A stretch of 64,000 bases of DNA, from assembly GCF_002943565.1 (NCBI RefSeq), contig NZ_PJCH01000001.1, positions 124,001-188,000 of the forward strand, given 5' to 3'. The translations under genes and the position numbers were made by a program. Within the stretch, counting starts at the first letter, position 1, and each line of letters opens with the position of its first letter. Source of the stretch: Hyphococcus luteus (GTDB taxonomy: Bacteria; Pseudomonadota; Alphaproteobacteria; Caulobacterales; Parvularculaceae). The notes beneath the pieces are model-generated. The model worked only from the letters and a program-made list of their open reading frames with translations, did not search any database and had not been told where the DNA came from. Shown here in pieces: positions 1 through 64,000 of the stretch.

Positions 1-1
1 T

Positions 2-511
2 TACCTCAAGCTTCTGGAAACGTTGAAAACTGCGGAAACGGGTAAATTCGTTTTCCGCACCATCCAGGAGGCGGAAACCCTGGCGCGCTTTTTGGCTTAC
101 GCTTTCCCCGACCGCGCGGCGGCCGCCAAGGGCCTGACGGAGCTCATGCGCAATGCGGTCGAGCACGGCAATCTCGAAATCGGCTTTAAGGAAAAGGCGC
201 GCCTCATCGAGGACGGCATGCTGGAAGCCGAAATCGACCGGCGTCTCGCCGATGACGCCTATCAGGGACGCGCCGCCGAGGCGGTGCTCGCGAAAAAACC
301 CGAAGGCGTTTACGTCGTCATCACAGACAAAGGACCGGGTTTCGCCTGGAGCGATTTCACCAAATTTTCGCCCGACCGCGCCGCTTATAAAAACGGGCGC
401 GGCATTCAGCTCGCCCGCCTCACCTGCTTCGACAAGCTCGCCTATAACGAAGCCGGCAATCAGGTGACGGTGTTTGCAGCAACGAATCACGGCCCCAAAG
501 ACCTGACCTGA
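2..511 (+). CDS. ATP-binding (HATPase_c_2-like) regulator, 3' part only
   Basis: The reading frame is open to the left edge, so the true start lies outside the window; a TTG at 23 is in frame but is probably internal. The visible part is a GHKL ATPase domain of the anti-sigma/serine-kinase type, with an N-box (LMRNAVEHGN), a G1 box (DKGPGF) and a G2-like stretch (NGRGIQLAR). In alphaproteobacteria this domain is often the C-terminal half of a receiver-ATPase protein; the receiver half would be upstream and is not seen. The role is probably signalling by ATP binding or protein phosphorylation, with the partner unknown. The next gene is convergent. Confidence 0.7.
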   Translation, partial: YLKLLETLKTAETGKFVFRTIQEAETLARFLAYAFPDRAAAAKGLTELMRNAVEHGNLEIGFKEKARLIEDGMLEAEIDRRLADDAYQGRAAEAVLAKKPEGVYVVITDKGPGFAWSDFTKFSPDRAAYKNGRGIQLARLTCFDKLAYNEAGNQVTVFAATNHGPKDLT

Positions 512-573
512 ATGCCGGCGATATGATTTGCGGCGGCGCTCTTCTCGGGGGCTTTACAGGGAAATTTCGCGCT

Positions 574-1233
574 TCAGGCGCGGCGTGATTTGGAGAAACA
601 GCGCTGAAACCAGCCGGCGGCGAGATCCGCCGCACGCTCGAGCGTTCCCGCTTCTTCGAAGAGATGGCTCGCGCCCGAAACCACCTCAAGCTTCTTTTCG
701 CAGCGCAATTCCGCCAGCGCCTGCCGGTTCAGCTCCAGAACCTGCACGTCTTTGGAGCCCACGATCAATAATGTCGGCGCGCGGACAGCGTTGAGGGCGG
801 CGGCGCCGGCGAGATCCGGCCGCCCGCCGCGGCTGACGACCGCCGCAACCTCAGCATGTTCGTCCGCGGCGGCCATGAGCGCCGCGCCAGCGCCGGTGCT
901 CGCCCCGAAATAGCCGATCGGCAGCGCCTCGAAGCCAGCCTCGTTGCGCGCCCACGCCGTTGCTTCCAGCAAACGCCCGGCGAGGAGGCCGATGTCGAAA
1001 ACGTTCCCGCGGTCGGCGCTTTCCCCCTCAGTGAGAAGGTCGAAAAGCAAGGTTGCGACGCCCGCTTCGTTAAGGCGTTTAGCGACCATCGTATTGCGCG
1101 GGCTCAATCGGCTCGATCCGCTTCCGTGAGCAAACAAGACCAAACCCGGCGCCTTTTCCGGCGTCGAGAGAAATCCGGCGAGACGCCGGGGCGTCATGAC
1201 GACTTCCCGCGTTGAAAAACCAGAACTATTCAT
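574..1233 (-). CDS. alpha/beta hydrolase, dienelactone hydrolase family
   Basis: The 219-residue protein has the alpha/beta-hydrolase fold. An oxyanion-hole segment (LFAHGSGSS) lies near residue 35, the nucleophile elbow is GASTGAG near residue 111, the acid Asp is in GSKDVQ, and the catalytic His is in GASHLFEE near the C terminus. It has no signal peptide, so it is cytoplasmic. Family members hydrolyse esters or lactones, but the substrate cannot be predicted. It is convergent with the upstream ATPase gene and divergent from the ribosome-associated protein gene at 1436, and stands alone as a transcription unit. Confidence 0.75.
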   Translation of the reverse strand: MNSSGFSTREVVMTPRRLAGFLSTPEKAPGLVLFAHGSGSSRLSPRNTMVAKRLNEAGVATLLFDLLTEGESADRGNVFDIGLLAGRLLEATAWARNEAGFEALPIGYFGASTGAGAALMAAADEHAEVAAVVSRGGRPDLAGAAALNAVRAPTLLIVGSKDVQVLELNRQALAELRCEKKLEVVSGASHLFEEAGTLERAADLAAGWFQRCFSKSRRA

Positions 1234-1435
1234 CTTTAAGCGCCTAAAGCATCGCGCCGGTTATTTTGCTTTCTTACTTAGCGCAAATATTCCACAATCG
1301 GCGCGTTATTGTCCCATCAAAGCTGCTGTAATATTCTCAATGAAGAGCTTGCCGCGCATATTGATCCACGTCAAACTACGGCGCTCCATCCGCTGCTAGC
1401 GAAATAAAGGCTAACCGTAGCGAGAGGTTTCCCTG

Positions 1436-1984
1436 ATGGAAACAGATCCTCACATCACTTTTGAAGACATGGCGCCCCCGGACGCGGTGCGCGCGCGGAT
1501 TGAGCAGGAAATCCAAAAACTTGAGCGTTTTTTCGGGCGGATCACGGCCTGCCGCGTTGCGGTCGGCAAGCCGCAAAAACACCATCGCCATGGTGATTTA
1601 TTCTCGGTGACTGTTCATTTGACCCTGCCCGGCGGCAAGGAAATCCACGCCGACCGCAACCCGCCGCTCGATCACGCCCATGAAGACATCTATGTGGCGA
1701 TCCGCGACGTCTTCGCGGCTGCGCGCCGCAAATTGCAGGATGAAGCGCGCAAACTGCGCGGCGACGTGAAACATCATGATGCGCCGCTCGAAGCCGTTAT
1801 CGCAACATTGGTTGCGGAAGAAGACTACGGTTTTCTTGAAACGGAAGACGGCCGTGAAGTGTATTTTCATCGCAATAGCGTCGCTAATGATGGTTTCGAC
1901 AAGCTGCAGACAGGCGCTCGCGTCGCCTTTGCCGAGGAGAGCGGCGACAAAGGTCCGCAGGCCACTTTCGTCAAACCGCTGTGA
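1436..1984 (+). CDS. RaiA/HPF-type ribosome-associated protein fused to a cold-shock domain
   Basis: In this 182-residue protein, residues 1-110 resemble RaiA/HPF ribosome hibernation factors (beta-alpha-beta-beta-beta-alpha, with a basic C-terminal helix RRKLQDEARKLRG). Residues 120-182 form a cold-shock/OB domain with the RNP-like motifs DYGFLE (about 131) and VYFHRN (about 142). The fusion suggests a protein that binds the 30S subunit and single-stranded RNA at once. It is followed 23 bp later by a DUF3775 gene, probably co-transcribed. A separate long HPF is encoded at 57631, so this is not the only hibernation factor. The domain assignments are firm; the physiological role is inferred. 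Confidence 0.85.
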   Translation: METDPHITFEDMAPPDAVRARIEQEIQKLERFFGRITACRVAVGKPQKHHRHGDLFSVTVHLTLPGGKEIHADRNPPLDHAHEDIYVAIRDVFAAARRKLQDEARKLRGDVKHHDAPLEAVIATLVAEEDYGFLETEDGREVYFHRNSVANDGFDKLQTGARVAFAEESGDKGPQATFVKPL

Positions 1985-2007
1985 TGCTTTTAAAATAGGA
2001 GGCAAGA

Positions 2008-2442
2008 ATGGGCGATAATGCAGCCTCGAAAACGGTCGATCTGACAATCAATCTGGAAAAGGCGTTTTACATCCTGATGAAAGCGCGCGAATTCGACGAA
2101 AAAACCGAAGCGTCCGGAATGGAGGAAGGATCCAATCCGTCCGACGACAAGGATGTCGCCATTCTTGAAGACAGCCCCGGGGATGCGACGCAGGAAGAGC
2201 TGACCTCCGCCCTTGAAGCGCTGAACGAAGACGAAAAGCTCGATATTATCGCCTTGACCTGGATCGGGCGCGGCGATTTTACGATTGGCGAATGGGCGAC
2301 GGTCCGCAAACGGGCGGCGGAGATGACCGACAAGCATATCCCGCTCTACCTCCTCGAAACGCCTCTATTCAGCGACTATCTTGAAGAGGGCTTGTCTCAA
2401 GCCGGATTTGATCTCGACGAATTTGAACGGGAGCATTTTTGA
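2008..2442 (+). CDS. DUF3775 family protein
   Basis: The 144-residue acidic protein matches the DUF3775 type: an N-terminal helix (LEKAFYILMKAREFDEK), a variable acidic linker, then a conserved helical core with ALNEDEKLDIIALTWIGRG and a C-terminal LLETPLFSDYLEEGL segment. The function is unknown. The start is preceded by AGGAGG about 7 bp upstream (1997-2002), a strong ribosome-binding site. It lies 23 bp after the RaiA-cold-shock fusion gene and may be co-expressed with it, which hints at a role in slow growth or stress; this is inference only. Confidence 0.75.
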   Translation: MGDNAASKTVDLTINLEKAFYILMKAREFDEKTEASGMEEGSNPSDDKDVAILEDSPGDATQEELTSALEALNEDEKLDIIALTWIGRGDFTIGEWATVRKRAAEMTDKHIPLYLLETPLFSDYLEEGLSQAGFDLDEFEREHF

Positions 2443-2688
2443 ATTCCGCCTGGGGCGTATCATGTGGATTTCATACGGACGGATTAAATGTTGACGGTTG
2501 CAACGAAAAGCCGAACGCAAAAAAGACCTAGCGAAAAGCGCTGCTGTTTCGGGGGTCCCGCAGTAAGCGGTTGAATGTGCTGTGATGCGGTCCCTTTGAT
2601 GCACGTTACTATCAGGCTTCAGATGCGGCTAGGTTGTGTCATAGTTTGAGTGCAGCATCTCCTTTTGAAAAAAGATACGGAGGTTTTC

Positions 2689-3861
2689 ATGGCAGCCGCC
2701 CAAAGAAAACGCACAAGACTGCTCATCTTCTTCTTGCTTCTGGCCGCCTTGCTTTTCGCGACGGGGGCCCTGTTTGCACAGATCACAACCAAATCCGGCG
2801 AACAGATCGACGCTGGCGATGTCTCGACTGACATGGTGTTTCTGGCGGCCGGCGAGCTCTCCATATCGGCAAAATCGTCGGACGATATATTCGCGGCCGG
2901 CGGAGATATTTCAATCAATGGCGCCCAAGCCGATCACATGATCGTCGCGGGCGGCGACATCACTGTCACGAAAGCCGGCTTTCACGATTTCATCGTGGCG
3001 GGCGGCGATGTCGATCTGATCGACGCAACAATAACCGACGATCTCGTCGCCGCCGCCGGCGATCTCAATGTAAGAACCGATTTCCGGGTCGACGGGTCTG
3101 CGGTTCTTTCAGGCGGCGACATCTCGATCGATGCGCCGATCGGCGGAGAGCTTCGCGCCGCCGGGGCCAGCGTGCGCCTTAACAGCGAGGTGGGACAGGA
3201 CGCCCATATCGTGGGCGAAGAAATCTTTATCGGACCAAACGCCCGGATCGGAGGCGATTTGCGCCACCGGTCCGGCAAAATCCACATCGATCCGGCCGCT
3301 GTGGTGTCGGGGCAAATCATAGAGCTTGAGAGTCCGGCAAGGCCCGACCTTGAGGCATGGGGCGTGAAAGCGGCGGCGGCCGCCGCCGCGTTCGCCCTCG
3401 CCTTTTTGATCGGCGTCGCCTTGCTGATCATTGTGATTGCGCTCGCCTTGCCGGCCCTTATGAACAGCGCAAGCGACACGATCCGGGAGAAACCGTTCTC
3501 CATGCTCGGGATCGGCTTTCTCATCTCCGTCGCCGCGCCGATCGTGGTCATATTTCTTTTCGCCACCATTTTCGGCATTCCGCTGGCGCTTTTGATCGCT
3601 GTCCTTTACGCCGCCGCGTGGCCCCTCGCCATCGCCGCTTTCGCGTATTTTCTGGGCATGCAGGCGCGCCGGGCGATGAACAAAAATGCGGCGCCGCCAG
3701 GCGCTCCCGCCCGCGCCATATGGTCTGCGCTCGCCGCCATCACGCTCGCGCTTGTCTCGCTCATTCCCATATTGGGAGGGCTGGTCTGGATCATCGCCTT
3801 TGTCATAGGGCTGGGCGCGGTCATGACGCGGGGCGGCAAGGCGCTGGCGCTCAAGGCATGA
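2689..3861 (+). CDS. bactofilin-like beta-helix membrane protein (polymer-forming type)
   Basis: I chose the ATG at 2689 over the in-frame GTG at 2650 because ACGGAGG lies about 5 bp before it; this gives 390 residues. A hydrophobic N-terminal segment (signal or anchor) is followed by about 180 residues of short repeats rich in AAGGDI/VAGGDV patterns, as in right-handed beta-helix or bactofilin-like folds. The C-terminal half has about four hydrophobic membrane segments (LAFLIGVALLIIVIALALPA and later). The layout is an extracytoplasmic beta-helix tethered to a polytopic membrane domain. The function is unknown; a scaffold or envelope role is plausible. Confidence 0.65.
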   Translation: MAAAQRKRTRLLIFFLLLAALLFATGALFAQITTKSGEQIDAGDVSTDMVFLAAGELSISAKSSDDIFAAGGDISINGAQADHMIVAGGDITVTKAGFHDFIVAGGDVDLIDATITDDLVAAAGDLNVRTDFRVDGSAVLSGGDISIDAPIGGELRAAGASVRLNSEVGQDAHIVGEEIFIGPNARIGGDLRHRSGKIHIDPAAVVSGQIIELESPARPDLEAWGVKAAAAAAAFALAFLIGVALLIIVIALALPALMNSASDTIREKPFSMLGIGFLISVAAPIVVIFLFATIFGIPLALLIAVLYAAAWPLAIAAFAYFLGMQARRAMNKNAAPPGAPARAIWSALAAITLALVSLIPILGGLVWIIAFVIGLGAVMTRGGKALALKA

Positions 3862-4006
3862 TGCGGCGAACGGCGCCGCCGCATCATGGGCCTTGCTTGC
3901 GCGCCCGGAGTGAGACGCGAAGGGCCGCCGCAATTCGCCGCTGGCCTTGATTTAACAACAAAAAGAGAGTGCGCTATGGACCGGCTTCAGGAAACGAGAG
4001 GCGCTG

Positions 4007-5766
<1,760 letters not shown>

Positions 5767-5770
<4 letters not shown>

Positions 5771-6756
5771 CCGAGGCTGACAAGCTGCATTTAAACCGGG
5801 AAAGCCTGCTCGATCTCCTGACCCAGATGATACGCGTGCGCCGCTTCGAAGAAAAATGCGCCGAACTTTATCAGGCGGAGAAAATCCGCGGGTTTTTGCA
5901 CCTCGCCGTCGGAGAGGAAGCGGTCTGTACCGGCGTCATGGCGGCGCTTGCGCCCGAAGACGCCATTGTCGGCACTTATCGCGAACATGGGCATGCGCTG
6001 CTGCGCGGCGTGCCGGCGAAAGACATCATGGCGGAAATGTTCGGCAAGTTCGAAGGCTGCTCCAAGGGCCGCGGAGGCTCCATGCATCTTTTCTGCGCAG
6101 AACATCGGTTTTTCGGCGGCTACGCCATTGTCGGCGGCGGTCTGCCGCTTGCAGCCGGGATGGCGCTCGCCGACAAGATGCAAGGCAAACCCCATGTCAC
6201 GGTCTGCTTTTTCGGCGAAGGCGCGGCGGCGGAGGGCGTTTTTCACGAAACCATGAACATGGCGGCGCTTTGGAAACTGCCGGTTCTCTTTATTTGCGAA
6301 AATAATCTCTACGCCATGGGCACGCGCCTCGACCTTTCCGAATCCGAGACGGACATCCACGAAAAGGCGCAAAGCTACAACATGCGCTCTGAAAAGGTGG
6401 ACGGCATGGACGTCGTCGCTGTCGAAGCCGCCGCCGCGCGCCTCGCCGCCATGGTGCGAAAGGGCGACGGGCCGGCTTTTCTCGAATGCCGCACCTATCG
6501 CTTCCGCGCCCACTCCATGTTCGATCCGCAGCTTTACCGCAGCAAGGAGGAGGTCGAAGAATGGAAGGAGCGCGATCCCATCAAACGCCTCACGGACTGG
6601 ATGGCCTCGGCGAACCTGCTCCATGACGACGACGTTTCGAAAATCGAGGCCGAAGCCGACAAGGAAATCGCAGACGCTGTCGCCTTTGCGGAAGCCGGCC
6701 AATGGGAGCCGGTCGAGCACATGACCGCCGATGTTTACGCCGGAGCAACGTCATGA
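5767..6756 (+). CDS. 2-oxoacid (pyruvate/acetoin-type) dehydrogenase E1 component, alpha subunit
   Basis: The 329-residue protein is the thiamine-diphosphate-binding E1 alpha subunit. It has an N-terminal [14 protein letters not shown] motif, HGHALLRG, the GRGGSMHLF loop, and a TPP/Mg motif [12 protein letters not shown] followed by ENNLYAMGT. It should decarboxylate a 2-oxoacid (pyruvate) or acetoin and pass the acyl group to lipoyl-E2. The start overlaps acsA by 4 bp, and its own stop overlaps the E1 beta start by 4 bp, so translation is likely coupled. Sequence alone does not separate pyruvate from acetoin dehydrogenase; no E3 gene is nearby. Confidence 0.87.
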
Positions 6757-7751
6757 ACGCTGCAAAGAACAACGAAGCGACAGAACTCACCTATCGCGAC
6801 GCCTGCCGCGAAGCGCTCCGCGACGCCATGAGCCGCGACGAGCGCGTCTTCCTGATGGGCGAGGATGTCGGCCATTACGGCGGCTGTTACGGCGTCAGCA
6901 AAGGCCTCTTGGAGGAATTCGGGCCCGAGCGCATTCGCGACACGCCGCTTTCGGAAAACGGCTTTACCGGGCTTGGCGTCGGCGCAGCCTTGAACGGCAT
7001 GCGGCCGATCGTCGAAATCATGACGGTGAATTTCTCGCTGCTCGCCCTCGACCAGATCGTCAACAATGCCGCCCTTCTCCGCCATATGTCGGGCGGCCAG
7101 TTCGGCGTTCCGCTAGTCATCCGCATGGCGACCGGGGCGGGCCGCCAGCTCGCCGCCCAGCATTCGCACAGTTTCGAAGGGCTCTATGCGCATATTCCGG
7201 GGCTGAAAGTGCTGACGCCGGCGACCCTGGAAGACGCCCGCGGCATGTTGTGGACGGCGCTCGAGGACCCCGACCCGGTGATCATTTTCGAGCACGTCAT
7301 GCTCTATAATATGATGGGAACGCTCTCTGCTGACGCCGGCGCCCTTCCCATCGACAAGGCCGCTGTCCGGCGCGAAGGAAAAGATGTGAGCCTCATCACC
7401 TATGGCGGCTCCCTGCCCAAGGCGCTCGCGGCCGCGGAAGAACTTTCCAAAAATGGGGTCGAGGCGGAAGTCGTCGACCTGCGCACGCTGCGCCCGCTTG
7501 ACGACGAAACCATCCTCGCCTCGGTGCGCAAGACGCGCCGGGCGGTGATCGTCGACGAAGGCTGGCGCACAGGCAGCCTCTCGGCGGAAATCAGCGCGCG
7601 CATCATGGAAAACGCTCTGTGGGACCTCGACGCCCCGGTGGCGCGGGTGTGTTCGGCGGAAATCCCGATCCCCTATTCCCATCATCTCGAAGAGGCCGCG
7701 CTGCCGCAAACACCTGACATCGTCGCGGCGGCGCGCGGCGTCACAGGTTAG
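6753..7751 (+). CDS. 2-oxoacid (pyruvate/acetoin-type) dehydrogenase E1 component, beta subunit
   Basis: I place the start at the ATG at 6753 inside the ATGA overlap with E1 alpha, which gives 332 residues; an in-frame ATG at 6702 would overlap 55 bp of E1 alpha and adds a stretch unlike the family. Typical E1 beta features are [40 protein letters not shown] and [20 protein letters not shown], plus a C-terminal transketolase-like domain with [15 protein letters not shown] and VDEGWRTGS. It pairs with E1 alpha in the alpha2beta2 E1. The E2 gene follows after 3 bp. Confidence 0.87.
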
Positions 7752-7754
7752 GCG

Positions 7755-8885
7755 ATGTATATCTTCCGCATGCCCTCTCTCGGCGCCGACATGGAAGCGG
7801 GCGCGCTCGTCGAATGGGAAAAACATCCGGGCGATCCGGTGAAGCGCGGCGACATCGTCGCCGTCGTCGAAACCGACAAGGGCGCCATTGAGGTCGAAAT
7901 CTTCGTTGACGGCGTCATGGGCAAACAGCTTGTCGAGACCGGCGCCAAGGTTCCCGTCGGAACGCCGCTCGCGGAAATTGAAGGCGCCGAAGAAGACGCT
8001 GCAACGGCCCCCCCTGAGGCGACGGCGCCGTCCGCCGTCCCCAAAGCCGAACCGGCGCCGCCAAGCACGCAACGGCGCGCTTCGCCCGCAGCGCGCAAGC
8101 TTGCGGCCGAAAAGGAGATTTCCCTCGACGCGCTCAAAGGCACAGGTCCCGGCGGCGTCATCGTCCTGAAAGACGTCGAACAGGCGGAAGGCGAAACCGC
8201 GCCCCGCGCCGGGCTCGACCTCTCCAAAATGCGCGAGGCGATCGCCGCCGCCATGGCGCGCTCGAAGCGGGACATTCCCCATTATTATCTTTCCACCGAG
8301 ATCGATATGGCCGCGGCGAGCGACTGGCTTTCAAAAACAAACGCGCCGCGCACGCCGGACAAAAGGCTGCTTCCCGCCGCGCTGACTTTGAAAGCCGCAG
8401 CGCTTGCAGCACGCAAATATCCGGCGATGAACGGCTTTTACGACCCGGCCACAGGCTTTGCGCCCAGCGAAGACATTCATATCGGCGTCGCCGTCGCCAT
8501 CCGCGGCGGCGGGCTTGTATCGCCCGCAATCCATAACTGCGACAAGCTCGGCCTTGACGACCTCATGGACAAGCTGCGCGACCTCGCCGCCCGCGCGCGG
8601 GAGGGACGGCTTCGAAGCTCGGAACTTTCCGACGGCACGATTACGGTTTCGAGCCTTGGCGAGCGCGGCGTCGAAAGCCTTTACGGGATTATCTATCCGC
8701 CGCAGGTGGCGATTGTCGGTTTCGGGACGGTCACGCAGCGCCCGGTCGCGGTTGACGACAAGGTCGCCATTCGCCCTATCATGACCGCAACCCTCGCGGC
8801 CGACCATCGCGTCAGCGACGGCCATCTGGGCGCGCGTTTCCTGAAACATGTCAACGCCCTCCTGCAGGAGCCCGAAAAACTATGA
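7755..8885 (+). CDS. 2-oxoacid dehydrogenase E2 component (dihydrolipoamide acyltransferase)
   Basis: The 376-residue protein has three parts: an N-terminal lipoyl domain with the target lysine K42 in ETDKGAIE, a peripheral-subunit-binding domain at about 95-135 (SPAARKLAAE...TGPGGVIVLKDVE), and the acyltransferase core from about 140. The catalytic HxxxDG motif is at H351-D355. It transfers the acyl group from lipoyl to CoA. The catalytic core is somewhat short. The gene overlaps the following acyl carrier protein gene by ATGA. No dihydrolipoamide dehydrogenase lies in the operon, so E3 must come from elsewhere. Confidence 0.87.
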   Translation: MYIFRMPSLGADMEAGALVEWEKHPGDPVKRGDIVAVVETDKGAIEVEIFVDGVMGKQLVETGAKVPVGTPLAEIEGAEEDAATAPPEATAPSAVPKAEPAPPSTQRRASPAARKLAAEKEISLDALKGTGPGGVIVLKDVEQAEGETAPRAGLDLSKMREAIAAAMARSKRDIPHYYLSTEIDMAAASDWLSKTNAPRTPDKRLLPAALTLKAAALAARKYPAMNGFYDPATGFAPSEDIHIGVAVAIRGGGLVSPAIHNCDKLGLDDLMDKLRDLAARAREGRLRSSELSDGTITVSSLGERGVESLYGIIYPPQVAIVGFGTVTQRPVAVDDKVAIRPIMTATLAADHRVSDGHLGARFLKHVNALLQEPEKL

Positions 8886-9127
8886 ACAAGGATGACGCGC
8901 GCAAACTGATCGTCGAAGAGCTTGGCAATATCGCGCCCGAGGCCGATTTCGATACAATCGACGCCGGCGCCGACTTGATGGAGGAGCTCGACATCGATTC
9001 GCTCGACTTCCTTAATTTCATTACGGCGCTCCATAAAAAGACGGGCGTGAACGTGCCCGAGAGCGACTATCGCAAGCTTGCAACGCTTGACGGCGCGGCC
9101 GCCTATCTCGCCGAAAAGACAGACTAG
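8882..9127 (+). CDS. acyl carrier protein, last gene of the E1/E2 operon
   Basis: This small acidic protein of 81 residues has a phosphopantetheine attachment site DIDSLDFLNF with Ser40, in a four-helix ACP pattern. The start overlaps the E2 stop by 4 bp, so it is translated with the dehydrogenase subunits. It is not the fatty-acid-synthase acpP, because no fab genes are adjacent and the sequence diverges from the near-invariant AcpP. Possible roles are carrying the octanoyl group for lipoylation of E2, or accepting an acyl group made by the complex; both are inference. Confidence 0.85.
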   Translation: MNKDDARKLIVEELGNIAPEADFDTIDAGADLMEELDIDSLDFLNFITALHKKTGVNVPESDYRKLATLDGAAAYLAEKTD

Positions 9128-9210
9128 AGCGCAGCGCAAGTCTTGTGAAAGAAGGACATGGCGAAAACCGAAGAAGCCGGTGAACTTCCAACCCTCGCCC
9201 TACGCCTACG

Positions 9211-9249
9211 CAAAAAGAAAGAGAGCAGCCTTCGATAGGAAGGCTGCTC
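9211..9249 (-). terminator. rho-independent terminator of the TonB-dependent receptor gene
   Basis: An 11-bp perfect stem (GAGCAGCCTTC with its complement) with a 5-nt loop spans 9223-9249. Read on the minus strand it is followed by a T-rich tract (TCTTTCTTTTT), as expected for termination 64 bp after the receptor stop. On the plus strand there is no T run, though the hairpin may still help separate the ACP operon. Confidence 0.8.
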
Positions 9250-9312
9250 CTGGAAATGCCGCCGAGCCGTCCGCCCCGGATGGGACCTCCGCGGAAAGAC
9301 CGTCCGGAAGGC

Positions 9313-11445
9313 TCAAAAATTCACGCCGACCTTCACGCCATATTGCCGCGGCGGTCCCGGATACCAGATGCTTCCAAGATCCTGGATGCCCGCCACATAT
9401 CGTTCATCGGTCAGATTGGTGCCCCATACATCGACATAGACATTATTCATGGAGAACCGCACGCCCGCATTCAACAAGGTGCGTTTGGGCAAGCGCGTTT
9501 GCGGCGCATCAAACAGCGCGCCAAGCTGTTTCGCCTGGTGCGAAAGATCAACACGCGGCGTGACAGTGAATGAACCAAAGTCAATGTTGTAGGAAGCGCC
9601 GATATTGACGGCAATTTTCGGCGAGAAGGGAGTTTTCGCGCCGGAAATTGAAATCACATTATCCGGCGCCATAAGAAACGGACTAACGACATCGGGAAAG
9701 TCGCCCAGCTCGCTTTCAATGAATGACAGCGCCGCGTCAATGTTAAGATTCCCGAAATTCGCCTGACCGCTCGCCTCAAAGCCGTAAATCTTGCTCTTGC
9801 CGTCAGCGTTTTGAAGAATGTTCTGGCCGCCCAAAGTGGGGCTGGCGAATTGGGCCTGATATTGTGAAAGAGTCTGATAATAAGCGGCCAATTGCGTGCG
9901 CACATGGTCGTCCATCCAAGAAGACTTCAGACCGGCCTCATAGCTGTAGACAATCGATTTATCGAACTCCGCGCCGCCGACAATGTTGAAGCCTCCGGTA
10001 ATGTGCGCACGAGCGACGCTGGCAAAAAAATTGTGAGCGCTGGTCGGCGAATAAGTCAGCGTGAATTTTCCATCTACGTCGGATTCATTTAATTTCTGCA
10101 TCCCGACGAAAAACGGAATTGTCGGGTTGGAAAGCCCGTCCCCTAAAACGATATTTGTGTCGTTGCTCGTTATATAGTTTGTGTACCGAATCCCAAGTTC
10201 AGCTGAAAACTGTTCACTGAACCTGTATTTTGCATCGGCGAAAACAGACCATTCATCTTCTTTTTTCTTATAGGGCGTTTCCAGACCAAGGTAAGGAAAG
10301 CCGTCTTGGGCAAGATAAAAGTTGAATCCTTCGTGCCGATAGTCCTCAATGATCGTGTCTGTGCGCTGGTAGAAAACGCCCAGCACATAGGACAACGGAT
10401 GATCGGCGTCATCCGGCGAAATGAGATTGAACTCTTGCGAGTAAAGCGTAAACGTGCCGGCGCTTCTGAATTCATCGTAAGCGGGCGTGGCGCCGTTCCG
10501 GTCGAAATTATTTACGGTTTCCGTGGTTTGGTAGCCCGAGACCGACGTGACCTGCAGCCCGTTTTCGAATTCATAGCCCATTTTGCCGACAACGCGCGCC
10601 GAGCGATCACGATAGATAAACCGGGCGTTCTGGACATAATCGTAAAGCGGATAATTATAGCTGCTCGTCAGGTTGCCGCCGAAATCCAGATCACTAAGGT
10701 CAAGCCTCAGTTCGCTTGTGAACTGATCTGTAGGCTCCCATAAAACGCCCAGGCGAATACTGTCCAGATTGGGCCGGCCCGGCTCTCCGGTAAAGTCGCC
10801 GGTAAGCGAATTTCCGAGAATATCGTTTCGTTCAAAATGGCGATAAGCGACGCGCACCCCGAGCGTGTCGCTCAACGGCGCATTGACGACAGCGGTAGCG
10901 CCAAATTGATTGTAATTGCCGTATTCGCCTTCGATCTTTCCGCTAAACCCATCGAGGTCCGGCGAAGCCGTCCGGATGAATATCGCGCCGCCGGCCGCGC
11001 TCTTGCCCACAAAAGTGCCTTGCGGCCCGCGCAACACCTCGATCGCCTCGATGTCATAGTAGGGCTCGTTCTGAAAATAACCGGGAAATGTCGGCACGCC
11101 GTCCCTGTAAAGAACAACGCCGGAAGGAAGCTCGATATCGACCGCGCTGCGGCCGACGCCGCGTATATTGAGCACGTTTGCCGAACCATAATCCGCCATC
11201 GTCAAGGCAGGCGCAGCATATTGTAAAGCGTAGATGCCTTGCACGCCCTTCTCAGCGAGCTTGTCGCCCGAAAGAACCGATGCCGAGATCGCCACCTCCT
11301 GCAGGCTTTCGGTGCGGCGCTGCGCGGTGACGACAATCTCGTCTTCCGCCTCACCCGCATCCGCAAAAGCCGCCCCGGAATAGGCGACAAGCGCCGCCAA
11401 AGACGTTGAATACAATGCCCGCGACAATACTGAACGTGTGCTCAT
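9313..11445 (-). CDS. TonB-dependent outer-membrane receptor
   Basis: The 710-residue protein starts with a Sec signal peptide (cleavage about residue 28, after AAFA). A TonB-box-like EIVVTAQRR follows, then a plug domain with NIRGVG and EVLRGPQGTFVGKSAAGGAI, and a 22-strand barrel ending in aromatic GVNF. The DEIVVTAQRR start and overall size fit the sphingomonad/hyphomonad family of receptors for organic substrates and oligosaccharides rather than siderophores. A palindromic operator lies 35 bp upstream, so it belongs to the GntR regulon and probably brings the island's substrate across the outer membrane. Base composition looks lower in GC than the flanking housekeeping genes. Confidence 0.9.
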   Translation of the reverse strand: MSTRSVLSRALYSTSLAALVAYSGAAFADAGEAEDEIVVTAQRRTESLQEVAISASVLSGDKLAEKGVQGIYALQYAAPALTMADYGSANVLNIRGVGRSAVDIELPSGVVLYRDGVPTFPGYFQNEPYYDIEAIEVLRGPQGTFVGKSAAGGAIFIRTASPDLDGFSGKIEGEYGNYNQFGATAVVNAPLSDTLGVRVAYRHFERNDILGNSLTGDFTGEPGRPNLDSIRLGVLWEPTDQFTSELRLDLSDLDFGGNLTSSYNYPLYDYVQNARFIYRDRSARVVGKMGYEFENGLQVTSVSGYQTTETVNNFDRNGATPAYDEFRSAGTFTLYSQEFNLISPDDADHPLSYVLGVFYQRTDTIIEDYRHEGFNFYLAQDGFPYLGLETPYKKKEDEWSVFADAKYRFSEQFSAELGIRYTNYITSNDTNIVLGDGLSNPTIPFFVGMQKLNESDVDGKFTLTYSPTSAHNFFASVARAHITGGFNIVGGAEFDKSIVYSYEAGLKSSWMDDHVRTQLAAYYQTLSQYQAQFASPTLGGQNILQNADGKSKIYGFEASGQANFGNLNIDAALSFIESELGDFPDVVSPFLMAPDNVISISGAKTPFSPKIAVNIGASYNIDFGSFTVTPRVDLSHQAKQLGALFDAPQTRLPKRTLLNAGVRFSMNNVYVDVWGTNLTDERYVAGIQDLGSIWYPGPPRQYGVKVGVNF

Positions 11446-11479
11446 TTTTGAGCTTCCTCCCTATTCTGCATTTCCCGCT

Positions 11480-11491
11480 CTAACATGTCAG
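11480..11491. promoter_or_regulatory. operator a (CTAACATGTCAG) ahead of the TonB-dependent receptor
   Basis: This site matches 11 of 12 positions of the island consensus CTAACATGTTAG. It lies 35 bp upstream of the receptor start on the minus strand. TATACT (11490-11495), a possible -10 box on that strand, overlaps its edge, so a bound repressor would block transcription start. Assignment to the GntR regulator at 27656 is inferred. Confidence 0.7.
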
Positions 11492-11927
11492 TATAAAGTT
11501 GACAAGCCCTTTTTGGCTTCCGTAACTAGGGACGCCTCAAGAGGAGCGCCAAGCCTTAAGCAAGGGGCGACAGGCCCCACAGGACAGGCGCGATTAATCT
11601 GAGAGAAGTTAGTGCATTGTTTTTATGTATTTATTTTAATTGCAAATCTTCCGGCCCCGGGCTGACGAACGAATTTCCACCGGCCCGTTCCATTTCTCCC
11701 CGGCGCGCGCCATGGTCTTGCCGTTCCAATCTAACATGTTATTCTGATGCAGCTCAGCGCGCTTACCGGAAAGCGGGGGTCGTGACGAGCCGACTACGCT
11801 GTTTCAAAATAGGGCCCGCGCGGGGCTTTTGCATGCCGATTGCCCGAGGACTGAAAACCAGACTCGCAAAAACCGGACAACCGGCGGCGCTAGTCATCGC
11901 CAAGGGCTTGCTTCACAAGTTGCAAAC
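11492..11927. other. divergent intergenic region between the receptor and the enolase-family operon
   Basis: No convincing gene is seen. It contains operator b and the 5' leader of the plus-strand operon. A short open frame at 11617-11931 has no recognisable protein features and overlaps the operator, so I do not call it. Confidence 0.5.
11731..11742. promoter_or_regulatory. operator b (CTAACATGTTAT) ahead of the first enolase-family operon
   Basis: This site matches the island palindrome CTAACATGTTAG at 11 of 12 positions. It sits 186 bp upstream of the plus-strand gene at 11928, in the divergent gap with the TonB receptor. The distance implies a long leader or a promoter close to the site. 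It is likely bound by the GntR regulator (inference). Confidence 0.7.
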
Positions 11928-12932
11928 ATGAAAATCACGTCATTTAAAACGACCTCTCTGGCCGCCGGCATGTCGCGCCTTTGCATCGAAGCGGACGACG
12001 GCGCGGCGGGAAATTGGATCATCGCAAGCGCGCTGCAATCCGTCGCTGAAAAACTCGCCGACGCGGCGCTCATCGGTCAGGAACCGCGCAGCACAACCTC
12101 GCTCTGGCATGACATGCTCGACCGCGCCGGAAACGATTTGCAAGCGCGCGCCGCCGCAGCAGCCCTTGACGTCGCCTTATGGGATCTGAATTCAACTCGC
12201 GACAACGAACCACTCTGGAAAAAAATCGGGGGATCCCAAAAACCTGCGAACGCGCATCTCAGCATCACCGAGCGCGCCTCCGGCGCCACCCAAAGCGACG
12301 ACGTATTTTTTCAGCAAGCAGCGCCTTTTGGGTTTCGCGAGGGTAAAGTAAGCGCTTGTCTGACTTCAAAAAGCCTTCCCGATCGTATCGGAAAATTGTT
12401 TTCGGCGCTCGACGCCAGCGCCCAACCGCCATCGCTTTATATAGGCGCGCAAGGCCGCTGCGCGCCTAAAGACGCGATCGCCGCCATCAGTAAACTCGAA
12501 CAGCTTTTCGACATTACAGCCATCGAGGCGCCCTGCCCGACGTGGGACATCTCCGGTACAAAGAAGGTAAGCGAGAATATAAAAGCGGCTGTGTTCAATG
12601 ACCTTTCCATATTCGGACGCGAAGGATTGCTTTCCCATTTCCGGCGGCGCAGCCTGGATATTGTCCAGCTTAGCGTTCTAAAAGACGGCGTTACGGGCGT
12701 GCTGGAGCTGGCGGATGCGGCATTCGGATACGAGCTGCCCATCCTCATAGCATCCTCGCCAGGCAATATCGGCGCACATTTCGCCGGGGCTCTTCCCTAT
12801 TTCATGAGCCTTGAAATCAGAGACCTTCCCTCGAAACAAACAGCCCCATCAGCCGTGACCATCTCCAATGGCTGGGCGCAGCCCGGAGACGCTCCCGGTT
12901 TAGGCATTAACTGGGCGCAACCGTCTGCGTGA
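11928..12932 (+). CDS. degenerate enolase-superfamily (MR/MLE) protein, probably non-catalytic
   Basis: I chose the ATG at 11928, whose MKIT start parallels the next gene, over an in-frame ATG at 11829; this gives 334 residues. It aligns along its length with the neighbouring MR/MLE protein (DVALWDLNS, WKKIGGS, DGVTG) but has lost key residues. The first metal Asp is Gly173, the third metal ligand is Asn224, and the second Lys of the KxK motif is Ser142; only Glu200 is kept. It is probably a structural or regulatory partner of the intact paralogue 38 bp downstream, or a decaying copy. The reading frame is intact. Confidence 0.7.
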   Translation: MKITSFKTTSLAAGMSRLCIEADDGAAGNWIIASALQSVAEKLADAALIGQEPRSTTSLWHDMLDRAGNDLQARAAAAALDVALWDLNSTRDNEPLWKKIGGSQKPANAHLSITERASGATQSDDVFFQQAAPFGFREGKVSACLTSKSLPDRIGKLFSALDASAQPPSLYIGAQGRCAPKDAIAAISKLEQLFDITAIEAPCPTWDISGTKKVSENIKAAVFNDLSIFGREGLLSHFRRRSLDIVQLSVLKDGVTGVLELADAAFGYELPILIASSPGNIGAHFAGALPYFMSLEIRDLPSKQTAPSAVTISNGWAQPGDAPGLGINWAQPSA

Positions 12933-12970
12933 CGCCCGCCCCTGACAACAGACCACTGGATTGAACGCTC

Positions 12971-14137
12971 ATGAAAATAACCGGCTTCCGTTCTGAAACC
13001 TACTTTATGAAAATGGACCGGGAAGTCGCGGATGCGAACTTGCCCAGCGGCGTCGAGATCATGCCTGCATCCATCCTCTTTCTTGAAACGGATGAGGATA
13101 TAACCGGCGTATCGCTGGGGTATGGCGGCGGCGTCGAGCATCTTTTCCATTTGATAGAAGGCGAAGATCCGAGAGACGTTCTTGGATTGTGGATCAAGAT
13201 CAACGACTACCTGCACAAGGCCGGCAACGAGGGGGCGGCGACTCTCGTCTTCAGCGCCATCGATATGGCGTTATGGGATTTGAAGGCCAAGATAGCCGAT
13301 GAGCCTCTATGGCGCACGCTTGGCGCGCGCGAGGGCCGGGTCAAGGCTTATGCGAGCGGACTTGACTACAGCCTTTCCGATGACGAGCTGTTTTGCTTTT
13401 ACCGCCGCATGGCGGAAATGGGCGTCGACAGCGGCAAGCTGAAAGTCGGCCTGGATATCGACGCGGACATTCGCCGGCTCGGCATCATGCGCGAGGCGCT
13501 GAGCATCGCGTCGGACAGGCCGGGCCTGATGATCGATTCCAACGAATATTGGTCGCCGAAACAGGCTGTTCGCTACATCTCGAAAATCGAGGAGCGGTTC
13601 GACCTGATCTGGGCTGAAGAACCGGCTCGCCGGTGGGACTATGACGGTCTCCGCCTTGTGTCGCAGCAGGTGCGCACAGCGGTGGCGACCGCCGAAAACC
13701 TGAAAAGCATAGCGGACATATATCCCCTGATCGCCAACGAAGCGGCGGATGTGCTCAATCTCTCAAGCGGGCATTCCGGCGTCACCGGCTGCCGGCAGAT
13801 TGCGAACATGGCCTATGCGCACAACGTCCCCGTATCGATGATGAACTGCCAGGCAAATTTCATGGCCCAGGTCGCCGCGGCGCTTCCCGGCCACACAATG
13901 ATGGAAGTCGTGGACCCCGGGCGCGAGCACTGTCTGAAATATGACAACTATGTGCAAGACGGCTTCATTCATCTTTCCGACGCCCCGGGTTTTGGAATAG
14001 ATGTCGATGAAGCCATCCTCAAAGATTTGCAGGAAAACCCGCCAAAAGGAAAAGGCGCGTTCCCTTTTCCGAGGCGCGAAGGCGCGGGACGTTATCTTGT
14101 GCCCCCGTCGCCTAGCGAAACGCCCTGGTCATCCTGA
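12971..14137 (+). CDS. mandelate racemase/muconate-lactonizing enzyme family protein (sugar-acid dehydratase-like)
   Basis: The 388-residue enolase-superfamily member has an intact active site. K156 and K158 form the KxK base motif, and metal ligands are D189 (MIDSNEYW), E216 (WAEEP) and E242 (TAEN). Members of this group dehydrate sugar acids to 2-keto-3-deoxy acids or racemise them; the exact substrate is not predictable. It follows the degenerate paralogue by 38 bp, downstream of operator b. A C-terminal extension of about 30 residues rich in Pro, Lys and Ser is unusual. Its end is convergent with the minus-strand operon, 20 bp away. Confidence 0.82.
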   Translation: MKITGFRSETYFMKMDREVADANLPSGVEIMPASILFLETDEDITGVSLGYGGGVEHLFHLIEGEDPRDVLGLWIKINDYLHKAGNEGAATLVFSAIDMALWDLKAKIADEPLWRTLGAREGRVKAYASGLDYSLSDDELFCFYRRMAEMGVDSGKLKVGLDIDADIRRLGIMREALSIASDRPGLMIDSNEYWSPKQAVRYISKIEERFDLIWAEEPARRWDYDGLRLVSQQVRTAVATAENLKSIADIYPLIANEAADVLNLSSGHSGVTGCRQIANMAYAHNVPVSMMNCQANFMAQVAAALPGHTMMEVVDPGREHCLKYDNYVQDGFIHLSDAPGFGIDVDEAILKDLQENPPKGKGAFPFPRREGAGRYLVPPSPSETPWSS

Positions 14138-14157
14138 CCCGGCGGCGGAGCCTCGCC

Positions 14158-15258
14158 TTAACTGACGCGAAATCGCGCAAAGGCCTCTTTGGTGAAGTCA
14201 GTGGAAGCGCCCGGCACTTCCGGCGACAGGCAGTAGCCGTCCTTTAGCTGTATCTGATGTTCAAATGGCCCAGCCTCCCAAAGCGGGATCACTTCAAGCA
14301 ACCAGTTGTTCGGGATCGCTTTCACGAGGTGCTGGTGAACCTGCATGAGATCGCCGGCGTGCGGACAAACCGGCAGGCCGAACGATTCCGCTAAAGACGC
14401 CACCTGAAGCCACGGCGTTACGCCGCCGATCCGGCATACATCCACCTGCACCACATCGACGCCATTCCTTTCGATGAAATCGCGGAACATGTGCGTTGAA
14501 TAGACATGCTCGCCCAGGGCGATTGGCGACGTTGACTGTTCGCGAAGCTTCGCATGCGCGCGGACATCGTCCGGATGAAGCGGCTCTTCAATCCATTTCA
14601 CATCGAAATCGGCAAGCCTTCGCGCCGCCTCCTGCGCTTTTCTCAAATCCCATTTCTGATTGGCGTCGACCATAAGATCGATTCCGTCGCCGATTTCGGA
14701 CCGCACCGCCGCCACGCGCCGCAAATCTTCCGACAGATCGTCAAGCCCGACCTTCATTTTCAATGTCCGGTAGCCCTGATCGATCAGCATGCCGGCTTCC
14801 CGGCGCAATTGCTCAACCGAATAGTTCAACCATCCGGCATGGGTGTTGTAAATCGGCATCTTGCCGGCATGGGCGCCGCCAAGCAGCCGCCAGAGCGGTT
14901 CCCCGGCGGCTTTGGCCAGAATATCCCACAAGGCGATATCGACAGCAGCCTGCGCCATTGTCGTCGCGCCGGCCCGCCCGATCCAGTGCGCCTTGCCGTG
15001 ATATAATTTCGACCAGATCTGCCGGACATTGCGCGGATCTTCGCCAATGAGCTCGTCAATATAGAGCGAATCCAGGACGGCCTGCAGCACCTTGCCGCCT
15101 GCGCCGACCGTCACAGTGTACCCGCATCCGGCAACGCCGGCGTCGGTATCGACGCGCAGGCCGACAAATTCGAGCCGCTCTACGGACTGCATGCTGTCGG
15201 CGATCGCGCCGCCGACAGGCACTTCAAGAACAAAGCTCTCCGCAGCTGTTACTTTCAT
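14158..15258 (-). CDS. enolase-superfamily dehydratase, L-fuconate dehydratase-like
   Basis: In this 366-residue protein, K167 and K169 form the KxK motif. Metal ligands are D198 (VDANQKWD), E224 (WIEEP) and E250 (GEH), and the acid/base His is H300 in CPHAG. The signatures VDANQxWD, PDDVxxHA, GEH, GGV and PHAG followed by HQHL recall L-fuconate dehydratases, so I infer dehydration of an L-fuconate- or D-arabinonate-like acid to the 2-keto-3-deoxy acid. It is the last gene of the minus-strand unit HpcH aldolase, hydratase, SnoaL-like, dehydratase. It is cytoplasmic. Confidence 0.8.
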   Translation of the reverse strand: MKVTAAESFVLEVPVGGAIADSMQSVERLEFVGLRVDTDAGVAGCGYTVTVGAGGKVLQAVLDSLYIDELIGEDPRNVRQIWSKLYHGKAHWIGRAGATTMAQAAVDIALWDILAKAAGEPLWRLLGGAHAGKMPIYNTHAGWLNYSVEQLRREAGMLIDQGYRTLKMKVGLDDLSEDLRRVAAVRSEIGDGIDLMVDANQKWDLRKAQEAARRLADFDVKWIEEPLHPDDVRAHAKLREQSTSPIALGEHVYSTHMFRDFIERNGVDVVQVDVCRIGGVTPWLQVASLAESFGLPVCPHAGDLMQVHQHLVKAIPNNWLLEVIPLWEAGPFEHQIQLKDGYCLSPEVPGASTDFTKEAFARFRVS

Positions 15259-15329
15259 AAACCGCTCTTAAGAAACTCCATCGGACTTGACCGTGCCGTC
15301 GTTTCAGACTTTTACGATAAAATCTCGGT

Positions 15330-15797
15330 TCAAACATCGCGCGCGATTTCGGGCGGATCCATCGGATAACCAAGACCCTTATAGTCGTAATCGCCAATCA
15401 TGTGGTTCTGGACGGGTTCCTGGATGGCGGGGCACGCATAATAGGCGCGGATTTCCTTGATCAGGCCGCGTTCGGAAAAAATGTACCACTCATCCCCGCG
15501 CAGATACACGCCGGCCTTCGGTTTGAAATGGGTCCATTCAATAACGGCCTCGCGCTTTTTTTCATCGACGATGACGCGATCGATTGTCCAAATCGAGCCG
15601 AACGTTTTCACCGCGTTGACCCAGCCCTCTGCGATAGCCTTGGCGCCGAAGAAAGTGCCCTGCGGGGCGCCGCTCGGAAAATAGTGATTAGCATCCGGTT
15701 CAAAGCAGCGGATCATCTTCTCTGCATCCGCTTCGTTGCAGCCGTCGAAATATTCCCGGATCGTCGCTTCCAATCCAGCCGCCGACACATCCCTCAT
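15330..15797 (-). CDS. SnoaL-like / NTF2-fold protein
   Basis: The 155-residue protein is predicted to be a cone-shaped NTF2/SnoaL fold: an N-terminal helix (ATIREYFDGCNEAD), FEPDANHYFPSG, then WTIDRVIVDEKKREAVIEWTHFKP and DEWYIFSERGLIKEIRAYY. Such proteins act as small isomerases, hydratases or cyclases, or merely bind ligands; the reaction here is unknown. It lies between the FucD-like dehydratase and the 2-keto-4-pentenoate hydratase homologue, 9 bp after the latter, so it is clearly in the same operon. A polyketide role is unlikely given the context. Confidence 0.72.
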   Translation of the reverse strand: MRDVSAAGLEATIREYFDGCNEADAEKMIRCFEPDANHYFPSGAPQGTFFGAKAIAEGWVNAVKTFGSIWTIDRVIVDEKKREAVIEWTHFKPKAGVYLRGDEWYIFSERGLIKEIRAYYACPAIQEPVQNHMIGDYDYKGLGYPMDPPEIARDV

Positions 15798-15806
15798 CTC
15801 TCTCTC

Positions 15807-16637
15807 CTAACTTGCTTGTTTTTTTGACGCCACACAGGGCTCGCCGACGATCGTCACGCTGACGGCGCCGAGTCGATCGATGTCGCCGCGCGCCTGTGAA
15901 TGTCCGGCCAGCCGGTAGGACCTAGTGCATGTGCCCGGCAGCACAATGTCGCCGGCGGCCAGACCGCCCCCGAACGGCGCAAGCGCATTTGCAAGCCACG
16001 CAACGCCGCTTCCCGGATGTCCCAGGATAGCTTTCGTGTTGCCCGTTTCCACGACCTCGCCGTCTATCTCGAGCGTCGTTTCAAGATCGTCCAGCGGGAG
16101 ATCGCGCGGAGAAATCCTGTCTTCGCCAAGCACCACCAGCGCCGAGGAACCATTATCGGCCACCGTATCCTGCAACCTGATGCGCCAGTTCGCGATTCTG
16201 GAATCGATAATCTCGAAACAAGTGGCCACATAGGCGGTGGCGTCGAGAACGTCTTGCAGCGTCACGCCAGGCCCTTTCAGGTCCGACGCAAGAATGAACG
16301 CAGGCTCGACCTCGATCTGCGGATCGATCAGGGAAGACAAGTCGAGCGGCTGCTTCGGATCGTGCATCATCGTATTCATCAAATGGCCATAGTCCGGTTC
16401 GTCAACGCCGAACATTTCCTGCATTGCTTTGGCGGTCAGACCGATTTTATGGCCCACCACGCGCTCGCCAGCGGCCGTCCTGGCGTCAATATTCAGCTTT
16501 TGCACCTCATATGCTTCCTGCAACGTCATATCGGGAGCAATATCCGTTAACGGCGCAATGGGCATGCGCGATGTTTCAGCATCGCGAAGCCGTCTTGCTA
16601 GACTTGAGACCTTTTCCGTATCTTCGCCTTTGTTCAT
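15807..16637 (-). CDS. 2-keto-4-pentenoate hydratase-like protein (FAH superfamily)
   Basis: The 276-residue protein is of the MhpD/HpcG type. It has a KIGLT motif, the metal-binding pattern PQIEVEPAF, and DNGSSALVVLG and GHPGSGVAWLAN segments. Relatives hydrate 2-keto-4-enoates to 4-hydroxy-2-oxoacids, which HpcH/HpaI aldolases then cleave. That is exactly its partner here, since its start overlaps the aldolase stop by ATGA. No ring-cleavage genes are present, so the substrate may be a dehydrated sugar acid rather than an aromatic product (inference). Confidence 0.8.
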   Translation of the reverse strand: MNKGEDTEKVSSLARRLRDAETSRMPIAPLTDIAPDMTLQEAYEVQKLNIDARTAAGERVVGHKIGLTAKAMQEMFGVDEPDYGHLMNTMMHDPKQPLDLSSLIDPQIEVEPAFILASDLKGPGVTLQDVLDATAYVATCFEIIDSRIANWRIRLQDTVADNGSSALVVLGEDRISPRDLPLDDLETTLEIDGEVVETGNTKAILGHPGSGVAWLANALAPFGGGLAAGDIVLPGTCTRSYRLAGHSQARGDIDRLGAVSVTIVGEPCVASKKQAS

Positions 16638-17485
16638 TTTTGATCTTCCACATTTCCAGATGTTGAACCCCGGGCGGCCGACACGACATGCTTTGCACCA
16701 TGGACAAGCATGCGGCTGTCAAAGCTTGCGCATTGCAGGGCAAAGCCTTTCGCCCGCCAGAGGGCGGACTCTTCAGGGTTGTCGATGTAAATGCCGGCGG
16801 CGACGCCGTTCGCGAGATTCAAGGAGTAATCGCCGATGGCGGCGTAAATATCCTTGCCGCCCGGCGGCAGGCTCAGGGACAAGGCAAGATCGTAGGGCCC
16901 GATAAAGACAGCATCCACGCCCTCCACCGCAGCGATCTCATCCGCATTGTCCAATGCGGCCTTTCCTTCGAGCTGCACCACAACAAACGCCGCTTCGGAC
17001 AATTGCCGCAACGGATCGTCGAGACCGTTGAATTTCTGGAGAGGGGAAAATCCGCGCGCGCCAGAGGGCGGAAATCGTGCTGCATCGACTATCGCTTTTG
17101 CCTGCGCGGGACTTTCAACATGCGGCGCCATAACGCCGCTCGCGCCGATATCGAGCACTTTTCCGATGAGCCCGGGCGTCGGCTCCCAGACGCGAACCAG
17201 CATCGGCAGGCGACAAACGCGCCCCGCCAGAATCAGATTCTCCAACTGTGAAAAGTCAGTGGAGGAATGCTCAAGATCGAGCACGACGAAATCAAAACCG
17301 GCGAGCGCCATAGCCTCTACGACGCCAGCCGAGGAAAGTTCAATCAGGAAAGTCCCGAGCGCGAATCCCTGCTTCGCTTTGCGGCGAAGCGTGTTTCCCA
17401 ACAATAAGGTTTCTGCAAAAACGCCCGCGCTTTCGCCGCCACGCTCCCCTCGCGACGGCCCGTCGGTGATGTTGTCAGCAACCAT
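16634..17485 (-). CDS. HpcH/HpaI family aldolase
   Basis: The start is the ATG at 17485 with GGGAGCGG a few bases before it; a longer frame reaches 17581 but adds a segment unlike the family. The protein has 283 residues. The class II pyruvate aldolase signature is present: VVLDLEHSS, LVRVWEP, APHVES and VFIGPYDLALSLSLP. It should split 4-hydroxy-2-oxoacids or 2-keto-3-deoxy acids into pyruvate plus an aldehyde (for example lactaldehyde). It is the first gene of the minus-strand operon that runs to 14158, with operator c 165 bp upstream. Confidence 0.82.
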   Translation of the reverse strand: MVADNITDGPSRGERGGESAGVFAETLLLGNTLRRKAKQGFALGTFLIELSSAGVVEAMALAGFDFVVLDLEHSSTDFSQLENLILAGRVCRLPMLVRVWEPTPGLIGKVLDIGASGVMAPHVESPAQAKAIVDAARFPPSGARGFSPLQKFNGLDDPLRQLSEAAFVVVQLEGKAALDNADEIAAVEGVDAVFIGPYDLALSLSLPPGGKDIYAAIGDYSLNLANGVAAGIYIDNPEESALWRAKGFALQCASFDSRMLVHGAKHVVSAARGSTSGNVEDQK

Positions 17486-17649
17486 GTCCGCTCCCTGCAG
17501 TCCGGAACCGCGAAATGCAGCCTGCGGAAAGGCGATTGCCGGCCATCGCCGCCGACAAGCCAATCTCATTGGCGCAATCACTCAAACGCGCGCGCGGCCA
17601 TGTTTTCCTGACATGACCAAACGCTTGATTTCGCTTAGCACCCCTCAAA

Positions 17650-17661
17650 CTAACATGTCAA
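17650..17661. promoter_or_regulatory. operator c (CTAACATGTCAA) ahead of the aldolase operon
   Basis: This site matches 10 of 12 positions of the island palindrome and lies upstream of the minus-strand aldolase gene. The gap between operators c and d is GC-rich with no gene. Confidence 0.65.
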
Positions 17662-17925
17662 TGATGTAATTGGATCCCGCCGCCCCTATTCCTGCCGCCT
17701 TCGCCGCCGGATGCACGCGCCGCCGCCGGCGGCGCGGCGGCGCCTCCGCTACGGACAGGCCGGCCGGAAGGAAATACGCCGTTTTGCAACAAGAAAATCT
17801 CTATTTTCTGTTTTTACCGTGACCGGCAGGTCCATATAGAGGTGGAAAGAAATCGCCCCAAGGCCCTTGGCCGGCGCCTTGTTGGAATAGCGCGCTTGCC
17901 TCTTGCAACTTTGTTCCGCCCCGAT

Positions 17926-17937
17926 CTAGAATGTTAG
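17926..17937. promoter_or_regulatory. operator d (CTAGAATGTTAG) ahead of the aldo/keto reductase operon
   Basis: This site matches 10 of 12 positions, with an exact ATGTTAG right half-site. It ends 53 bp before the aldo/keto reductase start on the plus strand. It is the most divergent left half of the set. Confidence 0.6.
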
Positions 17938-17990
17938 CTAGTTGAATTGCGACGCTGGCTGCGTCGCCTCCATTTATGTCAGGAAGGCCG

Positions 17991-19034
17991 ATGACAACGC
18001 CAGGACAGCAGACACTCCACAATCGTCGCTTCAATACGCCCAAAAGGCGCAGCATCAGCATGAGCGAGTTTGGTTTCGGGGCGGCGCCGCTTGGAAACTT
18101 TCGCCGGACCCTAAGCGAAGAAGAGTGCGACGCCACGCTCGCCCGCGCCTGGGAGCTTGGCGTACGCTATTTCGATACGGCGCCGCTCTACGGTTTCGGA
18201 CTTTCTGAGCTTCGCGTCGGGCGCCTGCTGCAAACCAAAAGCAGCGACGAGTATACCCTGTCATCGAAAGTCGGCAGGCTGCTCGAGCCCTGCCCGCCGG
18301 AAGAAGCCGACGGCATCATCTTTGAAAACATACCGCCCTTCAAATTCGTCTATGATTACTCATATGACGGCGTCATGCGCTCCTATGAAGAGAGCCTGCA
18401 ACGCCTTGGCGTCGACCGCATCAACATTCTTTATGTTCACGATATCGATGCATTCAACCATGGCGGCCGGAACGAAGCCATCGCGCGCGCGCGCGAACTG
18501 ATGGACGATGGCGGCTGGCGCGCGCTGAGCGAACTGCGTGACAGCGGCGCGATCGACGCTGTTGGAATCGGCGTGAATGAATGGGAGCCCTGCTCTCTTA
18601 TGCTTGAGCTTGCCGACCCGGATCTTTTTCTCCTCGCAGGCAGATATACGTTGCTGGAGCAGGAGCCGGTCGACACGCTGTTTCCGGAATGCGAAAGGCG
18701 CGGCGTCAAGATCGTCATCGGCGGCCCGTACAATTCAGGAATCCTGGTGGGACGGTCTACCTACAACTATTTCCAGGATATTCCTGACAACATCCGTCAC
18801 AAAGTCAGGGCGCTTGACGATATTTGCCGCGAACACGGCGTCGCCATGGGCGCCGCCGCTCTGCAATTCGTGCTCGCGCACCCGCTCGTCGTAAGCGTCA
18901 TCCCGGGCTCCCAGACTTTGCAGGAGCTGGAAACCAATCTCTCCTTTGTCGGCGCCGACATCCCCGACGCTTTCTGGCGGGATTTGCGTGCGGCGAATCT
19001 GATCGCCGAGAACGCTCCGACGCCAGCAAACTAA
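17991..19034 (+). CDS. aldo/keto reductase, D-threo-aldose (L-fucose) 1-dehydrogenase-like
   Basis: I prefer the ATG at 17991, preceded by AGGAAGG, over the ATG at 17976; this gives 347 residues. The TIM-barrel AKR tetrad is visible: Asp and Tyr in FDTAPLYG, Lys in SSKVG, His in LYVHDID. FDTAPLYGFGLSE and GFGAAPLGN are typical of the D-threo-aldose/L-fucose dehydrogenase and pyridoxal 4-dehydrogenase group. In this setting I infer oxidation of an aldose to its lactone with NAD(P). It is the first gene of a three-gene operon with the FAH-family and KGSA dehydrogenase genes. Confidence 0.82.
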   Translation: MTTPGQQTLHNRRFNTPKRRSISMSEFGFGAAPLGNFRRTLSEEECDATLARAWELGVRYFDTAPLYGFGLSELRVGRLLQTKSSDEYTLSSKVGRLLEPCPPEEADGIIFENIPPFKFVYDYSYDGVMRSYEESLQRLGVDRINILYVHDIDAFNHGGRNEAIARARELMDDGGWRALSELRDSGAIDAVGIGVNEWEPCSLMLELADPDLFLLAGRYTLLEQEPVDTLFPECERRGVKIVIGGPYNSGILVGRSTYNYFQDIPDNIRHKVRALDDICREHGVAMGAAALQFVLAHPLVVSVIPGSQTLQELETNLSFVGADIPDAFWRDLRAANLIAENAPTPAN

Positions 19035-19051
19035 CGGCAGGCATCCGGACA

Positions 19052-20212
19052 ATGGTGAACGGACTGGCGCCCGAGTTGTCAGCAAATACGATACTGCCTG
19101 TCGATCGATCCGACGCCGCGCTTGTCGGCCGCGTATGGATCGATGGCCCGACGCCGGGCCCGCGCATCACGGCGGTGCGCGACGACATGCTGATCGATCT
19201 TTCCGAAATTACGCCGACCATGGCCGATCTGCTCGACAGAAGCGACGCCGTTGAATGCGTAAAAACGTACAAAGGCGCGATTTTAGGCTCCATCCAATGC
19301 TTCCTTGACAAGGGCGCGCTTCTGGCGCCGTGCGACCTACAGGCTATTAAAGCGGCAGGCGTCACATTCGTAAGCAGCGCCATAGAACGGGTCATCGAAG
19401 AACAATGCCAGGGGCGAAGCGAACGCGCCGGCGAAATCCGAAACACGCTTAGAACAGCGCTCGGGAACGCATTGCAGGAAGTTGTCCCGGGATCTCTGCA
19501 AGCGCGCGACCTCAAGAAATTTCTCACCGAAAAGCAGCTCTGGTCGCAATATCTTGAAGTTGCAATCGGCCCGGATCCGGAAATATTTACAAAGGCCCAA
19601 CCGATGTCAGCTGTCGGTTGCGGCGCCGATGTCGGCGTTCACCGGCAATCACAATGGAACAACCCTGAAGCCGAGATCGTCCTGGCCATTTCGTCCGCCG
19701 GCTCAATTGTCGGAGCGAGCCTCGGCAATGACGTGAATTTGCGCGACATCGAAAGCCGCAGCGCGCTTCTTCTCGGAAAGGCTAAAGACAATAACGCTTC
19801 ATGCGCGATCGGACCTTTCATTCGACTTTTCGACAATCGCTTTCGCCTTGATGATGTCCGCTCTGCGGAAGTCCAGGTCACCATCACCGGCGCAGATGGA
19901 TTTAAGGAAACAGGCGTCAGCTCGATGGGAGATATGAGCCGCGATCCGGTCGCGTTGACGGAAGCGACGATCGGACCGTCACATCAATATCCAGACGGGC
20001 TAATGCTGTTTCTTGGCACAACCTACACGCCTGCCAGCGATAGGATCAAAAAGGGCGGCGGCTTCACGCATAAAATCGGCGACGCGGTTCGCATCGAAAG
20101 TCCGAAACTTGGCGCGCTGGAAAACCGGGTCACCACCAGCGATCTTGCGCCGCCATGGCGTTACGGCGTGCGCGAACTAATGCGTTCTCTCGCGGCAAGA
20201 CGCCTTCTTTAG
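19052..20212 (+). CDS. FAH-family protein, 2-keto-3-deoxy-pentonate dehydratase-like
   Basis: The ATG at 19052 lies 17 bp after the reductase stop, giving 386 residues; a longer frame overlapping the reductase has no family features. The protein resembles the fumarylacetoacetate-hydrolase-fold dehydratases that turn 2-keto-3-deoxy-xylonate/arabinonate into 2-oxoglutarate semialdehyde (XylX/AraD type). Segments seen are LVGRVWIDG, ITPTMADLLDR, VGCGADVGVH and a C-terminal IESPKLGALENRV. It is directly followed by the matching semialdehyde dehydrogenase, which supports a Weimberg-type pathway. The 2,4-diketo acid hydrolase of the L-fucose route is an alternative. Confidence 0.78.
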   Translation: MVNGLAPELSANTILPVDRSDAALVGRVWIDGPTPGPRITAVRDDMLIDLSEITPTMADLLDRSDAVECVKTYKGAILGSIQCFLDKGALLAPCDLQAIKAAGVTFVSSAIERVIEEQCQGRSERAGEIRNTLRTALGNALQEVVPGSLQARDLKKFLTEKQLWSQYLEVAIGPDPEIFTKAQPMSAVGCGADVGVHRQSQWNNPEAEIVLAISSAGSIVGASLGNDVNLRDIESRSALLLGKAKDNNASCAIGPFIRLFDNRFRLDDVRSAEVQVTITGADGFKETGVSSMGDMSRDPVALTEATIGPSHQYPDGLMLFLGTTYTPASDRIKKGGGFTHKIGDAVRIESPKLGALENRVTTSDLAPPWRYGVRELMRSLAARRLL

Positions 20213-20297
20213 GGACGCTGAGGGCAGCGGCGAGCCCTCGCAGTCCAAAGAAAAATGGTCCATACGAATCCGAGACGTGCAACTAAAGGAATAAAAC

Positions 20298-21872
20298 ATG
20301 ACCGAGCTTACCGGCGAACATTTTATCGGCGCGAAGCGGCGAAAATCTGCAGACAAGTTTTACGCCGCCAATCCCGCGCTGAATGAAGCAATAGAACCGG
20401 CCATTTCTCAAGCTACGGCGGACGATGTTGAATGCGCCGCCATGGCCGCTGCGGACGCGGCGGAAGCTTATGAACGTATTGGCGCAGACCGGCGCGCGCA
20501 GTTTCTAGATGCGATCAGCGAACATATTCTCGGTCTGGGCGAAACGTTGTTGCAGCGCGCTCATGAAGAAACGGGCCTGCCGCTTGCGCGGCTCGAGGGC
20601 GAACGCGGCCGCACTGTCGGCCAGTTGAAACTCATGGCCGCCGAAGCGCGTGACGGCGTCTGGATGTCGCTTCGCGTCGATCCGGCACTGCCTGACCGCA
20701 AGCCGGCGCCGCGCTCTGATCTGCGCATGCGAAAAAAGGCGCTCGGGCCCGTCGCCATTTTCGGCGCGAGCAACTTTCCGCTGGCGTTTTCCGTCGCCGG
20801 CGGCGACGCGGCGTCTGCGCTCGCCGCAGGCTGTCCGATTGTCGTGAAAGCGCACCCCGCCCATCCGGGCGTATCGGAACTTATTGCAACGGCAATCATT
20901 CGGGCGGCGGAAGAAACCGGCATGCCGGAGGGCGTCTTTTCACTACTGCAAGGAAACACCCATGAAGCCGGCCAGGCTCTCGTCGCCGATCCGCGGATCA
21001 AGGCCGTCGGCTTCACCGGATCGCGGCAAGGCGGTCTGGCGCTCATGAAAATCGCCGCCGCCCGCGAAACGCCGATCCCGGTTTATGCAGAAATGAGCGC
21101 CATCAACCCGGTGATATTGCTCCCCGGGGCGCTCAAGGAGCGTGCGCCTGACCTGGGACAAGCATTCGTTGCGTCCCTCACCCTTGGCGCCGGCCAGTTC
21201 TGCACCAATCCGGGCCTAGTCATTGCGCTCGCCGGGCCAGAACTCGATGCGTTCGCCGCCGCCGCCGAAGCCGCCATTGACGAAACAGCGCAGCAGGTCA
21301 TGCTGACATCGAGCATTTGCGAAAGCTACAAGAGCGGCGTTGAGGCGCTGACGAGTCAAGACGGGATCGCCGCACACCTGCCTGCGCCCGCGTCTGCGCG
21401 AAATTGCTGCGCGCCGGCGCTGTTCAGGACCACCGCCGCGCGCTTCGCCGGCAATCACGCGTTGCAAAAGGAGGTATTCGGCCCCGCCTCTGTTATCGTA
21501 GCGTGCGAAACGCATGAGGAAATAGCGGCGCTCCTGACGAAACTCGAAGGGCAGCTCACGATCAGCATTCATTGCACGGAGGATGACGCCTCCCGCGCGG
21601 CCGCTCTGTTGCCGCTCATGGAAGAAAAGGCGGGGCGGATCGTCGCCAATGGCTGGCCGACCGGCGTCGAAGTCTGCCACGCCATGGTGCATGGCGGGCC
21701 CTTTCCAGCGACATCCGACGGCCGGACAACGTCGGTCGGCACGCTTTCAATAGAACGCTTCGTGCGCCCCATTTGCTATCAGGATTTTCCCGCCCAGCTT
21801 CTTCCGCCGGTTTTGCGCGACGACATGTTGCCCGCCGCGCCGCACCGGCATGACGGGAAGTGGCGCTTCTGA
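20298..21872 (+). CDS. 2-oxoglutarate semialdehyde dehydrogenase-like aldehyde dehydrogenase (NADP+)
   Basis: The 524-residue aldehyde dehydrogenase is of the 2-oxoglutarate-semialdehyde type. It has FGASNFPLAFS in the cofactor domain, FTGSRQGG, general base Glu in YAEMSAINP, catalytic Cys in GAGQFCTNPG, and the long C-terminal tail with RTTSVGTLSIERFVRP. It should oxidise 2-oxoglutarate semialdehyde to 2-oxoglutarate, feeding the TCA cycle, and pairs with the FAH-family gene 85 bp upstream (XylX-XylA arrangement). It is convergent with the second aldehyde dehydrogenase gene. Confidence 0.83.
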   Translation: MTELTGEHFIGAKRRKSADKFYAANPALNEAIEPAISQATADDVECAAMAAADAAEAYERIGADRRAQFLDAISEHILGLGETLLQRAHEETGLPLARLEGERGRTVGQLKLMAAEARDGVWMSLRVDPALPDRKPAPRSDLRMRKKALGPVAIFGASNFPLAFSVAGGDAASALAAGCPIVVKAHPAHPGVSELIATAIIRAAEETGMPEGVFSLLQGNTHEAGQALVADPRIKAVGFTGSRQGGLALMKIAAARETPIPVYAEMSAINPVILLPGALKERAPDLGQAFVASLTLGAGQFCTNPGLVIALAGPELDAFAAAAEAAIDETAQQVMLTSSICESYKSGVEALTSQDGIAAHLPAPASARNCCAPALFRTTAARFAGNHALQKEVFGPASVIVACETHEEIAALLTKLEGQLTISIHCTEDDASRAAALLPLMEEKAGRIVANGWPTGVEVCHAMVHGGPFPATSDGRTTSVGTLSIERFVRPICYQDFPAQLLPPVLRDDMLPAAPHRHDGKWRF

Positions 21873-21926
21873 CCGAAAGTTGAAGGAGACGGCGGCGCAT
21901 TGTCTCCCGTGCGCCGCCGGCAAAGT

Positions 21927-23357
21927 CTAGGATGCGGGCGCCGTCCGATTTGTCACAATCGTCTTTGCATTTGTGTATTCGGCGAGCCCGTGAAGTGAAT
22001 TTTCGATCCCGATTCCTGACTGTTTGTGGCCGCCAAACGCGACATGCGGCGAAAATGTGTGGATCTCATTGATCCAAACGGTGCCGGCTTCAATTTGGTC
22101 AGCGATCTTTCTCGCGCCGTCGGCGTCGGCGCTCCAGACGGATGCGGCGAGCCCGTATTCCGTATCATTCGCCCGCCGCACGACATCGTCGAGGTCGGAG
22201 AATTTCAGCAGCGGCAGGACGGGGCCGAAGGCTTCTTCCGTTACGACCCGGCTGTCCTCGGGAGGATTGTCGACGATCGTCACCGGAACGAAATATCCCG
22301 TTCCTTCTTCGATTTCGCCGCCGAGCAAAAAGCGATGATTGTTCTTCTTACTGTCGGCGAGAAGGTCTTTGAGTTTTTCGAACTGCATCGCATTCTGGAT
22401 CGGCCCGAGATCGGTGCCTTGCTGAAGGCCGTCCCCGACCTTGACCGTCCTGGCGTACTCCACCAGCGCCTTGGCGAGATCGTCGTAAATCGCTTCATGG
22501 ATGTAGAGGCGCTTGGCCGCCACGCAAAACTGCGCGCTGTTCTGAAACGCGGCCCAGAAGAGTTCTTTGGCGGTCGCCTCCACATCCACATCCGGCATGA
22601 CGATCGCCGGATCGTTGCCGCCGAGCTCTAAAGTGATCCGCTTCAGATTGCCCGACGCAGACGCCATGATTTTCCGTCCCGTCGCCGTCGACCCGGTAAA
22701 ACTTATCTTCCGGATGTCGGGACTGTGCGTCATCCATTCGCCGACTTCATTGCCGCCGGAAATGACATTCAGCACGCCTTTCGGCAGAACGCCGCGCGTC
22801 AGCTCGCCGAATTTAAGCGTGCAGAGCGGCGTAAAGGGCGACGGTTTCAGGACAATCGCGTTGCCGGCGACGAGCGCCGGCGCTGCCTTCCACACGGCGA
22901 GCAGCAGCGGAAAATTCCACGGCGTGATGCCGCCCACGACGCCGAGCGGCGTGCGTGTCGTTTCAACGGTCCGGTTCTCGCTTTCTTCAGCGACTTCCGT
23001 TTCCAAGGCCTGCTTGGCGATTTCGCGGCACCAGGCGATCGAACCGCCGATTTCCCATTCCGCGCCGGCGCGCGCCTTGCCTTGCTCCATGGTCAGCAGG
23101 CGCATGAAGTCTTCGGCGTTTTCCTCAATCAAGTCGCCGAGTTTCGAAACGAGCGCTTGACGCTCGCGCCACGGCCTTGCGCGCCATGCGGGATAGGCGC
23201 GTTTTGCGCTGGCGACAGCGTCTTCGAATATCGCCTTGTCTGCACTTGGCACGGCGGCGATCGCCGTTTCAGTTGCAGGGTTTATGGCGTTGAACGTATT
23301 TTCAGCCGTTACGCCCTCTCCATCGATGGTCATCGTATAATCTGCAAAAAAATCCAT
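21927..23357 (-). CDS. NAD(P)-dependent aldehyde dehydrogenase, succinate-semialdehyde/lactaldehyde type
   Basis: I chose the ATG at 23357, with GGAGGAAG upstream, over the in-frame start at 23378; this gives 476 residues. Features are the ITPWNFPLLLAVWK cofactor motif, FTGSTATGRKI, general base Glu in LELGGND, catalytic Cys in NSAQFCVAAKR, EEAFGPVLP and a C-terminal GGHKQSGIG. Relatives oxidise succinate semialdehyde, betaine aldehyde or lactaldehyde. Lactaldehyde, the aldehyde half from aldolase cleavage of a 6-deoxy sugar acid, fits the context. It is probably co-transcribed with the MFS gene upstream on the minus strand. Confidence 0.82.
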   Translation of the reverse strand: MDFFADYTMTIDGEGVTAENTFNAINPATETAIAAVPSADKAIFEDAVASAKRAYPAWRARPWRERQALVSKLGDLIEENAEDFMRLLTMEQGKARAGAEWEIGGSIAWCREIAKQALETEVAEESENRTVETTRTPLGVVGGITPWNFPLLLAVWKAAPALVAGNAIVLKPSPFTPLCTLKFGELTRGVLPKGVLNVISGGNEVGEWMTHSPDIRKISFTGSTATGRKIMASASGNLKRITLELGGNDPAIVMPDVDVEATAKELFWAAFQNSAQFCVAAKRLYIHEAIYDDLAKALVEYARTVKVGDGLQQGTDLGPIQNAMQFEKLKDLLADSKKNNHRFLLGGEIEEGTGYFVPVTIVDNPPEDSRVVTEEAFGPVLPLLKFSDLDDVVRRANDTEYGLAASVWSADADGARKIADQIEAGTVWINEIHTFSPHVAFGGHKQSGIGIENSLHGLAEYTNAKTIVTNRTAPAS

Positions 23358-23433
23358 GCCGTCTTCCTCCGCTTCCAAAGCCTTGTGACGCGATCTTATG
23401 ATCGCCGCCGAATTCGCGCCTTTTTTTCAGGCG

Positions 23434-24753
23434 TCATTCAAACACCCGCCGCGCAACGCCGTATCTGAGCCATACGAAAAGGGACAAAGCCCCTACGGCC
23501 GCCGAACTGACGAAACCCGCCGAATAGCTTCCGGTCAGATCGATGCTCCATCCGATAAGCGGGATGGCGACAATGCCCGGAAAATTGCCAAGCGCATTTG
23601 CAAAGCCGCCAATGACCCCGCGGCGGCGCAACGCCATGTCGAGCATCGCAGCATCGGCGCCGGAAAAACAAAATGCGAGAAAGCCTGTCGCGGCGCAGGT
23701 GCACAACGCCGCCTGCAAGGGCGACGCCGCCAATGGCGCCAGAAGAAGGAAAACAATTCCGCCGCCGATGCCGACCGCCTGCATCGCCTTGCGCACAAAA
23801 GTCGGATCCATTCCGGATGTCAGCATCCTGTCCGCGCGCATGGCGCTTATATGAAGCATCAACGTCATGGATAGCCATGGCAACGCCGACAACATGGCTG
23901 ATGCTGCAATTTCCGTATTTTGCACCGCGCTGTAATAGCTGGGCAGCCAGGCGATGAAGACATAGACAATCCAGTTGAGCCCGAACTTCGCCGCCGCAGC
24001 CGCCCAAAGCGCCGGATGAGACAGCATGCGGAGGACCGGCAAGGTCGCCCCGTCCCCCGCCGGCTTCGCACCCGCACGGTCCGCGACTGCGCCCTCTCCG
24101 CTTTTGCCCGCAATGCAAATCCAGAAAAAGACCCAGACAAGACCGATGGCGCCGAACGCATGGAAAACCGCCGGCCAGCCAAACTGGTCGTCCAGCACGC
24201 CGCTAAGAGCGAGACCTCCCGGCGCGCCGAGCGTCGCGCCGCTTGCAACAATTGCGATCAGGCGCGCTCTTTCATTCGGAGCCGCCCATGCGCCGACAAG
24301 GCTATATGTGGCGGGAATAACAAGTCCTTCAAATGCGCCGAGCGTTATGCGCAGCGCGACCAGCGTCCCTAACGAATGAGTCGCCGCCGCGGGCGTCGCC
24401 AAAGTTGCAAAAGAAAAACCCAGTACGCCGAGACCGACGGCGCGCACTGCCCCGATCCGCAGCGCAATAACGCCGCCCGCCAATTGGGAGGCGATATAGC
24501 CGACAAAAACCGAGGCCATGACCCAGCCTTTCGTGGCCTCTGCCCATCCGAATTGCGCCTGCATGGAGACAGCGGCGACGGAAAGATTGACCCGGTCGCA
24601 ATAGCTGAGGAACCAGGCGGCCGCGAGCATCAGCACCAGTATTTTTCCCGGCGCCGCAACTGCCGGCGCCGATGCGACGCCGGCCGAATAACGGGCGGCG
24701 CCTTCAGGACGGCTGCACGGTGTTGATTTGGCTGCAGGGCCGATCATAGGCAT
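23434..24753 (-). CDS. MFS transporter, anion:cation symporter (sugar acid) type
   Basis: I chose the ATG at 24753, since the only farther start is a TTG at 24786. The protein has 439 residues and 12 predicted membrane segments. LSYCDRVNLSVAAVSM in TM1 is the hallmark of the ACS family that takes up hexuronates, galactonate and other organic anions. Operator e lies 56 bp upstream on the minus strand. The gene precedes the aldehyde dehydrogenase gene in the same direction. It probably imports the island's acid substrate or intermediate across the inner membrane. Confidence 0.82.
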   Translation of the reverse strand: MPMIGPAAKSTPCSRPEGAARYSAGVASAPAVAAPGKILVLMLAAAWFLSYCDRVNLSVAAVSMQAQFGWAEATKGWVMASVFVGYIASQLAGGVIALRIGAVRAVGLGVLGFSFATLATPAAATHSLGTLVALRITLGAFEGLVIPATYSLVGAWAAPNERARLIAIVASGATLGAPGGLALSGVLDDQFGWPAVFHAFGAIGLVWVFFWICIAGKSGEGAVADRAGAKPAGDGATLPVLRMLSHPALWAAAAAKFGLNWIVYVFIAWLPSYYSAVQNTEIAASAMLSALPWLSMTLMLHISAMRADRMLTSGMDPTFVRKAMQAVGIGGGIVFLLLAPLAASPLQAALCTCAATGFLAFCFSGADAAMLDMALRRRGVIGGFANALGNFPGIVAIPLIGWSIDLTGSYSAGFVSSAAVGALSLFVWLRYGVARRVFE

Positions 24754-24808
24754 GTTAATGAGCCGAAAAATGGGCTGTTTTCCCAATCTTGTTTCAGATT
24801 TCGCTTTA

Positions 24809-24820
24809 TTAACATGTTAG
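24809..24820. promoter_or_regulatory. operator e (TTAACATGTTAG) ahead of the MFS/aldehyde dehydrogenase unit
   Basis: This site matches 11 of 12 positions, with the core TAACATGTTA perfectly palindromic. It lies between the two MFS genes and upstream of the minus-strand one at 24753. Confidence 0.7.
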
Positions 24821-24872
24821 TTAATGGGGCGCAATTCACATTCCGATCCCGGCGGCCGTCTAATGGGCCCGC

Positions 24873-26333
24873 TCAGCCGGAAACAACCCTGTCGGCCCGT
24901 TCCTCGCGCACGCGCAGCAGCAACGCCGCGCCCGCCAGCAAAAGAACGATGACGGATGAAAACCCGGCCTGCTGGTTGTGAGAAACGCCGGTCGCAAGCG
25001 TGACAAGCCCATGACCCAAAAATGCGGTCGCTGTGCCCGAAAGCGCATATAAGCCAAAAAACTGGCTCATCATGCTCACCGGCGAAAGCTTCACCATCAT
25101 CGTCCGGCTGGCGCAAAACGCTATCGTCACGGTCACGGCCAGCGCCATATAGTTTGCAATAAACAACAGTTCCGGAAGCGTTTGGAAATAGGGGAACCGC
25201 CACAGCGGGCGGAAGGGCTCGACACTGAAGAAGAAAAAGACGTGTTCGGGCGTCATGGATACGGCGCCCAGCATGAACAGGCAGCTCAACAAGATGGAAA
25301 TAAGAATCGCACACTTCGAGCCTATCGCTTTATCAAGCCAGCCGCCAATGAATCCGCCGCCAATGGAAAACGGGGAAAGAATAATGGAAAAGAAGATGAG
25401 CGCTGTCAGATCCCATTTGAAAACACCGGCGGCAATGATGCCGCTATAGGCCAGGATCGCGACTTGTCCGTCATTATACAGCATCCGGGCGATAAGATAG
25501 AGACCGACATTGGAAAGCTTTTTCGCCGCTCTGATCGTCGCCGCGAGCTGCGCGAGCCCCTCTTTAATCGCCTGGCGGGGGCCGGCGCCCGTTGCTGGAA
25601 CGTCATAGGTCCACAACAATATCGGCAGGGTGAAAAGCGCAATCCATATTCCGGAAACGGGCCCGACGATCCTGCTATGCTCGAAGGTCAAAGGGTCTAT
25701 GCCCAAAACCGGCTTGTCGGGCAGGAAGGGAAGGTCCATCCCGCCGCTGGCCGGAAGCGCAACGCCGAACAACACCAGAACCATCGCGAGAAAATTGCCG
25801 ATATTGCCGGCCGCAACGCCATATCCCGAAAGCCAGCCGACATCTCGCGTTCGCGCGATCGCAGGCAGCATCGAATTGTGAAACACTTGCGAATATTCGA
25901 ATGAAATCGTCAGAATAGCCGCAATGACCGCAATCGCCGCTATGGATAGGCCGCCTTTCGCGCCCGGCATGGCGAACCAAAGCGAACAACAGCCGGCGGT
26001 CATGATCGCGACAATTGCAATGAGCCAGAGCTTTCGCCGCCCCATCCTGTCGGCGATAGCGCCCAACACCGGCGCGGAAACCCCAATGCAAAGGCCGGCG
26101 ACCGTGTTTGCAAGGCCCCATATCTCCTGCCCGCGCACCGGGTCGCCAACGACGGTATTGGCGAAGTAAGGCGCAAAGACAAATACGACGACAAGGCCGA
26201 TATAAGGCGTGCGGGCAAACTCGAACATGCCCCAGGCATATTGGCCGCGCCGGTCATCATGAGGGTTCACATTTGCTGACGAATGCCGCACAGCGGCGCC
26301 ATCGGGCGCGTCAGCCAGATCGGGCGCGTTCAT
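24873..26333 (-). CDS. MFS transporter, UMF1/Atg22-like family
   Basis: The 486-residue polytopic membrane protein has about 12 segments and opens with QYAWGMFEFARTPYIGLVVVFVFAPYF, typical of the UMF1 (vacuole effluxer Atg22-like) branch of the MFS. The MFS loop signature DRMGRRKLW follows TM2. The substrate is unknown. It lies 62 bp downstream of the SMP-30 gene on the same strand and is probably transcribed from the promoter controlled by operators f and g. Two different MFS types in one island suggest separate substrates, such as a free sugar and an acid, or import and export. Confidence 0.78.
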   Translation of the reverse strand: MNAPDLADAPDGAAVRHSSANVNPHDDRRGQYAWGMFEFARTPYIGLVVVFVFAPYFANTVVGDPVRGQEIWGLANTVAGLCIGVSAPVLGAIADRMGRRKLWLIAIVAIMTAGCCSLWFAMPGAKGGLSIAAIAVIAAILTISFEYSQVFHNSMLPAIARTRDVGWLSGYGVAAGNIGNFLAMVLVLFGVALPASGGMDLPFLPDKPVLGIDPLTFEHSRIVGPVSGIWIALFTLPILLWTYDVPATGAGPRQAIKEGLAQLAATIRAAKKLSNVGLYLIARMLYNDGQVAILAYSGIIAAGVFKWDLTALIFFSIILSPFSIGGGFIGGWLDKAIGSKCAILISILLSCLFMLGAVSMTPEHVFFFFSVEPFRPLWRFPYFQTLPELLFIANYMALAVTVTIAFCASRTMMVKLSPVSMMSQFFGLYALSGTATAFLGHGLVTLATGVSHNQQAGFSSVIVLLLAGAALLLRVREERADRVVSG

Positions 26334-26395
26334 TTGGCGCGCCGCCGCTCGATCCGCTTAGGCACATTGATACTCCTCGCAGATCGCGTCACGCA

Positions 26396-27268
26396 TCAGG
26401 AATAAAGAGGCAATCCGCCGGCCGGCGCGTCAAGAAGCTGCACCGTCCCCGTCTCCACCTCTGTGACAAACCATTTTTTCCGCCCAGGACCATATGCAAG
26501 GTTGGTCGGCATGCTGCCCTGCACCTTCAATCTGGATGCAACCGCGCCGCTCTTGTCCACGACCGCGACAACGCCTTCTCCAAAAACGCAGGCATAGAGC
26601 GAGCCGTCAGCGGCGAATTTCATTCCGTCCGGACCTTTGAATTCTTCCGGGTTGAAATGCTCAATGACATTGGCGAATGTTTCGCGCTCGCCGACAACCC
26701 GGCCGTTCTCGCATTTATATCGATAGACGGCGCCTGTCAGCGTTTCGTTGACATAGAGGTCTCCGGCGGCGTCTATTGCGACGCCGTTGGTGAACTGAAT
26801 GCCTTTATCGACAAGTTCGACCGCGCCGGTTTTTACATCAACACGGTATACGCGGCCGTCATAATCGAGATTGCGGTACTCCGGATTGAGCTCTCCATTC
26901 GGCGCCGCCTCCTCAATCTCGATGCCGGAATCTGTAAGATACAGATCGCCATGCGGACCGAAAGCGAGATCGTTCAGAAATGTAAATCGCTTTCCGTCGC
27001 ACGCTGTGGCGACGACCTCGCATTCGCCGGCAAGCGTGATCCTGAGCAGCGCCTTTTGATGCGTTTCAGCGACCCAGATATTGCCTTCGCGGTCCATCGC
27101 AAGGCCGTTGGGACGTCCGGTTTTCGCAATGACGCGCCTGGATGTTCCGTCAGCGGATATATGCGTGATGCAGCCGGTGTCGGGAGACATCTCCACGATA
27201 AGAAGGCTGCCGTCCCCAAGGACGACAGGACCTTCGGGAAACTCAACCTTGTCAGCAAAAATGGCCAT
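26396..27268 (-). CDS. SMP-30/gluconolactonase/LRE-like family protein
   Basis: The ATG at 27268 (MAIFADKVEFPEGP) follows a GGAGACGG element, giving 290 residues; the frame continues upstream to 27373 but that would leave operator f nearly touching the start codon. This is a six-bladed beta-propeller lactonase. The metal ligand Glu is in FPEGP, Asn in GRPNGLAMD and LNDLAFG, and Asp-Gly in FKGPDGMKFA. It should hydrolyse the sugar lactone made by the aldo/keto reductase to the open acid. It is cytoplasmic, with no signal peptide. Confidence 0.82.
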   Translation of the reverse strand: MAIFADKVEFPEGPVVLGDGSLLIVEMSPDTGCITHISADGTSRRVIAKTGRPNGLAMDREGNIWVAETHQKALLRITLAGECEVVATACDGKRFTFLNDLAFGPHGDLYLTDSGIEIEEAAPNGELNPEYRNLDYDGRVYRVDVKTGAVELVDKGIQFTNGVAIDAAGDLYVNETLTGAVYRYKCENGRVVGERETFANVIEHFNPEEFKGPDGMKFAADGSLYACVFGEGVVAVVDKSGAVASRLKVQGSMPTNLAYGPGRKKWFVTEVETGTVQLLDAPAGGLPLYS

Positions 27269-27382
27269 TTGCGCCCATCCGTCTCCATCCCAAGCCGAGC
27301 TCGGCGCTCGCCGTTTTTTGCGCGATGCGCTGTTCTTTATGCGTTGAAAACAGGCTGTTGACGTCTTCAACACAAATCCACA

Positions 27383-27394
27383 CTAACATTTTAG
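27383..27394. promoter_or_regulatory. operator f (CTAACATTTTAG) ahead of the SMP-30/MFS unit
   Basis: This site matches 11 of 12 positions. It is located 115 bp before the SMP-30 start, in the divergent SMP-30/gntR intergenic region that also holds operators g and h. Confidence 0.65.
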
Positions 27395-27458
27395 ATTGAC
27401 CGCATCAAGCCCGCATTGGCTGAAAATAAGCTAATGACAGGGTCATGCTGCAGCTCTG

Positions 27459-27470
27459 TTAAAATGTTAG
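27459..27470. promoter_or_regulatory. operator g (TTAAAATGTTAG) in the SMP-30/gntR divergent region
   Basis: This site matches 10 of 12 positions, with an exact ATGTTAG half. It is 76 bp centre-to-centre from operator f. It could serve either direction. Confidence 0.6.
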
Positions 27471-27602
27471 ATTGCCGCACAAACCGAGACGTGGCAGATT
27501 AGGCGACCGCGCCCAAATCGCCCCCGAAATTCCGCCGCCGCTCCCGCAAGCTTTCAGGCCGGCCCGCACCATTTTGATCAAATTGGTTTTTGACGGCCCT
27601 TG

Positions 27603-27614
27603 CTAACATGCTAA
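27603..27614. promoter_or_regulatory. operator h (CTAACATGCTAA) ahead of gntR, likely autoregulatory
   Basis: This site matches 10 of 12 positions. It sits 42 bp before the preferred gntR start. An upstream TTG and an ATG lying inside the operator could in principle start a longer protein, but the site's place in the operator series argues that the coding region begins downstream of it. Confidence 0.65.
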
Positions 27615-27655
27615 CGTCTCCGGAATCTAAAAAACAGCAGCAGCAAGAGACAAAA

Positions 27656-28348
27656 ATGGTCGCTTCGCCACGGCGGATTCAACCCGGCAATTCCGAACTG
27701 TCCAAAACGGAGCGTGTCTATCAAAACCTACGCCGCAGAATACGCGAATTGGAGCTTCCTCCCGGATCGCGCCTTCAAAAAAATGAAATTGCGGACGAAC
27801 TCGGCGTTTCGCGGGCGCCGGTGAATGAAGCCATTGCGAAATTATCGGAAGAAGGCCTCATCGATGTTTTTCCGCAAAGCGGCAGTTTCGTGGCCCCGAT
27901 TCGTCCTGAGGACATCCGGGAGAGCATGCTCATCCGCACCGGGCTGGAAGTGGAGGCCGTTCGCAGAATCACCATGATGCCGGACACGTCGGATCTGCTG
28001 AACAGGCTTGATGCGAACCTCGCCCAACAAACCCAGGCGCTGGAAAAAAACGACATCGCCTGGCTCGACACCCTCGATGAAGAATTCCACAACACGCTGT
28101 ATTCCGTGCTGAACGCGCCCAAAGTGCACCGCCTTTTGGACACATGCCGCGCGCTGCTGGACAGGCCCCGTTTCAAAACGCTTTGGGAAGCCGGACGGCC
28201 TTTTGCAACGCTGAAGGAACACCAGCGCATCGTAGACGCCATCAGAACCGGAGACCCGGAATACGCAGGACAAGCCATGCGGCTTCACCTGCGCATGGTG
28301 GCCAAATCGGTTGAGGGCGACCTGCCGAATTTGAGCGAAGCCGGCTAG
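27656..28348 (+). CDS. GntR-family transcriptional regulator, FCD (FadR-type) subfamily
   Basis: The preferred start is the ATG at 27656, giving 230 residues. The N-terminal winged helix-turn-helix is GntR type: ERVYQNLRRRIRELELPPGSRL, then KNEIADELGVSRAPVNEAI as recognition helix and a wing with VFPQSGSFVAPI. The C-terminal all-helical FCD domain binds a metal and a small acid, with candidate ligands in DEEFHNTLY, LKEHQRI and MRLHLRM. It is the only regulator in the island and lies centrally. Ten copies of a palindrome, one ahead of its own gene, are the natural binding sites. Ligand-relieved repression by a sugar acid or keto-acid is the likely mode (inference). Confidence 0.88.
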   Translation: MVASPRRIQPGNSELSKTERVYQNLRRRIRELELPPGSRLQKNEIADELGVSRAPVNEAIAKLSEEGLIDVFPQSGSFVAPIRPEDIRESMLIRTGLEVEAVRRITMMPDTSDLLNRLDANLAQQTQALEKNDIAWLDTLDEEFHNTLYSVLNAPKVHRLLDTCRALLDRPRFKTLWEAGRPFATLKEHQRIVDAIRTGDPEYAGQAMRLHLRMVAKSVEGDLPNLSEAG

Positions 28349-28404
28349 CCTGCTCCTCTTAACAGCCTCATGACAGGGAGACGATGGAGCTAGCGCAAAA
28401 GCGC

Positions 28405-30558
28405 CTACTCCCCGTCCGCTTTCAGACCTTCACGGGCGGCGCGCGCCTGCTCGCCGACATAGGCCCTGATCGCCTCGACCTCGCCCAAGCCCAGCTTGTC
28501 GTGGAAGCCGACCATGCCCTTCGAACTCAAGGCGCCATCCAGCACAATCGCTTTCCATGCGTCGGGCTCTGTCAACGCCGCAGACCTGCGCAGATCCGGG
28601 ATGACGCCGGCTGACCAGGCCGAACCTCCATGGCAACGCATGCAATGGCCCGCATATAAGCCCATCCCCTGCATGAGCTGAGACTCCGGCGCCTCTTCCG
28701 CAGGCGGATTAAGCGGTAAAACTGGCGGCGTGTAATCCGGAAGCGCGGCCGATCCGCCGAGTTTGAACACCAACAGGCGTCCATTGGGACGAACATGAGG
28801 ATTTTGCACATAAGGAGAGAAAATGCCGACTACTCCGCCAAATCCTGCGAGCACGGCGACATATTGCTGTCCGTCTATCTCATAGCTCGCCGCTGCTGCA
28901 ACCGGGCCGCTCTGCGCGTCAAAACTCCAGATTTTTTCGCCATCACTCGCCTTATAAGCTGAAAATTGACCGCTTGGCTCGCCTTGGAAGAGCAGATTTC
29001 CCCCGGTCGCAAGAATCCCGCCATAGCCGACGCCCTCATGCTGCACGCGCCACACGGCCTTCTGTTTGACAGGGTCGAAAGCGGTGATCGCCGCGCTGAC
29101 CGTTTTTATAGATTGTCGATACTCGTCAATGCTGGCCGGGCCGGCATTCGTCGGTGACGCATTCCCCAAATTCCACTCGCCTGCATGGAACCGAAAATTC
29201 ACTTCATCTTGATAGCCGAACATGTGGTCCTGCGTTGGGATATAAACCAACTCAGTATCCGGACTATACGCCATTGGATGCCAGCTATGCGCCCCATAAG
29301 CTCCCGGACGCGCGACAAAATTCTTGTCGTTATTGGCTGACCATCGCGCCCCTTTAATCACGACAGGACGACCGGTTTCGTTATCGACGCCTTCAGCCCA
29401 GTTCACAGAAACAAATGGCTGCGGCAGCGTCGCTAGCTCGCCATTCGTCCGGTCAAGCACATAGAAAAACCCGTTTTTGGGCGCCTGCATCGCAACCTTG
29501 CGGGTCTTGCCGTCGATCACAAGCTCCGCAAGAATGATCGGCTGGGTCGCCGTAAAATCCCATGACTCCGCGGGTGTTTCCTGGTAGTGCCATTTGTAGG
29601 CGCCGGTATCCGCATCCAATGCGACGATGGACGACAAAAACAGATTGTCGCCTTTACCGTCAGAACGAACGCGATAATTCCAGGGGCTTCCATTTCCGAC
29701 GCCGATCAACACCTGGTCGAAATCTTTGTCATAGACAATGGCGTCCCACACCGTGCCGCCGCCGCCATACTCATACCACTTGCCGAACCATGTCGCAGAC
29801 GCCACATCCTTCATGACTGCGTCTGACGCCTCGCCGTCGGGCCCTGCAGAAGGATCGCCGGGCACGGTATAAAAACGCCACTCCTTTTCACCTGTCTTGA
29901 TGTTATAGGCCGTCACATACCCGCGGACGCCGTATTCAGCGCCGCCATTGCCGATAATGACCTTGTCTTTGACAATCCGGGGGGCGCCCGTAATCGTGTA
30001 TGGGGTTTCGGGATCGAATGTCGCCGTCGTCCAGACCACTGCGCCGGTCCTCGCATCAAGCGCGATAAGCCGTCCATCTAAAGCGCCGACAAACACCTTG
30101 CCGTCAGCAACCGCAACCCCGCGATTTCCGACGTCACAGCAGGCGTCGTAGCCTTTCTCTCCAGCAACTTCCGGGTCAAAAAACCATAATTGATCTCCTG
30201 TTTTTCCGTCGAACGCATACACTTTCGACCACGCGGTCGAGACGTAAATGACGCCGTCAACAACAACAGGATTCGCCTCCTGCCCGCGGAACGTGTCGAG
30301 ATCGGCGTACCAGGCAAGACCAAGCTGACCGATATTGTCTTCGCTGATCTGATCCAAAGGACTGTAGAAGGCTTCACGATATGAACCGCCCACGACGGAC
30401 CATTCTCCCGAAGCGGCGGTTTCCTTGGCCGCACGCCCACAGGAAGCAACGCCAGCCGACGCTGCGAGCAAAACGCCCGCCAACATTAACCTTGCCGCCC
30501 TATGAAACGTTTTCACGCCCGGCTCGCCTTGCTTTCTAAACAAAATGCTTGTCGCCAT
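28405..30558 (-). CDS. PQQ-dependent quinohemoprotein alcohol dehydrogenase
   Basis: The 717-residue protein has an N-terminal export signal ending in a lipobox-like GVASC, so it may be a periplasmic lipoprotein. An eight-bladed PQQ propeller with the vicinal-cysteine motif DACCDVGNRG follows. The C-terminal cytochrome c domain has a haem site CMRCH near residue 638. The family oxidises alcohols or aldehydes in the periplasm and passes electrons through haem c to the respiratory chain. It is the last gene of the unit DUF4185, acyl-CoA ligase, PQQ dehydrogenase. No PQQ synthesis genes are in the window, so the cofactor must come from elsewhere. Confidence 0.87.
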   Translation of the reverse strand: MATSILFRKQGEPGVKTFHRAARLMLAGVLLAASAGVASCGRAAKETAASGEWSVVGGSYREAFYSPLDQISEDNIGQLGLAWYADLDTFRGQEANPVVVDGVIYVSTAWSKVYAFDGKTGDQLWFFDPEVAGEKGYDACCDVGNRGVAVADGKVFVGALDGRLIALDARTGAVVWTTATFDPETPYTITGAPRIVKDKVIIGNGGAEYGVRGYVTAYNIKTGEKEWRFYTVPGDPSAGPDGEASDAVMKDVASATWFGKWYEYGGGGTVWDAIVYDKDFDQVLIGVGNGSPWNYRVRSDGKGDNLFLSSIVALDADTGAYKWHYQETPAESWDFTATQPIILAELVIDGKTRKVAMQAPKNGFFYVLDRTNGELATLPQPFVSVNWAEGVDNETGRPVVIKGARWSANNDKNFVARPGAYGAHSWHPMAYSPDTELVYIPTQDHMFGYQDEVNFRFHAGEWNLGNASPTNAGPASIDEYRQSIKTVSAAITAFDPVKQKAVWRVQHEGVGYGGILATGGNLLFQGEPSGQFSAYKASDGEKIWSFDAQSGPVAAAASYEIDGQQYVAVLAGFGGVVGIFSPYVQNPHVRPNGRLLVFKLGGSAALPDYTPPVLPLNPPAEEAPESQLMQGMGLYAGHCMRCHGGSAWSAGVIPDLRRSAALTEPDAWKAIVLDGALSSKGMVGFHDKLGLGEVEAIRAYVGEQARAAREGLKADGE

Positions 30559-30651
30559 TGTCTAACGCCCTCTTCCTTCATGATTGTCGCGCGCGTGTTC
30601 GCGGAGACGCACAGATTCAACGCAAAGAAGGGAGGCTCTCCCTTCGCGCGA

Positions 30652-32358
30652 TCACGCCGTCTTGGATACATTTAAATTCAGCTCCCGGACCATCGCGTTG
30701 CGAATTTCAAACTTCTGCACTTTCCCGGTGACCGTCGTCGGGAATTCCTCAACAAACCGGATATAACGCGGCACTTTATGCCGTGTGATTCTGCCATCGC
30801 AGAATTCGCGCACGTCTTCCTCGCTGAGCGCGGAGCCAGCCTTCACCCTGATCCAGGCGCAAAGTTCTTCCCCGTATTTTTCGTCAGGCACGCCGACCAC
30901 CTGCACATCTGCGACATTCGGGTGCTGGAAAAGAAACTCTTCGATTTCCCGCGGATACAAATTCTCGCCGCCCCGAATCACCATGTCTTTCAGGCGGCCG
31001 ACGACATTTCCGTAACCGTCTGCATCGATGACGCCGAGGTCGCCGGTATGCATCCAGCCGCCGGCGTCAATCGCTTCCGCTGTGCGCTCGTCGTCCCCCC
31101 AATAACCAAGCATCACGGAATATCCGCGCGTGCAGATTTCTCCTGGCGTTCCGCGCGGCGCAGTTTCTCCATTTTCCTCGACAATTTTGACTTCGAGATG
31201 CGGGTGAACCGTTCCGATCGTCGAAACGCGACGCTCGATGGGATCGTCGGGCATGCTTTGAAAGCTGACGGGACTGGTTTCCGTCATGCCATAGGCAATC
31301 GTAATGTCCTTGATGTTCATCTGTTCGATGACTTGTTTCATCACCTCGATCGGACATGGCGAACCGGCCATGCAGCCGGTGCGCAAGGACGCCAGGTCGT
31401 GATTCGAAAAGGCGGGGTGCTCCAGCATGGCGATGAACATCGTCGGAACCCCAAAAAGGCCGGTGCACTGTTCGGCCTCAACCGTTTCCAGAGCGGCTTG
31501 CGGATTAAAAATCTCGCTCGGATAAACCATCGTCGCGCCATGCGTAAGACAACCGAGATTGCCCATCACCATGCCGAAGCAATGGTAAAGCGGCACCGGA
31601 AGACACAGCCGGTCGCCTTGGCGAAGACCCAGGCGCCGCCCCACAAAGTAGCCGTTGTTCAAAATATTGCGGTGCGACAGCGTCGCGCCTTTGGGATGAC
31701 CGGTCGTACCGCTTGTGAACTGAATGTTTATTGGGTCTTCCGGCTTCAACGAAGATCCAGCGCTTTTCACTTTGGCGATGAGAGAATCGTTGTCCAGACG
31801 CAGCAGCGTGTCGAACTGGATCCAGCCTTTCCTGTTTTCACCGCCGATTTTTAAAAGATATTGGAGGGCGGGAAAGGTTTCACTGCGCAGGCCGCCGGGC
31901 TCGCTTTCCGCAATCTGGGGCTCTAGCGCCTCCATCATCGCCACATAGTTGCTGGAGCGAAAACGCTCCGCAGCGACAAGCGCCTTTATCCCGACCTTGT
32001 TGAGGGTATAGGCGAGTTCGGAAGACCTGTAGGCTGGATTTATCGTAACGAGGATAAGCCCCAGCTTCGCCGCGGCGAACTGCGTGAGCGCCCATTCCGC
32101 ACAATTGGGCGACCAGATTCCGATCCGGTCCCCGGCGCGCAAACCAAGCCCATAAAACCCGGCGGCGAGCGCCTCTGCGCGATCGTTGAGCTCCTTGTAC
32201 CGCCACCGCAAATTCTGATGAGCGCTGATAATGGCGTATTCGTCCGGCCATTTGCGCGCCGCTTCGTCCAGCGCGTCGCCTATTGTCATTTCCAGCAGCG
32301 GAGGCTCCTTGGCCCCGACGACATGGCTTTTTTCCTGCACGACCATAACTGCTCTCAA
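30652..32358 (-). CDS. AMP-binding acyl-CoA synthetase (medium-chain/ACSF2-like)
   Basis: The 568-residue ANL-family ligase has the phosphate loop [23 protein letters not shown], the adenine motif [20 protein letters not shown], and the catalytic lysine region [12 protein letters not shown]. It activates a carboxylic acid as the acyl-AMP and then the CoA thioester; the pattern fits medium-chain or branched acids rather than acetate. It lies between the secreted DUF4185 protein and the PQQ dehydrogenase on the same strand, which would fit oxidation of an alcohol to an acid followed by CoA activation. The substrate is unknown. Confidence 0.83.
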
Positions 32359-32483
32359 TTCCGGCGCTTTCGCCGCTCTCCAGGCGCGCCGGCATAAGGG
32401 CTTCCGGCGCGCGCCTGCTTTGATCCATCAGGACTCCTGCGGGACGCTGATTTCGGCGCCCGCAAAAGCCGCACGCCGCAAGC

Positions 32484-34166
32484 TTAGTTCGCCTCAATAC
32501 GCGTGCGGAACAGCACCGTGTGATAGGGAATCCAGGTTGAGACGTTCCAGATCAGGTCCACATCGTCGCCGACCTCGTCAATCCACGGCTCAATGATGTT
32601 CGGACCGTAGAGCAAACCGTAATCGACATTCTCGTTGAGATTTGGATGATCATAGCCCCGCGCACAGCTTCCCGAACAATCAGGGTGATAGAGAATGCCG
32701 CCGGATGCATATTCGCCGGTCGGCGGGCTGGCCTCGGGATCGCCCGGATAAAAGACGTCTTCCGGCGGCGACCACGGCCCCCAGGGATCGTCGGCGGTTC
32801 TCATCCGGATCGCGCCATTTCCAATATCGACGTCACCGCACTGGCTTGCGCCGATAAACAGCTCCACCACGCCGCATGTCTGAAAGACCTGCACCGGGAA
32901 GGTGGACAGACTGCCGCCATAAAACATCACCCACTTGTTCAGATGTTCGACCCACACGACGCTCATTTGACCGACAATATCGTGCTGCTCGTCCTGAAAC
33001 CCGGACGTGGTCGAATCGAGATCAAGCGGAACCGCATCCGCCTCCGACGTGCTGAATGTCGGCACGCCGCCGGAAAAGCCGGTGAAATAATGCACCGTCC
33101 AGCTGAAATTCGCGCCTGTCGGCATGTCTGCATAGGCGAAGTAGAGGCTCGCCGGCCGGCCGTTTGCGGCAACGCCGGCGAAATTCGTTCTGCCGAACAA
33201 GAACACGCGCCGATAGGAACCGGAAGAGCCGGCGACATTATAGTCCTGATTTGCCCCCCCGGCGCCGTTGGACGGCCGGAAATCCTGCACGGTCGCCGCC
33301 GTGACGTTCATGAACTTGTTGGTGACCCACTTTTTGCTGTTCGTGTAAAAACGGTCGTCTGTCGTGCTTCGAACGCCCACGCGCAGCGTAAAGCCGCTGG
33401 AGAGGATGCGGCCGGCGTCGGCCGTGCTGTACATCGTGCTTGTCTGATCCGAACAGAATCCGGAACCGGCAATCGGCCAGCCGAAGGCGTTTCTCATCGT
33501 GTCGTTCAGGCAACCGAACGTGCCGTCCACGCAAATGCCGGTAAATCCCTGCTCATCATCGTATTCTTCTCCCCAGAAAGCGAGACCGCCGTCGCACGTC
33601 ATGTCGGCGCCGTTGCTCGTGCAGTTCGAGTTGGTCAAACAACCCTGAGGCTTGGAATGCAGAAAAATCGCGTATTCGTCGGTCCCGTTGCTCCACCCGG
33701 TCGACGGCGTTTTGAAGGCGTCGAGCCAGTGATTGTCGATATTCAACGCCTTCGCCTTGGCCGAGCTTGAATGTTGCGCCAACAAGACAGTAGGCAGATT
33801 GGTCGGCGAGATCAGAGAAGAATCGCTCCATGAGCTGAGATCGATCGAACCGAACGCATCGTCATAGGTGTAAGCCGTCTGCCCGGAAAGCGGATGATAG
33901 TCGGGGTCGATCGGATCTCCGCTTTCGGTTTCATGAGTGTCGCCCAAAAGCACCTTCAACTCGCCGTCATGCACATATGTCCAGCCGAGATCCGTGCCCG
34001 AAAAAGCGATTGTAATCGGCGATATGTTGGCCGGATCGAGATTATCCGGGCTGGCGAACGGGCCGAGAATCGTCGTGCTCCCGGCGCTGGGGTCTGCGGC
34101 CGCCGGCGCGCTGGCGGCCATGATCGCCGACAGGCCCGCAACGCATAAATGACTAAGCTTGTTCAT
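32484..34166 (-). CDS. secreted DUF4185-containing protein
   Basis: The 560-residue protein has a Sec signal peptide (cleavage about residue 24, after PAAA). The mature part has DUF4185-like features of a five-bladed propeller: GTDLGWTYVHDGELKVLLGDT near the start, FGRTNF, WVEHLNKWVMFYGG, WGPWSPPEDVF, and YGLLYGPNIIEPW near the end. Several cysteines in the middle suggest disulfides and an extracytoplasmic location. DUF4185 proteins resemble polysaccharide-active propeller enzymes, but no activity is established that I can rely on. Two operators sit 117 and 180 bp upstream, the only closely spaced pair before a single gene. Confidence 0.72.
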   Translation of the reverse strand: MNKLSHLCVAGLSAIMAASAPAAADPSAGSTTILGPFASPDNLDPANISPITIAFSGTDLGWTYVHDGELKVLLGDTHETESGDPIDPDYHPLSGQTAYTYDDAFGSIDLSSWSDSSLISPTNLPTVLLAQHSSSAKAKALNIDNHWLDAFKTPSTGWSNGTDEYAIFLHSKPQGCLTNSNCTSNGADMTCDGGLAFWGEEYDDEQGFTGICVDGTFGCLNDTMRNAFGWPIAGSGFCSDQTSTMYSTADAGRILSSGFTLRVGVRSTTDDRFYTNSKKWVTNKFMNVTAATVQDFRPSNGAGGANQDYNVAGSSGSYRRVFLFGRTNFAGVAANGRPASLYFAYADMPTGANFSWTVHYFTGFSGGVPTFSTSEADAVPLDLDSTTSGFQDEQHDIVGQMSVVWVEHLNKWVMFYGGSLSTFPVQVFQTCGVVELFIGASQCGDVDIGNGAIRMRTADDPWGPWSPPEDVFYPGDPEASPPTGEYASGGILYHPDCSGSCARGYDHPNLNENVDYGLLYGPNIIEPWIDEVGDDVDLIWNVSTWIPYHTVLFRTRIEAN

Positions 34167-34282
34167 CCGATTTCCTCCTCCTTGCGTGCTCGTTAGGGGA
34201 GGCTGCGCGCTGACTATGCGCGCTGCGCCTATGAGACATTGCCGCCCGCGAGCATCCTATTGGGTGCCTACCGGAAGGCTAT

Positions 34283-34294
34283 CTAACATGTTAG
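34283..34294. promoter_or_regulatory. operator i, perfect palindrome CTAACATGTTAG
   Basis: This is the only copy matching the island consensus at all 12 positions. It lies 117 bp upstream of the DUF4185 start, in an AT-rich stretch, and is 63 bp centre-to-centre from operator j. Confidence 0.75.
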
Positions 34295-34345
34295 TAAGTG
34301 GTTTTCTAGGGATTTTTGTTATCTTTATGCTTTTTTGTTCCATTT

Positions 34346-34357
34346 CTAACATGTCAA
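34346..34357. promoter_or_regulatory. operator j (CTAACATGTCAA) ahead of the DUF4185 operon
   Basis: This site matches 10 of 12 positions and is identical to operator c. It is 63 bp (about six helical turns) from operator i, so both face the same side of the DNA. Confidence 0.68.
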
Positions 34358-34439
34358 AAATGTCCAACACAGCGAGAACCCCGCGGCGCGGCCGCTCTTG
34401 AGCCAATCAGAAGGCATATCGCTAAGGCAGAAGAACTCA

Positions 34440-34720
34440 TCGATCCTATCTACAAGGACGGCCGGCGATCCGCTTGAGGACTAAGTCAGCCGGGCGAGCG
34501 GATCGACACTGTTGATGTTTGTGGTTTCGATGAGCATACAAGCAAAGACCGCGGCGCGGCGGTCGTTCTCGGCGTCCATGAGGAGGTCGTTTGCGGCCGA
34601 GCGCGATAGCCCACATGGTTCGCTCAGCGACATTACTATCGATCTCAAGAAAGTTGTGCTCGTGATACGGGCCCAGTCGTTTGATGCCAGCGAGCGACTG
34701 TAGGCCGAAAGCAAGATGGG
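34440..34720 (-). pseudogene. remnant of an IS66-family transposase (TnpC C terminus)
   Basis: Translated on the minus strand, the fragment reads LEIDSNVAERTMWAIALGRK. After a -1 frame change it reads RRAAVFACMLIETTNINSVD, followed by LARLT and a stop. A further shift gives VLKRIAGRP. These match the order of the conserved C-terminal blocks of IS66 transposases (IDNNxAERA, ALGRKN, LIETAKLN, DVDP, DVLxRI). At least two frameshifts and the loss of everything upstream make it dead. No terminal inverted repeats are evident. It sits at the right edge of the catabolic island. Confidence 0.75.
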
Positions 34721-35219
34721 ATAGTTGACGGCGTTGTCTGTAAGGGATGATTTTCAGCTCATCGTGGCCTAGTGAGGCGGCAAAGATGAGGCGGCGCTCC
34801 GGCAGCGGGGGCGGGTGAACAGCATATCATAACTATTCGCCGGGCGGCACGAACGCGCATTCGGACAGTTCACAGTCAGCACCGCGCCGACCAGGCGCAA
34901 TTGGACGACGGACCGCCCGCCCTTTATTCAAGATGCAGCAGCCCCCTTCAATAGCCCCGGCCGATCTGGCGGCTGCAAAGTGAAAATCCGCTTTTGAATT
35001 TAAGGGGGCTAGATTTTGCGGCTTCCCTCACGGCATGCCGAACAAACGGTGCTGAATAAGTCGTCCGAATTCGCGTTCAGGGACTTTTTACAGAATTCCG
35101 ATTTTCATTCGTCTACAGATAAACAATTTTAGCACAATCGAAGACGTTTGCCATGAGACCGGCGGGGCACTGGCCTTCGCGACAGAAGTTCAATATGCCG
35201 GCTCTTTTCCGTGACTGAC
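34721..35219. other. gene-poor stretch, possible further insertion-sequence debris
   Basis: No gene is recognised on either strand. The part next to the IS66 remnant may be more eroded transposon sequence (minus-strand RRLIFAASLGHDELKIIPY), but it is too short to assign. The stretch near 34920-35150 shows nothing identifiable. Confidence 0.4.
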
Positions 35220-35295
35220 TGGTGGGCGGTGACGGGTTCGAACCGCCGACCCTCTCGGTGTAAACGAGATGCTCTACCAGCTGAGCTAACCGCCC
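35220..35295 (-). tRNA. tRNA-Val (anticodon TAC)
   Basis: The minus strand folds as a full cloverleaf of 76 nt including an encoded CCA: acceptor GGGCGGT/ACCGCCC, D-arm TAGCTCAGCTGGTAGAGC, anticodon loop TTTACAC with TAC at 34-36, and T-arm GGTTCGAACC. It is located next to the island's right edge and the IS66 remnant. Confidence 0.95.
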
Positions 35296-35398
35296 TTTTC
35301 GCGCCGCAGCGCAAGGCCCCGCATCGGGGCCGCATCTCCTAGCGCGGGGGCCGTCCGGGATCAATGCAGAAAGACCGCCGAAAAAGCCCCCCAAAAAG

Positions 35399-35430
35399 AA
35401 AACGCCGGCGGAAAGCCCCGCCGGCGTTTT
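35399..35430 (-). terminator. rho-independent terminator of hupB
   Basis: A 13-bp perfect stem (AAAACGCCGGCGG with its complement) with a 6-nt loop lies 21 bp after the hupB stop. It is followed on the minus strand by CTTTTTGG. Confidence 0.85.
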
Positions 35431-35451
35431 CTTGAAGGCTGTTTTCCCGCC

Positions 35452-35724
35452 CTAGTTAAGAGCGTCTTTCAGGCCCTTGCCGGCGGAGAATTTCGGCTGC
35501 GTCGAGGCCGGGATCTGGATCGTCTCGCCGGTGCGCGGATTGCGGCCCTCGCGGGCCTTGCGCTTGGCTGCGGAGAAGGTGCCGAAGCCTACAAGGCGCA
35601 CATCGTCGCCGGCTTTCAGCGCGTTGGTGATGGCGTCGAAGACGGCGTCCACGGCCTTCGCCGCTTCTGATTTGCTCATGTCGGACATGTCGGCGACACG
35701 ATCGATAAATTCGTTTTTGTTCAT
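35452..35724 (-). CDS. hupB: DNA-binding protein HU
   Basis: The 90-residue HU/IHF-family protein starts MNKNEFIDRVAD and has GFGTFSAAKRKAREGRNPRTGE followed by IQIPASTQPKFSAGKGLKDALN, i.e. the beta-arm with the intercalating Pro in RNPRTG. It is a nucleoid-packing dimer. It lies downstream of lon in the tig-clpP-clpX-lon-hup order that is common in proteobacteria, and has its own terminator. The start is preceded by GGAGGAAT, a strong ribosome-binding site. Confidence 0.95.
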   Translation of the reverse strand: MNKNEFIDRVADMSDMSKSEAAKAVDAVFDAITNALKAGDDVRLVGFGTFSAAKRKAREGRNPRTGETIQIPASTQPKFSAGKGLKDALN

Positions 35725-35932
35725 TCCTCCGGCCTTTCATTGTTTCGGGAAGTGAAAAAGCGACCTGACGCGGATTTTACGGCGGGGCCGGAGGCCAAAG
35801 CCAAGGAAAAATGGCGTAAAATAAGGGTTTCCTTTCCCCATACCATCTAAGCCGCTGTTTCTTTTGAGCTATTTTTTGAAGAAATTTTCTTTCGCAAATG
35901 CGGAAAACGGCGGAATTTCGGGGTTTTTCACG

Positions 35933-35959
35933 AAAAAGCCGCCCCCTTTCGGGGGCGGC
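35933..35959 (-). terminator. rho-independent terminator of lon
   Basis: The stem GCCGCCCCC with its complement around a TTTC tetraloop is followed on the minus strand by CTTTTTCG. It is 29 bp after the lon stop. Confidence 0.85.
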
Positions 35960-35987
35960 CGATTCGTTTTGGACCTGCAAGAAGGGC

Positions 35988-38384
35988 CTAGTGCGTGACC
36001 ACGGAGGCGCTGTCGCCGCCCGTTTCGCCCGTCGGCGCAGGCTCCACCGGCTCGCTCCACTCGATGGGCGTCAGCTTTTGCGTCAGCGCATGCGCCAGCA
36101 CCTCGTCCACCGTGGAGACCGGAATGATCTTCAGGTCCTCTTTCACATTGTCCGGAATGTCGGCGAGATCCTTCTCGTTTTCTTCCGGAATGAGCACGGT
36201 TTTGACGCCGGCGCGGAGCGCGGCCAGGAGCTTCTCTTTAAGGCCGCCGATGGCGAGGACGCGCCCGCGCAGCGAGATCTCGCCGGTCATGGCGATGTCC
36301 TTGTGCACCGGCACGCCGGTGAGGACCGAGACGATCGCCGTCGCCATGGCGACGCCGGCGGACGGCCCGTCTTTCGGGGTCGCGCCTTCGGGCACGTGAA
36401 TGTGGATGTCGGTCTTTTCAAAGACCGGCGGCTCGATGCCGAACTCCACGGCGCGGCTCTTGACGTAAGACGAGGCCGCGGAGACGGACTCTTTCATCAC
36501 GTCTTTGAGATTGCCGGTCGGGGTCATCTTGCCCTTGCCCGGCATTTTCACCGCTTCGATGGTGAGAATGTCGCCGCCGACGGATGTCCAGGCGAGGCCC
36601 GTCACAACGCCGATCTGGTCTTCACGATCGATTTCGCCATACCGGTATTTCGGCACGCCGGCGTAATCGTTGAGATTATCCGCCGTCACGACGACGCTTG
36701 TCGCCGCGCCGGTTTCGAGGTCGCGCACCGCCTTGCGGGCGAGTTTCGCCAGTTCGCGTTCAAGCGAGCGCACGCCCGCTTCTTGCGTATAGCGGCGGAT
36801 CAGCATGGCGAGGCCGTCATCCTCGATCTTCCACTCTTCTTCCTTCAGCCCGTGGTTTTCCAGGAGCTTGGGGATCAGGTGGCGTTTGGCGATCTGGATC
36901 TTCTCATCTTCCGTGTACCCCGGAATACGGATGATCTCCATCCGGTCAAGCAAGGGCTGCGGCATGTTGAGCGAGTTCGCCGTGGTGATGAACATCACGT
37001 CCGAAAGATCGTAATCGACTTCGAGATAATGATCCGCGAAGGTCGAATTCTGTTCCGGATCGAGCACTTCCAAGAGCGCCGAAGCCGGATCGCCGCGGAA
37101 ATCCTGGCCCATCTTGTCGATCTCATCCAGGAGGAAGAGCGGATTGGATTTCTTCGCCTTCTTCATGGACTGGATGATCTTGCCCGGCATGGAGCCGATA
37201 TAGGTCCGCCGGTGGCCGCGGATTTCCGCTTCGTCGCGCACGCCGCCGAGCGACACGCGCACGAATTCGCGGCCCGTCGCCTCGGCGATGGATTTGCCGA
37301 GCGAGGTTTTGCCGACGCCCGGCGGGCCGACGAGGCAAAGGATCGGGCCTTTCAGCTTGCCCATCCGCTTTTGCACGGCGAGATATTCGACGATGCGCTC
37401 CTTGACCTTCTCAAGGCCGTAATGATCCGCATCGAGAACTTCCTCGGCCTTGCCGAGATCGCTCTTCACTTTCGACCGGTTGTTCCATGGGATGGAAGTC
37501 AGCCAGTCGAGATAGTTCCGGACCACCGTCGATTCCGCCGACATCGGGCTCATCTGGCGCAGCTTTTTCAGCTCGCCTTCCGCCTTCGTCCGGGCTTCCT
37601 TCGACAGCTTAGTCTTTTTGATCTTCTCTTCGAGTTCGGAAAGCTCGTCGCGGCCGTCATCGCCCTCGCCGAGCTCTTTCTGGATCGCCTTCATCTGTTC
37701 GTTGAGATAATATTCGCGCTGCGTCTTCTCCATCTGGCGTTTGACGCGGTTGCGGATCTTTTTCTCAACCTGAAGGACGCTCATCTCGCCTTCCATCAGC
37801 GCATAGACGCGCTCCAGGCGTTCGGCGACATTGGCGATCTCGAGGAGATCCTGCTTTTCCTGAATCTTGATGTTCAGATGCGAGGCCACCGTGTCGGCGA
37901 GTTTCGCGTACTCCTCGATCTGGCTGATCGAGACGATCACTTCCGGCGGCACGCGCTTGTTGAGCTTCACATAGGATTCAAACTGCGTGACGACGGAACG
38001 CGCCAGCGCTTCAAGCTCGGATTCGTCGCTTTCGCCTTCCTCGATATAAGTGGCCTCGGCTTCGAAATAGTCGTCGGTGCGCACATAGTTTTCGATGTGC
38101 GCGCGCGATTCGCCCTCGACCAGCACTTTCACGGTGCCGTCAGGCAGTTTCAAAAGCTGCATCACCGAGGCGATGACGCCGACGTCATAAATGTCTTCGG
38201 CCTGCGGATCGTCGTCGCTGGCGTCTTTTTGCGCGACGAGAAGGATTTTCTTGTCGTTCTGCATGACGTTTTCGAGCGCCGTGACGGATTTCTCACGACC
38301 CACGAACAACGGCACGATCATGCCCGGAAACACGACGATGTCGCGCAAGGGCAGCACTGGATAGGTTACGGTCTCGCTCATCAA
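35988..38384 (-). CDS. lon: ATP-dependent protease Lon
   Basis: The 798-residue protein has the standard three parts: an N-terminal LAN substrate-binding domain ([15 protein letters not shown]...), a coiled-coil region, and an AAA+ domain with Walker [10 protein letters not shown] near residue 355 and Walker [10 protein letters not shown]. The C-terminal Ser-Lys protease domain has its nucleophile Ser in [10 protein letters not shown] near residue 675. It degrades misfolded and regulatory proteins; in this bacterial group these include DnaA and CcrM. It lies between hupB and clpX on the minus strand. Confidence 0.97.
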
Positions 38385-38723
38385 TTACTCCTGTCAGCAC
38401 GCCCAAATCGCCCTTTAAAGGACTGCGGCGCGCGCCCGCTTCTCGCCCTCGCCTCTATTAGGGCGGCGGTTCGCCGGAATGCGCAACGCTTTGTGAAAGC
38501 CGCTGCGCGCAAGGCCGAACAGATGGGGCCGGCTAAAGCTCCCGCGGGCCTTGAATGGCGGACCGCCGTTATAAGACGACGGGGCGAATTCCCGGTTAAT
38601 GTGGCGCTAAAATGCGTGATTTCAAGCATTGGCGGCAAACGCCGCGGCAAATGGGGAAAACGCCGCCCCGAGACTGGCCGGCGCGGCGTTTCCTGTTCGC
38701 ATGAAGCAGCTTTCGCTGATCGG
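38385..38723. other. intergenic region between clpX and lon
   Basis: The 339 bp are GC-rich with no gene recognised. It must hold the lon promoter, but no clear boxes are visible. Confidence 0.5.
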
Positions 38724-40007
38724 TCAGGCGCTGGCGTCGGCTTCCACCGCGCCCTTTTCCCGATCGGAATAAATGTAAAGCGGCGTGGCGTTGCCGTCGA
38801 CGACCTCGCCGTTAACCACCACTTCGACGACCCCTTCGAGCGTCGGCAGTTCGAACATGGAATCGAGCAGAATGCCTTCCATGATCGAGCGCAGGCCGCG
38901 CGCGCCGGTCTTGCGCGCAATCGCCCTGCGCGCGATCGCCATTTTCGCGTCGTCGGTGAAGGTGAGTTTCACATCCTCCATTTCGAACAGACGCTGATAT
39001 TGTTTGACGAGCGCGTTTTTCGGCGACGTCAAAATCTCGATGAGCGCTTCTTCGTCGAGATCCTCGAGCGTTGCGATCACCGGCAGACGGCCGACAAATT
39101 CCGGGATGAGGCCGAATTTCAGAAGGTCTTCCGGCTCGACTTCCTGAAGGATGTCGCCGATGCGCCGGTCGTCGGCGCTCTTCACTTCGGCGGAGAAGCC
39201 GATGGACGAGCCTTCGCCGCGCCCGGCGATGACTTTTTCAAGACCGGCGAACGCGCCGCCGACGATGAACAGGATGTTCGTCGTGTCCACTTGCAGGAAT
39301 TCCTGCTGCGGATGCTTCCTGCCGCCCTGCGGCGGAACGGAGGCGACCGTGCCTTCCATGATTTTCAAAAGCGCCTGCTGCACGCCCTCGCCCGACACGT
39401 CGCGGGTGATCGAGGGGTTGTCCGATTTGCGCGAAATCTTGTCGACCTCGTCGATATAAACGATGCCGCGCTGCGCGCGTTCGACATTGTAGTCCGCCGA
39501 CTGCAGCAGCTTGAGGATGATGTTCTCGACATCCTCGCCCACATAGCCCGCTTCGGTGAGCGTCGTCGCATCGGCCATGGTGAAAGGCACGTCGAGAATG
39601 CGCGCCAGCGTCTGCGCCAGCAGCGTCTTGCCCGAGCCCGTGGGACCGATCAGGAGAATATTCGACTTCGCCAGTTCGACGTCGTTGTTCTTGGCCGCAT
39701 GATTGAGGCGCTTGTAGTGGTTGTGCACCGCGACCGAGAGCACGCGTTTCGCCTGCGCCTGGCCGATGACGTAATCGTCGAGAACCTTGTGAATTTGCTG
39801 CGGGCTCGGAACGCCGTCGCTCGCCTTGACCAGCGACGATTTCGATTCCTCGCGGATGATGTCCATGCACAGCTCGACGCATTCATCGCAGATGAACACC
39901 GTCGGGCCCGCAATCAACTTGCGCACCTCGTGCTGGCTCTTGCCGCAGAATGAGCAGTAAAGGGTGTTTTTCCCGTCACCGCCGCTTTTGCCGCCGATCT
40001 TGCTCAC
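38724..40007 (-). CDS. clpX: ATP-dependent Clp protease ATP-binding subunit ClpX
   Basis: The 427-residue protein has an N-terminal zinc finger (C18, C21, C40, C43), a Walker A motif GPTGSGKT, Walker [11 protein letters not shown], and pore loop GYVGEDVE. It unfolds substrates and feeds them to ClpP; in CtrA-pathway bacteria it drives cell-cycle proteolysis. It is downstream of clpP (229 bp gap) on the minus strand. It is standard in length and motifs. Confidence 0.97.
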
Positions 40008-40236
40008 TATACCTGCACTCCTTCGTCAGCGCCGCTTGTTATCCCCGCAAAAATGGGGCCGCGCCGGTTTTTTCCGCCTCTTGCCCGGCCCCGCCGGTCC
40101 GGCGGCGCCGCGTGATGGCAAAACTGCACGAATGGCGCCAAGGCCAATTCCGCCTCCCGCCATAGGACCATATTCCGCCGTGGCCAATCAAGGAACCATT
40201 TCCTCATTGCCTTAACGGATATGGTGAATTTCCTCC

Positions 40237-40878
40237 TCAGCCCTCTGCGCCCTCGGTCCCGGCGCTGCGTTCGGAGAGAACCTTGTCGATCAGTCCGAAG
40301 GAAACCGCCTCTTCCGGGTCCATGAAATGGTCGCGATCGAGGGTTTTCTCAATGGTTTCATAGGATTGGCCGGTGTGTTCCACATAAATCTCATTCAGCC
40401 GGCGCTTCAGCTTGATGATGTCCTGGGCGTGGCGCTCAATATCGGAGGCCTGGCCCTGGAAGCCGCCTGAGGGCTGGTGGACCATGATCCGGGAGTTCGG
40501 CAGCGAGAAGCGCATGTCCTTGTCGCCGGCCGTGAGCAACAGCGAGCCCATGGAGGCGGCCATCCCGACGCACATGGTGGAGACCGCCGGGCGGATGAAT
40601 TTCATGGTGTCGTACATCGCGAGGCCCGCCGAGACCGAGCCGCCCGGAGAGTTGATATAAAAGGAAATTTCCTTTTTGGGGTTCTCCGCCTCGAGAAACA
40701 GCAGCTGGGCGACGATCAGGGTCGAAATGCCGTCATGGACCGGCCCGGAGAGGAAGATGATCCGCTCTTTCAAAAGCCGGGAATAGATGTCGTAGGAGCG
40801 CTCGCCGCGGCTCGTCTGCTCGACCACGATCGGCACGAGCGTGTTCATGTAAACATCGTTGGGGTCTTTCATCGACAT
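40237..40878 (-). CDS. clpP: ATP-dependent Clp protease proteolytic subunit ClpP
   Basis: The 213-residue serine protease has its catalytic Ser in [10 protein letters not shown] near residue 109 and His in MVHQPSGG near residue 132, followed by Asp in [13 protein letters not shown]. It forms the tetradecameric barrel used by ClpX and ClpA. It is upstream of clpX. A 403-bp gap separates it from tig, so it probably has its own promoter. Confidence 0.97.
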
Positions 40879-41281
40879 CCTCTTTCCAAATTCGGCCGCA
40901 GGCGGTCCTGCGGCGTCTTGTGACCTCTTACAGCCGGCGGCAAGGCGGGTCCGGCTTACGTTAATTCCAATCCTTAAGATGGGGTCTTATCGCGGCTGCG
41001 CCAGCCCCCTTTTTCACCACCTTAGCGTCTCCCGCTTAAGCGAGGGTTATTCTTTTGAAAATGCAAGATTTTCCTCGGAAATGGGTTAACAGCCATAAGG
41101 CAATTTCGATGCTGGCCCGAAACGGGCCGGAAGAGCCCGCGCGGCGGTCCGCCATCCGTTTAAGATCGGCACGGGGGGCGGCCGGGGCCGTCCCGGGAAA
41201 GAAAAGGAAGCCGGAACGGAAAACGGGCCGCATCCGCTGCGGCCCGCCTCGAAGTCCTGACGCTCTTTCGCCCCTCGCGCC
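40879..41281. other. intergenic region between tig and clpP, with tig terminator
   Basis: No gene is recognised. It carries the tig terminator (41224-41246) and must contain the clpP promoter. CCCCATCT on the minus strand (40977-40984) looks like a heat-shock -10 element, but I see no matching -35. Confidence 0.5.
41224..41246 (-). terminator. probable terminator of tig
   Basis: A 9-bp stem (CGGGCCGCA with its complement) with a 5-nt loop is followed on the minus strand by TTTTCCG. It is 36 bp after the tig stop. Confidence 0.7.
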
Positions 41282-42661
41282 TTAAAGGCCGGCCTCGAGC
41301 AGGGCGTCTTCGCCTTCCGGCTCTTCCATCAGCTTGTCCTTGGAGACGGTTTTGTCCGTCACCTCGGCGCGCTCGATGACATAGTCGACGACTTTTTCCT
41401 CGAACAGCGGGGCGCGGATCTGCTGAATGGCGCCCGGATTTTCCTGATAGAATTTGAGGACGTCCTGCGGGCTGATCTGCTGGCCCTGCATGGAGAGATA
41501 CTGGGCTTCCTGCATCGCCTGGCGCTGGATCGCCTGTTGCAGCTCTTCGTTCGGGACCTGCACGTCGGCGCGCTTGCCGATCTCGGCGAGAACCAGCCCC
41601 AAGCGCACGCGGCGCTCGGCGATCTTCTTATATTCCTCTTTCAGCTCGTCTTCGGTCTTGTCCTTGTCTTCCTCGTCGCGCTCGGCGCTTTCGACCTGGC
41701 GCCAGATCTGCTCGAATTCGGCGTCGACCATGCCTTTCGGCAGTTCGAAATTGTGGCCTTCGTCGAGCTTGTCGAGGAGCGCGCGTTTCAGATGGCTGCG
41801 CGACAGGTTCTTGTAGTCGCTTTCGATGCGCTCTTTGACGCGCGATTTCAGATCGTCGAGGCTTTCAAGCCCGACCTGCTTGGCGAGCTCGTCATTGATC
41901 TCGACTTTCTCCGGCGCGCGCACTTCCTGCACCGTCACGTCGAAGGTCGCTTCTTTCCCGGCGAGCTCCTTGGCGTGATATTCTTCCGGGAAGGTCACCT
42001 TCACCTCGACCTCGTCGCCGGTCTTGGCGCCGGTCAGCTGGTCCTCGAAGCCGGCGATGAACTGACCCGAGCCGAGCACGAGCTCGAAGCCTTCGCCCTT
42101 GCCGCCTTCGAATTCCTCGCCGTCGATCTTGCCGACGAAATCGATGAGGAGCTGGTCTTTTTCCTGGGCCTTGGCGGTCTTGCCGCGCGCCTTGTAGCTG
42201 ACCTGCTGTTCGGCGATGTTCTGAAGCGCTTCATCGACATCGCTTTCGGGCACTTCGGCGACCGGACGGGTCAGCTTCAGGCCGGCGACGTCCATGGGCT
42301 CGAAGCTCGGCAGAATTTCCGCATGCAGATCATATTCGAGATCGGCCTTGCCTTCGATCACATCCTCGATCTTGGAGATGAGATGGGGATGCGGCTGGGT
42401 CGCGGGCTGCAACTCGCGCTCGGAAAACGCCTTTTGCGACGTCTCGCTGACGACTTCCTGGATGATCTCGCTCATCATCCCCTTGCCGTACATTTTCTTT
42501 AGGAAAGAAACCGGCGCCTTCCCCTTGCGGAAGCCCTTGAGGTTGACCTTGCCTTTGACCTCGTTGAGGCGCGCGACAAGCTTTTCGTCGAGCTCCTCGG
42601 CGCTCACCTTCACCAGGAATTTGCGGTCGAGCCCTTCGGCGCTTTTTTCAATGACTTCCAT
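41282..42661 (-). CDS. tig: trigger factor
   Basis: The 459-residue ribosome-bound chaperone has an N-terminal ribosome-binding domain with the GFRKGKAP signature, a central FKBP-type peptidyl-prolyl isomerase domain (about 150-245), and a C-terminal helical chaperone domain ending in an acidic tail. It is the first gene of the tig-clpP-clpX-lon-hup series on the minus strand, and has its own terminator. Confidence 0.96.
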   Translation of the reverse strand: MEVIEKSAEGLDRKFLVKVSAEELDEKLVARLNEVKGKVNLKGFRKGKAPVSFLKKMYGKGMMSEIIQEVVSETSQKAFSERELQPATQPHPHLISKIEDVIEGKADLEYDLHAEILPSFEPMDVAGLKLTRPVAEVPESDVDEALQNIAEQQVSYKARGKTAKAQEKDQLLIDFVGKIDGEEFEGGKGEGFELVLGSGQFIAGFEDQLTGAKTGDEVEVKVTFPEEYHAKELAGKEATFDVTVQEVRAPEKVEINDELAKQVGLESLDDLKSRVKERIESDYKNLSRSHLKRALLDKLDEGHNFELPKGMVDAEFEQIWRQVESAERDEEDKDKTEDELKEEYKKIAERRVRLGLVLAEIGKRADVQVPNEELQQAIQRQAMQEAQYLSMQGQQISPQDVLKFYQENPGAIQQIRAPLFEEKVVDYVIERAEVTDKTVSKDKLMEEPEGEDALLEAGL

Positions 42662-42724
42662 CTTCCGTCTCGTCTCTTATCTGGCCGGCTGGCCGGTAAA
42701 TCGTTTCGTTCCCGTTGCGTCCGC

Positions 42725-42843
42725 CTTCGCCAAGGCTTCGGCATGGCAGCCTTCGCCTGAGATCACTCAGGCATGGCGGGGAGGCTGTCAGCTCCCCCGA
42801 ACCGGCTTGCCGAGCCGAAGCCTTGCGAAGCAGGCGAAGGCTG
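42725..42843. repeat. interlocked inverted repeats next to tRNA-Leu
   Basis: Two inverted-repeat pairs are arranged A-B-A'-B'. A is CTTCGCCAAGGCTTCGGC (42725-42742), with A' at 42814-42830 pairing at 17 of 18 positions. B is CAGCCTTCGCCTG (42747-42759), with B' at 42831-42843 pairing perfectly. B' reaches the 3' end of tRNA-Leu. The element may be a small palindromic repeat of the dispersed type. Confidence 0.6.
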
Positions 42844-42926
42844 GTGCGGATGAGAGGACTCGAACCTCCACGCCTTGCGGCGCCAGAACCTAAATCTGGT
42901 GCGTCTACCAGTTCCGCCACATCCGC
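42842..42926 (-). tRNA. tRNA-Leu (anticodon TAG)
   Basis: The minus strand gives an 85-nt class II tRNA with encoded CCA: acceptor GCGGATG, D-arm with AACTGGTAGACGC, anticodon loop TTTAGGT (TAG), long variable arm CGCCGCAAGGCGT, and T-arm GAGGTTCGAGTCCTC. The long variable arm and TAG anticodon identify leucine. Confidence 0.95.
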
Positions 42927-43154
42927 TAAGGCCGTCGCCTGACGCGAAAATCCATGTTTCCCATATGCAAAACGGGCCGCAGCCAAAGCGGCGACCCCCG
43001 ATGCGAGCGGGCTTCTATAACAGAGAAAACCGGCCTGTCGAGGCGTCGCGGGGCGTCCGGCAGCCAAATTCTCCGAATTTGTCCGCCGGTTTTCAGTTTA
43101 CGCGTTTTCTACGGCCAACCGGCCTCCACTGAGTGCTCGGGGGGCCGGAAAACG

Positions 43155-43655
43155 CTAGGGGAGCCCTTTTTCGAACCAGGTCACGTCGTGATAGCGGCCG
43201 AATTTGCGCCCCACCTCCCGATAGGTCCCGATCTCCTTGAAGCCGAAGCGCTGATGGAAGCGGATCGAGGCGTCATTGGGCAGAGCGATCCCGGCATAGG
43301 CGCGGTGCACGTCCTCGCCCGCAAGAGCCGAAAACAGCCGCTCATAGAGGGCCCGCCCGACCCCGCGCCCGCCGATCTCCGGCGGGACATAGACGGTCGT
43401 TTCGACCGAGGTCGAATAGGCCTTCTTGGGTTTGAAGGCCATGGAGCCGGCGTAACCGGCGAAGGCCCCGTCCATCTCGGCGACGAAAAGCTGGTGCGGG
43501 CCGGCCTTAGCGAACTGGGCGAACCAGGGTTCGCGCTCCGCCGCCGTGAAGGCGCCCACATCGAAGGTGACCGCCGTCGTCTCCACGAAATGATTGTAGA
43601 GCGCGGTGATCGCCTCGAGATCGCGGCGCTCGGCATGGCGGACGGCAACGCTCAT
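43155..43655 (-). CDS. GNAT family N-acetyltransferase (phosphinothricin acetyltransferase-like)
   Basis: The start is the ATG at 43655, inside an ATGA overlap with the Nnr stop, giving 166 residues; the open frame continues far upstream but only as a shadow of Nnr. The GNAT fold has the acetyl-CoA loop IGGRGVGRALYE, preceded by ETTVYVPPE and followed by ALPNDASIRFHQRFGFKEIG. The pattern ALYNHFVETTAVTFD at the N terminus fits the PAT/YncA group that acetylates small amino compounds. The substrate is unknown. Confidence 0.83.
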   Translation of the reverse strand: MSVAVRHAERRDLEAITALYNHFVETTAVTFDVGAFTAAEREPWFAQFAKAGPHQLFVAEMDGAFAGYAGSMAFKPKKAYSTSVETTVYVPPEIGGRGVGRALYERLFSALAGEDVHRAYAGIALPNDASIRFHQRFGFKEIGTYREVGRKFGRYHDVTWFEKGLP

Positions 43656-45193
43656 TGCTGGGCGGCGCCGCCGTGCGGTCCGGGCTGAGGGCCCGCCTCG
43701 CCCGTCTGTTGTTGTGGGGGCGCGAAAAGCTGGCGCAACACGGAAGGGACGGCGCGCGGCAGGTCTTCGGCGATGAGCCCCGGCCCCGCCGCCTGGCCGC
43801 AGGCGCCGTGGAGCCAGACGCCCGCAGCGGCGCCGGCGAAGCCGTCCATCCCTTGCGCCTTCAACCCCGCGATGAAACCGGCGAGGACGTCGCCGGCGCC
43901 GGCGGTCGCAAGATCGGGCGGCGCATTGGCGTTGATGAGCGCGCGTCCATCCGGCGCGGCGATCGCCGTGTCGGGGCCTTTCAGGACAACGACGCATCCG
44001 GCTTTGGCGGCGGCGGCGCGCGCCATGGCGAGCTTGCCCTCGCGTTTCGCCTCTTCGGGAAAGAGCCGCGCAAACTCGCCCGTATGCGGCGTCAACACGT
44101 CGTCGGGCCGCAAGGCGGCGAACAAAGCCTGCCGGTCGTCGGCGAAGCTCGTCAGCGCATCGGCGTCGAGGACGGCGCCTGCCTTACTCGCCAGGACCGT
44201 AAGAATCTTTTCCTTCGTCTCAGGCCCGACGCCCATGGCCGGCCCGGCGACGGCGACCATGCGGATGCGTTCGGCGTCGGCGAGATGCGCGCTGACCTCT
44301 TCGCTCGTATCGCACGCCCGCAGCATGATCGCCGTTAAGTGCGCCGCATGCACGGGCGCGGCGTCCGACGGCGACAGGACGGTGACGAGCCCCGCCCCGG
44401 CGCGCAGGGCGCCCTCCGCCGAGAGCCTGATGGCGCCGGTGTTCAAAGGCCCGCCCGACAGCGCCATCACCGAGCCGCGCGCATATTTATGGCCCGCCCA
44501 GCGCGGACGCGGATACAAGCCGCCCCACAAGGCCGGCACGTTTTCATAAGTCTTGGCCCCGGTCGCCGCCGTCATCGCATCGTCGATGCCGATATCGGCG
44601 ACATCGACGGCGCCGCAGAGCGCCCGTCCCGGAAACAGAAGATGGCCGAGCTTGCGGGCGTGAAAAGTGACCGAGCGCGTCGCCTCCACCGCGACGCCCA
44701 TCACGGCGCCGGTGTCCGTATGCACGCCGGAGGGAAGATCGACGGCGAGCACCGGCGCGGGATGCGCGTTCATCGCCTCGATCGCTTCTTTGGCGGAGCC
44801 TTCGACATCGCGCGCCAGCCCCGTGCCGAAAATCGCATCGATAATGAGCCCCGCCCCGCCCAGAAAATCGGATGAAAAATCGGCAATCTCGCCTTCATAG
44901 AGATCGGCCATCAGCTTGGCGTCGCCTTTGAGCGCTGCTTTGTCGCCGATCAGCGCCAGCGTCACCGGCCAGCCCGCCCCGGCGAGGACCCGCGCCGCGA
45001 CGAACCCGTCGCCGCCATTATTGCCGGGCCCGCAGACCACGGCGACCGGCCGCCTGGTCCAGCCGCGCATGGCGATTTCAGCGGTCTTGGTCCCCGCACT
45101 CTCCATCAGCGCCGCGGAGGCCGTGCCCGATGCAATCGCGGCGGCTTCGGCCGCACGCATTTCGTCTCCGGACAGGACAATTAACGGGTTCAC
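43652..45193 (-). CDS. nnr: bifunctional NAD(P)H-hydrate epimerase / ADP-dependent NAD(P)H-hydrate dehydratase
   Basis: The 513-residue metabolite-repair enzyme has two domains. The N-terminal NnrE epimerase (about 1-210) has CGPGNNGGDGFVAAR and AVDLPSGVHTDTG. The C-terminal NnrD dehydratase (about 225-500) has a ribokinase-like GGPLNTGA region, TPHTGEFARL, and the catalytic GAGDVLAGFIAG. It restores hydrated NAD(P)H. Its stop overlaps the acetyltransferase start by 4 bp. It is divergent from glnB. Confidence 0.93.
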   Translation of the reverse strand: MNPLIVLSGDEMRAAEAAAIASGTASAALMESAGTKTAEIAMRGWTRRPVAVVCGPGNNGGDGFVAARVLAGAGWPVTLALIGDKAALKGDAKLMADLYEGEIADFSSDFLGGAGLIIDAIFGTGLARDVEGSAKEAIEAMNAHPAPVLAVDLPSGVHTDTGAVMGVAVEATRSVTFHARKLGHLLFPGRALCGAVDVADIGIDDAMTAATGAKTYENVPALWGGLYPRPRWAGHKYARGSVMALSGGPLNTGAIRLSAEGALRAGAGLVTVLSPSDAAPVHAAHLTAIMLRACDTSEEVSAHLADAERIRMVAVAGPAMGVGPETKEKILTVLASKAGAVLDADALTSFADDRQALFAALRPDDVLTPHTGEFARLFPEEAKREGKLAMARAAAAKAGCVVVLKGPDTAIAAPDGRALINANAPPDLATAGAGDVLAGFIAGLKAQGMDGFAGAAAGVWLHGACGQAAGPGLIAEDLPRAVPSVLRQLFAPPQQQTGEAGPQPGPHGGAAQQ

Positions 45194-45212
45194 GCCTTGA
45201 GACCTTTCTTAA

Positions 45213-45655
<443 letters not shown>

Positions 45656-45656
<1 letters not shown>

Positions 45657-46339
45657 TGGCGGCCAGCGCGACCGTTCCCGTCCCGGCGGAAGACCGCATC
45701 TTCGAAAGCTTCACCGCCGCGCTCGCCCGCGCCGAGCGTTTTGAAGAGCCCTATCGTCACTGGCTGATCCGCGACGTCCTGCCTTCGGATATTCTCGAGG
45801 ACCTCGCCGCGCTCGACTTTCCTCTGGCCGATGTCAGCGACAAATCCGGCAAGCGCGAATATCACAACGAGACGCGCCATTATATCGACCGGGAGAACAT
45901 CGCCGCCCACCCTCAGGCGGCCGCCCTCGCCCACGCTTTTCAGGCGCCCCGCATGGCGGGCGCCGTTGAGGCGTTTTTCGAAACCGACATTGAGGGAACC
46001 TTTCTGCGCATCGAATATGCGCAGGACATGACCGGCTTCTGGCTCGAACCGCACACCGATCTCGGCGTCAAGCGCCTCACCGTGCTGCTTTACCTGCCGA
46101 ACGGCGAAGGCCAGGACGATCTGGGCACGGACATTTACAACAGCGACAAGAGCTGGGCGAAGCGCTCGCCCTTCACGCCGAACTCGGCGATGGCGTTCGT
46201 GCCCGGCGGCGACACCTATCACGGCTTCGAACCCCGGGAGATCAAGGGCGTCAGGAAGTCCCTCATTCTCAATTACGTCACCACCGACTGGCGCGACCGC
46301 GAACAGCTTTGCTTTCCGGACAAGACGGTGACGCGATAA
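45656..46339 (+). CDS. 2-oxoglutarate/Fe(II)-dependent oxygenase family protein
   Basis: The 227-residue protein has the cupin-fold dioxygenase triad: H133 and D135 in EPHTDLG, H189 in DTYHGFE, with a candidate 2-oxoglutarate-binding Arg at R200 (GVRKSLILNY). It would hydroxylate or demethylate an unknown small molecule or protein using O2 and 2-oxoglutarate. The start overlaps the glnB stop by one base (TAATG), so the two are translationally coupled, an unusual pairing given that P-II also binds 2-oxoglutarate. A terminator follows 8 bp after its stop. Confidence 0.78.
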
Positions 46340-46347
46340 CAACCCTC

Positions 46348-46380
46348 CCCTCTCCTCTCTGAGGAGAGGGCTTTTCTTCT
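46348..46380 (+). terminator. rho-independent terminator after the 2-oxoglutarate oxygenase
   Basis: The stem CCCTCTCCTC with its complement GAGGAGAGGG around a TCT loop is followed by CTTTTCTTCT. Confidence 0.8.
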
Positions 46381-46747
46381 CGCTTGTTAAGCCCGCCCCA
46401 ATAACGCGAACCGGATCCCCGGCGTTCATCATTTCCCATGAATTCTTACCGGAATCCCGCTTTCGGTGCGTAGTTATCCACGGGATGCGCGGCGGCTTTA
46501 TAGTGCCCTGTTTGTCGTTTTCGCGCGCTTTGAGGCATACGCGCCGCAAACGCATCCATGTCATGCCCGGCGGTCACCTTGGCCAAAGGAACGCGCGGGC
46601 AGTCGAAGAAAGAAAGAGGCGCCCCCCCCCCCCGTGACGCATCGTGTGAAACATCCCGTGGAACATTTTACGCAAATGGCGCCAAACTCGGCTGAAAGCC
46701 AGGAAAGACGGGGTTTAAAAGAAAAGGAGATTCCGTTTTACGCAATA

Positions 46748-46763
46748 TGTTTCACGCGAAAGA
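46748..46763. promoter_or_regulatory. parS-like site TGTTTCACGCGAAAGA
   Basis: This matches the ParB-binding consensus TGTTTCACGTGAAACA at 14 of 16 positions, in a convergent gap where ParB or another regulator could bind. No parA/parB genes are in the window. Confidence 0.4.
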
Positions 46764-46777
46764 ACGCGCGCCGCGCT

Positions 46778-47464
46778 TCACGCCGCAAGCGGCTCGATGA
46801 GATGCGGCCCGTCATGGCGCGGCGAGTTGACCTCGGTGGAGACCGGCCAGGCGCGCCAGAAGCCGGCGGGCGCGGCGCCGAGCAACCCCTGAAGCGCCGC
46901 CGCATCCCGCTCGTCCGCCTCGAGCCAGAGCTTGTAGGATTCCGGCGCGATGACCACCGGCTCGCGGCTGTGCAGCGGGGCCATGTCGGGCCCGGCGGGC
47001 GCGGTGAGGATCGCCAGCGTGTCGATCTCGCCGCCATCGGGGTCGATCGCCGTCTCCCATATCCCGGCCAGGCCGATGAGCCCGCCCTTGCGCTTGCCAA
47101 TCGCAAAGGGCTGTTTCGATTTCGCCGGGCGCGCCTGCCATTCGTAAAAACCGTCGGCGGGCACGAGACAGCGCCGGCGCCGGTACGCGTTTTTAAAGCT
47201 CGCCTTTTCAAGCACGGTTTCGCTGCGCGCATTGATCAACGGGCGCTTGGCGAGATTTGCGAGAAACTCACCCTTCGCCCAGGACGGGACGAAGCCCCAG
47301 CGCATCAGGGCGTATTCGCGCCGGCGCCGCTCGCCGATGCGGATTGCGCCCACAGGCTGGGTCGGACAGATATTATAACGCGGCGGAAAGTTGTCGCGCA
47401 CATCGACGCCGAACGCCGCCGCCACTTCCGACGGCGCCGATTTGAGGTAAAACCGTCCGCACAT
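46778..47464 (-). CDS. SRAP-domain protein (HMCES/YedK family)
   Basis: The 228-residue protein starts MCGRF, so Cys2 becomes the N-terminal nucleophile that crosslinks to abasic sites in single-stranded DNA. Other conserved residues are visible in PRYNICPTQ, MRWGFVPSWAK, INARSET, LVPADGFYEW and LHSREPVVI. It protects abasic sites in the SOS/replication context. It is a monocistronic unit convergent with the oxygenase gene. Confidence 0.93.
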   Translation of the reverse strand: MCGRFYLKSAPSEVAAAFGVDVRDNFPPRYNICPTQPVGAIRIGERRRREYALMRWGFVPSWAKGEFLANLAKRPLINARSETVLEKASFKNAYRRRRCLVPADGFYEWQARPAKSKQPFAIGKRKGGLIGLAGIWETAIDPDGGEIDTLAILTAPAGPDMAPLHSREPVVIAPESYKLWLEADERDAAALQGLLGAAPAGFWRAWPVSTEVNSPRHDGPHLIEPLAA

Positions 47465-47683
47465 CCCGCGCCTGCTCCTTTGTCTCGCCGCCTTTCAGAA
47501 ATGATGATGATCAGATGTTCCTTGCTCCATCACGATACGCCGCCGGCGCGATTCTTTAAGAGCAGGAGCCTTTGCGGCATGAAGCGCTGGGCGGCATGAA
47601 GCGCTGACTGGCGAACGTCTGTCCATCTTTTTCCCAAGGCGTTGCTGGCCTATGACCAAGGCTCCTGGAGTATACGGAGAAAG

Positions 47684-48229
47684 ATGAGCGACAGGGAGAA
47701 AAACTTCACCGGTCCCGTGATCGCTGCCGTCGGCGCGGTGGTGTTTCGCGGAGACGAGGTCCTCGTCATCCGGCGGGGCCGCGCGCCCTTGAAAGGCCAG
47801 TGGTCGATCCCCGGCGGCAAGGTGGAATATGGCGAGCGCCTCCACGACGCGCTCGCCCGCGAAGTGCGCGAGGAGACCGGCGTCGAAATCCGGGTTCTCG
47901 GGCTTCTCGACGTCTTCGAAAGCCTGCCCTCTTCGTCCCAAGACCGCGGCCCGGCCGATGAGGCCGCCCCCGCGGAGGACGCCGCGACGCGGCTGTCCGC
48001 GAGCGAAAACAAAACCGCGCCCCATTACGTCATGATCGACTACGCCGCCGAGTGGGTCTCCGGCGAGCCAAGGCCCGGCGACGACGCCGAAACGGCGGAA
48101 TTCGTCAGTATGGAAGAGGCCAAGCGCCGGATTGCGTGGGATACGACCCGGCGCGCCGTCGCCCGGGCCGCCGAGTGGCGGCGCCAAAACCCCGGCAAGG
48201 GTCGCGCCCAAGGTCCCACATTGTCATAA
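47684..48229 (+). CDS. NUDIX hydrolase
   Basis: I chose the ATG at 47684, preceded by CGGAGAAAG, over a TTG at 47642; this gives 181 residues. The Nudix box runs from GGKVEYGE through REVREETGVEI near residues 45-67. A 30-residue insert rich in Ala, Glu and Asp interrupts the domain after DVFESLPS. It hydrolyses a nucleoside diphosphate linked to another group; substrate unknown. It is followed 31 bp later by a TIGR02301 gene. Confidence 0.86.
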   Translation: MSDREKNFTGPVIAAVGAVVFRGDEVLVIRRGRAPLKGQWSIPGGKVEYGERLHDALAREVREETGVEIRVLGLLDVFESLPSSSQDRGPADEAAPAEDAATRLSASENKTAPHYVMIDYAAEWVSGEPRPGDDAETAEFVSMEEAKRRIAWDTTRRAVARAAEWRRQNPGKGRAQGPTLS

Positions 48230-48260
48230 TCCGGCTATATTTCGATTGAAAAGAGGCTCC

Positions 48261-48707
48261 ATGATCGTTCGCATTCTTATCGCCGGGTGTCTTGCCTGCC
48301 TGCCGCTCGCCGCCGCGGCGCAGGATCTCGAAACCTATCAGCAGCGCCAGAAGGACCTGACGGCCCTTTCCGGCCTCTTCGGCGAGCTGCATCATATCCG
48401 GCGCACCTGCGAGCCGCGCTACGAAGGCGATGTCTGGCGCGAGCGGATGAAAAAACTGATCGAGCTCGAAGAACCGCAAAACAGCGAACGCGAAGCCATG
48501 GTGCAAGAGTTCAACAAGGGTTATCGCGGCGCCCGCCGGCGCTTTCCTTCCTGCGACCGGCGCGCGCGCCATTATGCGGCGGGACGCGCGGCGCAAGGCG
48601 ACGCCATTATCGCGCGCCTCAGCGAGGCCTTGCGCGAGACCGGGGAAGAGACGTTCGAACCGTCGCCTTATGTGATTGCGCCACCGCCCGGCCAGCCGCA
48701 GGATTAA
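48261..48707 (+). CDS. TIGR02301 family exported protein
   Basis: The ATG at 48261 gives 148 residues starting with a Sec signal peptide (LIAGCLACLPLAAAAQ). The mature region has conserved LSGLFGELHHIRRTC, WRERMKKLIELEEP, FNKGYRGARRRFPSC and HYAAGRAAQGDAIIARL. Two cysteines may form a disulfide. The family is almost confined to alphaproteobacteria and of unknown function, and its place next to a NUDIX gene is common. It is periplasmic. Confidence 0.82.
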   Translation: MIVRILIAGCLACLPLAAAAQDLETYQQRQKDLTALSGLFGELHHIRRTCEPRYEGDVWRERMKKLIELEEPQNSEREAMVQEFNKGYRGARRRFPSCDRRARHYAAGRAAQGDAIIARLSEALRETGEETFEPSPYVIAPPPGQPQD

Positions 48708-48725
48708 TAATCCGTAGACGGAGCA

Positions 48726-49802
48726 TTACGCTTCGCCGCCGAAAAATTTCCAGCCGAGCGTTTGCCCGGCCAGAAACGGCGTCAGACGCGCATCGGCAGG
48801 ACCCAGATGATCCGGCACGACGACCTCTTCTTTTTTCAGCGTCACTTTTGCGCTGTTCAGCGGCAGGCCGTAAAAGCGGGGTCCGTGTTCAGAGGCAAAG
48901 GCTTCCAGTTTGTCGAGGGCGCCTTCCTCTTCGAAGGTCGCCGCATAGCTTTCCAGCGCGAACGGCGCATTGAAAATGCCGGCGCAGCCGCAGGCGGACT
49001 CTTTCGCGGCCTCCGCATGGGGCGCGGTGTCCGTGCCCAGAAAAAACTTCGGCGAGCCCGAGGTCGCGGCGCGGCGCAGGGCGAGCCGGTGTTTTTCGCG
49101 CTTGGCGACCGGCAGGCAGTAATGATGGGGCCTGAGGCCGCCTTCGAAGATGGCGTTGCGGTTGATGCGCAAATGATGCGGCGTGATCGTCGCGGCGATA
49201 TTGGCGCCGCTCGCCATGACGAACGCGACGGCTTCGTCCGTGGTCACATGTTCGAAAACGATCTTCAGGTCCGGAAAATCCCGGACCACTTTCGTCAGGA
49301 CGCGTTCGATGAATACCGCTTCGCGATCGAAGATGTCGATGTCTTTGTCGGTCACCTCGCCATGCACCAGAAGCGGCATGCCCATGCGCTGCATCGCTTC
49401 GAGCACCGGATAGATATTCGCGATGTCGGTGACGCCGTGACTGGAATTGGTCGTCGCATTCGCAGGATAGAGCTTGCAGGCGGTGAAAACGCCCGCTTCA
49501 AACCCGCGCTCCACCTCCCCTGCGTCGAGCGTATCGGTGAGGTAGCAGGTCATCAGCGGCGTGAAGTCATAGGCCTCATCCGCCGCCGCCATGATGCGCG
49601 CGCGGTAAGCCTCTGCGGCCTCGGCGGTCGTTACCGGCGGGGCGAGATTGGGCATGATGATGGCGCGGGCGAACTGGCGCGCCGTATAATTCGCCACCGC
49701 CTCGAGCATCGCCCCGTCGCGCAGATGCACATGCCAGTCGTCGGGCCGGCGCAGGACGAGACGGTCCGCGTCGCCGGAAATCGGGTCTTTGGATTGCGTC
49801 AT
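48726..49802 (-). CDS. pyrC: dihydroorotase
   Basis: The 358-residue protein is PyrC of the short type that forms a homodimer. It has metal ligands DDWHVHLRDG, the carboxylated lysine in FTACKLYP, VHGEV, VFEHVTT, and the catalytic Asp in FLGTDTAPH. It makes dihydroorotate from carbamoyl-aspartate in pyrimidine synthesis. It is convergent with the TIGR02301 gene and divergent from ygfZ. Confidence 0.94.
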   Translation of the reverse strand: MTQSKDPISGDADRLVLRRPDDWHVHLRDGAMLEAVANYTARQFARAIIMPNLAPPVTTAEAAEAYRARIMAAADEAYDFTPLMTCYLTDTLDAGEVERGFEAGVFTACKLYPANATTNSSHGVTDIANIYPVLEAMQRMGMPLLVHGEVTDKDIDIFDREAVFIERVLTKVVRDFPDLKIVFEHVTTDEAVAFVMASGANIAATITPHHLRINRNAIFEGGLRPHHYCLPVAKREKHRLALRRAATSGSPKFFLGTDTAPHAEAAKESACGCAGIFNAPFALESYAATFEEEGALDKLEAFASEHGPRFYGLPLNSAKVTLKKEEVVVPDHLGPADARLTPFLAGQTLGWKFFGGEA

Positions 49803-49900
49803 GGCCCGTCTTTTAGGCCTGTCGGCGCCCGAGGCACAAGAGACGGGGCCGCCCTCGCCGCCGCGAATCGTGACTTTGCAATCCGCCTGAAGGCCCTTAC

Positions 49901-50722
49901 ATGCGGGCGGTTATGAGCCAGACCGAACGCCTTTCCGACCGCGCCGTCATCCGCCTTGAAGGCGAGGACCGCCTTTCCTTCCTGCAAGGGGTCGTCACCC
50001 AGGACCTCGACCGGCTGAAGGAGGCGCCGGCGATCTTCGCCGCGTTGTTGACGCCGCAGGGAAAGATCCTGTTCGACTTCTTCATCGTCAAAGCCGACGG
50101 CGCGCTTTATCTCGACTGCAACGCCGAGGCTGCGCCGGCGCTGTTGAAACGGCTTTCCCTTTACAAGCTCCGGGCGAAGGTCGCGCTCGAGATCGACGAA
50201 AGCCTGCATGTCGTCGCGAGCGAAAGCGAACTGAACGAAGGTTTCGCTTTCGCCGATCCGCGCCTTGCCGCGCTGGGTTGGCGCGCCCTTGTTGAAAACG
50301 GCGATGATGCTGAGGACGGCGATTATGACCGGCGGCGCATCGCGCATGGCGTTCCCGAATTCGGCAAAGACTTCGCCAGCGACGAGATGTTCCTCCTCGA
50401 TGTGAATTATGACGCGCTCGCCGGGGTCAGTTACAAAAAGGGCTGCTTCATCGGACAGGAAGTGTCTAGCCGCATGAAGCGCAAGGGCGATCCGCGCCGT
50501 CGCACGGCGATCGCCACTTTCGAAGGCCCCGCGCCGGAAAAAGGCGCGGCGATTACAGCGGGCGGCTCGACCCTCGGCGAAATCATGAGCGGGACCGGAA
50601 CCGGGGCCCTGGCGATGATCCGCCTCGACCGCTGGGAAAAGGCGGAGACGGAAGAAACGCCCGTGGAATGCGGCGGCGCGGCGCTGCTATTGCAGATTCC
50701 GGCCTATCTCGAACAGGGCTAG
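49901..50722 (+). CDS. ygfZ: folate-binding protein YgfZ
   Basis: The 273-residue protein has the YgfZ/GcvT-like fold with the signature KKGCFIGQEVSSRMKRKG near residues 185-200. FLQGVVTQDL and LTPQGKILFDFF are in the N-terminal half. It helps assemble or repair iron-sulfur clusters in some proteins with tetrahydrofolate. An MRAVMSQ start offers a second Met at residue 5. It is divergent from pyrC. Confidence 0.88.
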   Translation: MRAVMSQTERLSDRAVIRLEGEDRLSFLQGVVTQDLDRLKEAPAIFAALLTPQGKILFDFFIVKADGALYLDCNAEAAPALLKRLSLYKLRAKVALEIDESLHVVASESELNEGFAFADPRLAALGWRALVENGDDAEDGDYDRRRIAHGVPEFGKDFASDEMFLLDVNYDALAGVSYKKGCFIGQEVSSRMKRKGDPRRRTAIATFEGPAPEKGAAITAGGSTLGEIMSGTGTGALAMIRLDRWEKAETEETPVECGGAALLLQIPAYLEQG

Positions 50723-50763
50723 GCTCCATGGCTGTCTGACGATAACAACAAGGAGGAACCGTC

Positions 50764-51174
50764 ATGACGCCAACCGCAACCGCATTACTGGCATACGCAT
50801 CCTGGTTCATAATTTTATTGTTGTGTCTCGCTTTCGTGCGCACCTCTCTCGTCATGGCTGGCAAGCGCGCCTCCAACTCCTTCGCCCCTTCGGGGGACGA
50901 TATGGAGGGCTTCGCCAAACGCCTCACCCGGGCGCACGCCAACTGCTATGAAAATATGGGTCTCGTCGCCGCGGTGCTGCTCTACGCCATCGCAACGAAC
51001 CAGACCGCCCTTACCGACGGGCTTGCCTATGTGTTTCTCGGCGCGCGCATAGCGCAGTCTGCAGCGCATCTCATCGCCACAAACCGCCTCTTCGTTTTCA
51101 TTCGTTTTGCCTTTTTTGTTGTTCAGGTGCTAATCCTGATCTACTGGCTCTTGAAACTGTTCCACCTGATCTGA
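50764..51174 (+). CDS. MAPEG family membrane protein
   Basis: The 136-residue protein has four hydrophobic segments and conserved MAPEG features: RAHANCYENMGLVAA and ARIAQSAAHLI between TM2 and TM3. The eukaryotic family acts in eicosanoid and glutathione metabolism; bacterial members are mostly uncharacterised. Ribosome-binding site AAGGAGG lies 7 bp before the start. It ends 4 bp before tag. Confidence 0.82.
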   Translation: MTPTATALLAYASWFIILLLCLAFVRTSLVMAGKRASNSFAPSGDDMEGFAKRLTRAHANCYENMGLVAAVLLYAIATNQTALTDGLAYVFLGARIAQSAAHLIATNRLFVFIRFAFFVVQVLILIYWLLKLFHLI

Positions 51175-51178
51175 GCTG

Positions 51179-51778
51179 ATGCCCCAAAAAGCCGCCAAGA
51201 AAGCCCCCTGCCTTTGGGCGCCCGTCGACGATCCCGTTTATCGCGACTATCACGATACGGAATGGGGCGTGCCCGAATATGACGACCGGGCGCTATTCGA
51301 AAAGCTGATCCTCGACGGCTTTCAGGCGGGGCTTTCCTGGCGCACCATCCTTTATAAGCGCGATAATTTCCGCAAAGCCTTTGACGGCTTCAACCCGGAG
51401 AAGATCGCGCGCTATACGCCTAAGAAAATCGACCGGCTGATGAACGATGCCGGCATCATCCGCTCGAAGACCAAGATCAATGCGGCCATCGGCAATGCGA
51501 AAGTCTATCTCGACATCATGGAGACAGAGCCGGACGGCTTTTCCGGATTCCTATGGGACTTCGTCGGCGGCGAGCCCATCGTCAACAAGCTGAAAGACTA
51601 TCGCCAGCATCAGGTGAAATCGCCCGAAAGCGAGGCGATGGCGAAAGAGCTCAAAAGGCGCGGCTTCAAATTCTGCGGGCCTGTGATCGTCTACGCCTTC
51701 ATGCAGGCTGTCGGAATGGTCAACGACCATGAGCAGCACTGCCCGCGCTGGAACGCGGTGCAAAAGCTCGCCCGCTAA
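51179..51778 (+). CDS. tag: DNA-3-methyladenine glycosylase I
   Basis: The 199-residue protein is of the Tag family. CLWAPVDDPVYRDYHDTEWG is at the N terminus, LILDGFQAGLSWRTIL carries the helix that contacts the base, and a zinc site is built from the N-terminal Cys and His with the C-terminal NDHEQHCPR. It removes 3-methyladenine from alkylated DNA. It is probably co-transcribed with the MAPEG gene. Confidence 0.93.
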   Translation: MPQKAAKKAPCLWAPVDDPVYRDYHDTEWGVPEYDDRALFEKLILDGFQAGLSWRTILYKRDNFRKAFDGFNPEKIARYTPKKIDRLMNDAGIIRSKTKINAAIGNAKVYLDIMETEPDGFSGFLWDFVGGEPIVNKLKDYRQHQVKSPESEAMAKELKRRGFKFCGPVIVYAFMQAVGMVNDHEQHCPRWNAVQKLAR

Positions 51779-51852
51779 GAGCGGCCCAGAGTTGCGCGCT
51801 CCGGCCGAAAGGCGCAAATTGGGAAAAATTCCCAATCTGGAAGCGCTCATCA

Positions 51853-53013
51853 ATGTCCCAATTCCCCGCCGCCGACATACGCATCGTCGCCACCGGCCTT
51901 TACACCCCGCCCCACGCCATTTCGAACGACGAACTCGTCGCCGCCTTCAACGCCTATGTTGTGAAATTCAACGAGGACAATGCGGCGAAGATCGAGGCCG
52001 GCGAGATAGACCCGTTGCAACCGTCTTCTTCGGAATTCATCGAAAAGGCGTCCGGCATCAAATCGCGCTATGTCGTCGAGAAAGACGGCATTCTCGACAT
52101 CGACCGCATGGCGCCGCGCGTCGCCGCGCGCCCTAACGAAGAGTTGTCGCTGCTCGCCGAAATCGCCGTCGCCGCCGCCCGCGACGCCATGCGCGCCGCC
52201 GACCTCAAACCCGTCGACATTGACGGCGTCATCTGCGCCGCCTCGAACATGCAGCGCGCCTACCCCGCGATCGCTGTTGAAATTCAGGCTGCGCTCGGCA
52301 TTGAGGGCTTTGCGTTCGACATGAATGTCGCCTGCGCGTCGGCCGCCTTCGGCATCGAGACAGGCCTCGGCCTCATCCGCGCCGGGGCGCGCCGCATCCT
52401 GATGGTCAATCCGGAGATCTGTTCGGCGCACCTCAATTTCCGCAACCGCGACTGCCATTTCATTTTCGGCGACGTGGCGACGGCGGTGATCCTTGAACGC
52501 GCCGACGGCGCGCCTTCGGGCGAGGCCTGGGAGATCCTCGGCACACGCCTCAAAACCCAATTCTCCAACAATATCCGCAACAATTTCGGCTTTCTCAATC
52601 ATTGCGAGCGCGAGACCGGCGCCCCCGCCGATCCGCAGACCGATCCGGCGACGGACAAGCTGTTCATGCAGGAAGGCCGCAAGGTCTTCAAAGACGTCGT
52701 GCCCATGGTCAGCGAGCTGATTTCAACCCATCTCGGCGATCTCGGCGTCGCGCCGGAAACCGTCAAACGCTTCTGGCTGCATCAGGCGAACCTCGCCATG
52801 AACGAGTTCATCGCCCGCAAGGTGCTCGGCCGCGACGCGACGCGCGAAGAGGCGCCGGTCATTCTCGACGCCTACGCCAACACCTCCTCGGCCGGGTCGA
52901 TCATCGCTTTTCACAAGCACAAGGCCGATTTCGCCGCCGGAGACATCGGCGTTATCTGCGGTTTCGGCGCAGGCTATTCGGCCGGCTCCGTGATTGTTCG
53001 CAAAGCCGCTTAA
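51853..53013 (+). CDS. beta-ketoacyl-ACP synthase III family protein
   Basis: The 386-residue thiolase-fold condensing enzyme has the catalytic Cys in NVACASAAF (about 160), His in LHQANLAMN (about 310) and Asn in AYANTSSAG (about 340). It is about 65 residues longer than typical FabH because of an N-terminal insert (KIEAGEIDPLQPSSSEFIEK). It may start fatty-acid chains or condense other acyl groups; no other fab genes are next to it. Confidence 0.87.
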   Translation: MSQFPAADIRIVATGLYTPPHAISNDELVAAFNAYVVKFNEDNAAKIEAGEIDPLQPSSSEFIEKASGIKSRYVVEKDGILDIDRMAPRVAARPNEELSLLAEIAVAAARDAMRAADLKPVDIDGVICAASNMQRAYPAIAVEIQAALGIEGFAFDMNVACASAAFGIETGLGLIRAGARRILMVNPEICSAHLNFRNRDCHFIFGDVATAVILERADGAPSGEAWEILGTRLKTQFSNNIRNNFGFLNHCERETGAPADPQTDPATDKLFMQEGRKVFKDVVPMVSELISTHLGDLGVAPETVKRFWLHQANLAMNEFIARKVLGRDATREEAPVILDAYANTSSAGSIIAFHKHKADFAAGDIGVICGFGAGYSAGSVIVRKAA

Positions 53014-53090
53014 TCCGGCCTTCACTATTGCGGCGACAATGTTAAGACCGGCGGATTAGCATTTGCCGGACGCATGCAAAGAAAGACGTC

Positions 53091-53705
53091 ATGACCAATC
53101 ATCTGCATAAAGGCGATTTGCCGGAGGGGCTCGATCTCGGCCCCGTCGTGGCCATCGATTCGGAGACCATGGGGCTGATCCCCCAGCGCGATCCGCTTTG
53201 CGTCGTCCAGCTTTCCGCCGGAGACGGAAACGCCCATCTCGTCCAGCTCGACCGCAAGACCTACGATGCGCCGCGGCTGAAGGCGCTCCTCGCCGACCCG
53301 AAGATCCTCAAGATCTTCCATTTCGCCCGATTCGACATCGCCGCCTTCCAGCACTGGCTGGGCGTGCGGACCGCGCCGGTCTACTGCACCAAAATCGCCT
53401 CCAAGCTGTGCCGCACCTATACCGACCGGCACGGGCTGAAGGACGTGACCCGCGAGCTTCTCGGCGTCGAAATCTCGAAACAGCAGCAATCCTCGGACTG
53501 GGGCGCCGAAACCCTCAGCGACGCCCAGATCGACTATGCGGCCTCTGACGTCCTTTATCTCCACGCCCTCAAGGAGAAGCTCGACGCCATGCTGGCCCGG
53601 GAAGGCCGCACAGAGCTCGCAGAGGCTTCATTCGGCTTCCTGCCGACCCGGGCGGCGCTCGATCTCGCCGGATGGCCCGAAACCGACATCTTCGCCCATT
53701 CGTAA
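53091..53705 (+). CDS. ribonuclease D-like 3'-5' exonuclease (short form)
   Basis: The 204-residue protein has only the DEDDy exonuclease domain. ExoI is AIDSETMGL, ExoII is KIFHFARFDIAAF, and ExoIII is YAASDVLYLHAL. It lacks the two HRDC domains of the 380-residue RNase D, which is common in alphaproteobacteria. It trims structured RNA 3' ends. It lies just upstream of the lpt genes. Confidence 0.88.
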   Translation: MTNHLHKGDLPEGLDLGPVVAIDSETMGLIPQRDPLCVVQLSAGDGNAHLVQLDRKTYDAPRLKALLADPKILKIFHFARFDIAAFQHWLGVRTAPVYCTKIASKLCRTYTDRHGLKDVTRELLGVEISKQQQSSDWGAETLSDAQIDYAASDVLYLHALKEKLDAMLAREGRTELAEASFGFLPTRAALDLAGWPETDIFAHS

Positions 53706-53837
53706 CCGCCTTTTCGAACGAAAAGGCCCCGCCCCTTGTTTCCCTCACGCCCCCGCGCGACTATATGAAAGGGCAGGCCCCGGCCGCCCCGCGAGGCGGG
53801 GGCGAGGCTTTCGGACGATAAGGAAACCCGAGGGGTC

Positions 53838-54620
53838 ATGACGACCACCGTCACGCATAAGGAACAGCCCGCCGCCAATGCGCCGACGCCGCTGCCGCAG
53901 CGCCGCCGGGTCCTGGACAGCTTGCCCTCGCAGGCGCGCACCACCGGCGATCAGGCCGCCGCACGCTCGCGCATGGTCAAACGCCTGCGCCTCGCCCTGC
54001 CGATCCTGGCGCTCGTCCTGGTCGCCGCGTTCTTCTTCAACACAAAATCCAACGACGTCGACAAGGCCTTTCTCGACGATTTCAAGGACGTCTCCGCCTC
54101 GGCGGAAGAATTGCGCATGGCCAATCCGCGTTTCGCCGGCGTCGACAATGAGGGCAAACCTTTCGAAATCACAGCGAACACCGCCATCCAGAACACCAAA
54201 ATCAAGGACGTCGTTACGCTCGACAAACCCCGCGCCGTACAGGGCGAGAACAATGAGTCGACGGTCGTCACAGCCGACAAAGGCGTCTATCGCTCAGACA
54301 TCAACATTCTTGAACTTGAGGACAGCGTCACCCTGCAACATAATGTCGGCGCGGAGAGCTATGTCTTCAAATCGCCTTCCGCCACGGTTGCGATCAAAGA
54401 CGAAGTCGTCACCAGCGACGCCGGCGTCGGCGGCGAAGGAACAGATGGGAGCACGCTCCAGGCGGATCACATGAAAGCCTATAACAGCGAAGGCCGGGTC
54501 GTCTTCGAAGGCAATGTGCGCATGCGCATTTATCCGAAAAGCTCGCCCGCCCCTCTCGAACAACAAAGCGCCCCGGAAAAACCCGAGCTCAGAGATTCAG
54601 GAAACGATACGCCGCAATGA
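53838..54620 (+). CDS. lptC: LPS export ABC transporter periplasmic protein LptC
   Basis: The 260-residue protein has a cytoplasmic N-terminal tail rich in Pro and Arg, one membrane helix near 48-68 (LRLALPILALVLVAAFFF), and a periplasmic beta-jellyroll with MANPRFAGVDNEGKPFEI and ITANTAIQNT. It links the LptBFG transporter to LptA. It overlaps lptA by 4 bp (ATGA). Confidence 0.9.
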   Translation: MTTTVTHKEQPAANAPTPLPQRRRVLDSLPSQARTTGDQAAARSRMVKRLRLALPILALVLVAAFFFNTKSNDVDKAFLDDFKDVSASAEELRMANPRFAGVDNEGKPFEITANTAIQNTKIKDVVTLDKPRAVQGENNESTVVTADKGVYRSDINILELEDSVTLQHNVGAESYVFKSPSATVAIKDEVVTSDAGVGGEGTDGSTLQADHMKAYNSEGRVVFEGNVRMRIYPKSSPAPLEQQSAPEKPELRDSGNDTPQ

Positions 54621-55123
54621 ACCCGATCAGATTATCGAGGCCCGCCTTCTTGTTCGCCGCCGCCTTTTTCGCCGGCGCCCTTCCCGTCAGGGCGCAGCTT
54701 ATCTCCGCCGCCGGCGACAGCGACGAACCCATCGACATCACCGGCGACACGGCGGAGTTTCAGGACAATCATGCGGTCTGGACCGGCCATGTCCGCGTCG
54801 TTCAGGGAGAAGCCATTCTCACTTCAGAACGGCTTGAAGCGGTGCTCAACGACGACGGCGATATCGAAACCATCACCGCCATCGGCGCCGTGCGCTATTC
54901 AAACGGCAAGGAAGCGATTACCGGCGAGCACGCCGTCTTCAATGACGAAAAACGCACCATCGTCATGACTGACAATGTGATCGTCACCCAGGGCAAGCAA
55001 GTCATGTCCGCCGGCAAGATCACCTACTGGGTCGACACCGGCAAAGTTCTTTTCACCCCCGAGCCGGGCAAGCGCATTCGCGGCCTGTTCTTCACCGGCA
55101 AGGAAGAAGACGAACAATCGTGA
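54617..55123 (+). CDS. lptA: lipopolysaccharide transport periplasmic protein LptA
   Basis: The 168-residue protein has a Sec signal peptide (cleavage after PVRA). OstA-fold repeats follow: PIDITGDTAEFQDNHAVWTG, VVQGEAILTSERLEA and IVMTDNVIVTQGKQVMSAGK. It forms the periplasmic bridge for LPS. Its start overlaps lptC, and lptB follows after 85 bp. Confidence 0.92.
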   Translation: MNPIRLSRPAFLFAAAFFAGALPVRAQLISAAGDSDEPIDITGDTAEFQDNHAVWTGHVRVVQGEAILTSERLEAVLNDDGDIETITAIGAVRYSNGKEAITGEHAVFNDEKRTIVMTDNVIVTQGKQVMSAGKITYWVDTGKVLFTPEPGKRIRGLFFTGKEEDEQS

Positions 55124-55208
55124 CGGAGTCCGGCCGCAGCGGCCAACCTCAACAAGGCATTAAGGTTAACAGCTGAATTTCACGGAACGTTAAAGAGAGG
55201 CGCGCTTA

Positions 55209-56012
55209 ATGAGCGACAATATGGAAACAGACACCGCCATAAGCAATGCAAACGCGACGCGGAAGCTGAAGCCCAAAGTCATCGAGGGCGGCGGCGCGCT
55301 TGCGGCCGAGAATCTGGGCAAGTCGTTCAAGCGACGCCCAGTGGTGCGCGGCGTCTCCATGAGCGTCAAACGCGGCGAGGTTGTCGGCCTTCTGGGGCCC
55401 AACGGGGCCGGCAAGACCACCTGTTTCTACATGATCACGGGGCTCATCCCCGCCGACCGCGGCCGCATCATGATCGACGGGCACGACGTCACCAACCTGC
55501 CCATGTATCAGCGCGCGCGTCTCGGCGTCGGCTACCTGCCGCAGGAAGCCTCGATTTTCCGCGGCCTGACAGTCGAACAGAATTTGCGCGCCGTTGTCGA
55601 ACTCATCGAGCGCAACAAGGACAAGCAGCAGGCGATCATCGACGACCTCCTGAACGAATTTCACATCACCCATCTGCGCAGCGCCCCGGCGATTGCGCTG
55701 TCAGGCGGCGAGCGCCGCCGTGTCGAGATCGCGCGCGCGCTGGCGACCGCGCCGTCCTTCATGCTGCTGGACGAGCCTTTCGCCGGCATCGACCCGCTCG
55801 CGATTGCGGAAATCCGCGAACTGGTCGCGCATCTTAAAGATCGCGGCCTTGGCGTTCTCATCACGGACCACAATGTCCGCGAGACGCTCGATATCATCGA
55901 CCGCGCCTATATCATTCACGAAGGCGAGGTCCTGCTCGAAGGCGCGCCCGGCGAAATCGTCGGCGACAAGGATGTGCGGCGCGTCTATCTGGGCGACCGT
56001 TTCCAAATGTAA
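55209..56012 (+). CDS. lptB: LPS export ABC transporter ATP-binding protein LptB
   Basis: The 267-residue ABC ATPase has Walker A GPNGAGKTT, signature LSGGERRRVEIARALA, Walker B FMLLDEPFAGID and switch His in ITDHNVRETLDI. About 28 residues precede the usual start, a basic extension seen in relatives. It powers LPS extraction with LptFG, which are not in the window. It ends 26 bp before rpoN. Confidence 0.95.
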   Translation: MSDNMETDTAISNANATRKLKPKVIEGGGALAAENLGKSFKRRPVVRGVSMSVKRGEVVGLLGPNGAGKTTCFYMITGLIPADRGRIMIDGHDVTNLPMYQRARLGVGYLPQEASIFRGLTVEQNLRAVVELIERNKDKQQAIIDDLLNEFHITHLRSAPAIALSGGERRRVEIARALATAPSFMLLDEPFAGIDPLAIAEIRELVAHLKDRGLGVLITDHNVRETLDIIDRAYIIHEGEVLLEGAPGEIVGDKDVRRVYLGDRFQM

Positions 56013-56038
56013 AGAGTAGAGTACGACCCGGGGGTCAT

Positions 56039-57553
56039 GTGGCGTTAACACCGAAACTGGAATTCAGACAGTCGCAACAGCTGGTGATGACGCCGCAATT
56101 GCAGCAGGCAATCAAACTGCTGCAATTGTCGAATCTCGAACTCGCCGAATATGTCGACGACCAGCTCGAGCAGAACCCGTTTCTCGAACGCGATGAATCG
56201 CCCGTCGACGGTCCTGAGGAACGACGCGGCCAGAGAAACGAAGAACCCGAAGCCAAATCCGCTCAAGGAGAAGGCGTCGACAAGGCGAACGCGAAAGAAA
56301 CCCAGGACTCCCTCGACGCCTCATATGAGGACCTCAATCCGGGCGACTCGGGCAGCGATGCGGCTTACGGCGATTATCAACCCAGCGACTGGGCTTCCGT
56401 CCAATCTTCGGGAGGCGGTTTCGAGGGCGACGACCAGGAATTCGGCGCGACCCTGAAAAAGGAAATCTCGCTCGCCGATCATCTGACCGAACAGCTGCAC
56501 CTTGCGACGCGCGAACCGCAAGCCCTGTTCATCGGGGCCTATATCATCGATCTCATCGACGAGGCGGGCTATCTGCGCGAAGACCTTTCCACGATCGCCG
56601 AAAGGCTCGGCGCCGAACTTTCCGATGTCGAAGAAACGCACAAAATGATCACGAGCTTCGATCCGTCCGGCGTCGGGGCGCGCGATTTAAAAGAATGTCT
56701 GAGGCTGCAACTCATCGATGCGGACCGCTACGACCCTTCAATGCAGGCGTTTGTCGAAAATATCGAACTTCTCGCCAAGGGCGACCTGAAAGGCCTGATG
56801 CGCGCGACAGATGCCGACGAAGAAGACGTGCGCGACATGATTGCGGAAGTGCGCGCGCTCACCCCAAAGCCCGGCTACGCCTATGGCGGCGGCGTCGTGC
56901 AGGCTGTTGCGCCGGACGTGTTCGTCACGAAGTCGCAGGACGGCGGCTGGAAAGTGGAGCTCAACAGCGAGACCCTGCCGCGCGTGCTCGTCAATCAACG
57001 ATACTATTCAGAGATTTCTTCAGTCAAAGGCGGCGACGAAAAAGACAAAACTTACATCGCCGAGCAGTTCGCCAACGCCAACTGGCTTTCAAAGAGCCTG
57101 CATCAGCGCGCGCAGACAATTCTTAAAGTAGCGAGCGAAATCGTCCGCCAGCAGGACGCCTTTCTCGCTTATGGCGTCAAGCATCTGCGCCCGCTCAATC
57201 TGAAGGTCGTCGCCGACGCCATCGAGATGCACGAATCAACCATCTCCCGCGTGACCTCCAATAAATACATGGCGACGCCGCGCGGCTTGTTCGAACTGAA
57301 ATATTTCTTCACCGCCTCCATCGCCTCGTCGAGCGGCGGCGAGGCTCATTCCGCCGAAGCGGTCCGCCACCGCATCCGCGAGCTGATCGAAGCCGAAACC
57401 AAGGACACGGTTTTGTCCGATGACAAGATCGTTGAAATCCTGCGCGCCGAAGGGGTCGATATCGCCCGGCGCACCGTCGCCAAGTACCGGGAAACATTAC
57501 ATATTCCCTCTTCGGTACAGCGCCGGCGGGCGCTGTTGCAAACCGCAATCTAA
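56039..57553 (+). CDS. rpoN: RNA polymerase sigma-54 factor
   Basis: The start is a GTG at 56039, because the ATG two bases earlier is out of frame and hits a stop after three codons. The 504-residue protein has the N-terminal activator-interaction region (QSQQLVMTPQLQQAIKLLQ), an acidic variable region, a core-binding domain, an HTH region, and the C-terminal RpoN box ARRTVAKYRE. It directs transcription from -24/-12 promoters. It is followed by hpf and ptsN, the usual rpoN cluster. Confidence 0.96.
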   Translation: MALTPKLEFRQSQQLVMTPQLQQAIKLLQLSNLELAEYVDDQLEQNPFLERDESPVDGPEERRGQRNEEPEAKSAQGEGVDKANAKETQDSLDASYEDLNPGDSGSDAAYGDYQPSDWASVQSSGGGFEGDDQEFGATLKKEISLADHLTEQLHLATREPQALFIGAYIIDLIDEAGYLREDLSTIAERLGAELSDVEETHKMITSFDPSGVGARDLKECLRLQLIDADRYDPSMQAFVENIELLAKGDLKGLMRATDADEEDVRDMIAEVRALTPKPGYAYGGGVVQAVAPDVFVTKSQDGGWKVELNSETLPRVLVNQRYYSEISSVKGGDEKDKTYIAEQFANANWLSKSLHQRAQTILKVASEIVRQQDAFLAYGVKHLRPLNLKVVADAIEMHESTISRVTSNKYMATPRGLFELKYFFTASIASSSGGEAHSAEAVRHRIRELIEAETKDTVLSDDKIVEILRAEGVDIARRTVAKYRETLHIPSSVQRRRALLQTAI

Positions 57554-57630
57554 CCCTTTAATCCGCGGCCCCGGCGCCAATATAATAGATGGCGGAGCGG
57601 TCCTTTGGGCCGCCATTCTCAGGAGGTCTA

Positions 57631-58221
57631 ATGGACATTCAGGTCAGCGGTAAAAACATGGATCTGGGCGACGCCCTCCAGGCTCATGTGGCGGAAAAAC
57701 TCGAGGACAGCGTCCATAAATATTTCGATCGCGGCGCGGAAGCGTCCGTCACCTTCTCCAAAGAACGCCATCTCATCGACTGCGATTTGACTGCGCATCT
57801 GGCGTCAGGCGTATTTCTGGCGGCCCATGGCGAAGGCGGCGACGCCTACAGCGCCTTTGAGGAAAGCTTGGAAAAGCTTGAAAAACGCGTCCGCCGATAC
57901 AAAAGGCGTCTGAAAAGCCATCACACCAACGGCAAGCCTCCCCTGCCGGCGGAAAGCGCCTCCTATTACCTGATCGAGCCTTTCCGGGACGAAGAGGAGG
58001 GCGACGATCTCTCGCAGGATGACGGGACCGATCCCGCCCCGGTAATCGTGGCTGAGACCCAGACCATGCTGCGGGAAATGACCGTCGGGGCCGCCGTCAT
58101 GCAGCTCGACATCGCCGAACAACCTGCGGTGGTGTTCAAAAACGCCGCCCATGGGCGAATCAATATTGTCTACCGCCGCCGCGACGGCCATATCGGGTGG
58201 GTTGATCCGGGAGCCTCTTGA
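57631..58221 (+). CDS. hpf: ribosome hibernation-promoting factor, long form
   Basis: The ATG at 57631 follows AGGAGG at ideal spacing, giving 196 residues. The N-terminal HPF domain (about 1-105) has VSGKNMDLGDALQAHVAEKL, and the C-terminal long-HPF dimerisation domain (about 135-196) ends VYRRRDGHIGWVDPG. It joins 70S ribosomes into 100S dimers in stationary phase. It stands in the rpoN-hpf-ptsN order. Confidence 0.93.
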   Translation: MDIQVSGKNMDLGDALQAHVAEKLEDSVHKYFDRGAEASVTFSKERHLIDCDLTAHLASGVFLAAHGEGGDAYSAFEESLEKLEKRVRRYKRRLKSHHTNGKPPLPAESASYYLIEPFRDEEEGDDLSQDDGTDPAPVIVAETQTMLREMTVGAAVMQLDIAEQPAVVFKNAAHGRINIVYRRRDGHIGWVDPGAS

Positions 58222-58344
58222 GAGTAAAGGCGGCGCCGGCGGGCCTAAAGGCCCCACCCCGGAGGGGTTATGGTTAACGAAAAACTCAATTTATTTTTCT
58301 AGTGAGGGCGGCTGCGAACCGGCAAGCTGAGTTTGCGTGAGCGT

Positions 58345-58809
58345 ATGGGACTTCAGGACCTCTTAAGCCCTCAGGGCGTCATCCATAACCTCCGGGCGAA
58401 ATGCAAGCGCGACGCGCTGCAAGCGCTCGCTGAGAAGGCGAGCGCTATTGTCGACCGTCCGGCGGCGGACATCATGGGCACGCTCCTTGAGCGCGAGCAG
58501 CTCGGCTCCACCGGAGTCGGCGACGGCGTCGCCCTGCCCCATGGCAAGATCGAAGGTTTAAGCAAGATTGTCGGCGTGCTCGCCCGCCTCGAAACGCCCG
58601 TAAGCTTTGACGCGGTGGACGACCAGCCTGTGGATCTTGTCTTCATGCTGCTGGCCCCGGCGAATGCGACGGCGGCGCACCTTAAAGCGCTCGCCAAAGT
58701 CTCCCGCCTCTTCCGCGACGCCGAAGCTCGCGAAGCGCTGCGCGGCGCCGATTCAGCCGAAGCGCTGTTCGCCATCGCCACGGCGGACCAGAAGCACCAC
58801 GCCGCCTAG
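58345..58809 (+). CDS. ptsN: PTS IIA-like nitrogen-regulatory protein PtsN
   Basis: The ATG at 58345 (MGLQDLLSP) matches the family start better than an in-frame TTG at 58333, giving 154 residues. The phosphorylated His is H66 in VALPHGKI. It is the terminal acceptor of the nitrogen PTS and tunes potassium, nitrogen and carbon functions by protein contacts. It is the last gene of the lptC-to-ptsN run. Confidence 0.93.
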   Translation: MGLQDLLSPQGVIHNLRAKCKRDALQALAEKASAIVDRPAADIMGTLLEREQLGSTGVGDGVALPHGKIEGLSKIVGVLARLETPVSFDAVDDQPVDLVFMLLAPANATAAHLKALAKVSRLFRDAEAREALRGADSAEALFAIATADQKHHAA

Positions 58810-58847
58810 GCTCTTTTTTCGAATATCGTCGATTTGCAGAACGCTCG

Positions 58848-59144
58848 TCAGTGAACGCTGACCGGGTTCATTTCATGCTGGCGCGCCGCCGCGAAAGCAA
58901 GATCGCGGTCGCCCACAAGGGCCAGACGCTCGCCCGAAGAGGAGTGCACCGAGTAAAGAATATCGTCGGCTTCCACTTCGATCGAAAGCTCGCCATCATC
59001 ATCGAGAAGGTCGTCGAGAACGTCACGCGCGGCGATTGCACGGACATAGACAAGCTTGCGCCCGCCAAGTTCTGCAAAATCGCGCGCTGACAACGGCTTG
59101 CTCTCGCCATCGTTCAAAATCGCGCCATTTTTCATCACTGTCAT
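58848..59144 (-). CDS. DUF1150 family protein
   Basis: The ATG at 59144 gives 98 residues. The pattern fits the alphaproteobacterial DUF1150 family: LSARDFAELGGRKLVYVRAI, LLDDDGELSIEVEADDILYSVHSSSGERLALVGDRDLAFAAA-type content spread over residues 20-90. The function is unknown; relatives often lie next to small heat-shock protein genes, which is not so here. It is convergent with ptsN. Confidence 0.78.
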   Translation of the reverse strand: MTVMKNGAILNDGESKPLSARDFAELGGRKLVYVRAIAARDVLDDLLDDDGELSIEVEADDILYSVHSSSGERLALVGDRDLAFAAARQHEMNPVSVH

Positions 59145-59400
59145 CGTCTTCTCTCTTTCGTTGCCTGTCGGCCGTTTCCAGCGTCCGGCTCTGCTGAGTT
59201 TCAAAGAAAACGGCTAGCAAAGCGTGAACGCCGAACGCGAAATTCAATGGTCTTTTTACACAGGAGAAAGGGCGAAGGTTCGTCCCTTTCGTGGCAAGAC
59301 CGCCATACTCCGCAGTGTACAGTTTATTTAGGAACAAAACGTAACCATTCAATAACCCGTTTTACGCACGCGCGAATGTGAATTTTTCGTGCAAGGCCTA

Positions 59401-60417
59401 TTATCGGGCTGTGGGGATCGGCCTGTTTTCTAGCACTGCGGCGAATAGTCCGGCATCCACATTGCCGCCTGACAGGGTTAACGCAACGATCTTGCCCTTC
59501 GCCTCGAATTTGCCGGAAAGGATGGCCGCAAGCGCCACCGCGCCTCCGGGTTCAACCGTAAGCTTCAGCGTTTGATGCGCGAAAACCATCGCGTCTCGCA
59601 CCTCATCCTCCGTCAGGGCGACGCCGCCGCACACCAGCCGCTCCATGATCGGCAGGGTCAGCTTGCCCGGCGTCGGCGAGGCCAGCGCATCGCAGATCGT
59701 ATGCTGAGAAACGTCGGCGCGGCACCGGGCGCCGTCCCGGATCGAGGCCCATGTTTCGTCAAACCCTTCAGGCTCGGCGATCCAGACTTTCGTCCCCGGC
59801 GAAACGTCTTCGAGAATCACGGCGCTGCCTGCAGTCAGCCCCCCGCCGCCGCAACAAGTGATGAACGCCTCAAGGGTTAAACCTCGCGCTTTCGCATCTT
59901 CATAGACTTCAAGCGCAGCCGTGCCCTGCCCTTCAATCGTATGGGGGTGGTCGAAAGGCGGCGCCAGCGCAAGGCCGCGCTCGGCCATGATTTTCCCGCC
60001 GACCTCTTCGCGGTCCTCGGTGTAACGATCATAGGTGATGATTTCCGCGCCGAGCGCGCGGACATTGCGCAATTTGATCGCAGGCGCGTCTTCCGGCATC
60101 AAGATGGTTGCCTTGACGCCCATGAGCTTCGCCGCATAGGCGACGCCTTGCGCATGGTTTCCCGAAGACCAGGCGAGAACCCCTGCCTTGCGCTGTTCAG
60201 GACTTAGCTGCGAGATCAAATTATAGGCGCCGCGGAACTTGAACGACCCGTAATGCTGCAGCATCTCCGGTTTGAGGAGAATGCGCCCGCCCGCGCGGTC
60301 ATTGAGAATGGCGTTTTCAAGAAGCGGCGTTCTGACAGCCTTCCCGGCAATGCGATCCGCCGCAGCGCGCACGCCGTCTGCGGAAACCATATCGGCGGTC
60401 AAAACCTTCGCATCCAT
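59401..60417 (-). CDS. threonine/serine dehydratase (PLP-dependent, no ACT domain)
   Basis: The ATG at 60417 gives 338 residues; a longer frame to 60477 adds a segment unlike the family. This is a fold-type II PLP enzyme with the cofactor lysine in GSFKFRGA, SSGNHAQGVA, phosphate-binding CGGGGL and TLSGGNVD at the C terminus. It lacks the regulatory domains of biosynthetic IlvA, so it is probably catabolic. It deaminates threonine or serine to the 2-oxoacid. Confidence 0.87.
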   Translation of the reverse strand: MDAKVLTADMVSADGVRAAADRIAGKAVRTPLLENAILNDRAGGRILLKPEMLQHYGSFKFRGAYNLISQLSPEQRKAGVLAWSSGNHAQGVAYAAKLMGVKATILMPEDAPAIKLRNVRALGAEIITYDRYTEDREEVGGKIMAERGLALAPPFDHPHTIEGQGTAALEVYEDAKARGLTLEAFITCCGGGGLTAGSAVILEDVSPGTKVWIAEPEGFDETWASIRDGARCRADVSQHTICDALASPTPGKLTLPIMERLVCGGVALTEDEVRDAMVFAHQTLKLTVEPGGAVALAAILSGKFEAKGKIVALTLSGGNVDAGLFAAVLENRPIPTAR

Positions 60418-60506
60418 GAAACACCTTTGAAACAAATCAAGCTGGAGATTTTTGACGGCAAAAAGCGCCGCGGCCAAGACTTATTTCTGGCGTTGTCGCG
60501 GCAATG

Positions 60507-61322
60507 TCATTGCGCCGCAAGCGAGCCCGCCATGGCGAGAAGCGCTACGCCAAAAATGATCCGATAAATGACGAAGGGCGTGAAGCTCACGCTGCGCGTC
60601 AGCCGCATCAGCGCCGCAATCGCCGCATAGGCGCAGACAAAGGAGAGAACCGCCACAATGGCGGCGCTCGCCATGGTCGCGCCGGCCCCTTCTCGAACGA
60701 TTTCAATAGCCGCAAAGAAGCCCAGCGCCAAAATGGTTGGGATGGCGAGCAGCATGGAAAAACGCGCCGCTTCGGGACGCGCAAGCCCCAAATAACGCGC
60801 CATAGTCATCGTGATGCCAGAGCGCGAAACGCCAGGCACGAGCGCGACCATCTGGGCAAGGCCGATGCTTAGCGCATCGCGCCAGGTAATGTTGTCGAGG
60901 CCTTCGCGCGTTCCTTTGGACCGGTCCCCATGCCAGAGCAGCGCGCCGAAAATAATGCTGGTCCAGCCAATGACGACCGGCGAGCGCAAGGCGTCGGTAA
61001 TGTCGAGAAGAACGAAAACCGCGGCCAGCGCCAGGGTCGGGATGGTGGCCGCCGCAATAAACAGGAACAGTTTGCGGTCATCGCTCGGCTTGAAACGCAG
61101 CGTGTCGACGCCGCCGCGAAACAACATCGCCGTCTCCGTGCGGAAATAAAGAAGGACGGCGGCGAGCGAGCCCACATGCGCGGCGATGTCAATGAGCGGC
61201 CCCTGATCGGCCCAGCCATCTACGACAACCGGCGCCAAGATGAGATGCGCCGAGGACGAGATCGGAAGAAATTCCGTAATCCCCTGAATGATTGCCAGAA
61301 CGACAAGCTGAAGAAGCGTCAT
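60507..61322 (-). CDS. uppP: undecaprenyl-diphosphate phosphatase
   Basis: The 271-residue protein has eight hydrophobic segments and the BacA/UppP signatures IQGITEFLPISSSAHL near the N terminus and PGVSRSGITMTMAR near residue 165. It recycles undecaprenyl pyrophosphate for peptidoglycan and other cell-wall polymers. It lies 184 bp before the threonine dehydratase start on the same strand. Confidence 0.95.
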   Translation of the reverse strand: MTLLQLVVLAIIQGITEFLPISSSAHLILAPVVVDGWADQGPLIDIAAHVGSLAAVLLYFRTETAMLFRGGVDTLRFKPSDDRKLFLFIAAATIPTLALAAVFVLLDITDALRSPVVIGWTSIIFGALLWHGDRSKGTREGLDNITWRDALSIGLAQMVALVPGVSRSGITMTMARYLGLARPEAARFSMLLAIPTILALGFFAAIEIVREGAGATMASAAIVAVLSFVCAYAAIAALMRLTRSVSFTPFVIYRIIFGVALLAMAGSLAAQ

Positions 61323-61404
61323 GCCCCGCTCTTAAACCCGTTCCCATGGCCGCACTATGACAATATGCGGGCGGGGTGTTTTTTCTTTTACGCCCCTTGC
61401 AGCC

Positions 61405-61803
61405 TTAAGCGTTGGCGGCGGCCGGCGGATGATCGATCAGACCAATCTCGGCCAGCTTGCCCGCCAGAACGGTCTTGTCGAAAGGCTTCAGGATGTGATG
61501 GGCCGCGCCGGCGGCCTTGGCCAGCATGAATTGCTGATGGTCGTTCTCGGTGGCGCACAAAATGATCGCCGGCCTGTCGCCTTCGAGGCTCGCCGCTTCG
61601 CGGAGAAAATCAAGCGCGCCCATGGACGGAAGATCCCAATCGAGGAACACTGCCGCCGGCCTTTTTTCCCGGCAGACCTCGACAGCCTCGGCCGCATCGA
61701 CAGCGCCCTCCGCCTCAAGGCCAAGATCAGTGATGATGCGGATCGCGATTTCCCGGATCAGTTCGGAATCATCAACGACAAGACAGGTTTTCGATGCAGT
61801 CAT
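61405..61803 (-). CDS. single-domain response regulator (CheY-like receiver)
   Basis: The 132-residue receiver domain has the acidic pair DD (residues 11-12), the phosphoacceptor D55 (VFLDWDLP) and the conserved lysine in ILKPFDK. There is no output domain, so it acts by protein contacts. It lies 103 bp downstream of chpT on the same strand, so a place in the CckA-ChpT-CtrA/CpdR phosphorelay or a related one is plausible, but it is not clearly CpdR. Confidence 0.85.
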   Translation of the reverse strand: MTASKTCLVVDDSELIREIAIRIITDLGLEAEGAVDAAEAVEVCREKRPAAVFLDWDLPSMGALDFLREAASLEGDRPAIILCATENDHQQFMLAKAAGAAHHILKPFDKTVLAGKLAEIGLIDHPPAAANA

Positions 61804-61906
61804 GGCCTTCGGGGTCCGTTCCAGAATAGCTGATCAGCCCCCGACTTTGCCGCGGCGTCGTTAGCACAGGATTAACGCCCTGGCAGGAATTTCGTTAACC
61901 GCTTTT

Positions 61907-62563
61907 TTACGATCCGAAAGACGCCTTGAATGTCACCACATCTTCCGCGCGTTCGACCCTGATGGCGCCGCCCCGCGACGCGACAAGCTGCGAGGCGATC
62001 AGGGCCGGCGTATATTTCGGCGTCAAATCGTTCGCATCGCCGCCGAGGGCGCGTACGAGATCGTCATTGAGCAGCACTTTTTTGCCTGTCGTGGTGATCG
62101 TGAAATTCTGGATATCCCCCTCAATGGTGACGACGCCGCCGCGCGGCACGCAATCGGCCGCCGCATAGGCGAGCACCATCAGGACTTTCACATTCTCTTT
62201 CGCCGCAAGGCCTGTTTCAATGCGCCAGTCGAGTTCGGCCTTGGTGACGGCGAAGAGGTCGGAGAGCGCCTTCTGCGCGTCTTCAAGGCTGATCTGGGCG
62301 CCAAAGCCGCCCGCGGCGCCATAAGCGAGCCGCGCATAGGAAAGGAGCGCAACGGCTTTCTGAGCCCCGTCGCGCACGAGATCCATGGCTGCGTCGCGCA
62401 TGGCCCCCTCCATGGACGGATCTTCCAGAACCTCCAGGCCGGAACGCAACGCGCCGACCGGATTGATGAGATCGTGACAGACCCGCGAAGACAGGAGCGC
62501 CGCAAGCGCAAGCGAGTCGGGTTCATTGTCGTCTGGCGGGGTGAGTTTGGCGGCTTCTGACAT
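61907..62563 (-). CDS. chpT: histidine phosphotransferase ChpT
   Basis: The 218-residue protein resembles a histidine kinase core with a degenerate ATP site. The phosphorylated His is H30 in SSRVCHDLINPVGA. It relays phosphate from CckA to CtrA and CpdR in alphaproteobacteria. This is one of the clearest phylogenetic markers in the window. Confidence 0.92.
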   Translation of the reverse strand: MSEAAKLTPPDDNEPDSLALAALLSSRVCHDLINPVGALRSGLEVLEDPSMEGAMRDAAMDLVRDGAQKAVALLSYARLAYGAAGGFGAQISLEDAQKALSDLFAVTKAELDWRIETGLAAKENVKVLMVLAYAAADCVPRGGVVTIEGDIQNFTITTTGKKVLLNDDLVRALGGDANDLTPKYTPALIASQLVASRGGAIRVERAEDVVTFKASFGS

Positions 62564-62635
62564 GGGCGGGGACTCTCAAGCTAACGGGAGTCCCCTTATC
62601 CCTGATTCGCAGCCTCAGGACGCCTTAAATCGCGC

Positions 62636-62992
62636 TTAGCGCTTCACCCATTCGCCTGATTCGAGGCGCACGCACTGGCCCGGCCCCGCCTGATTCATCA
62701 GCTTTTCCGCCGTCAGCGCCGCCGTCACCTCGATTGTGACGCCATTGCGCCGGGCGAGATTGGCGTAAGCCGCCTTGCGCTGCTGATTGATGTCGCGCAC
62801 TTCGCGGCGCAGCGCCTCGCTCGCATCAGCGCCGGTCACAACGCCGAGATAGCCGTCGGCCTGTTCGCCGACGACGCAGTTGTTCTTGGCGTTTTCGACA
62901 AGCGGGCTCGCCGCCAGAACCGGCGCGGCGGAAACCGCCAGCCCGGCCGCCAGAAGAATCACGGCCACTAGCTTCTTCAATGTCTGTTCCAT
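62636..62992 (-). CDS. ydbL: YdbL family (DUF1318) exported protein
   Basis: The ATG at 62992 with GGGGAG before it gives 118 residues; an in-frame start farther up overlaps ynbE. A Sec signal peptide (cleavage after PVLA) precedes the DUF1318 region with DGYLGVV, EVRDINQQRKAAYANLA, TAEKLMN and GQCVRLESGEWVKR. It is periplasmic and the last gene of a ydbH-ynbE-ydbL operon. Confidence 0.83.
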   Translation of the reverse strand: MEQTLKKLVAVILLAAGLAVSAAPVLAASPLVENAKNNCVVGEQADGYLGVVTGADASEALRREVRDINQQRKAAYANLARRNGVTIEVTAALTAEKLMNQAGPGQCVRLESGEWVKR

Positions 62993-63002
62993 CTCGCTCC
63001 CC

Positions 63003-63206
63003 TTAGAAAATGTCCGGATTGTCCGCAATCAGATCCTCGATCTCGCGATCGAGCCTGACGCGCACTTCCTGATCGATCTTGACGTTGAGATTCACGACAA
63101 TGGGTTCGTCCTTGTCGCCCTTCAAAGTCACCGTGGTGCAGGCGAGTAGCGCCGGCGCCGCAAAAGACGCCAGAACCGCAAGTCTCCACTGTTTCAGTCT
63201 CATCAT
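63003..63206 (-). CDS. ynbE: YnbE family lipoprotein
   Basis: The 67-residue protein has a short signal peptide and a lipobox LLAC, then VTLKGDKDEPIVVNLNVKID, matching YnbE. In E. coli YnbE is an outer-membrane lipoprotein that works with YdbH in lipid transport between membranes, with YdbL controlling YnbE multimerisation. Here it is 10 bp upstream of ydbL. Confidence 0.8.
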   Translation of the reverse strand: MMRLKQWRLAVLASFAAPALLACTTVTLKGDKDEPIVVNLNVKIDQEVRVRLDREIEDLIADNPDIF

Positions 63207-63344
63207 AGGGGATCGCCCTCCGCCCTGAATTCATCCAATCGGCCCAATCGGCATGCCGAACTTTTCACGGATACTAGCTCAGTCATAGGGCGAAAAATAG
63301 ACGAAAATCGGCGCCAACGGCCGTCGAAGCGCTGCATTTCGGCC

Positions 63345-64000
63345 TCATTGTCCATCTTCCGCCCGGGCGCCGCCGTCCGGGGGCTCCGTTCTTTGCATCT
63401 GTTCGTATTGGAGCCTGAAATCCTGCGACAGCCGCGCCTGATTGATCAACGCAAGCAACGGCGCCTCCAGGCTGATCGTGTAGCGCGCCGGAATGCGCCC
63501 CTTGCCTTCCTTGATCATCGCCTGGTTCTTGAGAGTAATTTCGCCAGCCCCTTCGAGGGCCACGACAAAATCGAGATCGCCGTCAAGAGGGCCGCTGATC
63601 TCCACCCTCATCGACTCATAGCGAAAATCGCGCAACAGATCGAAAGCAACGTCCGCCTCGCCGCTGCGCTCGGACGCGGCGTCCGTACCCTTGCCCACAT
63701 AACTCAAGACGCCCGGCCCCTCCGATTTGAAATAGCCGTTTTCGATGCGTGCTTTCCCGTCCTCGAAAGTGACGGGAAGCTCGCCGCTCAGGACACCCTC
63801 GCCGGAAAGCCCGTCGACATCCACATAGTCGAGGATCTTCGCAAGATCGGCGTTGTCTGCGCGCAAAGGGATAACCGCCTCGCCCGTAAACGCCGCCTTC
63901 GCGTCATAAACGCCGATGGTTCCGCCGAACCAGGGGAACTCCGCCTCAGCAAGATGAATGCTGTCGTCGCCGGGCATGTCAAACGTGATCGCGCCGGCCC
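63345..64000 (-). CDS. ydbH: YdbH family (AsmA-like) intermembrane protein, C-terminal part only
   Basis: The frame is open to the right edge. The visible 218 residues are beta-rich and match the C-terminal part of YdbH, with PLRADNADLAKILDYVDVDGLSGEG and VSFEISGPL-like DLDFVVALEG patterns and an Ala/Asp/Gln tail. YdbH is a long groove-shaped protein spanning the periplasm that helps move phospholipids to the outer membrane. Most of the gene lies outside the window. Confidence 0.78.
   Translation of the reverse strand, partial: AGAITFDMPGDDSIHLAEAEFPWFGGTIGVYDAKAAFTGEAVIPLRADNADLAKILDYVDVDGLSGEGVLSGELPVTFEDGKARIENGYFKSEGPGVLSYVGKGTDAASERSGEADVAFDLLRDFRYESMRVEISGPLDGDLDFVVALEGAGEITLKNQAMIKEGKGRIPARYTISLEAPLLALINQARLSQDFRLQYEQMQRTEPPDGGARAEDGQ

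Follow-up and report, generated by a model that had tools for sequence, protein, structure and literature searches.

The sugar-breakdown island of Hyphococcus luteus raises two questions: whether one locally encoded regulator controls all of its genes, and which sugar they serve. The window analysed here is a stretch of 64,000 nucleotides, in which the island forms a 25-kilobase gene set with eight inferred transcription units. The initial annotation had placed ten copies of a 12-bp palindrome in its intergenic gaps, at least one for each unit, and had named the single FCD-type GntR protein as their binder. When the window was scanned with CTAACATGTTAG, all ten sites (a to j) were recovered with 0 to 2 mismatches each; they are of the type AC-N2-GT, and some of them have one degenerate half. 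None of the ten falls within a gene, provided for site h that gntR begins at ATG 27656 rather than at TTG 27590; the former is favored by an in-frame TAG six codons upstream of this ATG in the relative G022. Every one of the eight units, gntR included, has at least one site. The count of eight is a fair reading of the map, but it would become seven if MFS1-ALDH continues into SMP30-MFS2, as the overlap of the two MFS genes in G041 suggests. A weak in-gene match reported at 8843 was not recovered, since no match of three or fewer mismatches occurs there.

Site a (11480..11491, CTAACATGTCAG; CTAACATGTTAC in G022 and CTAACATGTTAG in G043) stands 35 bp before the TonB-dependent receptor gene (9313..11445, minus strand; PF00593, PF07715). 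Site b (11731..11742, CTAACATGTTAT; the same 12 bases in G022 and, on the opposite strand, in G043) precedes the plus-strand operon of ENO1 (11928..12932; PF13378), an enolase-superfamily relative with altered metal-ligand stretches in the alignment, and ENO2 (12971..14137; PF13378; best PDB relative 2oz8), of the sugar-acid dehydratase type of that superfamily. Site c (17650..17661, CTAACATGTCAA, identical in G022) lies before four minus-strand genes, which encode an HpcH/HpaI aldolase of the 2-keto-3-deoxy sugar-acid type (HpaI, 16634..17581; PF03328; best PDB relative YfaU, 2vws), an FAH/MhpD-type hydratase (15807..16637; TIGR03220 at 262 bits, under the cut-off of 408.8), a SnoaL-like protein (15330..15797; PF12680), and ENO3 (14158..15258; PF13378, PF02746), again of the enolase-superfamily dehydratase type. 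The best PDB relative of ENO3 is 3tj4 (303 bits), L-fuconate dehydratase is also among its PDB matches, and the positions that we take to be catalytic are kept in its alignment. Site d (17926..17937, CTAGAATGTTAG; CTAGTATGTTAG in G022) is followed on the plus strand by genes for an AKR of the aldose 1-dehydrogenase type (17976..19034; PF00248; best PDB relatives, L-galactose dehydrogenases), an FAH-superfamily protein, labeled XylX-like here, of the 2-keto-3-deoxypentonate (KDP) dehydratase type (19049..20212, start approximate; 9kkt at 378 bits, and 2q18, a 2-keto-3-deoxy-D-arabinonate dehydratase, at 58 bits), and an aldehyde dehydrogenase of the 2,5-dioxovalerate (KGSA) dehydrogenase type (KGSADH, 20298..21872; PF00171; closest family NF052305, whose 106 bits fall far short of the cut-off of 750).

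The minus-strand unit behind site e (24809..24820, TTAACATGTTAG, without a counterpart in G022 or G041) comprises the transporter MFS1 (23434..24786; PF07690) and a second aldehyde dehydrogenase, ALDH (21927..23378; PF00171, 529 bits). Site f (27383..27394, CTAACATTTTAG, with weaker counterparts in G022 and G041) precedes minus-strand genes for an SMP-30 lactonase type (26396..27373; PF08450) and the transporter MFS2 (24873..26333; PF11700, PF07690); site g (27459..27470, TTAAAATGTTAG, with counterparts in both relatives) is 76 bp from f, and site h (27603..27614, CTAACATGCTAA, with none in either) is 53 bp before the ATG of gntR (27656..28348, plus strand). The minus strand further carries genes for a PQQ-dependent alcohol dehydrogenase with a cytochrome c domain (28405..30558; TIGR03075 above cut-off), an acyl-CoA ligase (30652..32358; NF009233 above cut-off), and a putative exported DUF4185 protein, a distant GH183 candidate (32484..34166; PF13810 at 51.8 bits, cut-off 39.5). 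Before the DUF4185 operon stand the perfect site i (34283..34294, CTAACATGTTAG; CTAACATGTTAA in G022) and, 63 bp from it in this genome and in G022, site j (34346..34357, CTAACATGTCAA).

With up to three mismatches allowed, the excess of matches in the window was modest (14 matches, whereas 100 shuffles averaged 6.33 and one of them likewise gave 14). At up to two mismatches it was clear, since the 10 matches compare with a mean of 0.53 and a maximum of 2 under a second-order Markov null (60 runs), and for the island's intergenic DNA only (2,117 bases, as computed from the gene starts chosen in the present analysis) a first-order null gave 0.02 matches and at most 1 (400 runs). Across the whole genome (4.92 Mb) there were 34 such matches, 10 in 22.9 kb of the island and a chance-like 24 elsewhere, versus 63 for a control word, the CTAACATGTTAG-type motif reversed but not complemented. 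At up to one mismatch, all five matches in the genome fall inside the island. The sites are confined to the island above a chance-like genomic background, and the wide scatter at unrelated genes that the initial annotation had named as counterevidence was not found. Matrix scores overlap: site d, the weakest island site, has 15.9 when left out of its own matrix, and the highest of the 24 matches elsewhere scores 16.6.

The sites stand 10 to about 200 bp from gene starts. Promoter-like matches overlap two of the ten, a -35 in site a and TAGAAT of site d as a -10, and promoter scans found promoters no more numerous than in shuffles. Where two sites lie closer than 100 bp to each other, in the window or in its relatives, the spacings are 63, 63, 74, 75, 75, 76, and 95 bp, near whole helical turns (P 0.018 for 4 spacings taken as independent, with one particular setting of period and range); this phasing, which is absent for the g-h spacing (144) and longer distances, is a hint.

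The GntR is present in 4 of 62 family genomes, and the sites are conserved with it. In the two relatives for which the whole locus was retrieved, they recur in matching gaps: G022 has counterparts for 8 of the 10, and G043, in which the island is rearranged and shared genes are 51-86% identical, has sites at TBDR/ENO1, HpaI/AKR, and gntR/MFS2. Matches of up to one mismatch numbered 5, 5, and 6 in G000, G022, and G043, with 5, 4, and 5 of them inside the island, respectively. None was found in G041, whose island contig is incomplete at 11.2 kb. Among the genus mates, the 24 that lack the GntR have 15 such matches between them, with 0 to 2 per genome and not a single perfect one.

The GntR protein, a regulator of the FCD/VanR type, has a wHTH and an FCD domain, both above cut-off (PF00392, 67.5 bits; PF07729, 77.7 bits). 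Its model (pLDDT 88.6) has six C-terminal helices (84-107, 112-130, 134-149, 155-175, 181-198, and 201-220) and matched best the fold of Brucella GntR 7u5q, then that of VanR Atu1419. A predicted FCD metal site, D141, H145, H189, and H211, follows the VanR-group pattern of Asp/Asn plus three His and is invariant in 36 rows. Among the VanR-group DNA contacts, Arg45 is kept (R53), but K42 and N57 stand at the Glu34 and Arg49 positions, so that the conserved set is broken, and the ten sites are inverted relative to the group's operator, GT-Nx-AC. Among FCD GntR proteins, BioR-type regulators act on biotin genes. As far as the available text of PMC4494728 goes, these are FadR-subfamily proteins with a palindrome (TTATMKATAA) outside the subfamily's published GT/AC consensus, TKGT/ACMA; the island motif does not fit that consensus either, and its word differs from the BioR-type one. 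In the available descriptions, Atu1419 of Agrobacterium fabrum (ATGTATACAT; PMC7797058) and AlkR of Pseudomonas (ATTGTCAGACAAT) resemble the island system in the wHTH and six-helix FCD domain, a short palindrome, and a local regulon. They differ in having GT on the left and AC on the right, whereas CTAACATGTTAG has AC on the left and GT on the right, and in the Glu34 and Arg49 that Lys and Asn replace here. Of 528 papers matched by a full-text literature search for four operator words, the top 20, ranked by how many of the words they contain, do not include the full 12-mer CTAACATGTTAG, which supplements or RegPrecise may still hold, and no literature on this operator was found at the level of titles and abstract openings.

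Outside the family, the operator is inherited together with one branch of GntR homologues. These K-type homologues, a single clade (support 96/92) with Lys at the Glu34 position and Asn/Ser/Ala/Thr at the Arg49 position of VanR/FadR, have CTAACATG(T/C)TAG just upstream of the gene in 11 of 12 genomes (four genera); none of the 27 other homologues examined has it. G459 encodes one homologue of each kind and has the site at the K-type gene only. G715 carries three perfect copies, near ABC transporter genes, before the AKR, and between gntR and a dehydratase, and another K-type row, G646, has only the degenerate CTGGCATGCTAG. Because the K-type rows are related by descent and two genera supply 9 of the 11 positive genomes, the operator and the residues could each be no more than a marker of the clade. 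The K-type branch seems to read a DNA word unlike the usual one of the GntR family. Elsewhere in Alphaproteobacteria, the clade occurs in clusters resembling oxidative L-fucose loci (G396, G098, G226, G324, G460, and G715), beside an aldose dehydrogenase of the same AKR type.

Thus, we reasoned that the GntR encoded at 27656 very probably acts through the ten sites on the island, and the proposal of this protein as the binder is supported by the operator accompanying its clade in four other bacterial families. As master regulator, its dimer would bind CTAACATGTTAG ahead of every transcription unit, its own gene included. A different regulator, encoded elsewhere, would leave GntR a passenger or a binder of other DNA, and the inversion of the operator relative to the FadR-subfamily consensus could be taken that way; this is highly improbable, given that the same operator lies directly before K-type gntR and not before other homologues and that genus mates lacking this GntR show no site excess. 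The bound GntR most likely represses until a sugar-derived ligand enters the FCD metal site. The varied site-to-start distances would also suit an activator, or a protein that represses some units and acts otherwise on others, but we consider this unlikely in view of the promoter-like elements in sites a and d. Repression is the usual mode of FCD/VanR regulators whose operators overlie promoters. Atu1419 and AlkR are described as repressors in the available text, which also reports Atu1419 to be a tetramer, for which looping between two palindromes at a distance of 190 bp is proposed (PMC7797058). Close site pairs on the island may likewise be co-bound by a dimer of dimers with a short loop.

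The gene content fits the oxidation of a sugar or sugar acid, as the initial annotation held, and we infer that it can be narrowed to the L-fucose/D-arabinose type; on balance, we favor an enlarged oxidation system for these sugars. Uptake by the TonB receptor and MFS would be followed by the AKR aldose dehydrogenase, the lactonase, and the enolase-type dehydratases. A Route II branch through the KDP-dehydratase and KGSA-dehydrogenase types, the former strong and the latter assigned only at the 106 bits given above, would then lead to 2-oxoglutarate, as suits a pentose (D-arabinose, for example), and L-fucose would match an aldolase branch of HpaI and ALDH. For L-fucose Route III, in which G396 has an SDR dehydrogenase and an FAH hydrolase after lactonase and dehydratase, none of the four G396 proteins was matched in the window at E 1e-8. 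The clusters elsewhere have a dehydratase of the UxaA type, a lactonase of PF04909, an SDR, and an FAH hydrolase, all of them without a match in the window; G043 has the lactonase. The available part of PMC6336799 describes an AKR active on D-arabinose and L-fucose that shares a cluster with a D-KDP dehydratase in Paraburkholderia. The island resembles the non-phosphorylative D-arabinose Route II cluster of Paraburkholderia mimosarum in this pairing of an AKR aldose dehydrogenase with a D-KDP dehydratase type, which leads to 2-oxoglutarate. The D-arabinonate dehydratase of that cluster is outside the enolase superfamily, whereas the window has dehydratases of that superfamily, as reported there for Sulfolobus. 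The FucR-regulated L-fucose loci, as far as described in PMC5507952, share with the island a local regulator over a bacterial oxidative cluster, and the six K-type clusters listed above resemble them, but the island lacks most of their enzymes.

Another aldose or sugar acid, such as L-galactose or an algal deoxy sugar, is a less likely substrate. The PDB relatives of the AKR point that way, as does the fact that no GH29 fucosidase was found in any of the 28 genus genomes, with 3 of the 14 controls positive, but the same AKR and GntR types occur together in clusters resembling L-fucose loci, and a pentose would suit the two Route II enzyme types, KDP dehydratase and KGSA dehydrogenase. These types also speak for a D-arabinan utilization locus, in which the exported DUF4185 protein would be a GH183 endo-D-arabinanase and the released D-arabinose would be oxidized to 2-oxoglutarate. 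The PF13810 match is above cut-off, and characterized GH183/DUF4185 enzymes are endo-D-arabinanases in the available text of PMC10115798 and PMC10509167. This reading is nevertheless doubtful: PF13810 was matched only at profile positions 246-309, its C-terminal part, the N-terminal 250 residues had no Pfam match, and the island is kept in G043 without DUF4185. GH172 (PF11175) is absent from this genome, although it was found in G022 (on another contig) and G026. Residues D59 and D76, 17 apart and conserved in three rows, are candidates for the catalytic Asp pair. We rejected the protein as a proven GH183 and kept it as a candidate, since the AlphaFold model, built from 3 sequences, was too poor to use (pLDDT 26.8), the profile search gave no PDB match, and neither viral contigs nor the 384 other genomes in the class sample yielded a homologue. 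Its role as a D-arabinan enzyme is weakly supported.

A more far-reaching and still tentative reading is a clade-wide switch of the DNA code, in which two contacts otherwise conserved from FadR to VanR were replaced, Glu34 by Lys and Arg49 by a residue that is small or polar, along with the change from GT-Nx-AC to the inverted CTAAC-AT-GTTAG. This operator system would run L-fucose/D-arabinose regulons in several alphaproteobacterial families and would have been enlarged in Parvularculaceae to eight units, maybe with a D-arabinan-releasing enzyme. With two named residues, the G459 paralogue pair, and a defined operator, it could be used to test how the DNA word changes within a very large family of bacterial repressors. 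The motif could help to find regulons for this type of sugar in Alphaproteobacteria without annotation, and the island is a pointer to a possible D-arabinose system in Parvularculaceae.

All ten copies of the 12-bp palindrome CTAACATGTTAG listed in the initial annotation between 11480 and 34357 (sites a to j) were present with 0 to 2 mismatches, and with the gene starts used here 10 of 10 were intergenic, as had been claimed; intergenic DNA makes up 8.5% of the island. Matches with ≤2 mismatches were expected by chance at a mean of 0.53 and a maximum of 2 (second-order Markov null of the window, 60 runs), and the chance level in the island's 2,117 intergenic bases was 0.02 (first-order null). 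The excess was weaker at ≤3 mismatches, with 14 matches versus a shuffle mean of 6.33, 14 being attained in 1 of 100 shuffles. When the whole genome was scanned (4,922,247 bases, 16 contigs), 34 places with ≤2 mismatches were found, the 10 island sites and 24 elsewhere; a reversed control word gave 63 genome matches in all, a level that the 24 non-island places do not exceed. All five places with ≤1 mismatch genome-wide lay inside the island. Matrix scores were 15.9 to 21.9 for the ten sites, each excluded from its own matrix, and 9.8 to 16.6 for the 24 outside places, so that site d, the weakest in the island, overlaps the best outside place. The proposal of a local regulon with ten sites was judged right.

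Homologues of the GntR protein (27656..28348, forward strand) were searched for in 385 genomes of the class, in two further families (17 and 23 genomes), and in 398 genomes of the phylum; in the last search, the 30 with a locus among the 102 matches listed were examined for a site. The homologues examined split into two kinds by two residue positions. The Lys kind (16 genomes, 15 different proteins), a single clade with support of 96/92, has a helix-2 lysine (K42 of the window protein), and its recognition-helix position corresponding to N57 is occupied by Asn, Ser, Ala, or Thr. In the other kind (27 homologues in 28 rows, one gene appearing twice), the first of these positions is Glu or Arg and the second is Arg or His. 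Family members were left out of the site count because the scoring matrix was built from the window's sites and they were scored on longer stretches. Outside the family, CTAACATG(T/C)TAG or its reverse complement was present in 11 of 12 Lys-kind genomes, representing four genera (5, 4, 1, and 1 genomes), within about 60 bp upstream of the matched gene stretch, versus no site scoring ≥15 near any of the 27 others, three of which score 13.1 to 14.3. One genome, G459, holds a homologue of each kind, with a site only at the Lys kind. The earlier assignment of GntR as the predicted binder of the ten sites is well supported. The Lys-kind GntR of G646 (contig 28, 212578-213234, locus L070) is preceded only by a degenerate CTGGCATGCTAG, and neither AKR (aldose 1-dehydrogenase type) nor other cluster genes were matched in the surrounding 19.5 kb; its target has possibly changed.

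In the alignment, the conserved Arg of "SR" follows K42 by 11 residues and precedes N57 by 4, which places K42 and N57 at Glu34 and Arg49 of FadR and of Atu1419, the VanR-group regulator of Agrobacterium fabrum. Glu34, Arg45, Thr46, and Arg49 are conserved DNA contacts in both proteins, according to the Atu1419 study (PMC7797058). In the five solved chains shown aligned, which represent four different proteins, the second position is always Arg and the first is never Lys. The window operator, with AC before its centre and GT after it, inverts the TKGT/ACMA boxes described for the FadR subfamily (PMC4494728). The residue changes may have caused the operator change; clade membership accounts for both equally well.

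GntR counterparts were found in three others of 62 family genomes. G022 retains the gene order of the island, and 8 of the 10 sites have a same-gap counterpart (scores 11.5 to 21.5); none was found for sites e and h in its island gaps. G041 holds part of the island on an 11.2-kb contig with sites f and g only. The island is rearranged in G043, where sites still occur at TBDR/ENO1 (TonB receptor and enolase-superfamily gene), HpaI/AKR (the former an aldolase), and gntR/MFS2 (the latter a transporter), and a further site precedes a gene that resembles, by eye, an alcohol dehydrogenase and that lacks a window counterpart. Matches with ≤1 mismatch numbered 5 in the window's own genome, 5 in G022, 6 in G043, and 0 in G041; the 24 genus mates without GntR had 15 in total, 0 to 2 each, none perfect. 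On contig 8 of G043 (58154-60984), the alcohol dehydrogenase-like gene and a different acyl-CoA ligase (31%) stand behind two sites, and neither DUF4185 nor the PQQ alcohol dehydrogenase was found in 56 kb of this genome, as if the regulon included alcohol oxidation together with CoA activation. Neither gene flanking the island in the window (7755-8885 and 35988-38384; dihydrolipoamide acyltransferase E2 and Lon) turned up in the stretches covered from G022 (37 kb) and G043 (56 kb), and therefore the island seems to occupy different places in different genomes.

ENO1 (11928-12932), an enolase-superfamily relative, differs from ENO3 at three metal-ligand stretches, reading G, EA, and D in place of D, EE, and E. 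It is 60% identical to its G022 copy, versus 89% for ENO2, which it adjoins in three genomes, and is possibly a non-catalytic partner. Of 28 genus genomes, only 3 carry the DUF4185 gene (32484-34166); no homologue was found in the class sample (384 other genomes), and the first 250 residues of the protein matched no Pfam domain.

The likeliest mode of regulation is that GntR would repress and a sugar-derived ligand would release it. A promoter-like −35 element lies inside site a and a promoter-like −10 element inside site d; promoter scans covering all ten sites gave no excess over shuffled DNA. Spacings of 63 to 95 bp, close to whole helical turns, separate sites f and g, sites i and j, and the paired sites of the relatives (P = 0.018, 4 pairs), and g-h, at 144 bp, is not phased. 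Such spacing of close pairs agrees with the proposal, made for Atu1419 in PMC7797058, of a tetramer and looping, and by analogy hints at looping between close sites.

At six loci (G396, G098, G226, G324, G460, and G715), the GntR gene is accompanied by a PF04909 lactonase type, a UxaA-type dehydratase, and an AKR of the window's type (50-52% identity to the window's own in the three compared). An SDR was matched at all but G226, a FAH hydrolase at all but G715, and ABC transporter genes at three of the six. These loci resemble oxidative L-fucose (Route III) clusters, for which PMC6336799 and PMC5507952 describe an SDR and a FAH-type last step; the UxaA-type dehydratase is a feature of the six loci. 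In G769, GntR occurs together with AKR and the dehydratase; AKR and gntR are each preceded by a site. The window island shares the regulator and AKR with the six clusters, whereas its remaining enzymes differ: enolase-superfamily dehydratases, a FAH-type 2-keto-3-deoxypentonate (KDP) dehydratase, a 2,5-dioxovalerate (KGSA)-type dehydrogenase (weak match), the HpaI aldolase, and an SMP-30 lactonase, together with two MFS transporters. The KDP dehydratase and KGSA-type dehydrogenase would convert a pentose to 2-oxoglutarate, and the HpaI aldolase with ALDH would convert L-fucose to pyruvate and lactate. Since these putative branches stand beside a regulator and AKR common to L-fucose-like clusters, we lean toward a double L-fucose/D-arabinose system. 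The regulon is local, catabolic, and of an ordinary kind; its operator is unusual within the regulator's family, and two residues could explain this.
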